The position numbers were made by a program, and so were the translations under genes. Under the pieces are notes generated by a model. The model was not told the origin of the DNA and made no database searches. It saw only the letters and a list, made by a program, of their open reading frames with translations. From Tribonema minus (taxonomy: Eukaryota > Sar > Xanthophyceae > Tribonematales > Tribonemataceae): a DNA stretch of 64,000 nucleotides. The stretch covers positions 806,001 to 870,000 of the forward strand of contig JAFCMP010000212.1 of the NCBI GenBank assembly GCA_017506865.1, given 5' to 3'. Shown here piece by piece: positions 1-64,000 of the stretch (position 1 is its first letter; each line of letters begins with the position of its first letter).

Positions 1-3000
1 GAGCAGGCTGTACAGCCACTTCATGACTGTTATTTCAGCCCAACATCAACTGACCTATGTCATGACAACGTGCGTAAAGATGCAACACTCTGACACGCGG
101 CGCTGCTCCCTTGTTTCTTCTTTCGCTTCTCACGCCCTCGCTGCATATGTCTCAGGTGGACCTCTTGTCTGCAAGGGAGGAGATAGAGGCCCTCCGCGCC
201 GCGCTCGCAGACCTGCGCAACGCCGATGGTACCGGCCCCTCTCTCGCATTAACGCCGCAGCACAGCCCACTGCCTGCACATAAGCAGCACCACAACAGTG
301 CTCAGCACGCAGCGATCGGCGGACACGTGTCTCAGAGGCAGCAGGGTGCGAGTGCCGAGTCAACGCTGGCGGCTGAAATTCAGTCGCTGAGGAGCCTGCT
401 CGATGAGAGGGAGTCGCAGGTATGGGCGCAGGACGTAGGGGTTTGTTTGCCATATTAAGCTTACATGATTCAGAAGCGCTCGCTCACGAGCCTGTTCGGT
501 CTGCATCATTGCGCCAGTCCCAGCAACGCAGCGGCTTCTGTTGTGCAAAAACCTGCTTGGATCTCACAATGCTCACCACACGCAAAGCAGTCTGTTATGT
601 AGCCAGTGAAGCAATGGAGGTCAACGATGACCCCGAGGAGCGACAGCGTGTTGATTTTGCACTGATGAGGATGCACTCAGATCAGCAACAGGCGCGCTCA
701 TTCCTGGGTGTAAACCTGTGAGTCAACCGGCAAGTATCACAAACAGGATTTCAGTAGTGCCAATCAACGCACGCTTCACATACTCGTGAGTCGTACTCCT
801 GAGTCTGATCCCCACGCCCACAAAACAGCTCTGGTTCCGCTGTTGAGGTTGCCCTGTGAAGAGGATTGCTTTTGCAACATGTTTGGTATCAGTGAACCAC
901 ACTGAGTCAGATGCTTGAAGCAACCTCTGGCCATGATGCTTACATTTGCAGTTGCGCCGATCGCTCATGAATAGAATTTCACCGTTTCAAAAAAACAAGC
1001 TGCCAACGGGGTCATATTGCTGCTGATGTTGTCAAGTGGCAGGCGCCGGTATGCAAAACACTACACCCGCTATGAATGCGCTAACACCGTACGCTGGCGG
1101 AACGTGACAGCTATGGTCCATTGTGCCTTGCGACTAGGTTGCTGCTGAATGCAAGAGATGTAGCCGCAGCTGTGGACGTCAAGGTGGTTTGTTGATCCTT
1201 GTATGTATGCATCCTTTGTCCATATCATGAAAAGTGTGTGCCAATTTTGGTTCGATTTTGTACCACGTGGATGCAGCCACAGCCTACCAAGTTCCTGAAT
1301 AGTGGTGGCTTGGTGCTGCATGGCTCTCATGTAAATTGATGATGACGTGCAACACTGGTGGCATGAGGTGGGATAGGATTAGTTACTTCCAATTAAACTA
1401 GCTTGACGCACTACAGTATACTTCGAAGCATCGTTGCCTCTTCATAACATGGAACATTGTGCTAATTATATGTAGCACATGCCAGTGTTCAGCAGTTGAC
1501 AAATATGTCTCCCGTTGTTATTACAGGTGCGCGTGCTGACTGCCAGTGTGGAGGCACTACAGGGCACCACAACCTGCAGTGCGGCAGCTGAGGCTGGCAG
1601 CGACGGAGAAGGTATCTGACATAAAATGTATTGGTGACCAGCAATACTTCAGCAGAAGGTTTTTTGGACTGTTTATGGGCAGGTCTCACAGTTGATTAAC
1701 GGCAGTAAACAGTAGCCCTACAGCTGCCATTTTCCCTCAGAGTCCACGGCAATGATGTATTTCAAGCACTACCGCACCAGCAAGCACTTTTGACACACGC
1801 TGACATGACAGCCACATGACCCTCGCAATGCTCGCTTGCTGCTAGCTATCGGCACGAGCACATTATTGACAGATTGGCACTCCAGGCTGTATGGCCTTTC
1901 AATGAACTCTACCACTGCACTCATGGAGGCTCCAACAGCAGTCCCGGGACAGAGGTACTGGTGTCTACTTGGAAGTAGCACAGGGGGGGGGGTGTTGCGC
2001 TCATGCTCCACGGAAGTGCTTGTCGTTGCCTGCTTCAATGCAGATGACTATTGTAGGCAAGGACATGGGTTAGGATGCTGGGGTGCTCGAGCAGTATGTG
2101 AGGGGAGTCAGGACTCTGTGTGCAAGCTTTATTGGATCTGGCCTTAGCTGCCCGTCTCTTCTGTGCGTCACACAATTGGCCCCATGTATGTATCTGCGCC
2201 CTGGATTAGTTGTGCGACCAGCACTCCTTCACATGCTACCGCGATGTTTTGGAAAAGCTGGTTGCCAGGTTCAAGGAAAGGGCAATGAATTTCCATCACA
2301 CCGCCTGCTGATGGGCACGTTCTGGTGTTGCCATCTTATGATGTTGCCATCTTGTGGTCTGTCTTTTGGATGCCCTGTTATTTGCATGCAGGCCTTGAGT
2401 CCGGACTGGCAGTGCTCAGCAGACTTGGTGCCCAGGGCATGCTCAAGCACTGCATCGGGCTCACGATACAGGTGAGGCTGATTGAAGATGCATGGTCGAT
2501 TTGGCAATTGCACGCGTGGCAGGTATGACCGGTGTGCGTGTAACGTGTCTGTACGCGTGACAGGCATAACCGGTGTGCGTTTCACGTGTACATACTTGAA
2601 TTATTGCCTCCCAGTGAAGTGGTGTTGGTCAGTTGTGGAGCTGTTGAATGAAGTACAATGCAGACGTATCAAACATTATCAGAGATGAAGGGGTGCGCCG
2701 GTGGTGACAACAATGCGTCATCATACTGCAAGACCCGTCAGCTACCAATGTTGCGATCATTAATTACAAGACGTTGCCATCTCAAAAAAGTACACAGCTA
2801 CCAATGTTGCGATCATTAATTACAAGACGTTGCCATCTCAAAAAAGTACACACACATTTTCTGAAAGCCACACGCTCAGTGCTCTACAATGTTTCGGTGC
2901 AACTGATCCTGCTCTTGATGCTGATGTTGCATCAAGAGCACCCTAACCCTAACCCTATTCCTGCATGTACCCCACAGGTGACTTCACTGCACGGAAGGCT

Positions 3001-6000
3001 TGGCCTGTCAGAGAGGAGGGAACAGGCCTCCGCTGCAAGGTTGGAGCATCTGCAGACCGACAAGCTTACTACAGAGGTACCTCACTGACGAGAGTTGACA
3101 CTTCATGGCTTCACTGCTGCTGAGATGTCCGCTAAGAGGCACGCTGGTGTTTCAGCATTCAGGGGCAGTGATACATTTCCAGCACTCATGAACTGTCAGC
3201 CTTGTAGGAGAATCATGAGATGGCAACCAAAAATATGAATATACTTTGACGCACAGTTGAAGCGTGTTGGTGATATTGACTGCAGATGAGATGGCAGAAG
3301 ATTTGGATCAATGCTCGCACTGGCATCATGTCAATGCCTCTACATAATCAAGTACTCCTGTGTTCACCCGGTTAACTACTTAACGTCGACGTTTGCTTGG
3401 AGCTGAGGCCACAAGGAGGCTGGCTTGCCACATAGCGTTGACAGTGACATCCCACCCCTACCTGACTTGACTGATTGTTTGATCTTGCGGTCATAAGGAA
3501 GGTAGCTCGCCACACATTTGTGCTACTGACATAGACATGGCGGAGGTATGTATCAGCAGCGTTGACACGTGCTGCTTGTACAGAAAAATTGGCGTAGTGT
3601 AACTCAACACATTGTGAGGTCAAGTCTTGTCGAGCACCACGTGATGCCTGTTAGGCGCATGTCTCGCGTGCTGGTTTTTAATGACCACTTCTCACCCAAC
3701 ATATGACAGCAGCGAGTCATTGTGTCTGCTGGGGTTCCATGGCTGTCCATCTCTGGGACAGCAGTGAGCTGAATGCCCTCAGATTCAGCCATGTTGATGT
3801 TCTGCTTCTACGTTTTCGTCTTGTGATCAGCTTCAGGATGTAGTTTGCGTCATTCGCGGAGTGGTTCCATCCTCTGTAAACATGGACCATGAGGAAAATC
3901 CACAGATCGGCTGCAGAGCTGTAGATCAGGGTCCACAATGCGGGGCAAGTGGTCAACTGCTGCCCAAAGTTCCCTGGCATATAAAACTTTGTGTACAAGC
4001 TTGAAGGCGTCATTGTTAGTCTATCAGAGCAGCCACAAGCTTCTTTTGTCAGCCATGGAGCCTTGCATGCGGGAGGGGGGGGGGGGGGGGGGGGGGCGTT
4101 CTGTAAGCACGTCCAGGGTGGTTGGTAACTGTGAGGTCGTGAGGCAGAAGACAAAGCATGGTTTGTGATACATAAAGTCGCCTGTTTTTGTGGCGGTCGC
4201 GATGGCCGGTGCATGCAATATGCCACTGCGATGAGGCCTCATGAGCTGCACACGCTTTGCACTGGCAGTACACGACACCATGTGACATGCCACATTGACG
4301 TGTCAATGACATTGACATGTCAACCACACAGCGCCAACTGTGGCCTGATAAATCACCCTGCTTGTGTCATCTGCCTCTAATGCTGCCCGCAGAGGCGGCT
4401 GCAGGCCACTCTATCATCTCTCAAGGCAGAGCAATCTACCAAAGAGAGAGCTGTCGCCGAACTACGCGCGCTACGCGATGAGGGCAGGCAGAGAATTGGC
4501 GACGCAGTGGAGGAGAACCGGCGCCTGCGACTGAGCCTGGCACAAGCGCACAAGAACTGCGTAAGGTGGGCCAGGGTAACAAAAAAAAGAGTCAACTAAT
4601 CTCACGTACTCTGAGATTCTCAGTGTTGAGTAAGGGTAGAAAAAACACAAAAACACTAATTTCACGTATTTGGAGGTTCTCAATGTTGAGTCTGCCAAAG
4701 GTGGGCCAAGGTAACCCTGTTGGATGATCTCACCTATGTTGAGGTAGTGTTGAGCGGGGTAAAAGGTGCAGTCACCTTGATCCTCCCACTTGAGGTAGTG
4801 TTAAGAATCGGCGACGCTGTGGAGGAGAAGCGGCGCCTGAGACTGTGCCTGGCACAAGCGCACAAGAACTGCATTCATTTGATATAAGGTAGGACAGGGT
4901 AAAAAAAGAGTGTTAACTAATCTCACGTATTTTGAGATACTTAGTGTTGAGTCAGGGTGAACAAAAACTCGTCGACTAGTTTCACTTTTTTTGAGGTACT
5001 CAATGTTGAGTCTGCCAAAGGTGGGCCAGGGTAACCCTGTTGGATGATGTCACCTAGGCTGAGGTAGTGTTAAGCCGGGGTAAAAACTCCAGTCAATGGA
5101 TCGTTTCACTTGAGGTAGTGTTGAGAATTGGTGACACCGTGGAGGAGAATCGGCGCCTGTGACTGAGCCTCGCACAAGCGCACAAGAACTGTGCAAGGTG
5201 GGCCTCAGTAAAACAAGCCAGTGGGATGATTCAATTTGGTAGGACTTTAAATTAAGGTAGTGTTGAGTCTCGATCGCCGACAAAACTGTCAGGGCAGGGT
5301 AAAAGGAAGCTGTCAACTGCACCTGTCAGAAATTTTCACGTGCTTTGCGGTGCTTAGTGCTGAGTGTCAATTGCCTACGAAACTGCCATTGTGCAAATAA
5401 AGCATAAGGTGTTTGGGATATTGGTGTTGGTTGCATGCTGATGCTCATCTGATGATGCAGGTAAAAGTTTGCTGCGCACCAACACGCATTGCGAAGACCC
5501 CAGGGGTAGCGTAGCCACTGGGTAGTAGCTTTCATAAACCCTCAGTCACCACTCTTCATGTCCAGCGCACCAAGGGGCTTACAGACTTGTAATTCTGAGC
5601 AGGGAGGTGGCATTTTTGGATTTGCAGACGACTGTTCACTTTTCCCTGTGTGGCAGACTTGAGCAACCGACAATGTAGTTCACCTTTTGCATACACAAAA
5701 CTACTCACATACAGGGGGCAGGTCATTTGTGCGGCATATTGAAGAGCGTCTGCCTACTCGGCTGTTGTGGGCATTGCACCTCTCCGAGCCCGGCGCAGCG
5801 AGGGGGGTGAAATATGTTTTCCTGCTTTTCTGGTAGGCCTGGTGAATTGCTTCTCTGGATAGTGTTGCACATAGTCTTCAACGATAGTATCTCAGTGTAC
5901 ACACGGTGGACGCGGCTTTGCTGTCAGAATGTCTGGCAGCTGTAGGTCTGCATGCATGACACGCATCCCGAAATATTCAAAAGAATGGTTAACTGCGTTA

Positions 6001-9000
6001 CCACGCATCCCGAAATATTCAAAAGAATCTGATGTAACTTGTCGAGACACGTCATATGGCCATGCAGGGAAACGGAACGAGCAGCAAAGGCTGTAGCGGA
6101 GGCGTCCACATGGGAGGCTACTGCCAGAGACGCACGCGAGAGGCACGCCAGAGACATGACTACAGCCATGAAGGATGCCAATCAGGTCAGGCATTTGTCT
6201 GAGCAACCCCAATGACTGAAGATGGGGCAGGACAATTTTTAGACTTTTGCGTATGGAGCTCTGTCTGAAAGACATGGTGTGCTGTGCGATGTGGTTCAAT
6301 AAGTGTCGGACACAAAGAGCGGAATCATGCATCTGCAGGTAAGCATGATGTAAGCTGAATCCTAACCCTAACCCTAATCCTAGCCTTGTGACAATAGTAC
6401 GTGATTTGGGCAACGTCAGCCGAATTTGCTTGCCAGCACTCAAATGCATGCGTCTGAACTGCCATGTATGCTGTGATTGATTGAGGTGCATTGCGCAACA
6501 TGCGCGATTGCTTGGAATGAACTACATGTGTTTACATCGCCGTACAAGGGCGTCAAGGGAAGTTACTTCATTCAAGGTATCTGTTGCGCATGGTTTGAAA
6601 GTTGTCATTTTTGGCATCATGCAAAAAAAAACATTGAGGTTGTATTGTGGTTGTGTGAGCCTCGGCCTGTTTTCGACTCTTTCAGCTTGCAACATCATCA
6701 CACTCATTGACAAGCACGCACTTAGGACATTGGCAACTGCAAAGCAGTGGTGCGCTCAGATTGTTCCCTGCCAGGTATTTGTGCCCGGTGCAGCCCCTTG
6801 ATCTAACATCCAGCCAAACGAGATGCTTTGCTCCCATTGCGTGCAGAGGGTGCAGGAGGCACTGGAGCGTGCCTTCGCGACTCACAACGACAGCAGCTCA
6901 GCCATGGCACGAGCAGTGCAGGACGCTGTGCACGAGTGGACCAGAGACAGCAGCAACGCTCAGGTACTTGTGGACTTGGTTTTTATAAAGGCCAAGGGAG
7001 GCCGGGTTGCCTATGCAATCAAAAAATATGCTTCAACGCAGCAGCCTAGTCTGCACTGCGCCCTAGGAGCTTGGATACCGGCGCTGCAACACAGTTCTCG
7101 CTCCGCGCGTATACGCTCAGGTACATACGCCGCCTGTGCGTCATAGACATGCGTTCGTGCGTGTTATGTTCATGCCTATATCAGCATAGACATGCCTTTG
7201 TGCACATCCATAACATGCATGTGCAGCAGCGCAGCAACGCTTAGCTACTTACCCTGTGCGTTTTCGTTTCGGCTGTCGTCAACTTTTGCTGAGCTGTGGA
7301 GGTGCTGTCTGCTCAGAAAAGACCCTATTGCCTGCCTGTGTAAGTGAAGTCCACGAGTCTTGTGCAAGACCTTGCAAGCAAAATGTAGCCGTGATGTATA
7401 CGCACTGAATTTTTTTCTTTGAGACCCGTGTGCAGTGCCCTGGTCACACTGAGGCGCCCTAGCAGCAGCAGACCATTCCTTGAAGACCTAGCAGGTGCAG
7501 GCAGCGGCCCCCTCACGAGGTCGCTGCATCGTAGAAAGGCCTTTGGGCAAGTGCATGGCGTGTCATTTGTCGTAGTGCAATCGATTACTTGCAGCACGCA
7601 TGAGGGCCAGTCCACGGCGGCGGCGCACGTCAAGCGCACCATGTGACTACAGCCCTATTGTGTTGCATGCACGCAACAGTCAGTCAGCCTGCTCGGAATT
7701 CTGTCTTACCGCAGCGCATGCACATCATCCACTACGCAACAAACATGCGCCACGCTCACCTCTCACACAGATGTAGCAACACCTTGGCATGACTGGACAC
7801 AGGTCTGAGGTAAGAGCCGGACCCTACTTGCAGTTTACCCCAACCCTATCCCTGATACTAACCCTGCTCAACGTAGCACTGACCCAAATTACTTAACTGT
7901 CATTTGACAACCGTTCTTTGCAGTCTTCGCGCGGCAAATCAGGCCTGCCGCGGCGCGCGGTGCACACGTTCCAGACCATCGCCGCGACCCTGGACGCCAC
8001 AACCCAATCCGCCGTTCGAAAGTCGCGGTGGCTGGAGTGGGATGCGCGCCGCCTGCGGCAGCTGCTTGCAGCTGAGAAAATGCGCTGCGAGGAGCAGGCG
8101 GCGGAGATCGCGCGGCTGGCAGGGGTGCTTGAGGTCACGCAGCGCGTCAGAGCCGCGGCAGCAGCTGCTGCAGAGGGCGGAGAAGGTGCGTACTGGCAAT
8201 TGGAGGCTGCGCAGCAGATGGCGGGTTGACGGAACGGGGGGTAACAAACTGTGTCCTTGTGTGCAGTGTTCGATTTCTGTGCGCCGATGATCTCCATGCA
8301 TGCGGAGCAGGAGATGGTACGTCCTGGAAGCCCATCTGTAGTTGGCTTGGCGGTCAGTGACCGATCGAAAGTGTAGGTAGCGCATGTGTTGCACGTTTGA
8401 CACAGCACATGTGTACGCGAGCTGCGAGTTGCATAACTGGCGTTTTTCATAGGGTTTCTGCAGTGTTTCCGCCCTTCAAGCGGAAGTAAATCAAGTACTG
8501 GAAATCAGGGGCTGCGCAGCAGACGACGCACTGACATAATGGGGGGTCACAAACAGTGTCATGCGTGCAGTGTGGCATGCTGTGCGCCGATTGTCCCCAT
8601 GGAGGCGTTTTAAGACTGTGTGCAGGTTTTTGCAAGCAGCCTAATGTCAGGGTCTTGTAGCGTTGCAGGCTACATTGCGAGCTGTGCCTACACCTGCACG
8701 CACAAAACACCCAGGTCGAGTGATGAGGAAAATCTTTTTTGGGTGCATGTGCCTTTGTGTATTTGCCTTGAGTACATGACCACTACCACCCCCTTTTCGT
8801 GCAATGGCATGTGATCACGCCAGCTGCAGAGTGCACAATCTTCAGCTGCTCTATTCTCCTGCACCGTTGCTGACCCAGTCAACATGACCCCCTATCTCAA
8901 TTGCTTCTGGCAGCAGCATCTCTGCTCTACTTGGAGGAGCGTGTCCAAACCCTGGCGCAGGACCTGTTGGATGCGGCCGCTGCAAGAGCAGGTAGGGGCT

Positions 9001-12000
9001 GTTTATGTGATGAATGTGGTGTTGACAAAGTTATGAAGTGTGGCAGCTGCAAGAGCAGGTACATGGTGCTGTTGTTGTGACGAATGTGGTGTTGGAAAGT
9101 TGTGAAGTGCAGCTGCTGCAAGAGCAGGGACATGGCGCTGTTGTTTTGATGAAAGTGGTGTTGGACAAGTTATGAAGTCTGGCCGCTGCAAGAGCAGGTG
9201 GCGCTATCGTTGTAATGAATATAATGTTGGACAAAGTGTTGTGAGGTGCAGCAGGTGCAAGAGCAGGTACGGCTACTGTTGTGATGAAGTGTGGCGTCGG
9301 ACAAAGCATGAAGTGCACAGCATGATTTACTGCTTGCATGGACATGTCACAGGAGAGGCAACATGCAGACATCGTTGCTTGGCCGGCCGAGATGCTTTCT
9401 GTTCAGCATACTCTATGGATAATGCACACAGTTAAGATCACATGATATACACTATGGGAAGCACATGGTGCTCTGGACCTGATGTGAGTAGGTCAAAGTT
9501 CTTGGTTGCATACATTGTGTTCCGCGCACGCCGAGTAATGTATGGCCTTGCAACAGTAGAGACAGGTGACCTCACTCGTATCCCACGCACATCATGGTCG
9601 CATTGCATCATCACTTGCACTGACTGTCACAGCTCCAGCCACCTTTCCTCCTTGGAAAGCTACGATTGCAAGGCACGCCATTACCATAGCAGTAGAGGAA
9701 GCCGAGGCGCTGGAGGCGACTTGCGCAGCGTAGACAAGGGATCATTCACAAGATGCACAAACCATGTCGGCGGAGACTTCCCCAGGTGCGGGGGGCATAA
9801 CCTTCCTAGAACTTGCCAGAATGTGTCATAAACTTCTGGGAGCGATTAGCGACTCAGGAATGCATCACATTTCACACCACTCGCCTTGACTGACGATCCA
9901 GCACGATCACTGTCCGGCGTCAAACAGGTGCCGAAGTCAAGGCTGCCCAAGCCTTGGAGCACGCCAACGCAGCACAGTATCCCAGGCACATCATGGTCGC
10001 ACTGCATCATAATTTGCACTGCCTGTTATAGCCCAAGGCACCTTCCTCGCCATGACTGAGGATCCAGCTTACTCTTGTGCTGCATTTTAACAGGCGCCGA
10101 AGTCAAGGCTGCCCAAGCCTTGGAGCGCGCCAACGCAACGCAAGCCGCAGCGCGCAATGCCTGTGCCGACAGAGATGGCGCTGCTGCCAAGGCCCACGCT
10201 GCCGCCGTCTCAGCCGCTGTCGCCAGCAGCGGCGGTGCCAGCGACACGGACCTGAGAAAGGTGCGGTGCATGCCATGTCGACTTTACACTTTTGCTGTAT
10301 CTGTGACTCGCATGCCCGGAGTGGAATTGATGTGCACATTAACAAATCTTCGAGCTGCTTGCTGGGACATTACTGTGTGCGGCGCCGCATCTGTGTTACA
10401 TGCGCAGACTTCATGCTGAATGAAGGCGGCGTATTGGCTCGCATGCTGTGTGTCCATGTTGAGATTCTCATCTTCTTGCCATTTGGGGTATGCAGACGTT
10501 GGTCAGAGATTTGATCTGCGCCTACTCAACATTGCGCCTGGCAGATACATACTCAGTGTTAAATCATCAGTCGCAACTGGGTGTGCGACTCAAATCTCAA
10601 CTTTGCTGTCAACAGAACTGTGTACATGGCACGTATATGCAGCATGCATGTATCAGTGTCGTTTTATCAGGAACCAGCATTTCACATTGTCCGAAATGGC
10701 CTTCTGCTGCAAACTCATGTTGTTCTCATTCCGCTCTTCGTGCTGGCTGCAGTACCTCTTGCAGAACATTGAGAGCTGGTGGGAATGTGAGTTTGCCCCC
10801 CTCTTGGGAGGCCTCAAGCTGACACCACAATCAGCCCCGCAAGATGAGCCTACACCCCTGTTTGGGGGTGAAAGGACCCCCAATGTGGGGACCCCATATG
10901 CCTCGCAACATGGGCGCACCCCAGGGACAACACCATTGATGGAAGGGCATAGTATGGGGACCAACACGAGAAACACGCCAGCTTCAGGTGAACCGTGCAC
11001 TTCAACAACAATTTTGGCACTCTGCGAATGGCACAGGTGATGAGGTTTGTGTGCGAAGTGACGTGGATGTTTTAACATGCACGGCAGGAATTGCTTGTTA
11101 GGCGTTGAGTGCGCTGTCATGAAGCTGGGGGTTGAGAGCACCGTGCGACACTGCCATGTGTCTTCAGTGCACTCCATTCAGGGTGCGGCTTCGCAGTCCA
11201 CTGCAGAGCCGCTGTTGAATTGCCATCCTAGGGATTTATCATGACTGCAGTTGTCACAGAGGTGGCATCACCTGACGTTCCTTCGTGATGGTAAGCCTAA
11301 GTATGCAAGCCTTTCAAGTCCTTCGCAGCACACCGGAACAACCCTCACTTCATCATTCAGGCTTGTAGCAGCCAGGTTGTCTTGAGAGTTATTGCGCATT
11401 CGCCATGCCATCAATAGATGGGACCTATGTGGTCCTTGCAGCCAATGCGCGTGTTAGTGCAGAATTGGTGACGGTGGTATATGACAGTTGATAGAGCACT
11501 GCTGATTGACTTTACATGAGTGAGCCACCAATACAGTGGCACCTTGGTATGTGCCGCTGTTGCGAAGTGTTGGCCAGTATGCCACACGTAAGCTTAACCT
11601 CGTTGTCAGCCTTCATGCATATAGTGTCACCCGCTCCTTGCGCAGTCACTTGATCATGCTGTGCGTGACATGCATGCGGGAATGATTCACCATTTGCCAC
11701 CGGCTGCAAGACTTGTGCGTGTTGAACGAATCACCGGTATGGAAAGCACTCGACTGACTGGTCGTTTCCTGCCGAGCGTTGCCCCTTACAGCATGCTAAC
11801 TCGGTATCTCGATGACACAGCCGCCTCACATCAGCAGCAAAGCGCAGACTACACTACATGCCTGCATACGCATCTGCTTCCGCCATGTCACTGTCGGAGT
11901 ATAAAACCTACACACCCTACTTGCACCAGTTCAGTACTATTCAACCCTGTGTCAGGACTGTTTCCTCCACTCGCACAAGCACCTGCACATAGGCACATGC

Positions 12001-15000
12001 AAGTACAGTAGGGGCGCGAAGGTTTCGTACTCCGTCAGTCACTTTCGCGCTCGCGACTGCGGACGGCAACCTCAAACAGGCGTCGGTCTCGGCCAGCCAA
12101 CGAGGAGCCCGTGTGTGATGACTCAGCGAACTAATTGAAGGCAGTCATATGCCTGGAAAGCAATAAACTGACTGGTTGCATTCTCCTGAACGTTGCGCCT
12201 TACAGCATGCTCAGCATCTCAATGACACAGCCTCCCCATATCAGCAGCAAAGCGCAGACTGCACTACATGCCTGCACATGCTCCTACTCCCGTCAACTCA
12301 CTCACGCGTTTGCTGCTGCGATCGGCAAAACCTTGAACAGGCGTCGGTCCTGGACAGCCAATGAGGAGCCCCGCTTGGAGCGGCGACAAAGCGCAGACTA
12401 CATTACATGCCTGCGCATGCACCTACCTCCTCCAACTCACACACTCACTCGCGGCTGCGGTCGGCAATCTCAAACAGGTCCCGGACAGCCAATGCGGAGC
12501 CCTGCCTGGGGCGGGGACCTCCAGCTGACACCCCAAGACGCGATGGCGGCAGCTCTCGTGGCGTCGAAGCTCGACGCCGTGCAGCACGAAGGCCGCCTCG
12601 ACAGGGCAATCAGGGCCAGAGACACAGCCGCAGCGCACGCGCGTGATCTACTTGCCCTGCTACAGCAGCAGCAGCAGCAGCAGCGGAGTCGCGCTAGCGG
12701 TGGTGCTGGCAGCAGCAGTGCAGGTGGTGATGGTGGTGGCGTTGCAGGTGGCGGCGCGGACGCGGTGCTGCGCGAGTGGGAGGCGCTCGCGGCGGAGACG
12801 GCGCGGCTCAGGCAGCAGCTGAGCACTGCGCAGGTAAGTGCTGTTGCTTCAACATGAGTTTGATGTTCTTACACGGCATCGCTCATTGCTTCGCGAGCAC
12901 ATTGCACCGGCCACCTCCATTGAATGGATCATGTACAGACTGACATGCGCTGTGCAGCAGACCAATTCTGATGGAAATCGCTCCAGTTGTTCACGAGATG
13001 TGCGTGCTTGAAACAGTGCAGCTGTCAGCAACTGTGAACCACATCGTACACGACCGCATGAGGTTGTTTTCAGCAGGCATGTGCAGCGGCATTGCGGTCA
13101 CGACCAGCTCGGTTCTCTGACATGCATCGAGGAGCCGGGGCGCATGCGCTGCAGACGGAGCATCCCTTGTCTCTACGACATCATGCTTGCCCTTTGTCAC
13201 GTGAAATGCCGGTCCAATCACAGCTTGCTCGTGCGCGTCAACAAATGCAGGGGCAGCTGACGTCGATGGGAGCGCAGGCGGCGCGGCAGGCGTGCGCCAT
13301 GCGGCAGCTACGAGCGCTGTGCGATCGCCTCAGGGCCGACGAGAGCAGGGCCCGCGAGACCCTGGCGGATCGCCTATCCGGCGTGCGGCAAGAACTGGGA
13401 CGCAGGTTTGTCGTAAGTCAGGGTGCTAGTGGTTTGGCCGCAAGTGAGACAGACCGTGCGGGATCGCCTATCCGGTGTGCGACAGGAACTGGGACGCGAG
13501 TTAGTCATAACCTACAGGCTTGTCATGGACAGCGTGCTTGTGGTTGGCTGGGAACGGGATGGCCCAGTCAGGATTGTGTGGTGGTGTCACCCCCATACAG
13601 CATAAGATATACTTCGAAGTACTGTGCTAAAGCGTACTTGGCCGGTGTGCGACAAGAACTGGGACGCAGGTCTGTTGTAACTCAAGGGTGCTAGTGGTTT
13701 GGCCGCAAGTGAGACAGACACTGGCGGATCGCCTGGCTGGCGTGCGACAAGAACTGGGACGCAGGTCTGTCGTAAACAGGGTGCTAGTGGTAGTGTTTGG
13801 CTGCAAATGGATGGCCCAATCAGGATTGTGTGGTGATGTCACCCCCCCATGCAGCGTAAGCAGGATAGGACAGCTACAGTGTGTTCACTCCCGCTTTGGG
13901 TTCGTCATGACACCGCATTTCAGCATATGGGTAGTGCTGTGCGATCGCCTGGCCGGCGTGCGGCAAGAACTGGGACGCAGGTTTGTTGTGAACAGCGTGC
14001 AAATGATTTGGTGCAAGTGAGGCGGACAATGCAGGAGTGCTCAATGGCCTGTATGCGGTGTATTTGAACATATGGGTAGTGCTGTGCGAGCGATCGCCTG
14101 ACCGGTGTGCGGCAAGAGCTGGGACGCAGGTCTGTCATAAAACAGGGTGCTACTGTAGTGGTTTGGCTGCGAGTGGGATGGCCCAACCAGGATTGTGTGG
14201 TGGTGTCAACCCCATACAGCATAAGATATACTATACTATAGCGTACTTGGCCGGTGTGCGGCAAGAGCTGGGACACAGGTCTGTCATAACGCAGCGTGCT
14301 AGTGTTTCGGTGCGAATGAGACAGACCATGCGGGACAGTTTGATGGCCTCGCTCCCATGCAGCATAAGCAGGGGAGGCGAGCATGTACTGTGCTAAGGCG
14401 TACTTGCTCCAGATTAGGTGTGTCATGGGCACTGCAGTTGAACCCTTTTGGGCGCTGATAGTTTGACATGCCGGCACCATCTTGACTCGTCACCATCCTC
14501 GCAACCTTGGCGGTCTTCGTACTGTATGAAGTGCAATGCGGATCAGAGCGCTGCTGCGATCCGTAGCTTTGCTTGTACTTGTGCAGACACCGAACAGAGG
14601 GCACATAATCATGGACTGTTTTCTATGTTTTTAGGCTCATCGTCAACAAACAGGTTTGTTTGATGTTCAGTAGTAGTATCACCTAAGATGGCAACCCATT
14701 TCCTCATCAGCAGCGTTGTCAACATGTATTAGAATATCATGTGCTGATGACAGTTGTGATGCCTCTCATGTTGAAGTAGCGGTAATGAAGCCGAACGCGT
14801 TTGCTCGTTTCGTGCAGGTGCTCTGCGCAGCTAGGCGAGGTCAAGGAGACCCTTGCAGAGGAAAGATTGCGCTTCACACGAGAGGTGAGACGCAGCTCAT
14901 ACTTTGAACGGTGCGGAATTCATAAATTGAGACATGCAGCAAGTGTGTGTAGTCGCGGTCTCTTGATACTGTTCGGGAGTGACACGTCAAGATATATGCT

Positions 15001-18000
15001 GAATGTTCGTGGTCGCGGTATCGTTGCCAGAGCACAAGGTCGTCGCCTGCAAGCTCTGTGTATCGGGGAGAATGGCTGTCCAACGTGATGAGCATGCTTG
15101 TTCAAGCACTGAGAGCGTACTGATGCTGTGTTCGTCACAGCTAAGTAGAGTGCAGCAGGCTTGCAAGCTGACAGCGAGGGCATCTGAACGCACTGGAAAC
15201 ACTGAGAAGTGCATCGGAATGTGGTAATGCTGCACTGCTGCCTGATCATGTCAATGCAGTCCAGCCACTCGTGACATGAGTGTGGATTCGCACATTGCTT
15301 CTTCCAAGTTTTTTGATCCAGCTGACAGTCTGCGAGCAGCAAATCTCAGAGCTGCGCCTGCAAATGTGAGTTGACACCCATTGAAAGCTGCGGAAACTGG
15401 CGTAGGTGTCATTACAACATATTGAGATCAGTAATGAGCCAGCGTGGAGCACACAATTGCTGATTGTGCCTAAGGTCTAGGCCGCTCTTGGTCTTTGCCA
15501 CTTAATGAAGCAGCATCACACACCGCAACACGCAACTGATCAGTGATCACTCCGAGGCCTTGCAGAGCACTTGAGGTATGACCTCTCCCGACTGTGCGTA
15601 CTCCTGTCGCCATGAATACATACCACCAAAGCGCGTGCACATGATGTTTGCTTTGTGCCATGCCTCACCTCCTTCAAACCCTTTTACTTGGCGGTTGCGG
15701 CTTCCTCACCCGACGCGCTCGGGTGGCGGCCCAGACGGCTGACACGATGCGGCTGCAAGCAGAGATCACGCAGCTGAAGTTTGGGTTGCGCTTGAAGTGT
15801 GCACCCTTACAACTCTATACACCCCACGTGCCATGAATACATGACATCAAAGGATGTTCGTGTGATGTGCCTCACTTCCCTCGAACTGTTTGGCCTGGCG
15901 GTCGCGGCTTGCTCATCGCTCAGGTGGCGGCCCAGACGGCTGAGACGATGCGACTGCGAGCAGAGATCACGCAGCTCAAGCTCAGGTTGCAGCCAGCGAG
16001 TGCTCGACCCGGCCAGACACCAGGTACTGTGTGCTCATGTGGATGTGGTGCTTGCGTGAAGCCTGACAGGCGTTGCGATGCTTCAATGTAGCGAAGCACT
16101 TGTGGCACCAGGAGAGTACTGTAGCTGACTGCAGATTCGCTCATGCAAATGTAGAGTTCCGAGCCGGAACCGGCTTAGACGGTTCCGGCTCGTCTAGACG
16201 GAGAAGACGAACAGACGGAATGTCAACACACCGTCTTTTCCGTCTTTTCTCAATACAGCTTTAATGGCTTGTATAACACTCCAGCAGACATGTGGCTCAC
16301 GTACGATGCCAAGGCAAGAGTGCTGATGCACCGCTACTACGCGCTGCTTTTGCTTTTCACTTTTTCGGTCTTACTTCACTTCAAGTTTGAAGTGCGTGTG
16401 GTCGTTATCCGTCATCGCGTGTAGGAGTGTGTGCTTGGCTGTGTAGGTACCCACGAAAGCTGTGTTGCGCCTACACGAAGTAATCAGTTCACGGTCAAAA
16501 TGAAGTAGGTGAAGTAGGTGAGTCGGCGTGGCAAGGCCGTCTTAGACGGAAAGACGGTCGAAGACGGTACAGCCCCGTCTAGACGGAAAAGACGGATGGC
16601 GGGCTAAGCCGTCTGCAATTAAGACGGTCTGTGGGACCGGCTCGGAACTCTATGTAAATGGTAGCTCGTCTTGTGGAAGGGACACCAGTGGGGGCGGGTG
16701 TTGGCGGAATGCAGGCTTAAGCTGGTTCATTCTGCATTGTCAATTTTTGCAATATACGTCAAGCAAAGTTGCTGGCTGAGACACTGTCAGAGGAGCTGAT
16801 GTAGCTCCTCGCTCCTTCAGGCTGCCAGTGAAGAAGTAGCGAAACATCACATGTTCTGGTCAATACGGCCCTGTCCACCGAGCTTCAATGCGCACCTGAT
16901 GAATTTGCCCCAGCTCCACACAATGTAACAGCATATGCCATGGCAATTGTGTCGATGTGTTGCCTGTGCTGTCAGAAGGGGATGAGAGCCCTGCAGGGGT
17001 GGACCAGCCCCCTTCTCACTCCCTTGAGAATGGGAACAAACTCAACACGGGCTTGGCAATTCAAGAAGACAGAGACAGGTGATGAGCAATGCTGCCTGTG
17101 GTAAGGCTAGTTGCAGTTGGTTGCATGTGCAACCCTGCAAGTTGCAGTCCACGTATAGCAGCACAAAGAATTGTAGGTATTGACATCGGTCAAAGAGGCT
17201 GAACTGGCCGTGGGCTGGGCGACGGAATGCGATGGATGCGAAGCGCACAGATTCGATGCCGCATGAGCACCGGAAAGCAATCGCAACTGCAACAACATCC
17301 TCATGGGGAACGGCTGCACTGAGTTGACGCCCCATGATGATGTCGGCTTAGCGTGCTGCGCTCTGAGTGAGCTTGAATATCTGGCGTGCTTCTGCTTCTC
17401 TAAAGGCAGTTTGAATTGGCCAGCCAGCATGACGACGGAAACCAAAGCATGTGTACTTTGAATCGGCATTCACGTGTTGGCCTTACCATGTGGTGTCTGC
17501 TGCACAGTGCGTCATGTGTCAAAGGCGCGCTGTTAGCCTTGCTGAGCGATGAAACCTACATTGCCTCAATTTAATCGGTGTGCTTCTCCTGGAAGGATGC
17601 CAATTTTCTTCTTATTGGTGTCATGTTCATGAATGTCCATCAAGCGGCCAATTAGCGAATTTGTCCCACACATGCAGCCAAAGCGCGCTGGCCCTTTTGA
17701 GCGCCGCTTTGATGTGCGCGTCGCTGATCTAGCTTCATGTGCTCTTATGCAGGCTGCAGCGGTCTTTGAAAACTACTTCTATGCCGATTTTTGAATGTTT
17801 GGCTTGGTGTTCGTGACCGTCCGCCAAGCGGCTAATCAACAAATCATCGCACTCACGCAGCGGATGCTCAGTCTGCTCCTCAATCGGCATCACATGCTAA
17901 TGTGCGTGTCTGACATAGCTTCATGTGCTCATACGCAGGCTGCAGCGGGTTGCGGCGGACCTGGCAGAGCAGTTGAGGGTTGAGCAACGCGGCAGGCGCG

Positions 18001-21000
18001 ACGCAGAGGTAGGTATGCTTGTAGCGGTGGTGTCGCGCGCTGCTGCGTCTCAACGCCAGTTTTTAGTCAGGAGCGTACATGAACCGCAATGTTTGTTCAT
18101 TTCAGCCCCTGTTTTCACTGTTTTCGACCCTTTGTCTCCTGTTGACCAAAAATGAGATTGAGGCCCTGTGTCTCATGTATATGACCAGGAACGAGGATGC
18201 GGGACCACGCTAGCTCGTGTTGTGTGGGCGCCGTTGCATATCATTGCAAGGTGCGTGTCGACAGTCTGAGGTTAGGGTTAGGGTTAGGGTAACCCTAACA
18301 CAGCAGCCATGCCTTGGGGCACCTTTTGTTGAAGAAGTGTCGGGCCAACAAAGCTCTCCCAAACGCTAAGCGGCAGTTGCCTTGCAGAGGGCCATGCTGT
18401 TTTGATGTCGGCTACAAGACAGGAGGCGCGCTGTGTATCGCACTCGATTGCGTCAGTGCAGGCAGTGCAGTCCGGTCATAGCTGAAAGTATTGGAGAAGT
18501 ACATGTTGAAGAAGGCCCAAGACCAGGCAGTAGCAGCAGGATTCACGTGAAATCCGCTGACCACAAGCAATTTTGAGTCATCAGTCATGATATGGCGCTG
18601 GCATTGAAGTCCCATGTGCATGAGAGCAGCAGTGGAGCCAGATTGTCTGTAATGTTCCGCACGTGCAGGTAAGATACTTTGAAATAGAAGTTTTCAACAG
18701 CAAAACGACTGTCATGACGTGCATATGAACACGTACGGACCTACCCTTAAGCATGGGCATCCGCAAATAGCCATGAATCTGTACAACTGACCACTCATCA
18801 CACTGATCTGCGTATCATCGATGCTTGATTGCGCAGGCTGAGTGCGACAGGCTTGCCACTGAATGTGCCAAGCTCAAGTCGCAGCTGCGCGGCCTGGGTG
18901 ATCACGCTGATGCTCAGCGACAGGCACTGGACCACCTTCAGAAGCAGCTGGAGAAATGTGACTCTTGCAACTCAGGTAATAAGTGGGTCCTCATTGCGCA
19001 GCATGCATCGACGATGAAGGCATGGTTAGTTTACCAAGCAGGTTGCAGCAGCTGTGCATCATGGTATGGTTTTTTAACTGTAACCCTCTAACTGACTAGG
19101 TGTGGGTGGTGCTGTGCATACACTTCTGCGTACGTGTGTGCATGGACAGTGCTGCTTTGAGGTAGGTGCACACCGCCGCCGCTATTGATAAAACATAACA
19201 TACGGGATGCAGGCATGAAACGTGCACAAATGACCGGCCTGCTGCGAGTCAGTATCGCGAAAGACACGGGCGAAGCACTGCAGCACCATCGTACCCTGCT
19301 GCACCAGCCCATTCAGTCGCAACTGCTTTATAACGGATGCACATGTTTTCATGCGGCGCAGTTACCGTGTGATAAGCCTCAAATGCTTTTTACCACTTGT
19401 CCTCATGATGTACAGTTGCTTCTCATGTGTTGCAGGTGTCAATGACACTGGCGCAAACGCAGGCGCAGCAGCCGTTGGGTATGTGCTGGGGGACGTATTG
19501 CCAGTGGGAGCACCCCCACCGGGCCCATTGGCCAAGGCTCTGGTGGAGGCAAAGGTGAGTCAACTTCAAGTCAGCAGTGCTCGTTACAGTTGAGGCATCA
19601 AAACCCATATACTTCATCTAACCTGACTGGTATCTTGGAATCTCACTGCTTTCTTGGGCTTGCTTGTTGTGCTTTGTGGTTGGGACCACACACTGGAGTC
19701 ATACATGCGGTATGCATTCACAGGCGGAGATTTGCCTACCTGCATGACTACTGACCTACTGCGTCGGTTTGAGGGAATAGATGTGATGAATTGTGCAATG
19801 GCATTGTGTTTCCTGTCATAACATTGCATACGATGCGACGCATTCTGGCTGAATTTGTCATCAAATCGTCCCTTTGCACAGCATGCTAATTGCACAGATC
19901 TGTGCGCCTCTGCTGCGGCTGCTTGATATGTGCTGCCGAAAGTACTGCCGCAAGTTCAAAGCAACCGGTTCGAGCTTTTGACTCAGATTCACTTGTTGAC
20001 ACAGATGAAAGTGTGCGGCAGTTGTTCATACCCACTCGCATGCATCGTGTCAGTCGTCAGCAACTGATTATTGACCCCATGACATGCTACCTCAGGTGAC
20101 GATGGCTGAAGAACTATTTTGAAGCAACCAGAACGAGGTTTTTCAACCAAATGTACTCGTTGACACCATTGAAAGCGTGCAGCAGTGGTTCATACTACCT
20201 CGCATGCATAGTGCCAGTCGTCAGCAAGTGATTACGGCTGCACTTGGTCCCCATGACATGCCATCACAGGTGGCCATGGCGGACCTGGACAGACGCTTGC
20301 GTGCCACTGCCGCTGGCGAAACGCGCGTCAGGCGCATGCTGGCCAGGCGCGATCGCCGCATTGCGGAGGTACGCTGCGTGCTGATAATGGCCAGTTTTGT
20401 CACATCTTGTCAACCAGGTGAAACGCGTGAGAGCAGGTGCCACCTTGATGCTAGGCCTTTGAGCTGGTTCTTCACACTCTCAGCCACAATTGCTGTAGTG
20501 CACTGACGCCGCCAGTCATTCAGGAGCCGCACTGGCTTAACCACATATGCTTGGAACTCTACTCATCAGTGCACTGATATGCAGCGGTGCTAACAAGCTT
20601 CAATCCTCGAGAGATGCTGGCCAGACGCGATCGCCGCATTGCGGAGGTATGCTGCATGTTGTTGATAGTTACCGCTCTTGGCGTGCATTGTTGTTGAGGT
20701 GAAATGCGTGAGAGCAGGTGCTGTACGCAAGCTCCATTCCACATTGTGTCAGCTTGATGCACGGCTTCCGAGTCAGTGCTCCGCATGCTGCAGTTGCAGT
20801 TAAGGTTAGGCTTAGGGTTAGTGTACGCTACCTCCGCTAGCCACCATTATTCTGCTCAGTGCACTGATGATATCATATGCAATGACGGTGCAGATTGCTC
20901 ACGAGCTACTGTCTTGATGCATGCGCTGCGTCGCACCATTTTTTACTTCATGGACCTGAGCAATGATACATCTTTCCCCTGCTGCCTGCAGCTGAAGGCG

Positions 21001-24000
21001 CTGCTACGCGCTACAAGGCCCAGAGCGGGGGCATCATTGTCATCTGGCGTTGGTGCAGGTGCGTGTGCGGCATGTCACCTCATACTTCAACTACATGCCT
21101 CTGTAACTGTCAAGCATGTCCAGTCTTGCGGCGAACCAGCAAGTTGCCTGGGTCATTGTCGTGCATGATCGGTTCTTCCTGGTGACTGGCATGGACATGA
21201 GTGACTTGACTGGTCGTGTTTGTGGGTACTGCGCAGTCGCAGAGGGCACAAGCCGTGTACTTTTGAACTTAACCGCATCGTAACAACAGTATGTATGGGC
21301 ATGCTGTGCACTTGTGAACTTCATGCATCATTATTATAATGTAGATGTACTTCTTTGTATTACCCTGCAGTGGATGTCCAAGCACAATCGTCAATGCAAG
21401 CACGTGCTTCCAGACAGTGTGCATATCTGAAGCTTTGCACCAGGCCTTTGAAGCCATCTGTCACATTGTATGTCCAGCACCCAGACTTGCAACACTTCTT
21501 GAAGTTGCTGTGCTGGACTGCACTGCACGATGTGCTGCAACTACTGCAGCCATTATTCTCGGCCATGTGACCTGTATGACCTGAACAGGAGGCCCGACAC
21601 AAATCTCTCATCGGAGAAGGGCATGTCTTGATGTTCAACAATAGGGTTGCCGGCACGTACAACGCATATACGTCAGAAGCATATGAACAGTACGTCACAT
21701 ACATTGTCATGTCGATTTCAACATACGCTTTGGATAGATCATCAATGCCGCTATGACGCGCTGCACAATGTCCATACTCTGCAATTTATGGAATGATATT
21801 ATCAAGCGAACCGACACAACTCCCCTCATCGAATCAAGGGCACATCTCGACTTTCATCACTGCCGCTGCGGGTGCCCTGCATGGTGTTTGCGACAACGCC
21901 TGGACCAAGTGATCTGGACATATATACGTTGTGTATATCGTTATAGTGATGTCAGAATACGCGTTGGATACATCATCAATGCCGCTGCGGGTGCCCTGTA
22001 TTTATTGTGTTTGCAGCAGTGCCTGCTCCCGGACCAAGTGATCTGGAGGCCTTCGATCCCTCGGTTCCCGCTGCAAAGCTGTGGAAGAGGGTCTCCGATC
22101 AGACAGCCATCATCCACAGCCTCGAGCTGCAGCTGGCTGAGGCGGTTGCTGGAGGAGGGGGGCAGCGCTCGACAGCTGCACGAGATCACCGCGATGCTGA
22201 AGATCCGATAGGTGACGCAAGCAGCAGGAGCATGTTTTGGTTTGAGTTCATGGTGCAGTGGCAGCGACTTGAGACTGTCCACTTGTCTCAAACTCACATA
22301 GTATACAGCAGCAGCTGACACCTGTACAATTTAGGGCGTCTGCGTCTGCATGTTTTGGCAGTGAGCATCTGGGTGCCTGTGCTTGTCAACAAAGCCAAAT
22401 GCTATGATGTCAAAACACTTATACCTCTAGAAGTATGTATGCTTCGAGCGCGCATACAAGCATGCCGGTTCTGTGCTTCATTAAGACCCAGAGACACCCA
22501 TAGGAGTGTGCACGATGCTTGCTGTTGTTGCTGTCTACTGCTGTTGGAGGCTTCTGCAGTCATGTGTGGAATACTGCAGTCACGCATGGAATACTAACAC
22601 CCTCCTATCACCCTCCTCATCTTAACATCTGCACCCCCGATGTGAGCAGGCGGGTGTCCCGTATGCGCTGCCCTGAGGGAGCAGCTGCGCGATGCTGAGG
22701 CGAGGCGCATCAAAGCAGAGAGTGAGCGCGACACAATCGTCACCAGTGCTCAGCAGCAACGGGAAGACCCAGCCGCACAGGCGGCAGCAGAGCGAGAGGC
22801 TGCCAGGTACACTTCCTTGCCATGCATGTTAGATAAGCAATAACACTCAATTTGCGTCGCGAGGCGCATCAAAGCAGATAATGAGCGCGACACCATTCTC
22901 ATCAGTGCTCAGCAGCAGCAAGAAGACCCAGCAGCACAGGCGGCAGCAGAGCGAGAGGCTGCCAGGTTCACTTCCCTGCCATGAATGTCAGAAACAGAAT
23001 TGCAGTCAGTTTGCATGGCAGTCAGGCATCAGTGCCAGTGCTGTGCATGAGTGAATGTCAGAATCAGTGTTGCAGTCTGTTTGCATGGCAATCAAGCATC
23101 AGTGCCAGTGCTTGTGCAGGTACGATGCCTACCCTAAGCCCTAACCCTACTTTTGGGCGCCACACGCACACATGTGACAGCTGCAGGGCCGCTTCTCATC
23201 TCCACATGATCACACTTCCCGACCACGAATCTTACATACGAATAGGGTTGCCAAAACCGTACCTTTTTTCACAAATATGCTCCGTAAATCGTACGGTAAT
23301 TTGACCGTAAACTCCTGCCTATTGAGGTTTTGGAGAACTTCGATACCATTTTTGCGTCTGGCACAGTAAGCCCGAAGATGAACCTCAGGGCACCCAAAGC
23401 TGTGGTCAAGATCAGCATAGTTTACGCTACAAATACCGTTGACCGTATTTTTCTAATACCGTTTTGGCAACCCTACATACGAATGACAGTCGCTTTGCGT
23501 GGTATCAGTGCCAGTGCTTGTGCAGCGCAAACAAAAGCACCAGGTGCTATGGTGTTTGCAGCGCTTATCAGTTGATCATGAGGTGTATGGGTGCATGCTT
23601 GTACGGACATGTTGTCAATTCAATGCTGATCGCACCTTGTGATGTCTGGCGTGAGGTCTACGCCAAACGCTTGCTGCTAGCGCCTGTTTAGCAGCACGTA
23701 ATGATGAACTTTGACCGAAGAACCACGAAGACCAGTTATGTGGCCTGCTTTGCTCACGTCTCGTTTGCGCTCTGTCCGTCTGTGAAGAAAATTGCTAGTA
23801 AGGCACGATACCCACTGCACACTGCTTCGTTTCAGGACCAGGCGATAACGCCAGGAATATAGTCAATGACTTGAACATGCGGTTGCCTCAGAACTTCAGA
23901 TGTCAAAACATGCAAGATTGCATCAGACGGTGCGCATGCAAGATCAGTCAGCTCAGCGCGCAGGCATTAAGTGACGCTCCTATGATTTGATGACCAGCTG

Positions 24001-27000
24001 TCACTTGACATGCATATATCGCTGTGGTTCCTACAATAAGTCAGGCAAACTTGTCCTTATGCCATGTGGTGCGCGCTTGCACAGATTGGCGGCGATGCAG
24101 GCTGCGCAAGCGGAACGGGACGCTCTCCAATCAGACAAGTTGAAGTTACGAGGGGAGCTGTTGAAGCTCAAGCATACTCAATCTGACATCAAACAGCAAG
24201 CGCCAGGTAGCCCTCGCCGACCGCTCAATCAGCAGCAGCACGAACACAGCGGTGGCGACAACAGTGGCATGCAGGAAGGTGGCCAGGAGCGGGATGCCAC
24301 AGGTACTTGCTGCACTGTAACGCATACATGATATGATACTACTGTAGATATGGTGGCACTGTTTGACTCGTGGCCAATGACCGCAGCAGCTGCGACCACG
24401 TTTATTGTTGGGAGGCACTGGCAACTCGCCACACCTTGTCACCTGCAGCTCTATGATCTTTTGATTCGTTTCATAATGCATTGAGTGTGCTCCGTGCTGC
24501 CAACTGCCAATGATGGTACCTACTAGTAATGCTGCATACACATCATTGGTATCGTTCATTGCACAAGTGAGTAGGACATTCAATCAGTGAATCTTGGACA
24601 CCTTCTCTTTGTGTCAGTACAACACCACACGCGCCAAAGTGTCAGGCCAGAAGCACCTCATTGGCCTGAGGTGCAGCAGCTTCTGGCATCGGAATGACTG
24701 TTGCTTCATGCACCGGCTTGCTCCGATGAGCACGCCAGCACTGCAGGTTGAATTGTCCACCTTTGCAGGCGCAGCTGCATGCACCAGGCGCCGTCTTAGG
24801 CTGCATTTTCGCTGGAGCACTAAGTTTACTGACGCCTGCGTGTGCTTGTATGATGTGTCTGCAGACCATCGCGCTGCTGCAACAGCTGCGGAGATCGCGC
24901 GTCTGGCATCGCGGGTTGAGGACCTCTCCCAGGAACTCGCCGAGGAACAAGCGAGGAACACCAGAACAATCGCGGAATTAGAGCGGCAGTCGCAGGACTC
25001 ACGCGCGGCTCACCGCACCACAGTTGCGGCCACTGCACAACAGCTGCAGGTGGGCGTAAGATTGTGTTTGTACTATTTGAATCATTTGGTTTAACAAGTA
25101 CTTGTCGTTCATTGTCGCTTGGGGCGCAAACACGCGCAGAGGTGATGTCAAGCTCGCTGCCTGAATCAAAATGTACCGTGCAACAACGTGACTCAATGCG
25201 CTTTGACAATGACTTCCAAACGGCGTGTATATGTGGACTTGCAAGTACTGCAAACAAAGTTTTTCGCCTCTCAAACAAAAGTAATAACGTACTGCAAACA
25301 TGTGCTGCGTACTACTCTTGTGTTTTGGGGTATGCGGAGTGCCACAGGAGACCATTGGCACTGGTGTGAATGAACCCAAGCATGCATTGAGAAGCAAGTG
25401 CGAACAGTGATGCCTGGCAGTGGCTCGAAGGCCCATGATGTCACTGAGCCCATGCAGCAGCGGCATAGCGTGTTTTGATGGAATGCAAGCAGCGCTCGCA
25501 TTCACATGTGCGCGGCGTACAGTCACCACAGCGACAGACAGTACGCAAGGCAATGTGCAATCTCAAATTGAAGTGATGGCTACTTTGTGTTTTGTCGTGT
25601 AGACAGGTTGATGCCCAATGGGTTTCAGGATGCAGCTGTGTAACTCTAAATACTTTGATACACAACATTTCACATCAAGATCATGCCAATTATGCTGTTC
25701 CGTGTGTGGTATCCAGGAGCTGGAAACTGCCCAAAAGGCGTCCATCGCTGCCCTCAGTGATGCTCTGCGACAAGCAAAGGCCAGAGCAGCGAAGGTACAT
25801 AAGTAAAGTGTCGGTAATGTACTTAGTTGCCCCCCTGCTGAATGCCCACTTGCAGCAGTAGGTTGAGCCGCCAGACAGCGGGGCATTTGTGTGCTGTATG
25901 TGTGTATGTGTGCATATGCATATAAGCCTGTATTATATTACAAGCATGAACAGTACAATTGTCGTGCAGCGTCTCTCTGTGCCCCGTCAAGATGGCCAGT
26001 TGTCACATGGCTGCCGGCAGAGCAGCATTGGTGTCATCTCTGCGGAGTGCACCTCTGTTATTGTTGTTGACTATCATCAGCACGAACGCATCATGCGCCA
26101 GTCATGAGGGCTCATGGAGTCCACGCAAGTGCTACAACAATCAATCACAACATGATATGGTGCAGCAAGGGGGAAGTACATGCACACCAAGCCTCTGCCA
26201 AGAAGGTAGGTTCAGAGGCACAGCCTTCGCCCTGACACTGGGGCTGCCAAAAAATCCTGCTGGATATCAGACCAGCATCTGGCATGAGCATGACTTTAAG
26301 ACAGAGCCATGAGTGACTGCTGCTGGGGCCTCATGCAGCGCCATGCTGACGTGACGTTAGGGTTAGGGGTTAGCAATAGGGTTGGGGTTAGGGTTACGTC
26401 GTATCAGCTCAAGTCAGCCTGCTTGAGACTGCCGACACTGTGGGTGAAGGCGAGACAAGGGACAAACAAACAGCCAGCAGTACTTTGCCGCAATCTGTCA
26501 CAAGACTGTGGGGGATGTGGATGAGCGTTAGCTGCTGCACAATTTGCACCCAGTAGTGCAATCAATGATGACTCTTGCATGAATTTAAGCTCGACTGCCG
26601 CTATCACTATCACGTGGTGGGCCATCAAATGCACACATGTCATGTCTGCTGCTGACTGCATCTCTGTCATGTGTGCTCCTGCTGCATGGCTGCTGCTAGG
26701 CCCTGTGCCCGCAATGTCGCCAGCGAAAGGGCGCTGCGCTGCCCTCGAGGCAGCAGCCCAGCGGTGCCACCACTGCATCATCACGTGCAAGGTATGGTGG
26801 CACCCATACCACTGCATGCGTCCACATGAAGTATCGCTACGTACTAACATAGTAGCAGCTGCGCGATTCGTGGGACTAGAAACAGATGAGTGCATGATGA
26901 TTCCACGCTGTCGTGTACTCGGCACACAATGCGGAGTTGTGACACATAACGCGTCAGGGCACACATTTTCCCTGAAGATTCACTGACTCCACACTAAATG

Positions 27001-30000
27001 TGCTACACAACAGTTGTGGACACGCTGGCATGCTGACGCGTGCACGACATGGCTTTCACCGCCGTGAACAGCGTTGCCGGCCATACATGTAGTGAGGTCT
27101 GCCGTGCCACGCCCAGAGCCGTCAACTGCGATGTACAGTCGTTGCGGCAACCTTTGCTATGGTTGCAGCTGCTTCCTTGACGATTGCAGCCCCACAATTG
27201 CAGCCACAAAATCAGTAGCACAATGACTGCAGGGTGTGCGCAGTTATGTTCTGGCACTTCTGCTCTAACCCTAACCCTAACCCTAAGGAGAGTGTGGGCA
27301 TGACATTGGTGGAACGCCTTCAGCTCTGTGGATAATGCACATCTATGTTGTACAACCTGTGTTGTCCACAAGGCAAATACGTTTGATACGAGGAAGGAAA
27401 AACCTATGTTGATGCACGTGTCACATGCGTATCGATACTGTTGTGCATTCCGTGCAGATCCTCCACTGGCAAGCCGCAAGCACAGGCGCCATCGCAGCAG
27501 TGCTCTGTGTCTGCGCACCAAGAACTCATGGGGCTCCTGGCCGCGAGCGATGCAGAACGGTTGCAGGCAAGCAGAACGTCGGAACATTTGGTCTCCACCA
27601 CAGAAGATGGCTCAAAGTGCCACAGCTATGAACTTCGCTAAACAAGATGGAGCAACACAGCACAGCAATCTTGAGTGAACCCATTTGGATTCTGGCGAGC
27701 ATGTCAAGTACGGCTGCCAAGTCTACACCCAGAGTGCCATCAGGAAAGTTTGGTGTCAAGTCAGGGCATGCTCCACACATCTGCCTGATGGTGCATGTTA
27801 GCATGTAACCGGTCAACGCATGGCATACAAGCGTATACTTCAAGTAATCATGTATTTTGATGTAGGCGCCCTAGCCACACATGCTTGCAAGTTCGTGCAA
27901 GCAATACACCTGATATGTACTTGTTCATTGTATCACAGCCCAGCCTGCGTTTGTTAAAGCAACTTGGTGTGGCTCTGTGTGACAGGTCAAGGCCGACCTC
28001 GACTCTGCAAGGTATCAGGCCAAGTCGCTGTCTGCGCAGTTAGCAGCGGCTGAAAGGCACAGCCACGCTGCCACTGCAGTGGCTGGGCCAGCGCAGGTCA
28101 CAGCACATGAAGCAGATCAAGACGGTCAGAGTCACAGGTACTGACTGTATGTCAACATTGCATACTCATTCCCAAGGTTTCCTTGTGACTAACATGTGTC
28201 ACCGGAGTGGTATTGCGGGACCAAAACCTCATTTCTGACCTCTGGCAGAAGAGATGCATGCCAACGTGCAATGGTGTCACGTATTTCTAATATTCCATTG
28301 TAGATCGAACTCTGCATGTCCGCCACAACACACCATCATGTCAACTTCAACTCTAAGCTTGCCTGGTGGTGAGGGGTCAGCTCTACACCTTGCATGAGAG
28401 TGGTCTTCGACAAGCAGGAATGCCAAATCGTCGAGAAAAATTTACTTGAACAGTTCATTTGACGATGCATAGACCAATGCAAGGCGACCAAAAGTGCTGC
28501 ATCCAAAGTGTTGTGTTCTGCTGCGTACATGGACATGGCCATTGGTGTCATGAACGACATTGTTGCGCGTGTTGAGATGCTGCAACGCGTCGGTTGCTCT
28601 ACAATGTGCAAGTTTTTATGCCAGTCTATGCACTGTGCACTTGTTGGTTGTGCTTGCAGTGATGCATCAACGCTTTTGCCAAGCGCATGCAGCCTGCCAG
28701 ATGCGCGCAAAACGGAGCACTTTGCCACGTACTGTGCTTCCATCAGTGCGGTTGACATTGCTCCGACAAGCTTTATGCCCGACCCCGTTTTCAGCTGCCT
28801 TGACTGCCTTGCTGTGTTTCGCTTGCTGCCTATTGAACTTGTGATCACAGCGGCAGTAGTGGCGGCGACACCTCACTGATGGCATCGCTTGTGCTGCAAC
28901 GCGCCAAAGCGTTGGCTGCGGAAGAGGAAATTGCCAGGCTGCATGCAGTGGCAGAAGACCGGGAGGTACGCACTGCACTGCTGAAGAGCGCCTTCTCTAC
29001 TTAAGTGTTATGTATGCATTGGCGGCGACGCTTGCGCAGCTGCATCGCAATCACATAGGCACATTGCAGGGCCAGCACCCCTGTCTTTTTTTGCTTTGGT
29101 GCCACCTGACATCTTCTGCTTCAGCGCAAGAGGTGCAGTGTGTTAGCTCTGATGCAAAAGTACATGAGCTGGTCGCAGTGCCGCGACGGCCAACGGTCGT
29201 GGCTGTGCACTGGAGGCGTGACTGGTGTAGTGGTGCGATGCCTGTTCAATCCCTACACGAATGCCCCACATACATCACACCTCATAACCAGCATGCAGCA
29301 GCGCATGACTGCAGCTCAAAGGCTGCCCTTTCACCGAGGCTTTCAGTGCATCGATAGCACCACCAAGCCTCACAGTATGCAGTACACCCAAGTACCGCAG
29401 TGTTCCAATGTCATACCTTCTTGTACTCATGCCAATCCTGTCCGTCTGGCTCTTGCTGCACCTCAGGAGACGCGCTTGCAGGTGGAGCATGAGCTCTCTG
29501 CACTGCGGTTGAAGTTCGCGCGCGGGAAGTTCTCAGCGGCGACGCCACCTGCACAGGAGCTCCTGGAGCAGCTCGCCGAGATGAGGCGGTCTGCCAAGGC
29601 TGAGGTGCGTGGTTCGTTGAAACACTATACTTCGAAGTACAGTTCTTAGCGCACATTGCAGGGACATGCGGGGATGTACCCCGTGTTGATGGATTTCACT
29701 ATGCTTGCAGCCATGTATTGAAATCAAGGTTCAACGCAACGGGGGCAGCGTCAGTCGACAAAAGTGTCAATACCGGTTACGACACCTGCTGGTTCATTGT
29801 TCCCCAATGGGCGCTGCTTTCAGCTTTATCAAAACAGAGGTCAATTCCTTGATTTGCGCACTTGAGCCATGCTGAGCCCTTGCTTGATATGCCAGGTCTA
29901 TAATATCCGCTAAGAGCTTACAGAATTCTTTTTTCGACTAGTGGATACGGTGATACTGTTTGACTCGTGGCCAATTGCTGCAGCAGTGGCGACCACGGTT

Positions 30001-33000
30001 ATTGGTGGAAGGCACTTGCGGCTAACCATCCCTTGTCACCCAGAGCTCTACGATCTTTTGATTCGTTTTCATATCCACATATTGCCCAGATTGCAGCTGC
30101 ATTTGACTGCAGCAGTGCATTCGCACTGGTGATGGCACATTCATATGTGCAATTGTATCTTCGTGCACCGGCTGTGCTGTTCACAAGGCGCCTTGCACTA
30201 CCCGCTGCGCATTGTCATGATGTGACATGAAGTGTGGTGGTGCTACCCACTTCAGGGTTAGGGCTAGGGTTAGGGTTAGGGTTAGGGTTAGGGTTAGGGT
30301 TAGCCACACATGGCCCACCGTGCAGGGTGTCTCCTCCAAAGCCATCGCTGTCGTGAACCGTCCGCATCGCTGCACGGCCGGACAAGAAGCGCAATGCACT
30401 GGGCGGGCCTGCATAATTTTTTTTATTCGTGCACCGCACTGCGCTTCCTTTCTGATATCGCGTCTCTGTGCGCTAGCTACCTGCCTCAATTGCATCAGCT
30501 ATTGATGCATAAGGTACTCTGCGCTCACCCCCACTTCATGGCATTGATATGCAGGCGACCAAGCTGCGGTCGCAGCTAGCCGCAGCATCAGCAGCGCTGA
30601 AAGCCAAGCCCACCAAAGCTGACATGGAGGCACTCGTGCAGGAGGTGGATCAAGCCAGAGCTGCGCTCGCTGGTGCTCGAGCTGAGGTCAGCACCATGAC
30701 CAATGCAACCCGAAAACCTGTCGCTTGAAGTACATACTTGAAGTATACGTAGCTGCGTGCGCATCTCATATAGCCTCGCTTACTGGTGCTCGAGCTGAGG
30801 TCGGCACCATCGCCAATGCAACCTTGCAAACCTCCTTGAAGTACACATTTGAAGTATACGTAGCTGCGGGTGCATGTTATACAGACTGGCTCGCTGGTGC
30901 TCGAGTGAGATTAGCACCATCACCAATGCCACATGAAAACCTGTAACTTGAAGTGCATACTTCTATTTGAAGTATACATAGCTGCGGATGCATCTCATAG
31001 AGCCTCGGCTTTAGATCTCACATGATGGCACCATCACCAGTGCAAACCTGGAAGTGACTCGAAGTATATGAAAATGTTTTTGTAGCTGCGGGTGCATCTC
31101 CTAGAGGCTTTGCTTTTGATCTTATCACCTGCGCATGCATGACCATTACTAGACGTGGCCTCTTGCTGCTGCCATATTGGCGGTACATTCATGTCCTGAC
31201 GGTCTATTAAAACTCTTTCATGACATTGTTGGCCTGCACTTGCATGTGCAGGTTGAATGTAGGGCACGCACCACAGCAGCACTCATCCTTGTGCCAAATT
31301 TGCATGATTGTTGAGCTTGCACGTGCAGGTTGAACGCAGGGCACGCACCACAGCAGTGCTCAGGGGGGCCCAGCTGGCCGAGGAGGCAAAGGTGACAGCG
31401 CTCAAGTCAAGGATGCAGGAGCTCGAGCTGCAGCTGCAGCAGTCGCAGCGGGACGTGCAGGCCAAGGTGATGTCGAGTTGCAACTGCTGAATCACGCGTT
31501 TGCTCTGGATCGGGACTAGACTAGTGGGCTCAATCTGCAGCGCGCCATGATGTGCCATTGCTTGCCCAATGCACTCCGCCTTTGGCACTGCGAGTCCAGG
31601 TGTTTCTCTGCTCTTTTTAAAAGACTAGGTCGGTTTCTTCGGATTCTCATGGTTTCATCAGAGCGACAGCTAGGCACCATGAAGTGTTGGTGGGGGGAGG
31701 GGGGGGAGGAGGCAGGAGTCGGGGTTAATTTGAGTGCATTAAGGCTGTTCGAGGATTGGCGTCGGCGTTGGTACCTGCTAATGCGGCAAATATGGGCTTA
31801 ATTACTTTAGAGCAGCTGCGTGCATGGGCATATTGGATCTGTAGGGCACAGGAGCACCCAAAAATTGAACGTATTCCAACCTTACTGAGCTGCTATGCTG
31901 GCACCATGACTCTGACTGCAAGCTTTTCAAGCACTATTGACTGTACTTTGCAGGCAGCACTGGCAGCCACTGCACTGCCACGCAGGACCAGTCAGTGTCA
32001 GTCCTCCGATTGGATTTGCATTTGCATTCGAGCTGCTCATTCCGCAGCTTGCCATGTGGCGACCTGCAAAAGACTCGCGCAGCAAGGGGCCACAAGTCGC
32101 TCGCAAGTGTTGAATCTCGGCATGACTGCGATTCTCACGAGAACGTACCAGACTCGCACGAACCACATATAGTCTACTGTACCTATGCTGATGCAGCGAC
32201 ATGCGCTGATTACACCCGCGGCGAATGTGCGTGGTCTGCCCCGTTGTGTTGTGAGTAATTCGCAAGTGATGAATCATGGCTTGACTAAAATTTCAACGAG
32301 AACGTACCAGACACACACTCATCACATATAGTCTACCGTACCGATATGCGCTGATTACACCCATTGCCCGTGCGGCGAACGTGCGTGGTGTGCCTCGTTG
32401 CGTGCGCGCAGACCTCTCTGGAGGCAGACCTGAACATAAAGTCTACTGTATATGCTGATGCGGCGACATTTGCTGTTTACACCCATTGCGCATGCGGCGA
32501 ACGTGCGTGGTGTGCCTCGTTGCGTGCGCGCAGACCTCTCTGGTGGTAAGCGAAGTCGCTCGCAAGTGATGTGACAACAATACTTGTAGGAACGCAGCAG
32601 ACACATGCATGCAACAACACGGTCAAGCAACATTGTGTACGCTTCAAGCTACATGTGCTGATTAAACCTGTTGCGCATACGGCGCATGCGCACGATATGC
32701 TTCATTGCGTGCATGCAGACCTCACTGGTGTCAGACCTAAAGCGCAAGCGCGAGGAGCTGGAAGCGTCGCTCGCCGCAGCGACAGCGCACGCGCGCGCCA
32801 CCTCGGTTGCGCGCGGCGGCTTTGCATCTGCGGAGGAGGCGACGGCCCTCAAGGACAAATTGAAGGCGCTGACGACGGAGAGGGGCAGGCTCAGGACGCA
32901 GGTGCCCACTGATAATATTAATGATTGCAGTACGCGCATTCAAGAGCGCGATCACTAGCTGCCGAACCTCTGTGATGGGCTGCCGGCTGGAGCTGGCATA

Positions 33001-36000
33001 GAACACGTGCGAGCTTTCCATGCTGGACACTCATGCCTCGAACGTTAAAAAGCTTGCACGCAGAAGTCTTTTTGGCTACTGTGGATATGGTGGCGCTGTT
33101 TGACTCGTGGCCAATTGCCGCAGCAGCGGCGACCACGGTTATTGGCGGAAGGCACTTGCGGCTAACCACACCTTGTCACCAAGAGCTCTACGATCTTTTG
33201 ATTTGTGACCATCAATGGTACAATAATTGCATGCAGTGCCTAGTCTGATGACGATGCTGCGGCGACATCACATTGCTGTGCAATGTAACTGCGCTCCGCT
33301 GAGCTCAATCTGATGCCGAAACAGCGATGGCCTGCATGCACGATGCCTGACTGCTTGCTCTATACATGGCTGCACCTTCCAATTACTCAACTATTACTGC
33401 CATGTGTTTGTGTGGGCGCACCATGTGTGACTTGGTGGCAGGTGGCGGAATTGAAAGCTTCATGTGGTGCGGAGCAGCAAAAAGCTGCCGAGTCGGCCGC
33501 AGAAGCCGAGCAGCTGCGGGCAAAGGTCAAGGCACTGGAGAAGAAGGTAAGCAGCAAGGTCTGCATGATGTGTATGAGTGAGACGCATTGCTACTTCTAT
33601 AAAGTTTGCACACAGAAGTCTTCTGACTACTGTGGATATGATGGCACTGTTTGACTCGTGGCCAATGACTGCAGCAGCGGCGACCACAGTTATTGGTGGA
33701 AAGCACTTGCGGCTAACCATCCCTTGTCACCTAGAGCTCTACGATTATTTGATTCGTTTCCATGAGTAATACGGCCATGGCACATTCAAGTCCGTCACTG
33801 CTTGCGTATGACCCCAGTATTGACAGACTCAGTCCCCAATGCAGGCAAGCAGGTGGCATGCAGGCACATTGCGCCTTGTTCACAATTGAATTATGGGCCA
33901 ACGTCTGCCTCAGCCCACCATGTTGACGTTTTGAGACCAGAAGTCACGGAGTTCAAGCCCATTCTGCCTGTCAATGTCAATGCTACAGCGCCAATCCGCA
34001 AGGCCTACAATGCAGGGGGCAGAAGCGTTTGACGTGGCCGGTTAGGTGCCTTCGTGCAGCACATTCTTGCTGCTACATACACCATATCTGTCGCTCTGGC
34101 ACGCTCTAGCTGTACACGCCCAACTAGCCTTGTACAGCATACATAGCATCATGCTGTACACCGCCCCCTGGCTCTTGGAAGATGGGTGGGGTGGGCGTTG
34201 CCATGTGCATCGACAACGTTGAGAACCACAAAGGCCATCTGTGGCTGAGCGCGCTGTGTCAAGCTGAAGTGTGACATTGACAGTACCAATGCTGTTGACG
34301 AACACTCGCCACCATTTGGTGCCCGTGCTGCCTGCAGGTTGCAGGTCTGATGAGCGATGTGTCAGCCAAGGCACGACACTCTGCCACCATTGAACATGAG
34401 GTAAGGTGTTTGTAGCATCTCAGAGATGCATTCCGATGCCTTTGCCCGTCACTCTGCTGTGTCACTGTTGCTGGGTGGTGTCTTGTGGATTGAGCCCAAG
34501 CACGCGCCTGCAGTTGCTGATGCGAGACGACACGCATACATACATACCCGGGCGCTCAGCAAGAAGATCTTTGTCGTACCTATAGCCCCAGCATGGTTGC
34601 CTTACATGCAGGAAAAGCTGACGCGGCCACAACAACTGCATCAGTGCCCTCGGATGCAAGTGAACCGAGCATAGATGACTTCAAGAGAGAGAGCCTTGTC
34701 CTGGGCCCAAGAGTTGTTGTATACCCTGGTGTAGCTCATTTGTTTGTTCCGATGGCCACCGATGGCTGGCTCCATATAAAAGCTCTCATTGCACCTTATG
34801 TGGAACGTGTGGTGAAGTGCTGTGCTCGGAGAGGGCTTGTGCCTTACTGCAACTGCAACTATTGTGTGTGCTGCTGCATGTCACTGCAGATGGCAGCTCT
34901 CAACCAGGAGTTCCTGCAGCACAAAGCCGCCGTGGCAGCCTGGCAGCAGGTACGCACACACAGGCCAATGCAATGTGGCAAGCTGCCTGATCGCATCATG
35001 AAATGGTGTGGAAGGCAGCAGCATTAACTGCAAAGAGGAAAAAGCCCCTCCGCGTTCAAACATGCCCCTCTTCTGGACCACACTTTGAAACTGTGAAATC
35101 GGAGGATGCGAAACCAGGAGATCAAACGTCGATGAAGCTTTGAACTTTACTTGCATGCAGCCATTGCCTTCAAGCATCAAAATTACTTCAGTGGGCATAC
35201 ATCAGCGTTGTGCCAGAAAGCCGGTACATCAAGGGTACAACAAGAGCATAATGCAGAGCTCTACAATCTTTTGATTCATTTCCATGTTCGCTCATGGACA
35301 GTCAAGGCTACGTGTGAACAAAGTCAATTTTGAACAAGCAGATTGACGTCAAGCTGCAGGATTCAATGAGTACAGCAGATGTTTCACCGCTGTGAGTTTA
35401 CTAGGCACGTTGCCTATGCATACCATGAACTGCTGGCAGGGGGTTGCACGACATTGTGGCACTACCACTGTGCAGCCCCACCTTGTGAGTGTGAGCACAG
35501 ACAATTCTGCGCACTTCAAAAAGACTTTCCATGCGTATACTTCGCAGCAGCAACCGAGGTATTGGATTCATAGCTGTTGTTAAGTTGGTGTCTCGCATGA
35601 CATGCACGCACCATCAGTCATGCTGAGACCATGATTTGGCAAGCACTGCACTGCCGGCATTCTCTGACTGAATCACGGATTCTCTTCACAGTGCTGAAAC
35701 GTAATGCAACTTCAGCTAGCACAATGTGTTCGGCTTCAACTTCAACACTTAAAGCCTGCGCACGGCATCATGTCCCGTCACCGTTCACGACAGCCGTTAA
35801 TGCGCTCACTCAAGTGCCTGTCGAAATATTAACTCCGGCGCACGACATCATGTGCCCTCTCCGTTCACGACTGCCATCAGTTCGCTCACTCACGCGAGTG
35901 CCCATCACGCAGGACGCGCACGCGAGCCTGCAAGAGAGCGACCAAGAGGCGGGCCTGTGCCAGCGCGCCACGCACGCCATTGCGCAAAAACTCTCCGCCC

Positions 36001-36770
36001 TGCAATCGGCGCTGGTGACAGCGCTGCAGGCGCTCTACGACGACGCCCTCGCAGCAACTTCAACAGTAACTTCAACTTCACCCTCATCGCCGCAATCGTC
36101 CAACGCCGCCGCCGTCAACGCCAGCCTCATCTCTAGCCTCCTGGACATGACAGTGGATGAAGTGGATAACATTGTGGGTGCGGAGCGGGCGCAGGAGCGC
36201 GCAGCGTTTGCGGCGCACGCTAGGGCCGCTGCGGAGGCCGGCGACGCAGCGCTGCTCAGCGCCGTCCTGTACGCGCTGCGCGACGTGCAGCACGCCGCCG
36301 CTGCCGCCGTATCACAGCCGCAGCAGCAGCGGCAGCAGCAGCAGCAGCAGGGTTTGTCGCCGATGCCGGCGACAGCTCCCCAATCGCCGGACAACAGAGA
36401 GGCTGAACGTGCGTCATTCGAGCAGCAGCAGCAGCAGTGGCCGCGGCAGCAGGATTCCCTACTGCAGTCGCCGAACCCGCTGCAGCGCTCCCCCGTGCAG
36501 TCACCACCGCAGCGGCGGAGGCACGCAGACATGCAGTCACCACGGTTGCAGCAGCCGCCGCCTTACCCACTGCCGCATTCCCCCATCAGTGCGCGCATGT
36601 CTCAAGTGTCCTCCTTTGCCTCATTTGATGATGACGGCAGTGACGTTGACATTGACGCAGTGGGCGACTTTGATCCAGACACAGAGCCACCGCTTGTGTC
36701 CGTGCCACCAGGAAAAGGCGGTATGGGGGGGTGGTTCGAGGTCGAAGGGCAGGTTTTAGACGACTCGTGA
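1..36770 (+). CDS. Giant multi-exon gene for a long coiled-coil protein (3' part, about 38 exons)
   Basis: I do not recognise this gene. Exons E1-E38 are listed separately. They are short (48-356 nt, last one 858 nt), GC-rich, start after a pyrimidine-rich tract plus AG and end at GT. Spliced in order they give about 1,950 codons. The product is dominated by heptad-like Ala/Leu/Glu/Gln/Arg segments broken by Gly/Pro/Thr linkers (E11, E18, parts of E12 and E23), and ends in a Q/P/SP-rich tail. No catalytic domain, membrane segment or signal peptide is visible. Junction phases match everywhere except E5 to E6, where a small exon is probably missing; the E15 end is ambiguous and E26-E27 are weak. 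The 5' end is outside the window, as position 1 is already intronic. A structural role (basal body, centrosome, Golgi or nuclear scaffold) would fit a long coiled coil, but that is inference only. Many introns contain duplicated exon edges. Confidence 0.8.
156..419 (+). CDS. Large gene exon E1
   Basis: Phase 0 in, 0 out. It opens with a strong coil, VDLLSAREEIEALRAALADL, passes through a His/Gln/Ser-rich loop and ends LRSLLDERESQ. The acceptor follows a T/C-rich tract and the donor reads CAG/GTATGG. Upstream bases 1-155 are intron. Confidence 0.75.
1527..1611 (+). CDS. Large gene exon E2
   Basis: Phase 0 in, 1 out. Reads VRVLTASVEALQGTTTCSAA and a short acidic end. The acceptor is TTACAG and the donor GAAG/GTATCT. 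The final G makes a Gly codon with the first two bases of E3. Confidence 0.6.
2392..2471 (+). CDS. Large gene exon E3
   Basis: Phase 1 in, 0 out. Reads LESGLAVLSRLGAQGMLKHC followed by IGLTIQ. Acceptor GCATGCAG, donor CAG/GTGAGG. The phase fit with E2 and E4 supports it. Confidence 0.6.
2741..2852 (+). repeat. Perfect 56-bp tandem duplication
   Basis: Two identical 56-bp units, starting GCTACCAATGTTGCG, abut in the E3-E4 intron. The lack of differences suggests a very recent event. Confidence 0.9.
2939..2957 (+). repeat. Short telomere-like CCCTAA array
   Basis: Nearly three units directly upstream of the E4 acceptor. Confidence 0.8.
2978..3076 (+). CDS. Large gene exon E4
   Basis: Phase 0 in and out. 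Reads VTSLHGRLGLSERREQASAA and a coil end LEHLQTDKLTTE. Its acceptor CCCCACAG lies about 20 bases after a short CCCTAA array. Confidence 0.7.
4074..4097 (+). repeat. Poly-G run
   Basis: A run of more than 20 G, interrupted once near its start, in the E4-E5 intron. On the minus strand it creates polyproline in spurious frames. Confidence 0.9.
4393..4560 (+). CDS. Large gene exon E5
   Basis: Phase 0 in and out. A clear coil, RRLQATLSSLKAEQSTKERA, continuing with ENRRLRLSLAQAHKNC. The donor is TGC/GTAAGG. The last 65 or so bases and the donor are repeated twice, in decayed form, in the following intron. The next confident exon (E6) needs incoming phase 2, so one exon between them is probably missed. 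Confidence 0.75.
4491..5290 (+). repeat. Three-copy tandem duplication spanning the E5 donor
   Basis: Units of about 312-320 bp start at about 4491, 4803 and 5122. Each holds the last 65 or so bases of E5, the donor position and intron sequence (motif GGTAGTGTTGAG). Copy 2 and copy 3 have altered donors; copy 3 also has an in-frame TGA. Confidence 0.85.
5961..6028 (+). repeat. Short direct repeat
   Basis: A 26-bp sequence starting ACGCATCCCGAAATATTC occurs twice 42 bases apart, just upstream of the E6 acceptor. Confidence 0.8.
6068..6185 (+). CDS. Large gene exon E6
   Basis: Best read with incoming phase 2 and outgoing 0: ETERAAKAVAEASTWEATAR, then RERHARDMTTAMKDANQ. Acceptor CATGCAG, donor CAG/GTCAGG. 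Its entry phase does not match E5, although its exit phase matches E7. Confidence 0.65.
6357..6383 (+). repeat. Short telomere-like CCTAAC array
   Basis: About four units with one substitution, in the E6-E7 intron. Confidence 0.8.
6847..6963 (+). CDS. Large gene exon E7, with a LINE tail at its donor
   Basis: Phase 0 in and out. Reads RVQEALERAFATHNDSSSAM and ends WTRDSSNAQ. The donor CTCAG/GTAC lies inside a 12-bp sequence duplicated by insertion of a LINE 3' tail directly downstream. The frame stays open through the tail to a second copy of the donor at 7120/7121, but use of that copy would give phase 1, which does not fit E8. Confidence 0.75.
6956..6967 (+). repeat. Target-site duplication, left copy, holding the E7 donor
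   Basis: ACGCTCAGGTAC; contains the exon end CTCAG and the donor GTAC. Confidence 0.9.
6968..7112 (-). mobile_element. 5'-truncated LINE tail inserted at the E7 splice donor
   Basis: About 145 bp closely matching the 3' end of the LINE at 45722-53350, in the same (minus) orientation. It has the end of the ORF up to TAG and the 3' UTR with GCATAGGCAACCCGGCCTCC. It is bounded by a perfect 12-bp direct repeat (ACGCTCAGGTAC), as expected for target-primed insertion. Confidence 0.9.
7113..7124 (+). repeat. Target-site duplication, right copy, a second donor
   Basis: Identical ACGCTCAGGTAC on the far side of the LINE tail; it recreates CAG/GTAC at 7120/7121. Confidence 0.9.
7924..8185 (+). CDS. 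Large gene exon E8
   Basis: Phase 0 in, 1 out. Basic start SSRGKSGLPRRAVHTFQTIA, then a long coil with AEIARLAGVLEVTQRVRAAA and an Ala/Gly end. Acceptor TTTGCAG, donor GAAG/GTGCGT. Confidence 0.75.
8914..8991 (+). CDS. Large gene exon E9
   Basis: Phase 1 in, 1 out. Reads ASLLYLEERVQTLAQDLLDA, then AAARA. The donor GCAG/GTAGGG is followed by four more copies of the exon edge plus donor in tandem. Confidence 0.7.
8970..9310 (+). repeat. Five-copy array spanning the E9 donor
   Basis: Units of about 65-70 bp each contain a version of GCTGCAAGAGCAG followed by GT (GG in one copy) and TGATGAATGTGGTGTTG-like sequence. The first copy is the real exon edge. Confidence 0.85.
9580..10145 (+). repeat. 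Two-copy duplication spanning the E10 acceptor
   Basis: Intron sequence from about 9580 (CACATCATGGTCGCA) and the acceptor plus the first 50 or so bases of E10 (GCCGAAGTCAAGGCTGCCCA) occur twice. The first copy also contains about 220 bases absent from the second. Confidence 0.8.
10094..10260 (+). CDS. Large gene exon E10
   Basis: Phase 1 in, 0 out. Reads AEVKAAQALERANATQAAAR and an Ala-rich coil ending SDTDLRK. The acceptor and the first 50 or so bases have an upstream duplicate copy near 9928-9980. Confidence 0.75.
10765..10987 (+). CDS. Large gene exon E11, Thr-Pro-rich linker
   Basis: Phase 0 in, 1 out. Starts NIESWWECEFAPLLGG and then becomes a low-complexity linker with many Thr-Pro pairs (PTPLFGGERTPNVGTP, TPGTTP). 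An alternative acceptor 12 bases upstream (10752) is in frame. No coiled coil here; it separates two coil blocks and could carry proline-directed phosphorylation sites. Confidence 0.65.
11741..12530 (+). repeat. Three-copy duplication spanning the E12 acceptor
   Basis: The blocks share CAGCAGCAAAGCGCAGACTA and end with a version of the acceptor AACAG plus the first 45 or so bases of E12 (GGACAGCCAATG-like). The third copy is the real acceptor. The spacing is irregular because of internal length changes. Confidence 0.8.
12478..12833 (+). CDS. Large gene exon E12, with a polyglutamine run
   Basis: Phase 1 in, 0 out; the largest internal exon. It contains a coil with HEGRLDRAIRARDTAAAHAR, a CAG-encoded run of eight or so Gln near 12661-12684, a Gly/Ser linker and a final coil EALAAETARLRQQLSTAQ. 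Donor CAG/GTAAGT is near-consensus. The acceptor and first bases are duplicated twice upstream. Confidence 0.8.
13224..13405 (+). CDS. Large gene exon E13
   Basis: Phase 0 in, 2 out. Reads LARARQQMQGQLTSMGAQAA and then RARETLADRLSGVRQELGR. Its last 45 bases with the donor GCAG/GTTTGT head a seven-copy tandem array in the intron. Confidence 0.75.
13360..14310 (+). repeat. Seven-copy array spanning the E13 donor
   Basis: The exon end GGCAAGAACTGGGACGCAG with GTYTGT recurs, diverged, near 13395, 13488, 13655, 13755, 13972, 14120 and 14272. Most copies keep a GT right after CAG. The spacing varies from about 95 to 215 bases. Confidence 0.85.
14818..14884 (+). CDS. Large gene exon E14
   Basis: Phase 2 in, 0 out. 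The first G completes an Arg codon from E13; then CSAQLGEVKETLAEERLRFT and RE. Acceptor TGCAG, donor GAG/GTGAGA. Confidence 0.7.
15655..16012 (+). repeat. Two-copy duplication of E15 with its upstream intron
   Basis: CATGCCTCACCTCC-like sequence, a GGCGGT-GCGGCTT block and the exon body GTGGCGGCCCAGACGGCTGA occur twice. In the first copy the acceptor CTCAG is CTCGG. Confidence 0.8.
15924..15985 (+). CDS. Large gene exon E15 (3' end uncertain)
   Basis: Phase 0 in. Reads VAAQTAETMRLRAEITQLKL. Ending at CTCAG/GTTGCA gives phase 2, which fits E16 exactly. A better-looking donor at 16023/16024 would add a Pro/Ala tail but gives phase 1, which does not fit. An upstream duplicate (15715-15790) has lost its AG acceptor. 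Confidence 0.6.
16152..16652. mobile_element. Non-autonomous hAT-type MITE (501 bp)
   Basis: Terminal inverted repeats of 16 bp (TAGAGTTCCGAGCCGG) are perfect. Flanks TGCAAATG (16144-16151) and TGTAAATG (16653-16660) form an 8-bp target duplication with one mismatch, as in hAT elements. Both ends are packed with AGACGG/CCGTCT motifs, which resemble subterminal transposase sites. No transposase frame is present. It lies in the E15-E16 intron. Confidence 0.85.
17600..17965 (+). repeat. Two-copy duplication spanning the E16 acceptor
   Basis: CTAGCTTCATGTGCTC and CATAGCTTCATGTGCTC, each followed by an acceptor and GGCTGCAGCGG, lie about 185 bases apart. Upstream intron sequence (CAAGCGGCCAATTAGC / CAAGCGGCTAATCAAC) is duplicated as well. 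Confidence 0.75.
17939..18008 (+). CDS. Large gene exon E16
   Basis: Phase 2 in, 0 out. Reads LQRVAADLAEQLRVEQRGRR then DAE. Acceptor ATACGCAG, donor GAG/GTAGGT. The acceptor region is duplicated 180-190 bases upstream. Confidence 0.65.
18270..18299 (+). repeat. Telomere-like array with an inverted junction
   Basis: Three GGTTAG units meet AACCCTAAC head to head in the E16-E17 intron. Confidence 0.8.
18837..18975 (+). CDS. Large gene exon E17
   Basis: Phase 0 in, 1 out. A regular coil: AECDRLATECAKLKSQLRGL, then QALDHLQKQLEKCDSC. Donor TCAG/GTAATA. Confidence 0.75.
19436..19554 (+). CDS. Large gene exon E18, Gly/Pro linker
   Basis: Phase 1 in, 0 out. Non-coil linker GVNDTGANAGAAAVGYVLGD, then a Pro-rich stretch and PLAKALVEAK. 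Acceptor TTGCAG, donor AAG/GTGAGT. Confidence 0.65.
20000..20745 (+). repeat. Duplications on both sides of E19
   Basis: Acceptor side: GTCAGTCGTCAGCAA-like sequence and ATGACATGC through the acceptor occur twice (20020-20110, 20190-20285). Donor side: GATGCTGGCCAGACGCGATC-like sequence through GCGGAG/GTA, plus CGTGAGAGCAGGTGC, occur twice (20335-20443, 20613-20725). Confidence 0.8.
20270..20368 (+). CDS. Large gene exon E19
   Basis: Phase 0 in and out. Arg-rich coil VAMADLDRRLRATAAGETRV, then RRMLARRDRRIAE. Both edges have tandem duplicates in the flanking introns: the acceptor side near 20000-20110 and the donor side near 20605-20660. Confidence 0.75.
20992..21058 (+). CDS. Large gene exon E20
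   Basis: Phase 0 in, 1 out. Reads LKALLRATRPRAGASLSSGV then GA. Acceptor CTGCAG after a T/C tract, donor GCAG/GTGCGT. Confidence 0.55.
21730..22055 (+). repeat. Two to three copies spanning the E21 acceptor
   Basis: GCCGCTGCGGGTGCCCTG and GACCAAGTGATCTGGA occur twice. The upstream copy reads TGCGACAACGCC where the real site has TTGCAG/CAGTGCC, so its acceptor is lost. A third, shorter copy begins near 21738. Confidence 0.75.
22017..22211 (+). CDS. Large gene exon E21
   Basis: Phase 1 in, 1 out. Reads through SDQTAIIHSLELQLAEAVAG, then a G-run and a non-coil end. A second frame entered at the G-run would instead give coil-like RQLHEITAMLKIR but ends in TAG at the donor. The phase-consistent frame is the one reported. 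An intronic copy upstream has lost the acceptor. Confidence 0.6.
   Translation, partial: QCLLPDQVIWRPSIPRFPLQSCGRGSPIRQPSSTASSCSWLRRLLEEGGSARQLHEITAMLKIR
22650..22806 (+). CDS. Large gene exon E22
   Basis: Phase 1 in, 2 out. Starts GGCPVCAALREQLRDAEARR, continues as a charged coil and ends AAAEREAA plus a split Arg codon. CPVC is a single CxxC pair. About 110 bases of the exon plus the donor are repeated downstream (22859-22966) in an open frame but without an acceptor. Confidence 0.75.
22690..22995 (+). repeat. Two-copy duplication of the E22 3' half with donor
   Basis: Units of about 165 bp. The second copy (22859-22966) keeps an open frame and GCTGCCAG/GT but has no acceptor. Confidence 0.85.
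22984..23120 (+). repeat. Two-copy 70-bp tandem repeat
   Basis: AATGTCAGAA and ATCAGTGCCAGTGCT blocks repeat with a period of about 70 bases. A further fragment (TATCAGTGCCAGTGCTTGTG) lies near 23503, on the far side of a MITE. Confidence 0.75.
23243..23475. mobile_element. Non-autonomous hAT-type MITE (233 bp)
   Basis: Terminal inverted repeats TAGGGTTGCCAAAAC are perfect over 15 bp. The 8-bp target duplication CATACGAA is perfect (23235-23242 and 23476-23483). It is too short to encode transposase. It lies in the E22-E23 intron and splits a local tandem repeat. Confidence 0.9.
24085..24302 (+). CDS. Large gene exon E23
   Basis: Phase 2 in, 1 out. Coil LAAMQAAQAERDALQSDKLK, then LRGELLKLKHTQSDIKQ, followed by a polar Gln/His/Gly linker. 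Donor ACAG/GTACTT. Confidence 0.7.
24343..24478 (+). repeat. 140-bp intronic repeat, copy 1
   Basis: Most diverged of four same-orientation copies. Its plus frame reads MVALFDSWPMTAAAATTFIV and then LYDLLIRF. Confidence 0.85.
24865..25049 (+). CDS. Large gene exon E24
   Basis: Phase 1 in, 0 out. One of the best coils in the gene: AAEIARLASRVEDLSQELAE, then TRTIAELERQSQDSRAAH. Acceptor CTGCAG, donor CAG/GTGGGC. Confidence 0.8.
25717..25794 (+). CDS. Large gene exon E25
   Basis: Phase 0 in and out. Coil ELETAQKASIAALSDALRQA, then KARAAK. Acceptor ATCCAG, donor AAG/GTACAT. Confidence 0.7.
26356..26397 (+). repeat. Degenerate GGTTAG array
   Basis: Interrupted GGGTTA units in the E25-E26 intron. 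Confidence 0.75.
26724..26791 (+). CDS. Large gene exon E26 (weak)
   Basis: Placed because phase 0 in and 2 out links E25 to E27. Reads RKGAALPSRQQPSGATTASS; not a coil. Other frames are also open. Acceptor GCCAG, donor CAAG/GTATGG. Confidence 0.35.
27264..27286 (+). repeat. Telomere-like CTAACC array
   Basis: Nearly four perfect units in the E26-E27 intron. Confidence 0.85.
27458..27590 (+). CDS. Large gene exon E27 (3' end uncertain)
   Basis: Phase 2 in. Polar start, then coil HQELMGLLAASDAERLQASR. Ending at TTG/GTCTCC gives phase 0, which fits E28. Acceptor GTGCAG. Confidence 0.45.
27986..28137 (+). CDS. Large gene exon E28
   Basis: Phase 0 in, 2 out. Coil VKADLDSARYQAKSLSAQLA then AAERHSHAATAV and a polar end. 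Acceptor GACAG, donor CACAG/GTACTG. Confidence 0.7.
28857..28965 (+). CDS. Large gene exon E29
   Basis: Phase 2 in, 0 out. Reads SGGDTSLMASLVLQRAKALA, then EEEIARLHAVAEDRE. Another acceptor six bases upstream (28850) is in frame. Confidence 0.7.
29467..29604 (+). CDS. Large gene exon E30
   Basis: Phase 0 in and out. Coil ETRLQVEHELSALRLKFARG, short linker, coil LLEQLAEMRRSAKAE. Acceptor CTCAG, donor GAG/GTGCGT. Confidence 0.75.
29940..30083 (+). repeat. 140-bp intronic repeat, copy 2
   Basis: Plus frame ILFDSWPIAAAVATTVIGGR, then HLRLTIPCHPELYDLLIRF. It lies in the E30-E31 intron. Confidence 0.85.
30254..30303 (+). repeat. Telomere-like GGGTTA array, longest in the window
   Basis: About eight units with one GGGCTA variant in the E30-E31 intron. 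Confidence 0.9.
30555..30686 (+). CDS. Large gene exon E31
   Basis: Phase 0 in and out. Coil ATKLRSQLAAASAALKAKPT, then ALVQEVDQARAALAGARAE. The last bases plus donor GAG/GTCAGC are repeated about three times in the following intron. Confidence 0.8.
30665..30995 (+). repeat. Three- to four-copy array spanning the E31 donor
   Basis: TGGTGCTCGAGCTGAGGTC and ATAGCTGCGGGTGCAT-like blocks repeat every 110-120 bases. The second copy keeps GAG/GTC; the third has lost the GT. Confidence 0.8.
31235..31365 (+). repeat. Two-copy duplication spanning the E32 acceptor
   Basis: CTTGCATGTGCAG/GTTGAA and CTTGCACGTGCAG/GTTGAA, each followed by GGGCACGCACCACAGCAG. Both keep a usable-looking acceptor. Confidence 0.85.
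31329..31466 (+). CDS. Large gene exon E32
   Basis: Phase 0 in and out. VERRARTTAVLRGAQLAEEA, then LKSRMQELELQLQQSQRDVQ. The acceptor and first 35 bases have a tandem copy just upstream (31240-31290). Confidence 0.8.
32120..32745 (+). repeat. Multi-copy array spanning the E33 acceptor
   Basis: Blocks with GATTACACCC, GGCGAACGTGCGTGGT and GTGCGCGCAGACCTCTCTGG recur near 32210, 32355-32420 and 32480-32540, and in diverged form at the real acceptor. Confidence 0.8.
32719..32901 (+). CDS. Large gene exon E33
   Basis: Phase 0 in and out. TSLVSDLKRKREELEASLAA, then EEATALKDKLKALTTERGRL. The acceptor region is repeated several times upstream; copies near 32410 and 32533 keep the AG. Confidence 0.8.
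33047..33213 (+). repeat. 140-bp intronic repeat, copy 3
   Basis: Plus frame MVALFDSWPIAAAAATTVIG, then LTTPCHQELYDLLI. Homology to copy 4 extends upstream to AGCTTGCACGCAGAAGTC. Confidence 0.85.
33442..33546 (+). CDS. Large gene exon E34
   Basis: Phase 0 in and out. VAELKASCGAEQQKAAESAA, then EQLRAKVKALEKK. Acceptor TGGCAG, donor AAG/GTAAGC. It is flanked on both sides by copies of the 140-bp intronic repeat. Confidence 0.8.
33601..33768 (+). repeat. 140-bp intronic repeat, copy 4
   Basis: Plus frame MMALFDSWPMTAAAATTVIG, then HLRLTIPCHLELYDYLIRF. A fifth fragment (GAGCTCTACAATCTTTTGAT) lies near 35251-35290. Confidence 0.85.
34338..34400 (+). CDS. Large gene exon E35
   Basis: Phase 0 in and out. 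VAGLMSDVSAKARHSATIEH then E. Acceptor CTGCAG, donor GAG/GTAAGG. Confidence 0.65.
34612..34659 (+). CDS. Large gene exon E36 (microexon-like)
   Basis: Phase 0 in and out: EKLTRPQQLHQCPRMQ, ending at CAA/GTGAAC. Another frame through this position is longer and acidic (SVPSDASEPSIDDFKRES) but needs incoming phase 2, so the assignment is tentative. Confidence 0.4.
34890..34949 (+). CDS. Large gene exon E37
   Basis: Phase 0 in and out: MAALNQEFLQHKAAVAAWQQ. Acceptor ACTGCAG, donor CAG/GTACGC. Confidence 0.65.
35758..35915 (+). repeat. Two-copy 77-bp repeat ending at the E38 acceptor
   Basis: GCGCACGGCATCATGTCCC and GCGCACGACATCATGTGCCC start the copies; both continue with a CCGTTCACGAC and CGCTCACTCA series. 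Confidence 0.8.
35913..36770 (+). CDS. Large gene terminal exon E38, with an SP-rich C-terminus
   Basis: Phase 0 in, ends at TGA (36768-36770). The first part is helical (LCQRATHAIAQKLSALQSAL; LLDMTVDEVDNIVGAERAQE), followed by Gln-rich runs and a tail with at least seven Ser-Pro sites (for example LQSPNPLQRSPVQSPPQRRR). The end is acidic, DDDGSDVDIDAVGDFDPDTE, with a final GWFEVEGQVLDDS. The SP cluster next to basic residues resembles cyclin- or MAP-kinase target regions (inference). AATAAA lies at 36775, very close to the stop. The acceptor region is tandemly duplicated upstream. Confidence 0.85.
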   Translation, partial: DAHASLQESDQEAGLCQRATHAIAQKLSALQSALVTALQALYDDALAATSTVTSTSPSSPQSSNAAAVNASLISSLLDMTVDEVDNIVGAERAQERAAFAAHARAAAEAGDAALLSAVLYALRDVQHAAAAAVSQPQQQRQQQQQQGLSPMPATAPQSPDNREAERASFEQQQQQWPRQQDSLLQSPNPLQRSPVQSPPQRRRHADMQSPRLQQPPPYPLPHSPISARMSQVSSFASFDDDGSDVDIDAVGDFDPDTEPPLVSVPPGKGGMGGWFEVEGQVLDDS

Positions 36771-39700
36771 TGCCAATAAACTGGGTTTGCGGCAATCGGT
36801 CCTTGTCTGCGTTGACAAGATCGACATGGACTGTTGAACGCAATCCAGTGGTTGCGTTTCACCTTGTGTGTCCGTGTGCACTGCCGCCACTTGAGTCAGA
36901 ACATGAAATGTGGTGTGGCCCATGTCACCCACCACTACTGTGAACGCAGTGTGTTGTGAGGGTACTGGTGAGCCCCTCAAAAGCCAACGTGTAGTGTGCG
37001 CTGCTATTATACTGCACTCTTCAGCTTGGCAAATGATTGCGCGTCGTCAGCATCATCGGTGGTTTTTGACCGTACAAAGTGTGCAGATGAAGCAGGTGTC
37101 GCATGCCTGCCTGTGGCACTCTTTGCCTAACAAGGTCACGTCGCGTGCGTTCTGCCCCTTGCAGCTTGGTGAAAACATACCTGAGTCCTTTGGATATGGC
37201 AATTCTGCAGCCCCAAGCGGAACAACAGTATACTTTACGTAAAGCACACCCTCATTTGCGCAGCAAGCGAGAATGACAAGACTTGTGTTGCAAGTACTAA
37301 GGGGCGGTGATGCACATGTCTGTCGGATTCGCCAGCGTAGGAGCTTGCATTTTTTATCGCAGCACCAAGACGGTGCTGCAGGCGTTAGCGCCTGTATAGC
37401 GCTTGCTGTGGTTCCCAACTCAGCACTAATTAGGCCGCAACCGCATGAGTGTGTCGTGTGTCTGCACAGAGTTGGGTCAGCAACCAACAGTGACACACTT
37501 GCAATTGTCAATGAACGTACCTTCACGACGGTGACTGCTTACCGCAGATTTTAGTGGACAGGCCTTTTGTGACTTGTGTAATGAGGAAGAACCATATGCA
37601 GAGTGCTGAATGTGCCTTTATGCACAGATTCAAAGAGACCATGGGAAGGGAGATCTAACCACACTGATCAAGAGACCTAAGCACACCAATAACCCAGAAT
37701 CAGCAGGCATGGCCACTCGCCTCTGGCCTCGCTGCTACAGGCGGTCGCAGAACTGATCACGACTGACATGCGGCTTCAAGCACGTGCAACGTGGGTGACG
37801 CAAGTAGTGCAGGGGCGGAATCTCAGGCTAAAAGTGGCGCACCTGCAACACTCGCTACTGTACATGGGTCGTTATGCCAAAGGGAAGCCTTCCGGCGTGC
37901 TATTGCACTTCGAGCAATGGCCATGTGCAGGTACTTAGGTTATGATGCTGTGATCTATCCAAGCAAATCAGCAAGCAAAGTAGCTTGGTGTTGCTGGGAA
38001 ACATGGTGACAGGGCTGCAACGGTGGTGTGAAGCGCGATTGATGGGCCCAGGAGTGATGCTGACAAGCGTGTGGTAAGCTGTCGTGCAGCTTGGTGCAGC
38101 TAGTTGAATTGAAGCTGTAAGATGTGTGCATCATGAAGGAAGGCGACAAATACTATAGAGCTCACTATCAGTCGATGCCCTATAGCAGCACAGCTCAAAC
38201 ATCAAACATCACATGCATGTCATAAACAAGCTCGCCACTTGCAGTCCGCTGAGCACGAGAAGGTGACGCAATGGTGGGCGAAACAATGGCACCGAAAACG
38301 ACATGGGTAAGAAAGATCTCAAGTCGTCAAGAGGGCAAGTACATTGATCGCATACAGGTTGGCTACTGCTCACAGGAATGGGTTGAAGATATCGTTCCAG
38401 CTAGGCACGAGGTCCCCCCTTCTCCCCAGAAGAATGATGGCAGGAATCAGGCCGAAACGCACTACTGGCTTGGCATACCTCCAGAACACGATAAGCTTGG
38501 TCTCCTCTTCCTCTGCCTTCGCCATCGCTCGCTCGCTGCTGGCGTGCCTTGCTCCTGGGTCAGACCTTGTCTGGGCTCTAGCCTTTGGTGAAACCCCGCG
38601 CTAACTCTCTGTGTGCTGCCTTGCGTGTGCCTGCTGCTTAAATGAGATGCCTTTTGTCGCTCCGCTGCACCCACACTAGAGACCGCACTAGCTCCAAGAG
38701 TGTCGCCACAGAAACCAGCACTTCAACAAAAAGTTGAAGAAGGGGTGACCTTCGGTTTCGACCTTCCGTGGGAGCAAAGACACTCAACATCTTAGAAGCG
38801 TCTGTATACATTGACTCGTTTCTAAGGATTGTGGATACTGTAAGCACGCTATTGCTGGGGCTTTCAAAAACGTTTTGCAGCCTCTCTTCTGCTTCTGCTT
38901 GGTCACAGCAACAAAGCTTGTGGAGAGTTGTTTCTTGACGTTTTCTGAAAACACAGCAGAGAGATGACAGCATATGCAGCGCACACAACACTTCAACAAA
39001 AACTCCAAGAAAGAAGAGGGCAAAAACCCCATTCAAAATAAAATCAAACAGTCCATGGAACTTGAAGCCATGTAGTTCCGATCTGGCATTTCTGTAGATA
39101 GTGGGGTGGCTGCGCTGACGCTTCATGAGTGTGACACAGACAAGTCGTGCAACATGATTGGACGTGATAATCTATCTCGCCTCCTGGCGCGTCACTGTCA
39201 TTTTATTGGATGCCTTTGCTACTCTCTTGTAGGGTGGCTTACCACCTACAGTAGTAACGCTTTGAACCAACATAGAAGTATTCTGCTACAGGCAGTATGG
39301 CAAACCTCGCTGGTTTGTACACAGCAAGAAGAGATGCGCACACTGCTGCTGCTGCCTCGCCCCCAAACGCTTGGCAGCAACTTGAATTTACACTCTTCAA
39401 CACTGTGACTGTGGCTCTGTCATGTATAAAAGTGGTTTGCCTCATGTGACGATTGAGCTCGCGTTAACTGTTTGTGTCCCAGCGTCAACATCAACTGGCA
39501 GGGCAGGACATTGATATTTAGTCTACATGCGGAGCTACGCACGCTCTATGTACCACCCGTTGCGCATCGCTGTGCAACCACCAGTGCTGTGCAATCCTTG
39601 TGTTGATGGAAAATGTGCTTTGAGCGGCGCCAAGACACGCAACGCTTCATTGCATTTTAACTAAAACCTACAAGCAAAGCGCAACATTCCCCCAGTACTT

Positions 39701-40541
39701 GCAGTGTGCCAGCTACCCTCTCTTCAAGTTGGGTGTGGAAGGTGGTCTGCTGCTGAACATGCTACCAGTATGGCAGTGCAGCACTGCTCAGCAATTGGTT
39801 GACCATTTGCCCTGCTGCTGAACATGAATGGCAGTGCAGCACAGCTTAGCAGTCATTTTGCCCTGCACATACAAAGCATGAAACAATGGTCTACTCATAT
39901 ACTTCAGCGACACACAGATGACCATCGAGTCGTTTGTCCTGTGGCTGCAGCTGGAAACGCTGCAGCGCTAGTGCATGGAGTGCGTTGAGAGAGGTGCAGC
40001 CAACGGCAGCAGCGGCGGGCGCGGCAACGAGCCTGCATGCGACCACCGATGATCATGGGAGCTGCGCCTGCTGCTCAACTACCGGATGAAGGCGAAGTGA
40101 CAGGTATGTATGTACAGTCATCACTCAACTCCTTATTCTGAAATGAGATTGAATGAGGTATGCAATTCCATCTACAAGCCATGCAGCTTGCGGCTTCCTC
40201 AATTGCAAGACAGCAGCAGCAGAAGACGCAAGCACTGAGCGCCAACCTTTCAGCTGAAGTTGAATTGTGCAGCCAGCTCTGACGGTTTGCATTTTTGACA
40301 TGTGTGCACGCCCTGCTGCGGCATCCAAGGCAAAGTGGTGACGCGCCCCAGAAAGAAGCACTCTCAAGTAAGTACTCTACACAACTCGAGGATCTGCTGC
40401 CAGTGCGATTGAGACAATAACGCAAAGGCTGGGTGGGCAGAAGCTCCTGCGAGAGGCATGTATGAAGTTATAAATGTATACACGACTCAATCAGATCCAG
40501 TGTACTACTAGAGCTGGAGTGGCCGCCAGATAATTGGCATG
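36771..40541. other. Intergenic region, no confident gene
   Basis: It holds the 3' flank of the large gene and several open frames I could not support. A stretch open on plus at about 37740-37935 (AVAELITTDMRLQARATWV) follows a possible acceptor and might be an exon. A minus frame at 38638-39126 has hydrophobic stretches and two FVEVL motifs. A tandem duplication of about 65 bp (CTGCTGCTGAACATG, GGCAGTGCAGCAC) lies at 39750-39862. Confidence 0.5.
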
Positions 40542-42166
40542 TCACTTGATGCAGCTGCACGGGCATCCAAGGCGGTGCACCGCTTCCAGGTTTAAGCGAA
40601 GGCCGTTGCGCTGAATCACTTCACAAGCCTCTTGCGGCCATGACCCCCAGTGACAGCCCAGCTCAATGGCACGAGCTATGTCATAGCTGTTCCAAGTGCC
40701 CACCACTACCAGTGCGCCGGGACTCTGGGGCCACTCTGCACCCTTCTGCAACAACCACTGCACAACTTCTCTGATGCATTGTAACCTTGGTTGCTTCACG
40801 GCTGTGACCAGGAGCTGCGTTATACCCGGAGCACCGTCCAAGGGCAACTCACCAACCTCGTGCAGCCACTTGAAGGTGGCAACCGGGTAAGGAGCATCCT
40901 CCAACGTGGCCGTGATGATAGCCTGTGCTTCAAAAGGACACATCGGGGCCGTATGCAGCAACTGCAGGACCTCCAAGTGCCCCTTCTCTGCAGCAGTTAC
41001 TGCTGTCCTGGCTGTGAACGGGTGCTGCCCCCCCTGCTCACTGACCCACTTGACAATGTCAAGCTTGCCAGCGTACACTGCAAAGTCTAGCAGGCCCAGC
41101 TCTACGCGCTGTGAAGTTGTTGCAGACTCTTCATAGTAATCCAAAAAGCACTTGGAGACTACTTCAGACAACGTCATGTGGTTCCTCAGCTTTACATGCC
41201 GGACCTCAGGCATGAATGGCCCAAAGAGCTGTGTCCCCTCACTGAGCAGCCACTGCAGCACCTCCAAGCGCCCTGCCTGGGCAGCCCGGTGACAAAGAGC
41301 AGTGGTGTACCACTCTGGCCACGACTTGCGCTTTGCCTGCTGAACAAGCCATGGGAACAGGGCTCGCCAGTTCTTGACGTTCTCCACGGCATAGACGCCA
41401 AATAGCGCCCAAACGCGGCCAACGAAGCTGTTGCACTCATCGCAACGGCTCAGTAACTCGTTGAGAAAGGCCACATTGGCAGTGGGCGCAGCGCCTAGCA
41501 GCATGATTCTGTCTATGCTCATGTCGGCTTCCGTGGCAGCCGCGTCTAGAATTTCCAGGCACGCTGCGCGCCCCACAGCTGTGCGCACGGTGCGGGTCTG
41601 CAACAGCTTGTAGGTGTCACTGCTCTTGGCTGCCATGCGAAGCGTGCTTGTAGACTGCACTGCCGCGCTGCTTATCGAGGTTTTAAACAGCGGAGGTACA
41701 ACATGGCGGTCGGACCAATCATGCACCACGGAAGCCATGTAGCGTCCACGCAGCAACCTGCTCACGCCTGCAACGTACAGCCAGTAGCCTGGCCCAACGA
41801 AACCCAGCACTAGCTCGACAAGCTGCTTATCGTTGAAAACAGCTGCGACACTGCTGTTGGCCAGCAAGCGCGCCTGGCGCTGCTGTGCTTGCGAACCTTC
41901 TCGCTCCTCCTGCTGCTGCTGCTGCTTTTGCTCCGCGCAAAGGCCCGTCACCTGCTCCAGCCGATCCTCCAACATGTCCGCGGCAGCACGCAGCGCTGTC
42001 ACGCCGCGGATGTCCGGAATGGCATTCGCCGCCGTGCGCAGGCCATGGATCTCTGCTGCCACAACATGCAGCTGCTCGTGTGCGCCCTCTAGCACTGCAT
42101 GCGGTGGCAGGTCAGCATCACAGGCAGTGAGAATGAGTTGACGCGCTTGCTGGGTGTCGTCAAGCA
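40542..42166 (-). CDS. F-box/ankyrin gene exon 2
   Basis: Single long open frame. An in-frame GTG lies just upstream of the splice acceptor, but the spliced start is preferred because exon 1 supplies an ATG. Codes for the F-box-like segment and the ankyrin-like helices; ends LGCPCSCIK. Confidence 0.85.
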
Positions 42167-42799
42167 CTACAGTAAGCACACAAATCCCCCAGGAGATGAC
42201 GAGGGAGCCATTTGAGCCCCATGTAGCCCTAATTCAGTGACCCCCAGGTGTCACTTTGAAATAAGTCATGCGGAGGAAAAAGCTGGCACAGACATGGGCA
42301 ATGCTTACCACTAAGGGGTGATTCATAGTTCAAAGGCTGATCACCATGTACTTCGCGGCATAACGTCTGTCTTTAAGTGCACATCGGCAAACTCGAGTCG
42401 TGGTCATGTGTCTGGCGCATGCAAGTGCGTGGCCACACGCCCGAGCCATGCCGGGGCCGCCCGGGCGGGGCACCAGACTTGTCTCATGAGCACTAAGTCA
42501 TGTGATGTTCATTGTGGCCGACAGTAGCGCTTCACGAAACAACTTCGTACACGACAAAACGAAGTTGCGAGAAAAGCTCAATCAATCTTACCCTCTGCAG
42601 AGAGTGGTGGTTTCTGTCGCTGCGCCAGCCAGGGCAGCTGCAAGAGCCTCTTGAGCTGTGCCTCTAGGGATTTATACAGGCACTCATGCTCGTCCTCGTC
42701 GTCCGAATCGTCATCAGAACTGCTGGACTCTGTCTCATCCTCATCCGTCTCCCACACTGGTCGCTGCTGGTGCCGCGCACGCTTCCACATCTTCCACAT
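40542..42799 (-). CDS. F-box-like / ankyrin-like repeat protein, two exons
   Basis: Exon 1 runs 42799-42592 (ATG start; donor GGGTAAGA), exon 2 runs 42166-40542 (acceptor CTGTAG; TGA stop). The split Val codon joins in phase 1, giving about 610 residues. Exon 1 is basic (MWKMWKRARHQQ), then has an acidic Ser/Asp/Glu run and a Leu-rich helix. Exon 2 has a coil, a QQQQQ run, and an F-box-like segment, AVFNDKQLVELVLGFVGPGY followed by WLYVAGVSRLLRGRYM. Degenerate ankyrin-like repeats follow (CHRAAQAGRLEVLQWLLSEG; FAVYAGKLDIVKWVSEQGG; AAEKGHLEVLQLLH). The pattern is known from algal and viral F-box/ankyrin families thought to present substrates for ubiquitination; the target is unknown. Confidence 0.85.
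42592..42799 (-). CDS. F-box/ankyrin gene exon 1
   Basis: Starts at ATG and carries the acidic SSSSDDDSDDEDEHE segment and the helix LKRLLQLPWLAQRQK; phase 1 out. It was joined to exon 2 because the phases match and no other ATG-bearing exon lies nearer. Confidence 0.7.
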
Positions 42800-43142
42800 T
42801 CGTCACGCTGACTTTTCGAATCAGTAAGTTCAAGTGCAGGATGGAGTTGAAGTTCGAAGTCATCGTCTCTGCGTGGGCCTCCACATCGTGCAGAGCAGGA
42901 GAGTCATCGGATACAAAGATCTGCTTGTGAGGGTGTGAAGGTACGGCACAACCCGAAAGCATCTGCCTTCATCATGTGTAGGCAAGCAAATGAGGGCCAA
43001 CACCATCACTGCTGCAGCGCTTGGCGCATGCTACTGTCCCTCAGGACGAGAGCGCAATTGACCAGGCTTGAGAATGCAGCACAGCGATGCTGTTTTAATT
43101 AACTCCAGCCACTTTTTGTGGTCTGCACACAGGGTATCACTA

Positions 43143-43856
43143 ATGTATACCACCACCAGCACTAGCAGCAGCAGCAGCTTTGCTTTCATGGCGACCTTTG
43201 TTTTCTGGCTGCTATTACCAGGTGAGGCGCAGTTGATGGCATCAGGTAGTCAAGTAGTGTATAAGTGTAGAGCTCCGTCAGACTGTCTTGCGGGGCTGCC
43301 CACCGGTAGCCTGTAGTAAGTCCATGCGCGGTAGGTCGCTCAGACACTGAGTGGCTGGGTGCAAGGGAGTCTGAATGCGTATCGCATGCACATCGAGTGA
43401 CCGGTGGTATGCATTTCAGACTCGGCAGGGCGTTGTGATGGCTTGGGTTGCCATGTGATCGCGCCTAAGGTCCATATTGTGCCTTGTTACCAGCACTCTA
43501 GGGGCTACCGGAAACACTGGAGGATAGCCAGGGACGGCCATCTTCGTGTTGATGTTTTCCCCGAAAGTTGTCTGGCGATGGTAGCAGTAGTACCGCCATG
43601 GACTTCCGTGGGGGCTGGGAGTAGCTCTCGCGGTTTATTGCTTGCGCGTCGTTTGTTCGCAGCCCTATGACCCCCTGTGTGTCGCACATAATTGAATTGA
43701 ATGCGGCCACTCTTGTTCGGCACAGCGTCACGTGTGCGATTGCTTGTGTAGGTGCCGAAGAGCAGTGCAACACGGTGTGGAGGCCACAGCACCTGTCCTG
43801 TGCGTCTCACCGTGATGAAAAGGGGAGAGGGACTGCATGCAAACGGTCTGTTACCG
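43143..43856 (+). CDS. Candidate secreted-protein gene (5' exons, tentative)
   Basis: Exons 43143-43221, 43420-43632 and 43752-43856 fit with phase-1 junctions. Exon 1 is Thr/Ser-rich followed by a signal-like FAFMATFVFWLLLPG. Exon 2 reads DSAGRCDGLGCHVIAPKVHI, then WRIARDGHLRVDVFPESCLA; the W...DG...C-L spacing is faintly like a ricin-B/beta-trefoil lectin. Exon 3 is Cys/Trp-containing (EEQCNTVWRPQHLSCASH). An in-frame ATG at 43074 is an alternative start. Downstream exons to about 44400 (GECEQCVDARAECAPCAIQP near 44285) may belong, but I could not fix the junctions. Confidence 0.35.
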
Positions 43857-44403
43857 GTGGGCTGTAGTGATGAAAACCCGAATTGTGTCTGAAATTGGTG
43901 CCTCAGGGCTTTGCTCATGCTCTGCCCTTTCTGTTTCCGTTGCACCTGTGCTTCCACTGTCTGCCTGGGGCTCGCTGACAATCGCCCCGAGCACGGGCCA
44001 AGCACGTGGTGAGCTTGCAAGGGCCAGCAACAGAGTGCTCATTTGGCAATGGCAAGACGCGCTAGTAGGTGAGTCAGCGCAGAGCTTGGAGCACAGTATT
44101 CACTGCCATCAAGGAAATGTGTATGCATGCTCGGATGCTCGGGGCAACAGACCTTGGCGCAGCTGATGCTGGGCGGCCGTCCAAACGCAACGAACTAGAA
44201 GTACTTTGAAGTACTTCAAAGCAGGCATTATGCTGAACTTGCCCAGCTGTGTGCGCCTTCGCAACGTGAGCGAGCCACGCGCCGGCGAGTGCGAGCAGTG
44301 TGTTGATGCTAGGGCTGAGTGTGCGCCTTGCGCAATCCAGCCTCGCACCGTGTCCATTATCGCAGACAGTGTTGTTGGAACGTGGACCTCACTCATATTC
44401 TAG

Positions 44404-45707
44404 TGTCTTGTTCAGTATCAGCACTCATCAGTTGCATGTTACGTGATGCTGTACTTGCGACTACCTGTTTGAGAATGGCCGTTACATTTCGGTTACAATT
44501 CTCTTGATAGTACATAGTACATACTACTGTTTATTGTTCTGGCCTGGCGCGGCGCCTACGCTGGCGCCTGCGGGCTGCCTGCGGCAGGTCTACCTTCGTC
44601 TCCTCTCTGGACGGCCTGTGCGTATTCCCAAGTATGCGCGCGCGCTCGGATGCTATGGGACACCACATACCCCTGGCCACGTTTGCGTACCCACACACTC
44701 ACTGTGCCCCGATGTTGATAGTGTTGTGCAGTCATGTCTCAGCCATATCATTGTCACCGAGGCACTGGTGCTTTTAGACTCAGATCTGACCACTATCCCC
44801 CCTCCCCCCCCCTTGCACCGGCTTCGCTTGATGTTGCAGACTGAGGCCAGGACATGCAAGGCACTGCGCAGCTCAACTTTTGCGCACAGCCGGGCCGTAT
44901 ACCGATTGAGAATGTTGTTGCCATGCTCGGCTCCATGACGTGGAGTCGGGCGCGGGTGCAGCCACTGACGCATGGCTTCAGCTTGCACGGTGCTGAGATC
45001 GAGGATTCCAGCTTTGATGCGTGCTCCTAATGGTGGAGCAGCGCACAAAGTTTGTGGCACCCTCTTGAATGCAAATTTCATCTTCAACTTGAAACTTCAA
45101 CGTGCCAGTCCCAAAGCCTCTGTGTGCACGCGTTTTGGTGATGCCCTGAGACAATGTTCTTGTACACGCCGCGTGTAAAGGGTTCCAATGCTATGCGTGA
45201 CCTTGGATGACTGCATGCACCGCTCTGCCAGTGTCCGTAGACAACCAGGGCAACCCCAGAGGCTCCGCCTGTGCATTGGCCAAGTGCCGTGATGCTGGTC
45301 CAGTGGATATGCTGTGCTTCTGCAGTTGCTGAAGGAGCTTGCTTTGCTGCTCAACTTTGTCAGCATGTGCAAGAATACAAGATCTGCCTTGCAACTGTGT
45401 GTTCCTGGCATACAACTTCAAGTCGGCGTAGGGCTGCTGGGATGTGATGTGATGTGCACTTTATTGATTCTGGTTTAGTGCCTGAAAAAGCCCACATGCC
45501 AAATGTCCAGCTTGCTACCAGAACCTACAGGTGCCCTTGTGAAAACTTGAAAGCGTCTCGAATGTGCATCGACTACAGTTCTAAATGACTCGCGAAGATG
45601 TACTATTGAAGTGCTTCAATTACATTTGCCCTCAGTTGCTGAGCACAAGTGCGTGACTTTAAGGAGCAAAACCGTGCAGACCACAACTGCACTTCACCCC
45701 CACTGGA
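44404..45707. other. Unassigned region
   Basis: Open frames on both strands (plus near 44545-44640, minus near 44653-45087) show no family signature. CTTCAA-type hexamers occur at 45080-45100. The right end is the LINE target site. Confidence 0.4.
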
Positions 45708-45721
45708 CTTGGGTGTAGTAC
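45708..45721 (+). repeat. LINE target-site duplication, left
   Basis: CTTGGGTGTAGTAC, identical to the right copy. Confidence 0.93.
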
Positions 45722-45799
45722 GTATGGACTTGTATTTATAAAGGCCCAAGGGAGGCCGGGTTGCCTATGCAATCAAAAAGCTTGCGTCAACGCAGCAGC

Positions 45800-48700
45800 C
45801 TAGTCTGCGCTGTGCCCTAGGAGTTTGGATACCGGCGCCGCAACACAGCCCAGCATTCGCGCTCCACGTGTGTATGCCATGACGCGCTCCGCCAACTCCC
45901 GCGCCAGCGATATGCTCAGCTCAATGTGGATCTGACGCTTAGCTAACCCGGCCTTGCGTAACACATCTGCCTTACCCCCCCCTGAGCACAGTGCTGAGTG
46001 CATTGCCAACTCCTTAACAAAAAGGCTTGTCTGCTTGCCCAGCCGTCCGTACGACTCCTGCACGAATGGCACAAAAGCCCAAGATGACGTCAAGGTGCCG
46101 GTGTGGTGCTTGACCTTCGCGTCCTCCCCCACCCCAGCAGCATAGCCGTCCGTGTTCGAGGCATTTGTTTTGCCTGTCAGGTACGAGCTCGCTGTGGGCG
46201 CGCGCACACTTGTGTCTAGCACTATTCCCTTGTTACGGTATGCACTGCTAAAGTGCAGACACCCTGGGTCAATGACTGAGTCCGCCCGATACCCCGGTAC
46301 CTTGAAGACGCTAGCGTCCTCATTGCGGACAATAGAGACATGGTGCTGTCTCAAGATGCGCTGTAGGCACCGCTTTTGGGCAGTGTGTGTCGCGTTGTGC
46401 CCCCGTATGTGCTGGCTGGGGCAGCTGATCGCATGCGTGGAGGTGGGGCTCACGTCACTGCACCGCCATGGGCACACCTCGCCCTGTATGCCCCACCCGT
46501 CTATAAAGATCGCAACCATAATCATCGTGGCTGCTGCCATACTGGACATGGGCGCCGCACCCGGGCGGTCATTGGCAGCGGGTGGCACGCTCATCCACGC
46601 CATTGCCCCGGACGCACGCTGGCTGCGCAGCTGCGCCAGGACCCGCGCGCTAGCCTGTTGGCGGCGGCGGCTGGTGTAAGGCAAGTCACCAATAAGCGTA
46701 GCCTGCGTCGGCTTGCCCACGGCACCAGCCGAGGCAGCCTCTAGGTCCTCCACCAGGCAGTCCTCGTATTGACGTCGAAGAACATTTGAAAGGCCGGCTT
46801 GTAGTCCGTGCGTGAAGTGACCGCGCCGGCGGCGGGGCACTACCTTTCTGCAGATCTCGTCAGCATAGGCCTCCCAGTCGTCGTCGTCGTCCTCCTGCCC
46901 GCCGCTGCAGCTGCTTTCTTCCGCGCTAGTTTGTGTTTTAGCGGGCGTGGAAGAGGCAGCCGCGGCAGCGGCTTGAGGGCCAGGTACGGTCGCCGCCGCA
47001 GCGGCCGCCTCGGCGCCAGGCACAATGCCGTGGGTGTGTGGGGCTGGCTCAGTGGTCCCCGTCTCCGTGACGGCAGTTGCGGCGTAGATCGCTTGCACCG
47101 CAGTGGGGAGCGTCGACGCTGCGGCCGTTGTATCTGCTGCCCACCGTAGCAACGATGCTGGGAGCTGCTCGGCCACAGCTGTGCGTGATTTTTCGCCGCC
47201 ATCAGCTGTCAGCGCTCGCGTAGAGCGTCGCACGGCCTCGATGATTGGCGGCAGTCCCTGGTCCTCGCGTATTGCGCATGAGTGCTGCGCGAACCAGGTG
47301 ACTGCGCCGTGTTCGTCAGTGCCGAGCCTCAGGGCCCCTGCTGCCACAGTGGCATGAATTATTGCAGGCCGCAGTGTTGTGCATGCCTGGGCCGTGTATG
47401 CGGCTGGTGCCAGTAGCCCCAAAAGCGGCATGCCCAGACCGCCTCGTCGCTCCGGCAACCGTGACGCCCGCAGTGGCACTGCGATGTCCGTGAGTTCTGG
47501 CGGGCCCAAGCGCGGCAATACCAGCACGCTGCCACTGCTGGCTACCTCATTGTCACCAGCAGTGCAGGCGGCCAGCAGGTGTGACTTCATGACTGCCGCG
47601 GTAGCGCAGCCGTGCAGGTGCAGCATGCGTTCAAGCGTCCATGCACAGAACCCGTCAAATGCGTGCAGCCATGTCTCACTCAAAGCCGTGTCAACGACCC
47701 GAGCTAAGAAGCCCATGCGCTTCGTCAGTGACCTGCGCAGAATGAACTGTGCTGCCTGTAGGTGATGCCGCGCCATCCCAGCTAGCTGCCACGACAATCG
47801 CCATGTCCCTGCGTCAACAAGATGCTTGCTCATGGCAGCATGCACATAGGCTGGGTGCCCTACCGGTACCCCGACCGACGTAAAGCCCTGACTGGATTCT
47901 GGCATGGTGGCGTCCACAAACGGTATGTCAAGGGCGCGCAGGCGTGCTCTGGCCGCTTCATCAAACACTGTGCCGCGCATGGCAATGGCCAGCGACTTGT
48001 CTGGTCGAACGCGTAGGCCCCCTGCCGCAAGCCGACGGATCACCTCTGCCACCCCAGCGGCCGCTGCATCGTCGAAGTAGGCAGCTTGCAGCACGTTGAG
48101 GTCATCCAGGAAAGCGCAGTGCGGGGCTGGCGGTTCCGCTGTGCTGTGGCCGTAGGCCGGCATACTGCCGGGCGTCGCATTCACTCCATCAGGGTAGAAG
48201 AGTAGGAATGCCGCTGCCACTGCAAAGTACAGCGGCCCTAGAGGGTCCCCTTGCTGGCACCCTAGGTGGGAGCAGATAATGCGAGCTTCACCGTTCACCT
48301 CCACTCGCATCTCTGGGGCAGTGTCACCACAGTATACGGACTCAAAGTGCGGGAGCAGCTCCGGACAGAAGAGCATAAGTCCCCGCACAATGGCGGCGCG
48401 ATCCACACTGTTAAATGCGTTCTCACAGTCCAGCTGGATTGTGGTGCCATACAGCTCGTGCCACACGCGCGCGCGCGCTGCCACATGCTCGACGCCAGAC
48501 CGGTATCCTACGCCAAACTGCGACGTGGAGGCCAGCAGCCCCGATATTTTGCCCTTGACACTCCGTGCCGCTGTGGACCCGAGGAGTCTGCGCCAGACAC
48601 TGGAGCAGGCGATCGGACGCCGCTTCTGTCCTATGCCTGAGAGGGCCGCGGCGCGGAGAAGCCGTTGCGATTGCTCCGGCAGCAGTTCGGGCTCAACAAG

Positions 48701-51088
48701 CAGCGTCGTGAACACCTTGGCCAGGTGATGGGCGAATGCCGGTTCCATCACATCCGATTCTGAATCACCAGCTGGTCCTGGCGAGGCACTGCCCACGGGG
48801 CGGGTGGCTGCTTTCACTGGTGCACCAGGCCCAGCGGCCATCAAGAGGTGTTCATAGCGTAGGCCGTCCAGCCCTCCTGCCTTTCCCGCCCCTGCTGCGG
48901 ACAAGGTCGACAGTATGTCTGTCGCCTCCACCTCGAGGCGCCGTCCGGCTGCGCTGGCAGCATCCTCAGGCCTATCGCTGCGATCATGCGCCTGACCCGA
49001 TTCGAAGACGGGACTGCCGCTGCCAGCGGGCCCGGCGGTCGTTGCCACCCCTGCGCCGTGCAAGCAGTGCCGCCGGGCGTCGCGTACCAGGCCGCGCACT
49101 TGCTCCATTGGCGTATCGACTACCCCGGGCCGGGTGCCAGTTTCAGGGTGCTTTGCTGCCAGCACCTGTGCCGTGACCTCGTCTGCTGGGGCGCATGCTT
49201 CACGCGCCTCTAGTCGTGCGGCAGCCAGGCCTACCCCCCGTCGCTTGCCTGAGAGGGCAGCGCATGCTGTTTGCTGCCTGGAGTCAGCCTCCGTCCAGTC
49301 GGCATCGAAGTTCGTTTGTGCCGACGCCGTAGCTGCGTTGTTTGGTTTGGGGGCCCGCAGCGCCGCTGCTGCTGACAGCGTCTTTCTCAGTAGCTCCGCA
49401 AAGTCGCCAGACAGCAACGCTGCCAGCCGGGCCGCAGGCGGCATACCGGTTCCCTCCGGTTGCCTACCAAAGGCCATTGCTGCTTGCAGGTGCAGCAGCC
49501 TGTAGCCGCGCTGCACTAGAGTCTGAGAAACCTGATGAGCAAACGCCCCGGCACCATGGTGGAGGCGCACCCGTGCCGCCTCACGTGCACTGTCTGTGGC
49601 GTCCGCCAGTAGTCGTGTGGCGTGCTCCACTAGCCGTGCCCACTGGGTGCACTGCAGCTGAGTGCGGAAGGGGTTGGCAGTCGTGGTGAACCGTAGCAGC
49701 AGTAGATCCGCCTCATTGGTCTGGTCAAGTGCGTGGACGACCGAGGGCGTCGAGAGGTCCCAAGCCAGGGATGCTCGTGACTGGGGCTTTGAGGGCCTGC
49801 CACTGGTGGTGGTGGTCGGGGGGGGCGGTGACGCGGCATCGTCCGGCGGGTCCAAGTCCATGTCCGCCCATCCCACGGCCGTCCCGTGGGGGGGGCTGCT
49901 GTCCTGCAGCCTTAGGCTGTTAGACTGAGTGCGGCTGCCGGCGCTGCCAGGCGGTGCCGCAGCAGCTGCCGTTCGGCGCCGGCGTTGCGCGCCGGTTGCC
50001 GTGGCCGCCGGGCGTTTCTTGCTGGACTTTGAGTTGGCAGCGCCACTAGCCGGCACCGCCGGTGGCTTTGGAGGTGTCGCTGCGGCAGCCCCCGCCGCCG
50101 CGGCCGCGCCGTCGCTACCCGCACCCCCGCCCTCGGACTGGCCCGGGGGTACTGCCGGGCGTGCGCGCGTGGGGGCGCTTCCATTCCGTCGACACGTGTG
50201 GCATGGCGAGGTCAGCGCGCATTGCCTCTGCCCCGCGCTGGCTGACATATGGACCAGACCGCAGGCACCTGTGCATGCACTCAGCTTCCTTACCGCCCGT
50301 AGGAAGTCTTCTGCCGTGCAACCATACATGGTGCTCATCTCCTGCACACGCTTGGCATGGTGTGCCCCAGTGTTGCAGGTACTGCTGCCTGAAGGGGCAC
50401 GGTCACCGGATGGGTCGTGATCAACCTGCTGCCGGATGCCCTTGGCGTATGCTGCCGCCGGATTTTGCTGACAGTGTGATGTGCTCGCCTCAGGGTTCAG
50501 CATCGACCTCGTGCAGCTACTACCGTTGAAGTGGGCCACTACCGGTGCCATGCGGCTCGCAGCTGACAGTTTGCCTCGCTGTTTGCTGTCCTCTTTCTGA
50601 CCAAGCTGCCAAAATGCCAGTGTGCATAAAGGACACCTCAGTGGCTCAGGCTGCTGTGGCAACTGCAGCGCAGTACGGGGCTGTGTCCGACTCGGAGCCG
50701 TGATGTGGGTGCTGTTAGCTTGAGTGGTCGCCGACGCTGTCATAGTGGTTGGCAAGGGCGGAGCTGCCGCAGGGGCGACAAGCAGTTCAAAGTGTCCCAC
50801 ATTTGTATATAGCCCAGGCGGCGTCCACAGCACATCCAGATGGCAGTCAGGCTGAGCTGGAATTGCCGGTGCGAACACCGCTGGCAGCCCCATCAGTTGT
50901 GCCAGCACCAGCCCTGTTGATTTTTGCGTGCTGCCAGTGGCCTGAGGCTCGGCCTGCCACACCGTCACCGAGACCGCGTAGACCGCTGCAACAATGGCCC
51001 ACACAGACAAACCGAGGGGCCGTCCCCACACGCCCTCTTCCTGTAGGCGTTGCAGCAGGAGCGTGTGCCCGCTGTCCGCGCTGTCCGT
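45800..51088 (-). CDS. LINE ORF, C-terminal part: OTU His motif, reverse transcriptase, endonuclease
   Basis: Same frame as the N-terminal part, directly after the TAA; there is no ATG near its start. It opens with WGRPLGLSVWAIVAAVYAVS and GHFELLVA (about 50783-50806), which fit the second half of an OTU domain, including its His. A Pro/Ala/Ser linker follows. RT motifs are QLDCENAFNSVDR (about 48400-48436), CQQGDPLGPLYFA (about 48229-48265) and the active-site box FLDDLN (about 48096-48113). The C-terminus has a C-C-H-C knuckle with ISCPSQHIRGHNATH, then YRADSVID and IVLDTSVRAP, which fit the R-D...D pattern of R2-type restriction-like endonucleases. Ends KLLGHSAD and TAG. Confidence 0.88.
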   Translation of the reverse strand, partial: TDSADSGHTLLLQRLQEEGVWGRPLGLSVWAIVAAVYAVSVTVWQAEPQATGSTQKSTGLVLAQLMGLPAVFAPAIPAQPDCHLDVLWTPPGLYTNVGHFELLVAPAAAPPLPTTMTASATTQANSTHITAPSRTQPRTALQLPQQPEPLRCPLCTLAFWQLGQKEDSKQRGKLSAASRMAPVVAHFNGSSCTRSMLNPEASTSHCQQNPAAAYAKGIRQQVDHDPSGDRAPSGSSTCNTGAHHAKRVQEMSTMYGCTAEDFLRAVRKLSACTGACGLVHMSASAGQRQCALTSPCHTCRRNGSAPTRARPAVPPGQSEGGGAGSDGAAAAAGAAAATPPKPPAVPASGAANSKSSKKRPAATATGAQRRRRTAAAAAPPGSAGSRTQSNSLRLQDSSPPHGTAVGWADMDLDPPDDAASPPPPTTTTSGRPSKPQSRASLAWDLSTPSVVHALDQTNEADLLLLRFTTTANPFRTQLQCTQWARLVEHATRLLADATDSAREAARVRLHHGAGAFAHQVSQTLVQRGYRLLHLQAAMAFGRQPEGTGMPPAARLAALLSGDFAELLRKTLSAAAALRAPKPNNAATASAQTNFDADWTEADSRQQTACAALSGKRRGVGLAAARLEAREACAPADEVTAQVLAAKHPETGTRPGVVDTPMEQVRGLVRDARRHCLHGAGVATTAGPAGSGSPVFESGQAHDRSDRPEDAASAAGRRLEVEATDILSTLSAAGAGKAGGLDGLRYEHLLMAAGPGAPVKAATRPVGSASPGPAGDSESDVMEPAFAHHLAKVFTTLLVEPELLPEQSQRLLRAAALSGIGQKRRPIACSSVWRRLLGSTAARSVKGKISGLLASTSQFGVGYRSGVEHVAARARVWHELYGTTIQLDCENAFNSVDRAAIVRGLMLFCPELLPHFESVYCGDTAPEMRVEVNGEARIICSHLGCQQGDPLGPLYFAVAAAFLLFYPDGVNATPGSMPAYGHSTAEPPAPHCAFLDDLNVLQAAYFDDAAAAGVAEVIRRLAAGGLRVRPDKSLAIAMRGTVFDEAARARLRALDIPFVDATMPESSQGFTSVGVPVGHPAYVHAAMSKHLVDAGTWRLSWQLAGMARHHLQAAQFILRRSLTKRMGFLARVVDTALSETWLHAFDGFCAWTLERMLHLHGCATAAVMKSHLLAACTAGDNEVASSGSVLVLPRLGPPELTDIAVPLRASRLPERRGGLGMPLLGLLAPAAYTAQACTTLRPAIIHATVAAGALRLGTDEHGAVTWFAQHSCAIREDQGLPPIIEAVRRSTRALTADGGEKSRTAVAEQLPASLLRWAADTTAAASTLPTAVQAIYAATAVTETGTTEPAPHTHGIVPGAEAAAAAATVPGPQAAAAAASSTPAKTQTSAEESSCSGGQEDDDDDWEAYADEICRKVVPRRRRGHFTHGLQAGLSNVLRRQYEDCLVEDLEAASAGAVGKPTQATLIGDLPYTSRRRQQASARVLAQLRSQRASGAMAWMSVPPAANDRPGAAPMSSMAAATMIMVAIFIDGWGIQGEVCPWRCSDVSPTSTHAISCPSQHIRGHNATHTAQKRCLQRILRQHHVSIVRNEDASVFKVPGYRADSVIDPGCLHFSSAYRNKGIVLDTSVRAPTASSYLTGKTNASNTDGYAAGVGEDAKVKHHTGTLTSSWAFVPFVQESYGRLGKQTSLFVKELAMHSALCSGGGKADVLRKAGLAKRQIHIELSISLARELAERVMAYTRGARMLGCVAAPVSKLLGHSAD

Positions 51089-53329
51089 TTAATTTGTGCC
51101 GTACTCGATTGCGAGGCAGCGAGCGCGTGTCCCGTACGTGTCGAATTGTTCACGTGTACACGCAGGTTGGGCTGCTGCATGCGCGGTCAGTTGACGCATC
51201 GATGACATGCTGGCCCCTTGTTTGCCCGCCCCCTGCGTGACGTATGCCACCATCCCGTCCAGCAGTGCCTCTCGCATGGCAATCACCAGTGCTGGGGCCG
51301 GCAGTCCGTGCTCAACTGCGACGCTGCCTATGCCGTGTAGAGCTGTATGAATCAGGCAGTTGCCGTTGCCCACGTTGCTCACGGGGCGAAGCTCCCCACC
51401 ACGTGCTAGCGTCGCTGTGTTTTCCCCAAGCGCCTGTTTGTGGAGTGCCTGCAGGCCCGTGTGCCAAGTGGAAAAACCATAGTTGGTGGCTTTTGCCAGC
51501 GCGTCTTGCTGCTCCTCCACGGTGACTGTATGGCACACGGTTGAGGGTATCCGGGTCGCCACCGTCACGGTGGTGACCTTCGCCGGCCCGGATATTGGTG
51601 CTGAGGGGGCAGAGGCACCGCCCCTCGGCGGTGTGGTGGCTGGTGCCAGGGGTGCACGAGAATTGTCGCACTGGGCCTGTCGCTCCTGCGTCCGCCGTCT
51701 GTGTTTACCTCTGCGTCGACTGCGCTTTCCACTGGCAACCATAGCCGTGACAGGTGCTGTCTCGGTCATTGTTGCGTGGGTGCTGTTATCACCAGCCTGC
51801 GTTACGTCTGACTCACCACGTTTCCCGGCTGGCTGGCGAGGCGACCTGGCAACGACCGGTTCCCTAAGGGAGAGTTGGTCAAACACCGTTGCCAGGTCAT
51901 TACCTTCTTCTCGGAGGGAGAGCAAGCTGAACGTGACCGTCAGGTCATGCATCTGACTCACCAGCGGTGCGCAGGGAGTCCGGCCCAGCAGGGTCTGTGT
52001 TGCTGGCGCGTCGCTGGGCGCCGGCCGCATATGCAGTCGGCGTGACGTGCGGCAGGGTCCAAGCTTGGTACCCGTCGGCCAAGCGCAAAGCACCGTGACG
52101 CGTGCCCGATTGGGGGCAAGGGCCAGTGCACGTACCCTGCGCGCGAGTGCGCCAGCCGCCCCCAGCAGGCCTTGCCAGTGTGATCCCGTCGGGTCCCTGG
52201 GGCATTCGCTAGACTGAGCGCCCGCTGCGACAGCAGCTGCGGCACTGCCAGGTGTGCTGGGCACACGATCGTTGCTTGACATCGTTGCGCCGCTATCGCT
52301 AGCACGACTTTCGCCAGGCAGCACACCCATTGTGCTGCTCCGGGTCAGTCTCGGCAGCGGCGCATCTGCCACACCGTCCAACGTAGATGCATGGGCTTGC
52401 CTGGGGTCTACCCCCAGGTGCTCGCATCCGAGGATTTTGCGTATGGGACCACATTTGCTAGCGGCGGCGAGCAGCGCGGCTGTTGGCTTCAGGCTATTCC
52501 CCCCACCAACAGCTGCACCACCCGCTGCCGCCGCGCATGTCGTTGGTCGGGTGTGTATGTCAGCAATGTGATCATGACCTGATGCACGGTCACAGCCTGA
52601 CAGTGTGCATGCTGTCGCGGCGACCGGGCCTGCGAGGCAGTCGGCGCAGCGCCACACGTCGCACTGGTCCAGGGCCCCTAGATCACCAGATGGTGTCGTG
52701 GCGCTTGCTGCTGTGCGTCTGATGAAGAGGTTGCCGCACCCATCGCAGACCTGCTCCAGGCCGTCGCATATTGGTCGGTGGTCTAGGAAAAGCTGAACAT
52801 GCAGTTCTGCAAATTGCTTCCCTTTCCCTGTGTGGCGCGTGCGCTGGTGTGCACATGCGTGTGCCGCTGGGCAATTCTTTCCCGGGGCCCGAGGATTTGC
52901 TCGCACTATGAACTTGTCGCACATGCGGCAGTCCAGCCCCGGGATATTGACCTTCCGGTTGGCAGCGGGTGTCTTGGCGGGCGCCAAAACTGTCATAGCG
53001 GTGATGCCGGATATTGGGTGCCCGTTGCGACTGTTACCGTCAGAGGTGACGCTGCCGCCTGACAGAGAGGCGCCGCTGCCAGCTGGCTGCAAAGACCGGG
53101 ACGTGATTCGTCTCTGGTGACCCGCCGGCCCAGGTTCGCCAACTTCCATCGGTACAGGCATGGTCACGGTGACCGGCTTTGCCAGCGCACCGCCAGACTG
53201 TGGCTCTGGACGGGTGACGCTGCCAGTGCTTTGGGCGCTGGCGCGGCGCCGACCCCGCCGGGGTGCAGCCGCCCCACGTTCGCCGCCCGGTGCAGCAGCC
53301 GCTGCGGCCGCTGGTGCTGTTGTCACCAT
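51089..53329 (-). CDS. LINE ORF, N-terminal part: zinc-finger region and OTU catalytic Cys motif
   Basis: Begins at the first ATG inside the element (MVTTAPAAAAAAAPGG). A basic Ala/Arg-rich leader is followed by a Cys/His-rich region near 52560-52940 (CRMCDKF; VCDGCGNLF; WRCADC), likely nucleic-acid binding. The C-terminal end has the OTU-type motif VGNGNCLIHTALHGIG near 51331-51377, with the catalytic Cys in GNGNC. It stops at TAA (51091-51089). The next part continues in the same frame, so this stop interrupts the OTU fold. OTU domains are deubiquitinase-type cysteine proteases. Confidence 0.85.
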   Translation of the reverse strand: MVTTAPAAAAAAAPGGERGAAAPRRGRRRASAQSTGSVTRPEPQSGGALAKPVTVTMPVPMEVGEPGPAGHQRRITSRSLQPAGSGASLSGGSVTSDGNSRNGHPISGITAMTVLAPAKTPAANRKVNIPGLDCRMCDKFIVRANPRAPGKNCPAAHACAHQRTRHTGKGKQFAELHVQLFLDHRPICDGLEQVCDGCGNLFIRRTAASATTPSGDLGALDQCDVWRCADCLAGPVAATACTLSGCDRASGHDHIADIHTRPTTCAAAAGGAAVGGGNSLKPTAALLAAASKCGPIRKILGCEHLGVDPRQAHASTLDGVADAPLPRLTRSSTMGVLPGESRASDSGATMSSNDRVPSTPGSAAAAVAAGAQSSECPRDPTGSHWQGLLGAAGALARRVRALALAPNRARVTVLCAWPTGTKLGPCRTSRRLHMRPAPSDAPATQTLLGRTPCAPLVSQMHDLTVTFSLLSLREEGNDLATVFDQLSLREPVVARSPRQPAGKRGESDVTQAGDNSTHATMTETAPVTAMVASGKRSRRRGKHRRRTQERQAQCDNSRAPLAPATTPPRGGASAPSAPISGPAKVTTVTVATRIPSTVCHTVTVEEQQDALAKATNYGFSTWHTGLQALHKQALGENTATLARGGELRPVSNVGNGNCLIHTALHGIGSVAVEHGLPAPALVIAMREALLDGMVAYVTQGAGKQGASMSSMRQLTAHAAAQPACTREQFDTYGTRARCLAIEYGTN

Positions 53330-53350
53330 GTCTGCAGTACATGGGGTTTC

Positions 53351-53364
53351 CTTGGGTGTAGTAC
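53351..53364 (+). repeat. LINE target-site duplication, right
   Basis: CTTGGGTGTAGTAC; marks the 5' end of the minus-strand element. Confidence 0.93.
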
Positions 53365-55870
53365 AGTAATCGGTCAAACACCAAGAACATCATCGCTGAA
53401 AAGCTAGAGTCAAATCGCATTTCGCAACTCCGACTTGCGCACTGATGCTGAGACAACCAGTCCCCCGCGCATGATGACCTGCCAGTGCACAACTTGCATT
53501 GCCAGACCTGGTGGAGTCTGACGATGAGCCCGAAGCAGAGTATGATGCGCCAGAGCTCATGAGCGGTGACTCCGACTCTGACTTTGGCAGCTCTCATGAC
53601 CTCAGATGCATGCACAGAATCAGCGTGGCGACCTCATTCAGCAAGCAGTGTACCGGCAGCGTACAGGCGGCAAGGAAAACAAGCAGGTGGCACTTATCAT
53701 ACCTCAAGGTTCGGTGCACACTCTTGAGCATGTAATTGTAAAGTGCTCATTTGTACAAAGCCCGCCATCTACAAGTCATGCAAGCCATGCGGCTATGCAT
53801 CAAGGTGGTCGACCATCCACTTACATGCACACCACCGCGCCTGGATCGATCGCCTGTCACTTGTGTCAACTGCATGCCGCTGCAAATTCAGGGCTGCCGG
53901 CGTGTCCCACTCACCCAAGCCCCCAGCATTGAGTCAAGCCGTGGCAGATGCTTGCCGACCACGCTTCTTGCGAACATGGTCGCACCATTGACATGCATGT
54001 GACAGGCACGCTGAGGGATGCCCGCCCCTCAAGAAGAACTGAACTGATGGCAGAGCTGCCTTTTGAAATTAGATCACCATCTCTGCCTCTGCACGCACTC
54101 ACTGCAGCGGCTCACTGCAGCGGCCGAGCGCACTTTTGAAAGCGCTGTGAGACTGTCTGTCGCCATGCACTTCAGTGCTAGCTGAAGACATTGCTCAGCT
54201 GCTTCCATGAAGCCCCCGCGTTGCCTACGCAGCCTCTTACTGCCGCGCGCGCATGGGCTGCAGCGCGGCCGCCGCCACGGCCCTTGCCCCTGCTCTTCCC
54301 TCCAATGTCCTGGCACACGAGCGTACAATGCGACAGATATGAATGTGAGTGCGCGAGAGCACGTGCAAGTGATGCCTTGCCTGCAATGCATTGCGGGTAC
54401 TTTCATATCTGAATGTATGCGCATGGGCTGCAGCACGACCGCCACCCCGGCCCTTGCCCCTGTTCTTCCCTCCAATGTCCTGATATGTGCATGAACGTAC
54501 ACGCGGCGATAGAATGTGAGTGCGAGAGAGCACGCGCAAGTGATGCCTTGCCTGCAATGTATTACGGAAATTTCATATCTGAGTGTATGGACACGACGAT
54601 GCGAGACACCCTGCTCACACGGGGCACTTGGTGTGTTCCCGCCCTCGTCTGTACTGTATGAGCAATCAAAGTCCAGAACAATGGTCAATGATGACCACGC
54701 TCAGGACATTGCAGCTGGACAAAAATTTATGCACCCTCCTGTGCACACGTGGCGACCTTTACGTGGGCAACGCATCTGCTTGCATACAGCATGAAGCTGG
54801 CTCTGCTCAAAGATGCGCAGCTTCCATGTAGTGAATATGGGCCGTCACCTTCTTGTCACCTTCTTGACAAAAGTGCTTCAGTACGAATCGTTGTCTGCCA
54901 CAAAGACTAGTCTGGTCATCCTACGACACAGCGGCACTAGCTATGCTACGTTTCTCAAAAGAGTGGCGCAGGCCATTTTACGTCTTCCTTGCCATGCTCT
55001 GTTCGCAGCACATGGCAAATGAATCAAATCATCAAGTACCTGCATGAGCAGCGCGGACGGTTCGTCGTTGTCGTTTCTGTTGGCGGCGCACTCGTCCATA
55101 GCAGCGCGCCACCTTAGCAGCGGCAGCAGCATCGCGCGCCGCATGCTCCCCTGTCAGTGCATCAACAGAGAAGCGCGGAGGATTTGTCGTGAGGTGCAGA
55201 GCCCGATGTCACCTATGCAGAGAACTTGTCGTAAGCAGGGTGAAGAAATCAATGCCAGCTATTTGCACTACCAAACCGATCTTAGCCGCACATCAACAAA
55301 TGTTACCGTGGTGAATGCGCCTGTCCTGATGGATCAGGCATAGCGATGGTCCTGTTGATTGGGCATGTACGCAGGGCGCGGCGCATGCTCCCTTGTCACA
55401 TACGCGAAGAGTAGAGCACAGAGACCTTGCCATGCAACACGTGTAGCACCACAGGCCACCACTTCAAGTACTGACTGCATCTGCACAGCACAGCACACAA
55501 AGGCTGAGCTTGTAGAAAACGTGCTGTGTGCACTCTTGCCAACAAAGCTGGAATAGGCGCAACAATAGGTTACATTGGGCATGTAAACAAGCTGCGCAAC
55601 ACTCCCTGGGGCTGAACAACCCACATGCCACAGCTGGACAGCCCCTAACGTGTACCAGTCACACAATTGTGGGCTACTAGCTCATGCAGATCTCACTTCA
55701 GGTGCGTGAGTGAAAGCTTATAGTGGTGCCAATGCACAACATATAGTGCACATCAACCTGCATTGTGGACAACGCATTCTTGCTATGTGTTACCCTGCCA
55801 CGTCCTGGACCAGTAGACGCGAGCGCCGCTCCAACATTTCAACAGCACTACGCGCAGTGTACAGTGCACT
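53365..55870. other. Region with a decayed or intron-containing reading frame and a tandem duplication
   Basis: Plus strand 53490-53740 holds an acidic stretch (LPDLVESDDEPEAEYDAPEL) and, in another frame, a protein-like stretch (RQRTGGKENKQVALIIPQGS). They may be one gene or element remnant, but I could not classify it. A two-copy repeat of about 172 bp at 54246-54595 shares GCCCTTGCCCCTG, TTCCCTCCAATGTCCTG and GTGATGCCTTGCCTGCAATG. The rest shows no gene signature. Confidence 0.45.
54246..54595 (+). repeat. Two-copy tandem duplication of about 172 bp
   Basis: Blocks GCGCATGGGCTGCAGC, CTTCCCTCCAATGTCCTG, GTGATGCCTTGCCTGCAATG and TTTCATATCTGA recur in order. Confidence 0.85.
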
Positions 55871-55874
55871 CCAT

Positions 55875-56070
55875 GAATGCATTGTGGCGAAGACTCGCCT
55901 GTGTTTGCCTGTCCCTGCTTAGGTTGTAGGCTGCTGCATGGGTATAAAGCCTAGGACTGCACAGGACACCCGGCCTCCCTTGGGGGTCTTTATCAATACC
56001 AGTCCACAAATGCATTTCGTGAATGCATTGTGGTGAAGCCTTGCCTGAGTGTGCCTGTCCCCGCTTAGGT
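55875..56070 (+). repeat. 50-bp direct repeats around the old LINE tail
   Basis: Both copies start GAATGCATTGTGG and end GCTTAGGT. Outer edges are given; the tail sits between them. Confidence 0.75.
55925..56020 (+). mobile_element. 5'-truncated LINE tail, old copy, plus orientation
   Basis: About 96 bp aligning to the LINE 3' UTR (GGCTGCTGC, CCCGGCCTCCCTTGG, CTTTATCAATACCAGTCCAC) in the opposite orientation to the full element. It is flanked by 50-bp direct repeats (55875-55924 and 56021-56070) with about six mismatches, best explained as a long, old target duplication. Confidence 0.75.
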
Positions 56071-56146
56071 CGTCATCCGGCACATCCAGCTCTTCCACTG
56101 CGCTCAGCAACCTTGACAGCAGCTGCTGCCTGCTCTCCGGCGCCGC
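56071..56146 (-). CDS. Minus-strand gene, candidate exon (3' end unclear)
   Basis: After acceptor TATGCAG it reads AAPESRQQLLSRLLSAVEEL, then DVPDDDLS. The frame continues into the direct repeat flanking the LINE tail, so the true end is uncertain. The frame is also open upstream (LEHVWSFIKHCYHYWCMQ), so the acceptor may not be used. Confidence 0.4.
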
Positions 56147-56239
56147 CTGCATACACCAGTAATGATAGCAATGCTTGATGAACGACCACACATGCTCCAG
56201 TGGGGCTTGCTTCTTGTTGGGTTCACTGCTCGAAATATG

Positions 56240-56530
56240 TACGTGTTGCGAGCAGTTTCAATAGGCGCATGAACTACATTGAAGGGTCCATTTTCAATGT
56301 AACATGAGCAGTCTCATGTGCAACAACGTCAATAAAGCTCACCGTGCTGAGCACTGACTTCAACCCACACTAGCACACGAGCAACTTCAACGAGCGCATA
56401 AACCACAGAGAAAGAAGGCTCCATTTTTAGCAGTTACAATGAGTGCGTGGACCACAGAAATAGAAGGCATTCTCAAGTTGCGTTAGCAGTCAAGTGCAAA
56501 ATGTCAATGAAGCTCACCGTACTGAGCGCT
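56240..56530 (-). repeat. Duplications of the exon edge and donor on the minus strand
   Basis: AAAGCTCACCGTGCTGAGC near 56335 repeats the real exon edge AAGCTCACCGTACTGAGCGC near 56510. AACTTCAACGAGCGCATAA-like and GAAGGCTCCATTTT blocks repeat nearby. Confidence 0.7.
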
Positions 56531-56640
56531 AACTTGACTCCACCCGCAATGCCCCTGGCATCCACCGTTCCCCTCAGTATATCCTCCGCACGCCCCTCCA
56601 CCCTCTCCAGGATCCAGTCGTAGTAGTGGCGGTGGTGACG
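56518..56640 (-). CDS. Minus-strand gene, exon
   Basis: Phase 0 in and out, 41 codons: RHHRHYYDWILERVEGRAED, then ILRGTVDARGIAGGVKLALS. Acceptor GCGGAG is weak, donor ACG/GTGAGC good. No family recognised. A donor-side copy lies downstream near 56330-56360. Confidence 0.5.
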
Positions 56641-57130
56641 CTCCGCAGTTGAAGTTGAAGTTTTCAGTCCTGCGGAATGGAGCGCCAATGAGAGTAGTGG
56701 CATCCAAAATCAACGACCGCAGTTGCATCCGATATCAGCGCTGTCAGTGTGGTGGAAGGACATGTCCACTTAACGGCGAGTTACATGTCCAGTTATGTAT
56801 ATAGTAGTGGCGGTGTGACACTCCATAGTTGAAGTTGAAATTGAAGTTTTCCCTCACCACCAACGGAGCACCAACGACAGTGTGTAGTGGCATCCAATGT
56901 CAATGACAGCAGGTGCATGTGCTATCAGCGCTGGCAGTGCCGCCATGCAACAGAGCGCCAACGACAGTAGCGGCATCCAATATCAGTGACAGCAGTTGCA
57001 TCCACTGTCATCGCTATCAGTGTTGTCGAAGAATGTGTCCACTTAGCGGCGAGATACATGTCCAGTTATGTATATAGTAGTGGCGGTGGTGATGCTCTGC
57101 AGTTGAAGTTGAAATTGAAGTTTTCAGTCA
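56610..57130 (+). repeat. Two- to three-copy repeat of 200-260 bp
   Basis: GTAGTGGCGGTG, GTTGAAGTTGAAATTGAAG and ACATGTCCAGTTATGTATAT blocks recur near 56620, 56800 and 57075. The unit includes sequence at the start of the minus-strand exon. Confidence 0.85.
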
Positions 57131-57954
57131 TGTCCACTCTTTTGAGTCACACGTCCAATGATGTCACTGCCACGTGTTCACCTAAGTGTCACGCGGTCCT
57201 GACCACTAGAACAAATGGACAACAAAACCTTGCAATATAGGGGGTTTCCGCCGGATATTGCGCCTGTTCAGAAGTTGGTAGAAACGCACCAATGAATCTT
57301 AGCAAAAACAGGGCCAGCGGGCTCAAAAAAAGAGCCCGCCTGCAGGCATGTTGGTATGCACCCTGTCGAGCATGTATGGAAATCCTGAGTCAGGCAAAAA
57401 TGGTAAGGTAGTGGGGTCAATTTTGGATTAACCCGGGGGCAGATCTGGTGCTTTGACTAACATGAATTGACTGTTTGACTGCAGAATACAGCCCCCCTGA
57501 CATGCCTCAGCAAAAACGCCAGCCTAACCGTGTTGCACACGACAATCATGATTGCACTATAGTATCATGGCATGTATTTTGTAAGCAAAAGCGGTTTGCC
57601 TTGAGGAACGCAGAAGAATCGGAATGACCGCGTGTGTCGCCTGTGAGTGCATCGCGGCCAGGCCCCCATGAATACTGTCAAGTCTGTGCCTCCCTCCATA
57701 AAGGGGAAAAGTCTAAACTGCGCAGCACGGACTCTATGCATGTATGCGCAGACGTGTACACTTCAAGCTTTGATAGCTGGATGACCAAATGTGCTCGCGT
57801 GCTCACGCGACAGCAGCTGAATGAATGAATGATTGAATACATAAATCAATGAATGAATGAATTAATGGGCGAATTGTCACACGCATCAGCGAATCAGTGT
57901 GACTGACACTCTAGATGCAGAAGGCAGATGACCAAAGAGTGTACACACATGGCA
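57131..57954. other. Region without a supported gene
   Basis: Open on plus near 57634-57828 (a Cys-containing frame) with no family signature. GAATGAAT-type short tandem repeats occur at 57822-57865 and again near 58020-58075. Confidence 0.4.
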
Positions 57955-58510
57955 GCCAGTGGATGCTTACCCCTCTCAGAACCCGCGCTGCGCCTGCTGT
58001 GCTGCACAGAGAAGCTGATTAATGAATGAATAAATGAATGAATGAGTGAATGAAATCATGAATGAATGAATATCATGTTGCCATCTTACCCCTCTCAGAC
58101 CCCGTGCTGCGCCTGCTGTGCTGCACAGAGAAGTTGAGAGCTCTGCAGTCTTCCACCAGCTCCAGATCCGTGAACAGCATGCTGTCCTCATTGTTGGTGC
58201 CTGCATCACCTGACAAGCCATCAGGATGGAAAGAAGCAGCAGCAAAGTTACTTGAAAAATGTGGCTAGCAGGATGGATAATGATGTACACAATCAAAGTT
58301 ACCAGCTAATTCATGAGCAGCATGCTGTCCTCATTGTTGGTGCTCGCGTCACCTGAGACGCCATTTCGGCAGTGGAGCAGCGGCACAGCGACTTTCAAAC
58401 AAAGTGGCCTGCAGGACGGTTCACACGACCGATGACACATACACACAGCAGATCTATGAACAGAAAGCCGTCCTTAATGGTAGCGCCCGCGTCATCTGAC
58501 AGGCCATCAG
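57955..58510 (-). repeat. Exon-edge duplications around the acidic exon
   Basis: A donor-side copy lies at about 57968-58016 (CTGTGCTGCACAGAGAAGCT). Acceptor-side copies lie at about 58318-58368 (CATGCTGTCCTCATTGTTGG) and 58447-58508 (GCCCGCGTCATCTGACAGGC). The last still reads DDAGATIKDGFLFIDL on the minus strand and might be a paralogous exon. Confidence 0.75.
58090..58209 (-). CDS. Minus-strand gene, acidic exon
   Basis: Phase 1 in, 1 out. DAGTNNEDSMLFTDLELVED, then CRALNFSVQHSRRSTGSER. Acceptor TTGTCAG, donor GGG/GTAAGA. This frame is far more protein-like than the alternatives. Diverged copies of its start and end lie on both sides. Confidence 0.55.
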
Positions 58511-58815
58511 GGGGTGGAAGGAAGCATGCAGCGGTACAACCAATGGCCTGTCCGGCATATGGTGCCGCATACACCTCTAGACTACAACGCATGATGCAAT
58601 TGCCGACTGTTGGAATGATTGTGGCAGGCGTTATTGCTGGAAATGAATGCACTGGACTACATATCCGTAATACAAGTGCAATCAAGCAGGCCAAGCAAGG
58701 GTATGCAAGACTGACTTCAACTACAGGACTCCGGGGACAAGAACGCTTCTTTTTTGCACGAAGTCCTTCAAAACTCAAACCGCGAAGGGCCCGCATCAAC
58801 CCAAACTGAACTCGT

Positions 58816-59081
58816 TGTTGAAATGAGCACTGTTTTGTAGCAGTCAGGTTGCACTTGAAGTTGTGCACTTGACGTTGCAGTTTGTTCGAGATCTGTTCGA
58901 GAACAGTTCGAGATCTTTTTCATGGATGACTCAGCAATCCTGAGCTGGAATGCCCAGGCTTGCTGTGCTTTGTAATATCACTTCCTTTCCTACACACTAG
59001 CACGTGTGTGTGACTTGTTGCTGTCATGGCTCAAGCTCAGGTTTCTCTGCACGGTGATTTGCGCGATGTCAATATTGCAAC
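58816..59081 (+). repeat. Copia 5' LTR
   Basis: 266 bp, begins TGTTGAAATGAG. It contains three GTTCGAGATC-type direct repeats, possibly promoter elements. Confidence 0.93.
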
Positions 59082-59089
59082 GGTTATGA

Positions 59090-59900
59090 GCCTTAAGCTC
59101 AAGCTGAAGCTAGAGTTATTCGACGGCAAGGAGGAATATTGGCCTATGTTCGCCAACGCGTTCGAGTCGGCACTGCTGTGCGAAGGAGTCCCGGCATGCA
59201 TGGTGCAATGGGGAGAGCAGTTCGACGTTGGGGTCGGGTCAGCAATCAGCGCGTCTACGACGAGCTGGACGTCAGGATTTACTCAGCGTTGGTCGCCTGC
59301 GTGTCCCGCAAGGCGACTGACGTCCACTACATCCTACTACGCGACGGGAACAACAGGCACGGAAGGGAGTCCTTCAGGGCGTTGCAGCGGAGGTTCGAGC
59401 CGAGGAGCGTCAGTACGGCCATGGCAATATCGGACCAGCTGCACTCTCTGGAGATGGGGGAGCGCTCGGTGGCGGAGTATTTCGGTCACGCGCGCTACCT
59501 GCGGTCCAGATTGGCCACGCTGGGCATAGCGATGGCTGATGGCGAGCTGCTGCTGCTTTTGTTGCGGGGTCTCCCCAACACGGAAGGTTACCGGATGGTG
59601 GCTACTAATCTCCGGTGCATGCCACGCATGGACTTGGATGAGGCGGAGCGGCAGCTCAAGGCGCACTACGACGCGGAGGTCGCAGCTGCGAGGACCGGCA
59701 AGGGCACGGCAGTCTTTGCAGCACAGGTTCCAGGCAAGGGTCTGGACAGGAGCGTGCCTCAAGTTAAGGGCGCATGTCATTGGTGCGGGCGCGTAGGTCA
59801 CTGGGCTTACGAGTGCAAACAGAAAAAGGCCGGCAAGAAGCCGGCGCCAGGGTCATTTGCGGCAAAGAAGTCCTTGGCGAAGCAGCAGCGTCGTCAGCAA
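59090..59900 (+). mobile_element. Copia gag region (approximate limits)
   Basis: Gag-like helices including YFGHARYLRSRLATLG and a CCHC zinc knuckle, CHWCGRVGHWAYEC, typical of copia nucleocapsids. Confidence 0.85.
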
Positions 59901-59989
59901 GAGGCAGGCGGCGAGGATCCTACACGGGCTTGCATCGCTCGGGTCGGAGAGTCGCAGGGTGAGGGCACTGCTTTAGTAGCAGCTGTGCC

Positions 59990-61330
59990 TCAGCAGCAGC
60001 AGGCGTCTGGCGATGTCTACATTTACGTGGACAGTGGAGCAAACCGGCACATCATTGACCCTTTGCAGCTTGGGGTCGACTTGAGTTCAGTAGTTTCAGC
60101 ATGGCGGCCCGATCGTATCCCGGTGGAGACTGCTCATGCTTCAGCTTCTGGGGAGGTCACGGTGTCGGTGGGCGTAGCGGACTTGCACATCAAGGTGCCA
60201 GTCAAGCACGGGCGCGAGGAGCAGCTGCTGGTGCGGGAGGCAGTAGTAATTCCCGGGTCAGGACAGTTACTGCTCAGTGCCTCACTGCTGACCAAGCATG
60301 CCGGCAGTGTCATTCTCAGCAAGCATCACTCCAAGTTAATTCTGCCGCGAGAACCTCGCGAGGAGGTACGTTTGGAGCCATACGGAGGCCTTTTCCGCTT
60401 CAGGGTGCGTCTGGACAGCAAAGCCGCACAACTTGCTGGAGGCGGTAAGGAGGGCGCAGCCGCTTATGCAGCGAAGGTCTCTCTGCAGCGATGGCATCAG
60501 CGGCTGGGGCACCTCAACCTGGCGGACATGCGGAGGCTTGCAGATACGGAGGGGAACGGAGTTCAACTTCCAGTTGGGGAGCTGGAGCCTTGTGAGACCT
60601 GCCATTTGGGCAAGGCAGCTCACCAGCCGCACCCCCCTCAGGCCACACAGGGTGCTACTGCTGAAGGACAGCTTTGGCACTCGGACACGGCCGGGCCCTA
60701 CGAGGTGGAGAGCCGCAGCAGGAGCCTCTACGCTTGGGTGTTCATCGACGAGGTATCTAGGTACCATGTAGTTTACTGTCACCGGCACAAGGGTGACCAG
60801 GTGGCAGACGTGGAGCGGCTGCGCGGGGAGGTACTGGCGCCTGTAGCGGTGCATATGCACGAATTGCACATGGACTGCGCAAAGGAGTTCATTAGCGCAG
60901 ATCTTCAGGAGCACGCGCGCTCGGCGGGGTACCTGCTCAGCCACTCTTCGCCGTACACTCCGGAGTCCAACGGCATCGCGGAGCGGGCTTGGCGCACAAT
61001 CAACAGCAAGGCCCGCTGCATGCTGCAGCATGCTTCCCTCCCACTATTTCTATGGGAGCATGCAGTGCAGGCGGCAGTTTACCTCATCAACAGGAGCCCT
61101 CATTCAGCCATAGGGGGGCAGACGCCGTACGAGGCGTGGACGGGCAAGGTGGCGAACCTGGAGCACATACGGGTGTTTGGCTCCTATGCGTACGTGTGCG
61201 CGGGAGGCGAACAGGGCAAGATGACCAACAAGGGCTGGCGCGGGCGGCTGGTCGGCTGGTCAGAGTCTGTTCGCGGAGGATACCTTATCTACAACGAGCG
61301 CACCCGGCAAGTAGTGGTCAGCAGGAATGT
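59990..61330 (+). mobile_element. Copia protease and integrase region (approximate limits)
   Basis: The aspartic protease signature is YVDSGANRHI. Then come the pre-integrase zinc region (WHQRLGHLN, CETCHLGKAAHQ) and the integrase core with HSDTAGP, MDCAKEF and SNGIAERAW. Confidence 0.92.
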
Positions 61331-61599
61331 CACCTTCATAGAAACGCCCGGAGAGTCGCCTGCCACGATTGACGCGCCATCAGTGGGGGAGGGAGACAGC
61401 AGCAGCCTCAACCTACTGGCGCGCACGCAGCAGATGCAGCAGACGCAGCAGCAGATGCAGATGTGGAAGCAGCAGAGCCCGGGGAGGGCGCCCGAGTAGC
61501 ACCTGACGCGTCGCGTACGCGCAGCGGGCGCGGTTACTCGGCTCAGCCTGCCGCGAGATTTGCTGCCTTGGCGGAGCAGGTGCCAGCAGACCCCAAGTC

Positions 61600-63130
61600 G
61601 TACAGGGAGGCTGTCTCGGGCACTGATGGCGGCAAGTGGCGAGCGGCGTGCGATCGCGAGATTGCGGAGCTGCAGGGCAGGGGCACTTGGAGTCTCATTC
61701 CACGCAGTGAGGTGGAGGTGGGCGCCAAAGTGCTTGGCTGCACTTGGGTCTTCAAGACCAAGTTCGGCGAGCAAGGCGAGGTTGTTCGTCACAAGGCGCG
61801 GCTAGTAGTGCGGGGCGATCAGCAGCGACCCGGTATCGACTTCGGCGACGTCTACGCGCCCACCGCAGACATCAAGTCACTACGGTCTGTTGTGGCGCTA
61901 GCTGCTCATCACGGCTGGCAGCTACACATCTGCGACGTCATGAACGCGTTCGTCCAAGCCGACATCGACAAGCCTACATTCGTGCGGCAGCCGGGGGGCT
62001 ACGTGCAGCGCGGAGCAGACGGCGAGCCTCTTGTGATGCAGCTGCACAAGGGACTTTACGGCTTGCACCAGAGCCCAGCGCTTTGGCACAGGAAGCTGAT
62101 CGACTTTCTGCTGGAGCACGGCTTTGTTCAGTCACCGGCGGACGCTTGCGTGCTGCGCAACTGCAGCAACGGAGTCATCGTGGTCATCTACGTGGACGAC
62201 GTGTTCACAACGGGCAGCACGGACAGCGGCGTGCTGCAGGCGACCGTTGACCTCATCGCCAGCGAGTTCGCCATCAAGGACCTGGGATTTCCCACGCGGT
62301 TCCTCGGCATCAACTTCACGCGCCACGACGACGGCAGCATCACGCTCTCGCAACCAGACTACATCAACACGCTGCTGGAGCGTCACCACCAGCTAGGCAC
62401 GCATCCGGCACACACCCCAGCGGCGACAACGGCTATTGCAGCAGAGGAGTCAGCGCAGCTGGAGGGAGCTCAGGTAGCAGAGTACCAGAGCATGGTTGGC
62501 GGACTGCAGTGGATAGCCACTTGCACGCGGCCAGACATCAGCTTTACGGTGTCGCAGCTACAGCGGCACATGGCGCAGCCCAAGCGGTGCCACATGGAGG
62601 CAGCCAAGCGCGTGCTGCATTACCTGATGGGCCACCCCACAGGTATCACCTACAGGCGGCAGGAGGGAGCGCTGCAACTGGTTGGCTATGCGGACGCGTC
62701 GTTCGCCAGCGACAGCTCTACGCCGCGCAGTCAGACCGGCTACGCGTTTCTGCTCTGCGGAGCGGCGGTAGTTTGGCGCTCGAGACTGCAGCCTTGCGTC
62801 ACGCTTTCTTCAACGGAGGCGGAGTACGTGGCGCTGTGCGAGGCTAGCAAGGAAGTGCGGCCTTTGGCGCAGCTGCTGGAGTTTCTTGGCGCGGAGCAGG
62901 GGGCGGTGCGCATTATGGAGGACAATGCAGCGGCGATCCATTTAGCTGCGGACGCAGGTGCCTCGCAGCGCACTAAGCACATTGATGTAAAGTACCATTA
63001 TGTGCGCGAGCAAGTGCAGAACGGACTAGTTTCAGTAGAGTCAGTGCGCACACAGGAGCAGCATGCAGATGTGCTGACCAAAGTGCTAGGCGCAGTTCAG
63101 CACCACTTCCCCACAGCGGCGCTTTTGGGC
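61600..63130 (+). mobile_element. Copia reverse transcriptase and RNase H region (approximate limits)
   Basis: RT start GCTWVFKTKFGEQGEVVRHK, copia motifs KGLYGLHQSPALWH and YVDDVFTTGS. RNase H motifs YADASFASD, TLSSTEAEYVAL and the terminal ADVLTKVL. Confidence 0.93.
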
Positions 63131-63245
63131 AGCGCATGATTGCAGTTGTTGTTTGGTGGCAGCGCAGAGTAAGGCACCAGGCTCTGTCACAGTTGTCTTT
63201 TCAGTTTTGACAGTCAAGCTCATGGGAGTCTTGACTGGGGGAGGG

Positions 63246-63511
63246 TGTTGAAATGAGCACTGTTTTGTAGCAGTCAGGTTGCACTTGAAGTTGTGCACTT
63301 GACGTTGCAGTTTGTTCGAGATCTGTTCGAGATCAGTTCGAGATCTTTTTCATGGATGACTCAGCAATCCTGAGCTGGAATGCCCAGGCTTGCTGTGCTT
63401 TGTAATATCACTTCCTTTCCTACACACTAGCACGTGTGTGTGACTTGTTGCTGTCATGGCTCAAGCTCAGGTTCCTCTGCACGGTGATTTGCGCGATGTC
63501 AATATTGCAAC
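63246..63511 (+). repeat. Copia 3' LTR
   Basis: 266 bp, about 99% identical to the 5' LTR over its whole length. Confidence 0.93.
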
Positions 63512-63644
63512 CTCATCAATGCCAATGCACCATACACTACTTCGCCCATACCCCCCTTTCAACGGCACAACTGCAAGTGAAGTTGCCCTAAGCCAAATCC
63601 AGCGCTAACCCTGAGCCTGACCCTAATGCTCACCGGTTTCCCAC

Positions 63645-63677
63645 CTGCCAGCACCAAGATTGCCGCTGCCGCCATCA
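63645..63677 (-). CDS. Minus-strand gene, Gly-rich exon copy 1 (tentative)
   Basis: After acceptor GCTAG it reads DGGSGNLGAG and ends CAG/GTGGGA. The same pattern recurs at 63860-63903 and 63968-64000, so at least some of these are duplicated copies rather than separate exons. Confidence 0.4.
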
Positions 63678-63859
63678 CTAGCAGTGCGCGCACGTTTCAA
63701 GCCTGCCTTCCAGCAGCCGCCTGAAGCCCATTAGGCCTCACATTATAGCGTGCTTTATCTTACTTAAACTGAGTCATCACTGCCACTGCATGGTACCCCC
63801 CCAATACGGGCATGCAAGCAGCTTATTAACCGCACCCTGGTAACCCAGAAGACCATCAC

Positions 63860-63903
63860 CTGCTCCCCCATCGCCAATACCCACACCGCCGTTGCCCCCA
63901 TCA
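63860..63903 (-). CDS. Minus-strand gene, Gly-rich exon copy 2 (tentative)
   Basis: Acceptor TGTAG, reads DGGNGGVGIGDGGA, donor CAG/GTGATG. Confidence 0.4.
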
Positions 63904-63967
63904 CTACACGCAAATAGATTGACTACTTCTACATAACTTACCATATCAGCCCCTCAAAAAAACTCAC

Positions 63968-64000
63968 CTGCTCCCCCGCTGCCAGCACCCATATCGCCGC
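63968..64000 (-). CDS. Minus-strand gene, Gly-rich exon copy 3, cut by the window end
   Basis: Reads GGDMGAGSGGA up to CAG/GTGAGT, the best donor of the three. It continues beyond the window. Confidence 0.4.

Follow-up and report, generated by a model that had tools for sequence, protein, structure and literature searches.

The window (the whole stretch of 64,000 nucleotides of Tribonema minus DNA that was analysed) contains the 3' part of a long gene, which occupies positions 1 to 36770 of the forward (+) strand, as do all of the arrays described below; the whole gene extends from window position -15331 to 36770. Its deposited protein, JKP88DRAFT_348658 (1947 amino acids), could be rebuilt exactly from 47 GT-AG exons of the T. 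minus contig, 33 of which lie inside the window and 14 upstream of it (window -15331 to -508). The protein sequence reads as a long coiled coil, and a protein search with it returned the T. minus record itself and no relatives. Many junctions of this host gene carry the motif AGGT, as is usual in most introns.

The exon labels (E-numbers) of the original prediction carry no coordinates and were therefore matched by position to the annotated exons (E5, for example, corresponds to annotated exon 19, 4393–4565). Annotation and our own gene model agree at 42 of the 65 junctions in the window and differ for annotated exons 23, 26, 31, 36 and 39, so that one may ask if misassembly or a faulty gene model produces the pattern reported here. 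However, the copies in the host gene diverge from each other by 8–41%, unlike assembly duplicates, and homology supports the exon edges of the dynein and kinase genes considered below; we thus regard an artefact as very improbable. An ab initio model that trained itself on the 264-kb contig fused genes and drifted; it was not used for the statistics. Models re-trained on the deposited gene are drafts that served only for finding the kinase gene.

Arrays of tandem copies at exon edges

Tandem or near-tandem copies had been predicted at the edges of numerous exons, and self-alignment shows them at most of the exons named. Within the window, twelve arrays span an annotated junction and extend at least 10 bp to either side of it, and another four do so in the portion of the gene upstream of the window; the twelve lie at exons 19, 23, 24, 25, 27, 29, 31, 32, 35 (acceptor), 35 (donor), 38/39 and 44. 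On the donor side, the array of exon 19 (donor 4565; 4492–5216) comprises the exon end, the donor and the start of the intron, followed by two intronic copies whose donors (4888 and 5197) both keep GT, while one copy has acquired an 11-base insertion and the other an in-frame stop. Three intronic copies accompany the donor of exon 24 (8991; 8965–9317), with GT kept in two of them, and five intronic copies of the exon end follow exon 29 (donor 13412, or 13405 in our own model; 13357–14406), with GT kept in three. The pair at the donor of exon 35 (20368; 20336–20721) retains GT in its downstream copy, and at exon 38/39 (22700–23031) a 159-bp unit consisting of the end of exon 38, the donor and the start of the intron is duplicated.

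On the acceptor side, three arrays end at the acceptor: those of exon 25 (10094; 9578–10142), whose upstream copy retains AG, exon 27 (12478; 11722–12518), where AG is lost in two upstream copies, and exon 44 (32719; 32101–32741), where AG is retained in two upstream copies. Pairs are present at the acceptors of exon 31 (15924; 15567–15990; AG lost in the copy), exon 32 (17939; 17597–17948) and exon 35 (20270; 19959–20283), the latter two retaining AG in the upstream copy. In the pair at the acceptor of exon 23 (8267; 8190–8607; offset 305) the copy lies downstream, the single exception to the polarity described below; this annotated exon is missing from our own gene model.

Two further arrays come close to annotated junctions. 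The one attributed to E21 (21576–22047) extends no more than 9 bp beyond the annotated exon 37 acceptor (22039) and is therefore not counted as crossing, but would cross acceptor 22017 of our own model. Its splice signal had been described as lost; the AG of the annotated acceptor is in fact kept in the copy, and the earlier statement may refer to another acceptor. Similarly, the array of E31 (30656–31109) adjoins exon 42 on its donor side; it begins 12 bp beyond the annotated donor (30644) and does not cross it, but would cross donor 30686 of our own model. As to the repeat proposed for the edge of E38, the region 33800–36770 contains a single match of at least 28 bits, which is weak and lies inside the last exon (36286–36547, 29.7 bits). 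A nearby pair (33046–33221 and 33598–33772) belongs to a dispersed repeat family of about 170 bp and was dropped from the array count.

Such copies are not the product of chance, since 229 matches of at least 40 bits were found in 264 kb, versus none in one order-1 Markov control. The offsets of near-adjacent pairs in the 264 kb (n = 94) have a median of 160 bp and a 10–90% range of 109–304 bp. Tandem copies cover 15.6% of the 264 kb: 15.8% of the host gene, 21.7% and 10.7% of the right and left flanks, respectively, and 7.9% of the window beyond the gene, while two tested retroelement stretches have 0%. The copies are thus not confined to the gene, and they seem to accumulate with age. Within the gene, recognisable copies make up 15.9% of the intron bases and 14.5% of the exon bases; the boundary-crossing copies are real, but the view that the introns are "built from" duplications was overstated. 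Dispersed repeats apart, the arrays in the window are mutually unrelated, as anticipated for a repeated process in place of a single repeat family, and this process is evident in other genes of the genome as well; introner elements, in which one family forms many introns, are accordingly not what these arrays represent.

Ten duplications in all are near-perfect, and in seven of them the match length minus one unit amounts to between -2 and 2 bp, the remaining three exceeding one unit by 6, 10 and 651 bp. The junctions of the seven near-blunt duplications thus have little or no microhomology, the property expected of fill-in and end joining. Small tandem duplications from break repair were reportedly described in rice by Vaughn and Bennetzen in 2014.

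Junction crossing, polarity and decay of the copies

A splice junction lies within 16 of the 19 arrays of the host gene, whereas random placement would give 8.0; before removal of the one dispersed-repeat pair the figures were 16 of 20 versus 8.3 (P = 0.0007). The excess persists over detection thresholds from 28 to 80 bits (P = 0.0017–0.0033) and at 100 bits (P = 0.015), and for junctions with strong signals alone (15 of 20 arrays versus 7.7; P = 0.0017). Single junctions under circular rotation, a weaker statistic, gave 20 of 92 versus 13.2 (P = 0.037), or 10 of 42 versus 6.0 (P = 0.07) for junctions common to the annotation and our own model; the reading of a mild excess only, taken from this statistic, was revised once crossings were counted per array. 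Young arrays of the host gene cross junctions as well (5 of 5 versus 2.2; 6 of 7 versus 2.6 in a looser match list), and tandem-copy coverage falls from 24% adjoining the junctions to 9–16% at 400–800 bp from them.

Genes encoding dyneins and a kinase permitted the same comparison elsewhere. Dynein exon edges were set from profile matches and splice signals (56 junctions in seven loci, unclear edges being omitted), and those of the kinase gene likewise by homology (19 junctions), because the kinase search gave a paralogue on another contig instead of the gene on the window contig. The dynein gene on C522 contains five decaying copies after one exon end and one after the next, and one exon end of the kinase gene is present in two copies that are 97.7% identical and carry the same donor. 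The kinase paralogue, P0002, harbours three in-frame copies of one peptide (residues 208, 228 and 250); the exon end for this very peptide is the one duplicated in the window contig's kinase gene. Across the kinase and five dynein loci, 11 of 23 arrays cross a junction versus 7.6 expected (P = 0.08); the dynein loci L024 and L025, picked for hinted duplicates, were omitted from this independent count, and with them the total is 32 of 50 versus 19.1. The original prediction that repeats touch junctions above chance is hence borne out for the host gene, and the kinase and dynein loci lean in the same direction.

Exon edges might be preferred targets of duplication, through breaks, nicks, stalled transcription or steps in base composition at the junctions of transcribed genes, with introns growing from their ends. 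The excess in the host gene, the fall in coverage away from junctions and the same direction at the independent loci speak for such targeting, as does the triplicated peptide of P0002, which looks as if one edge had been struck more than once. However, the host gene was selected for its repeats, and young arrays of the independent loci cross at the expected frequency (3 of 9 versus 2.7). Detection, moreover, favours pairs with one constrained copy: in a simulation, 82.3% of junction-crossing pairs (n = 266) were detected versus 63.5% of the others (n = 1234). Young intronic insertions were left unmasked in the test and may dilute the deep intron; comparison with a 330-kb sample identified only 1790 of 52102 bases as dispersed repeat. 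On balance, we hold a targeting of exon edges to be unlikely.

The copies have a clear polarity. Among the 20 crossed junctions of the host gene, 13 have copies on the intron side only, one (the acceptor of exon 23) is an exception, and the remaining six come from the exon 2/3 and 38/39 pairs, where the annotation includes both copies. The edges in the dynein and kinase genes follow the same rule, except for three long overlapping alignments (L025 3004–3896; kinase 30934–31598 and 32586–33286) that hold a whole exon in both copies and in which polarity is unreadable. Judged from this arrangement, the site in use would nearly always be the outermost copy.

Alternatively, the inner copies could themselves be in use, the tandem donors and acceptors allowing different splice sites, or different exon ends, to be selected. 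GT or AG survives in 20 of 26 copies, including two within annotated exons, versus 226 of 385 control dinucleotides (P = 0.07), two copies are annotated as exons, and differences between parent and copy are concentrated at third codon positions (8.4, 5.9 and 18.4% at positions 1, 2 and 3). Yet the dinucleotide survival about matches neutral decay, for which our own arithmetic (frozen parent, neutral copy, 11.4% divergence) gives 0.785, and no third-position pattern was found when inner copies were compared with each other (14.4, 20.9 and 23.1%). Constraint on the copies, as first read from the parent–copy data, was therefore not upheld; as expected, that pattern would fit a constraint acting mainly on the parent. 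The stop and insertion in the exon 19 copies, and the gap and changed residues in the dynein copies, likewise argue against a function. Splice choice among duplicated sites, another element of the original prediction, thus has little in its favour, and we consider it quite improbable.

Probable intron growth and possible intron gain

We deem it probable that tandem duplication in T. minus is mostly blind to gene structure, is tolerated where a single junction is copied, and thereby lengthens introns. Short tandem duplications, in the main about 110–300 bp long, would arise at many sites of the genome, mostly regardless of gene structure and most likely when staggered breaks are filled in and their ends joined. 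Where the unit covers exactly one junction, the copy that remains contiguous with the exon body, which is the first one at a donor and the last one at an acceptor, would still be spliced, so that the mRNA would remain unchanged; the other copy would turn into intron, adding one unit of length and a spare splice signal that would decay neutrally, and repeated rounds would yield arrays. The slower decay of pairs with one selected copy would explain the junction excess of the host gene in part. Several findings fit this proposal poorly: the excess (16 of 19 versus 8.0) surpasses the 1.3-fold detection bias; young arrays cross too (5 of 5 versus 2.2); differences between parent and copy at codon positions 1 and 2 (36 of 505) fall below the roughly 11% that a neutral copy would give; and between copies, divergence is lower in exon-derived columns (19.4%) than in those derived from introns (28.4%). 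Furthermore, the above simulation, which forbids whole-exon and within-exon duplications, gave a ratio of crossed to coverage-predicted junctions of 0.39, so selection should lower the number of crossings, not raise it.

A more far-reaching possibility, which we put forward tentatively and with considerable doubt, is that introns lengthen mainly from their ends by continuing, edge-favouring duplication, and that decoy sites are sometimes adopted, giving rise to an additional intron and exon. According to the annotation, exon 3 repeats the end of exon 2 in frame over 66 bp, with an intron of 105 bp; it is a plausible gained intron, comparable to that of the potato RdRp gene. Exon 39 (22913–22965), the annotated copy of the end of exon 38, was rejected as a gained exon, being out of the parental frame and probably a gene-model artefact. 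Duplicated, mutually exclusive exons do not account for the arrays, just 3 of 20 of which hold a whole annotated exon in a copy, two of these being the exon 3 and exon 39 copies.

According to the model of Rogers, every intron derives from a duplicated exonic segment, and both of its ends are copies of one site. AGGT at many junctions would agree with this, but none of 66 introns has donor and acceptor flanks that are in-register copies beyond chance once a correction is applied (lowest uncorrected P = 0.0014; the null comprised 2070 donor–acceptor pairs from different introns of the host gene), and we give the model hardly any credence here. Older gains could have lost their trace. Of the notion that duplication enlarges or creates introns, growth is supported while the AGGT route is not; for gain in a wider sense, the one annotated case of exon 2/exon 3 fits a new intron arising from an edge-crossing duplication.

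Relation to known systems and implications

In the potato RdRp gene (PMC4974935), an intron was gained through a single boundary-crossing tandem duplication at the acceptor, documented by RNA reads and phylogeny. The Tribonema gene shares the duplication across the intron–exon boundary, as well as the annotation of a copy as an exon (exon 2/exon 3), with the acceptor of the putative new intron corresponding to an AG that was once exonic. Unlike in potato, there are many arrays in several genes, they mostly lengthen introns, and they are known here from DNA and annotation. With the AGGT-based gain of Rogers and Hellsten, as described in PMC4974935, our arrays have tandem duplication and AGGT at many junctions in common, but their units include existing junctions instead of exon interior, and intron ends are not in-register copies. 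For novel introns of Drosophila, suggested duplications were unsupported by conserved flanks (PMC2891723); the same paper also cites polymorphic duplications in D. melanogaster with a median of 367 nt. Local duplications overlap exons in both cases; in Tribonema, unlike in Drosophila, copies are visible at many ages. End-joining fill-in at breaks gives near-blunt small tandem duplications (PMC8355091); the Tribonema duplications are likewise near-blunt and of unrelated sequence, but one substrate described there had 50-bp overhangs, whereas most of the Tribonema units measure 110–300 bp. A literature search, in which the Tribonema genome paper was not included, found no earlier report of exon-edge copies from Tribonema or any other alga.

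Only a few cases underlie the idea that introns are gained by tandem duplication, and the transition from a duplication to a stable gene is seldom observed. The small genome of T. minus offers, in several genes, duplications across exon boundaries that span many ages; from these, the rate at which duplications are tolerated, the speed with which spare splice sites decay and any adoption of them could be measured directly. Annotators should be aware that inner copies resemble exons, the deposited model including at least one out-of-frame copy. If decoy sites were indeed adopted at times, the genome would hold a visible series that begins with recent copies and ends with gained introns. The exon-edge copies of T. 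minus show a way for introns to lengthen and, perhaps, for new introns to originate.

Tandem copies in the host gene

Our own spliced model of the window matches a single protein, JKP88DRAFT_348658 of Tribonema minus (1947 aa), which can be placed exactly on 47 exons. These span 52.1 kb, are separated by GT-AG introns, and include 14 that lie upstream of the window. Judged from its letters, the protein appears to be a long coiled coil; a Pfam search of the last exon's frame found no domain. The exon edges used here are those of the deposited annotation, which were picked independently of repeats, and 42 of the 65 annotated junctions in the window are common to our model. The deposited exons 8267-8316, 10753-10786 and 21018-21058 are absent from our model or start elsewhere in it, and a well-scoring exon of our model (24101-24302) is skipped by the deposited one. 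Exon 39 (22913-22965) repeats the end of exon 38 out of frame, probably through an error of annotation.

A 264-kb stretch around this host gene, searched against itself by chunked BLAST, gave 229 tandem matches of at least 40 bits at offsets of 25-1500 bp, while one Markov control gave none at 35 bits or more. Tandem copies make up 15.6% of the 264 kb; their coverage is zero in the LINE-like open reading frames and the copia element of the window. Merging of host-gene matches with copies at most 400 bp apart produced 20 arrays, one of which, a dispersed-repeat pair, was removed. The tandem duplications that the original prediction had placed across exon-intron boundaries stand: 16 of the 19 remaining arrays span an annotated junction with at least 10 bp on each side. 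The arrays of the window share no similarity with each other, in agreement with the original prediction's claim of unrelated sequences rather than one repeat family.

The copia element (58816-63511) is an LTR retrotransposon of the Copia type whose two terminal repeats, 266 bp each, share 99.2% identity; it is a young insertion without tandem copies. Two long open reading frames (1762 and 766 aa) on the minus strand at 45800-53389 are LINE-like by our reading, the reverse-transcriptase match of the first (29.1 bits) falling just below the Pfam cut-off of 29.6; the stretch just beyond their end matches the host gene at 6964-7116. A dispersed repeat family of about 170 bp occurs in host-gene introns at 24338-24472, 29920-30073, 33046-33221 and 33598-33772, all in one orientation, and 39 further copies (89-92% identity, both strands) were scored from 2561 genome candidates. 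Telomere-type AGGGTT repeats lie within an intron at 30254-30303, CCCTAA-like stretches are found within the intron array of dynein locus L024 (3204-3684), and an open reading frame with ankyrin-repeat matches occupies 40542-42233 on the minus strand.

Junction crossing in the host gene and elsewhere

Random placement, the check proposed with the original prediction, would lead one to expect 8.0 crossing arrays instead of 16 of 19 (before removal of the dispersed pair, 16/20 versus 8.3, P=0.0007). The excess persists with score cut-offs between 28 and 80 bits (P=0.0017-0.0033), at 100 bits (9/11 versus 5.3, P=0.015), with strong-signal junctions alone (P=0.0017) and with the 42 junctions common to both models (9/15 versus 5.4, P=0.04). 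The per-junction count is weaker, with 20 of 92 touched versus 13.2 (P=0.037, circular rotation). Copies holding a whole annotated exon occur in 3/20 arrays versus 3.4 by blind placement, and copies wholly within an exon in 0/20 versus 1.2.

Slower decay favours the detection of crossing duplications. When duplication was simulated on real exons joined by random introns, with whole-exon and within-exon duplications forbidden, 82.3% of junction-crossing duplications were detected and 63.5% of the others, a modelled advantage of 1.3-fold. Crossed junctions in this simulation were fewer than coverage predicts (ratio 0.39), and hence selection alone does not yield the junction excess.

Since the host gene was selected for its repeats, independent loci carry more weight, namely a kinase gene on the window's contig and five dynein loci picked blind to repeats. 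The crossing excess, strong in the host gene, is suggestive in these independent loci (11/23 arrays versus 7.6 expected, P=0.08; young arrays, 3/9 versus 2.7). Boundary copies do occur in dynein and kinase genes. A dynein heavy-chain gene (C522) has a short exon, with DGLDYLAMG at its end, after which exon end and donor recur in five more copies in steps of about 90 bp; the next exon's end is duplicated once, at 130 bp. A 1034-bp intron of another dynein gene (C113) is covered by tandem alignments that include both flanking exon edges, the longest with 62% identity. Among other dynein loci, L026 has two arrays and L029 one, none crossing, and L028 has no arrays. The kinase gene has 15 arrays, of which 7 cross, and 19 junctions set by homology, of which 9 are crossed (expected 4.6 and 6.0; P=0.13). 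One of its exon ends occurs twice, the two copies being 97.7% identical and having the same donor. In the deposited T. minus kinase paralogue P0002, the corresponding peptide is found three times in frame (residues 208, 228 and 250; region 208-260) and another peptide is repeated in frame at 603 and 626 (region 603-645), whereas each peptide is present once in the brown-algal proteins P0003 and P0004.

Fate of the copies

When a unit spans one junction, one copy would stay attached to the exon body (at a donor the first copy, at an acceptor the last), and the remaining copy would become intron. Outside the exon 2/3 and 38/39 pairs there are 14 crossed junctions, and at 13 of them the annotation uses the exon-body copy; the single exception, exon 23, is absent from our model. 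Divergence between this annotated parent and its copies is 10.9% in exon-derived columns and 22.8% in intron-derived ones; by codon position it is 8.4, 5.9 and 18.4%. The corresponding values between copies (14.4, 20.9 and 23.1%) indicate that mainly the parent is constrained. Parent-copy differences at codon positions 1 and 2 (36/505) are somewhat below the expectation for fully neutral copies, and between copies exon-derived columns differ by 19.4% versus 28.4% for intron-derived ones; this may stem from trimming of alignment ends. Splice dinucleotides are retained in 20 of 26 copies, compared with 226 of 385 for control dinucleotides (P=0.07). A frozen parent with a copy diverged by 11.4% predicts a retention of 0.785, and selection on the copies is therefore not needed.

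Possible intron gain and proposed intron growth

The AGGT duplication model of intron gain predicts that the two splice sites of an intron, donor and acceptor, are in-register copies. After correction, this was found for none of 66 introns (46 host gene, 20 dynein), and this proposed route finds no backing here. Boundary-crossing duplication as described for a potato RdRp gene (PMC4974935) would fit one place: exon 3 (-13443 to -13378, upstream of the window), 66 bp long, repeats the end of exon 2 in frame, and the acceptor of the intervening 105-bp intron matches an exonic AG of the parent.

In 7 of 10 near-perfect duplications, the length of the match deviates from one unit by -2 to 2 bp. 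These near-blunt junctions suit end joining after fill-in (PMC8355091) better than slippage between existing repeats, and this would be the likely repair pathway in the alga. Duplication may also prefer exon edges and may occasionally create introns. The best interpretation of the arrays is that introns have grown by tandem duplication of an ordinary kind, though unusually frequent, "unusually" being our judgement from one eukaryotic genome, and this growth is visible because exon edges were copied along.
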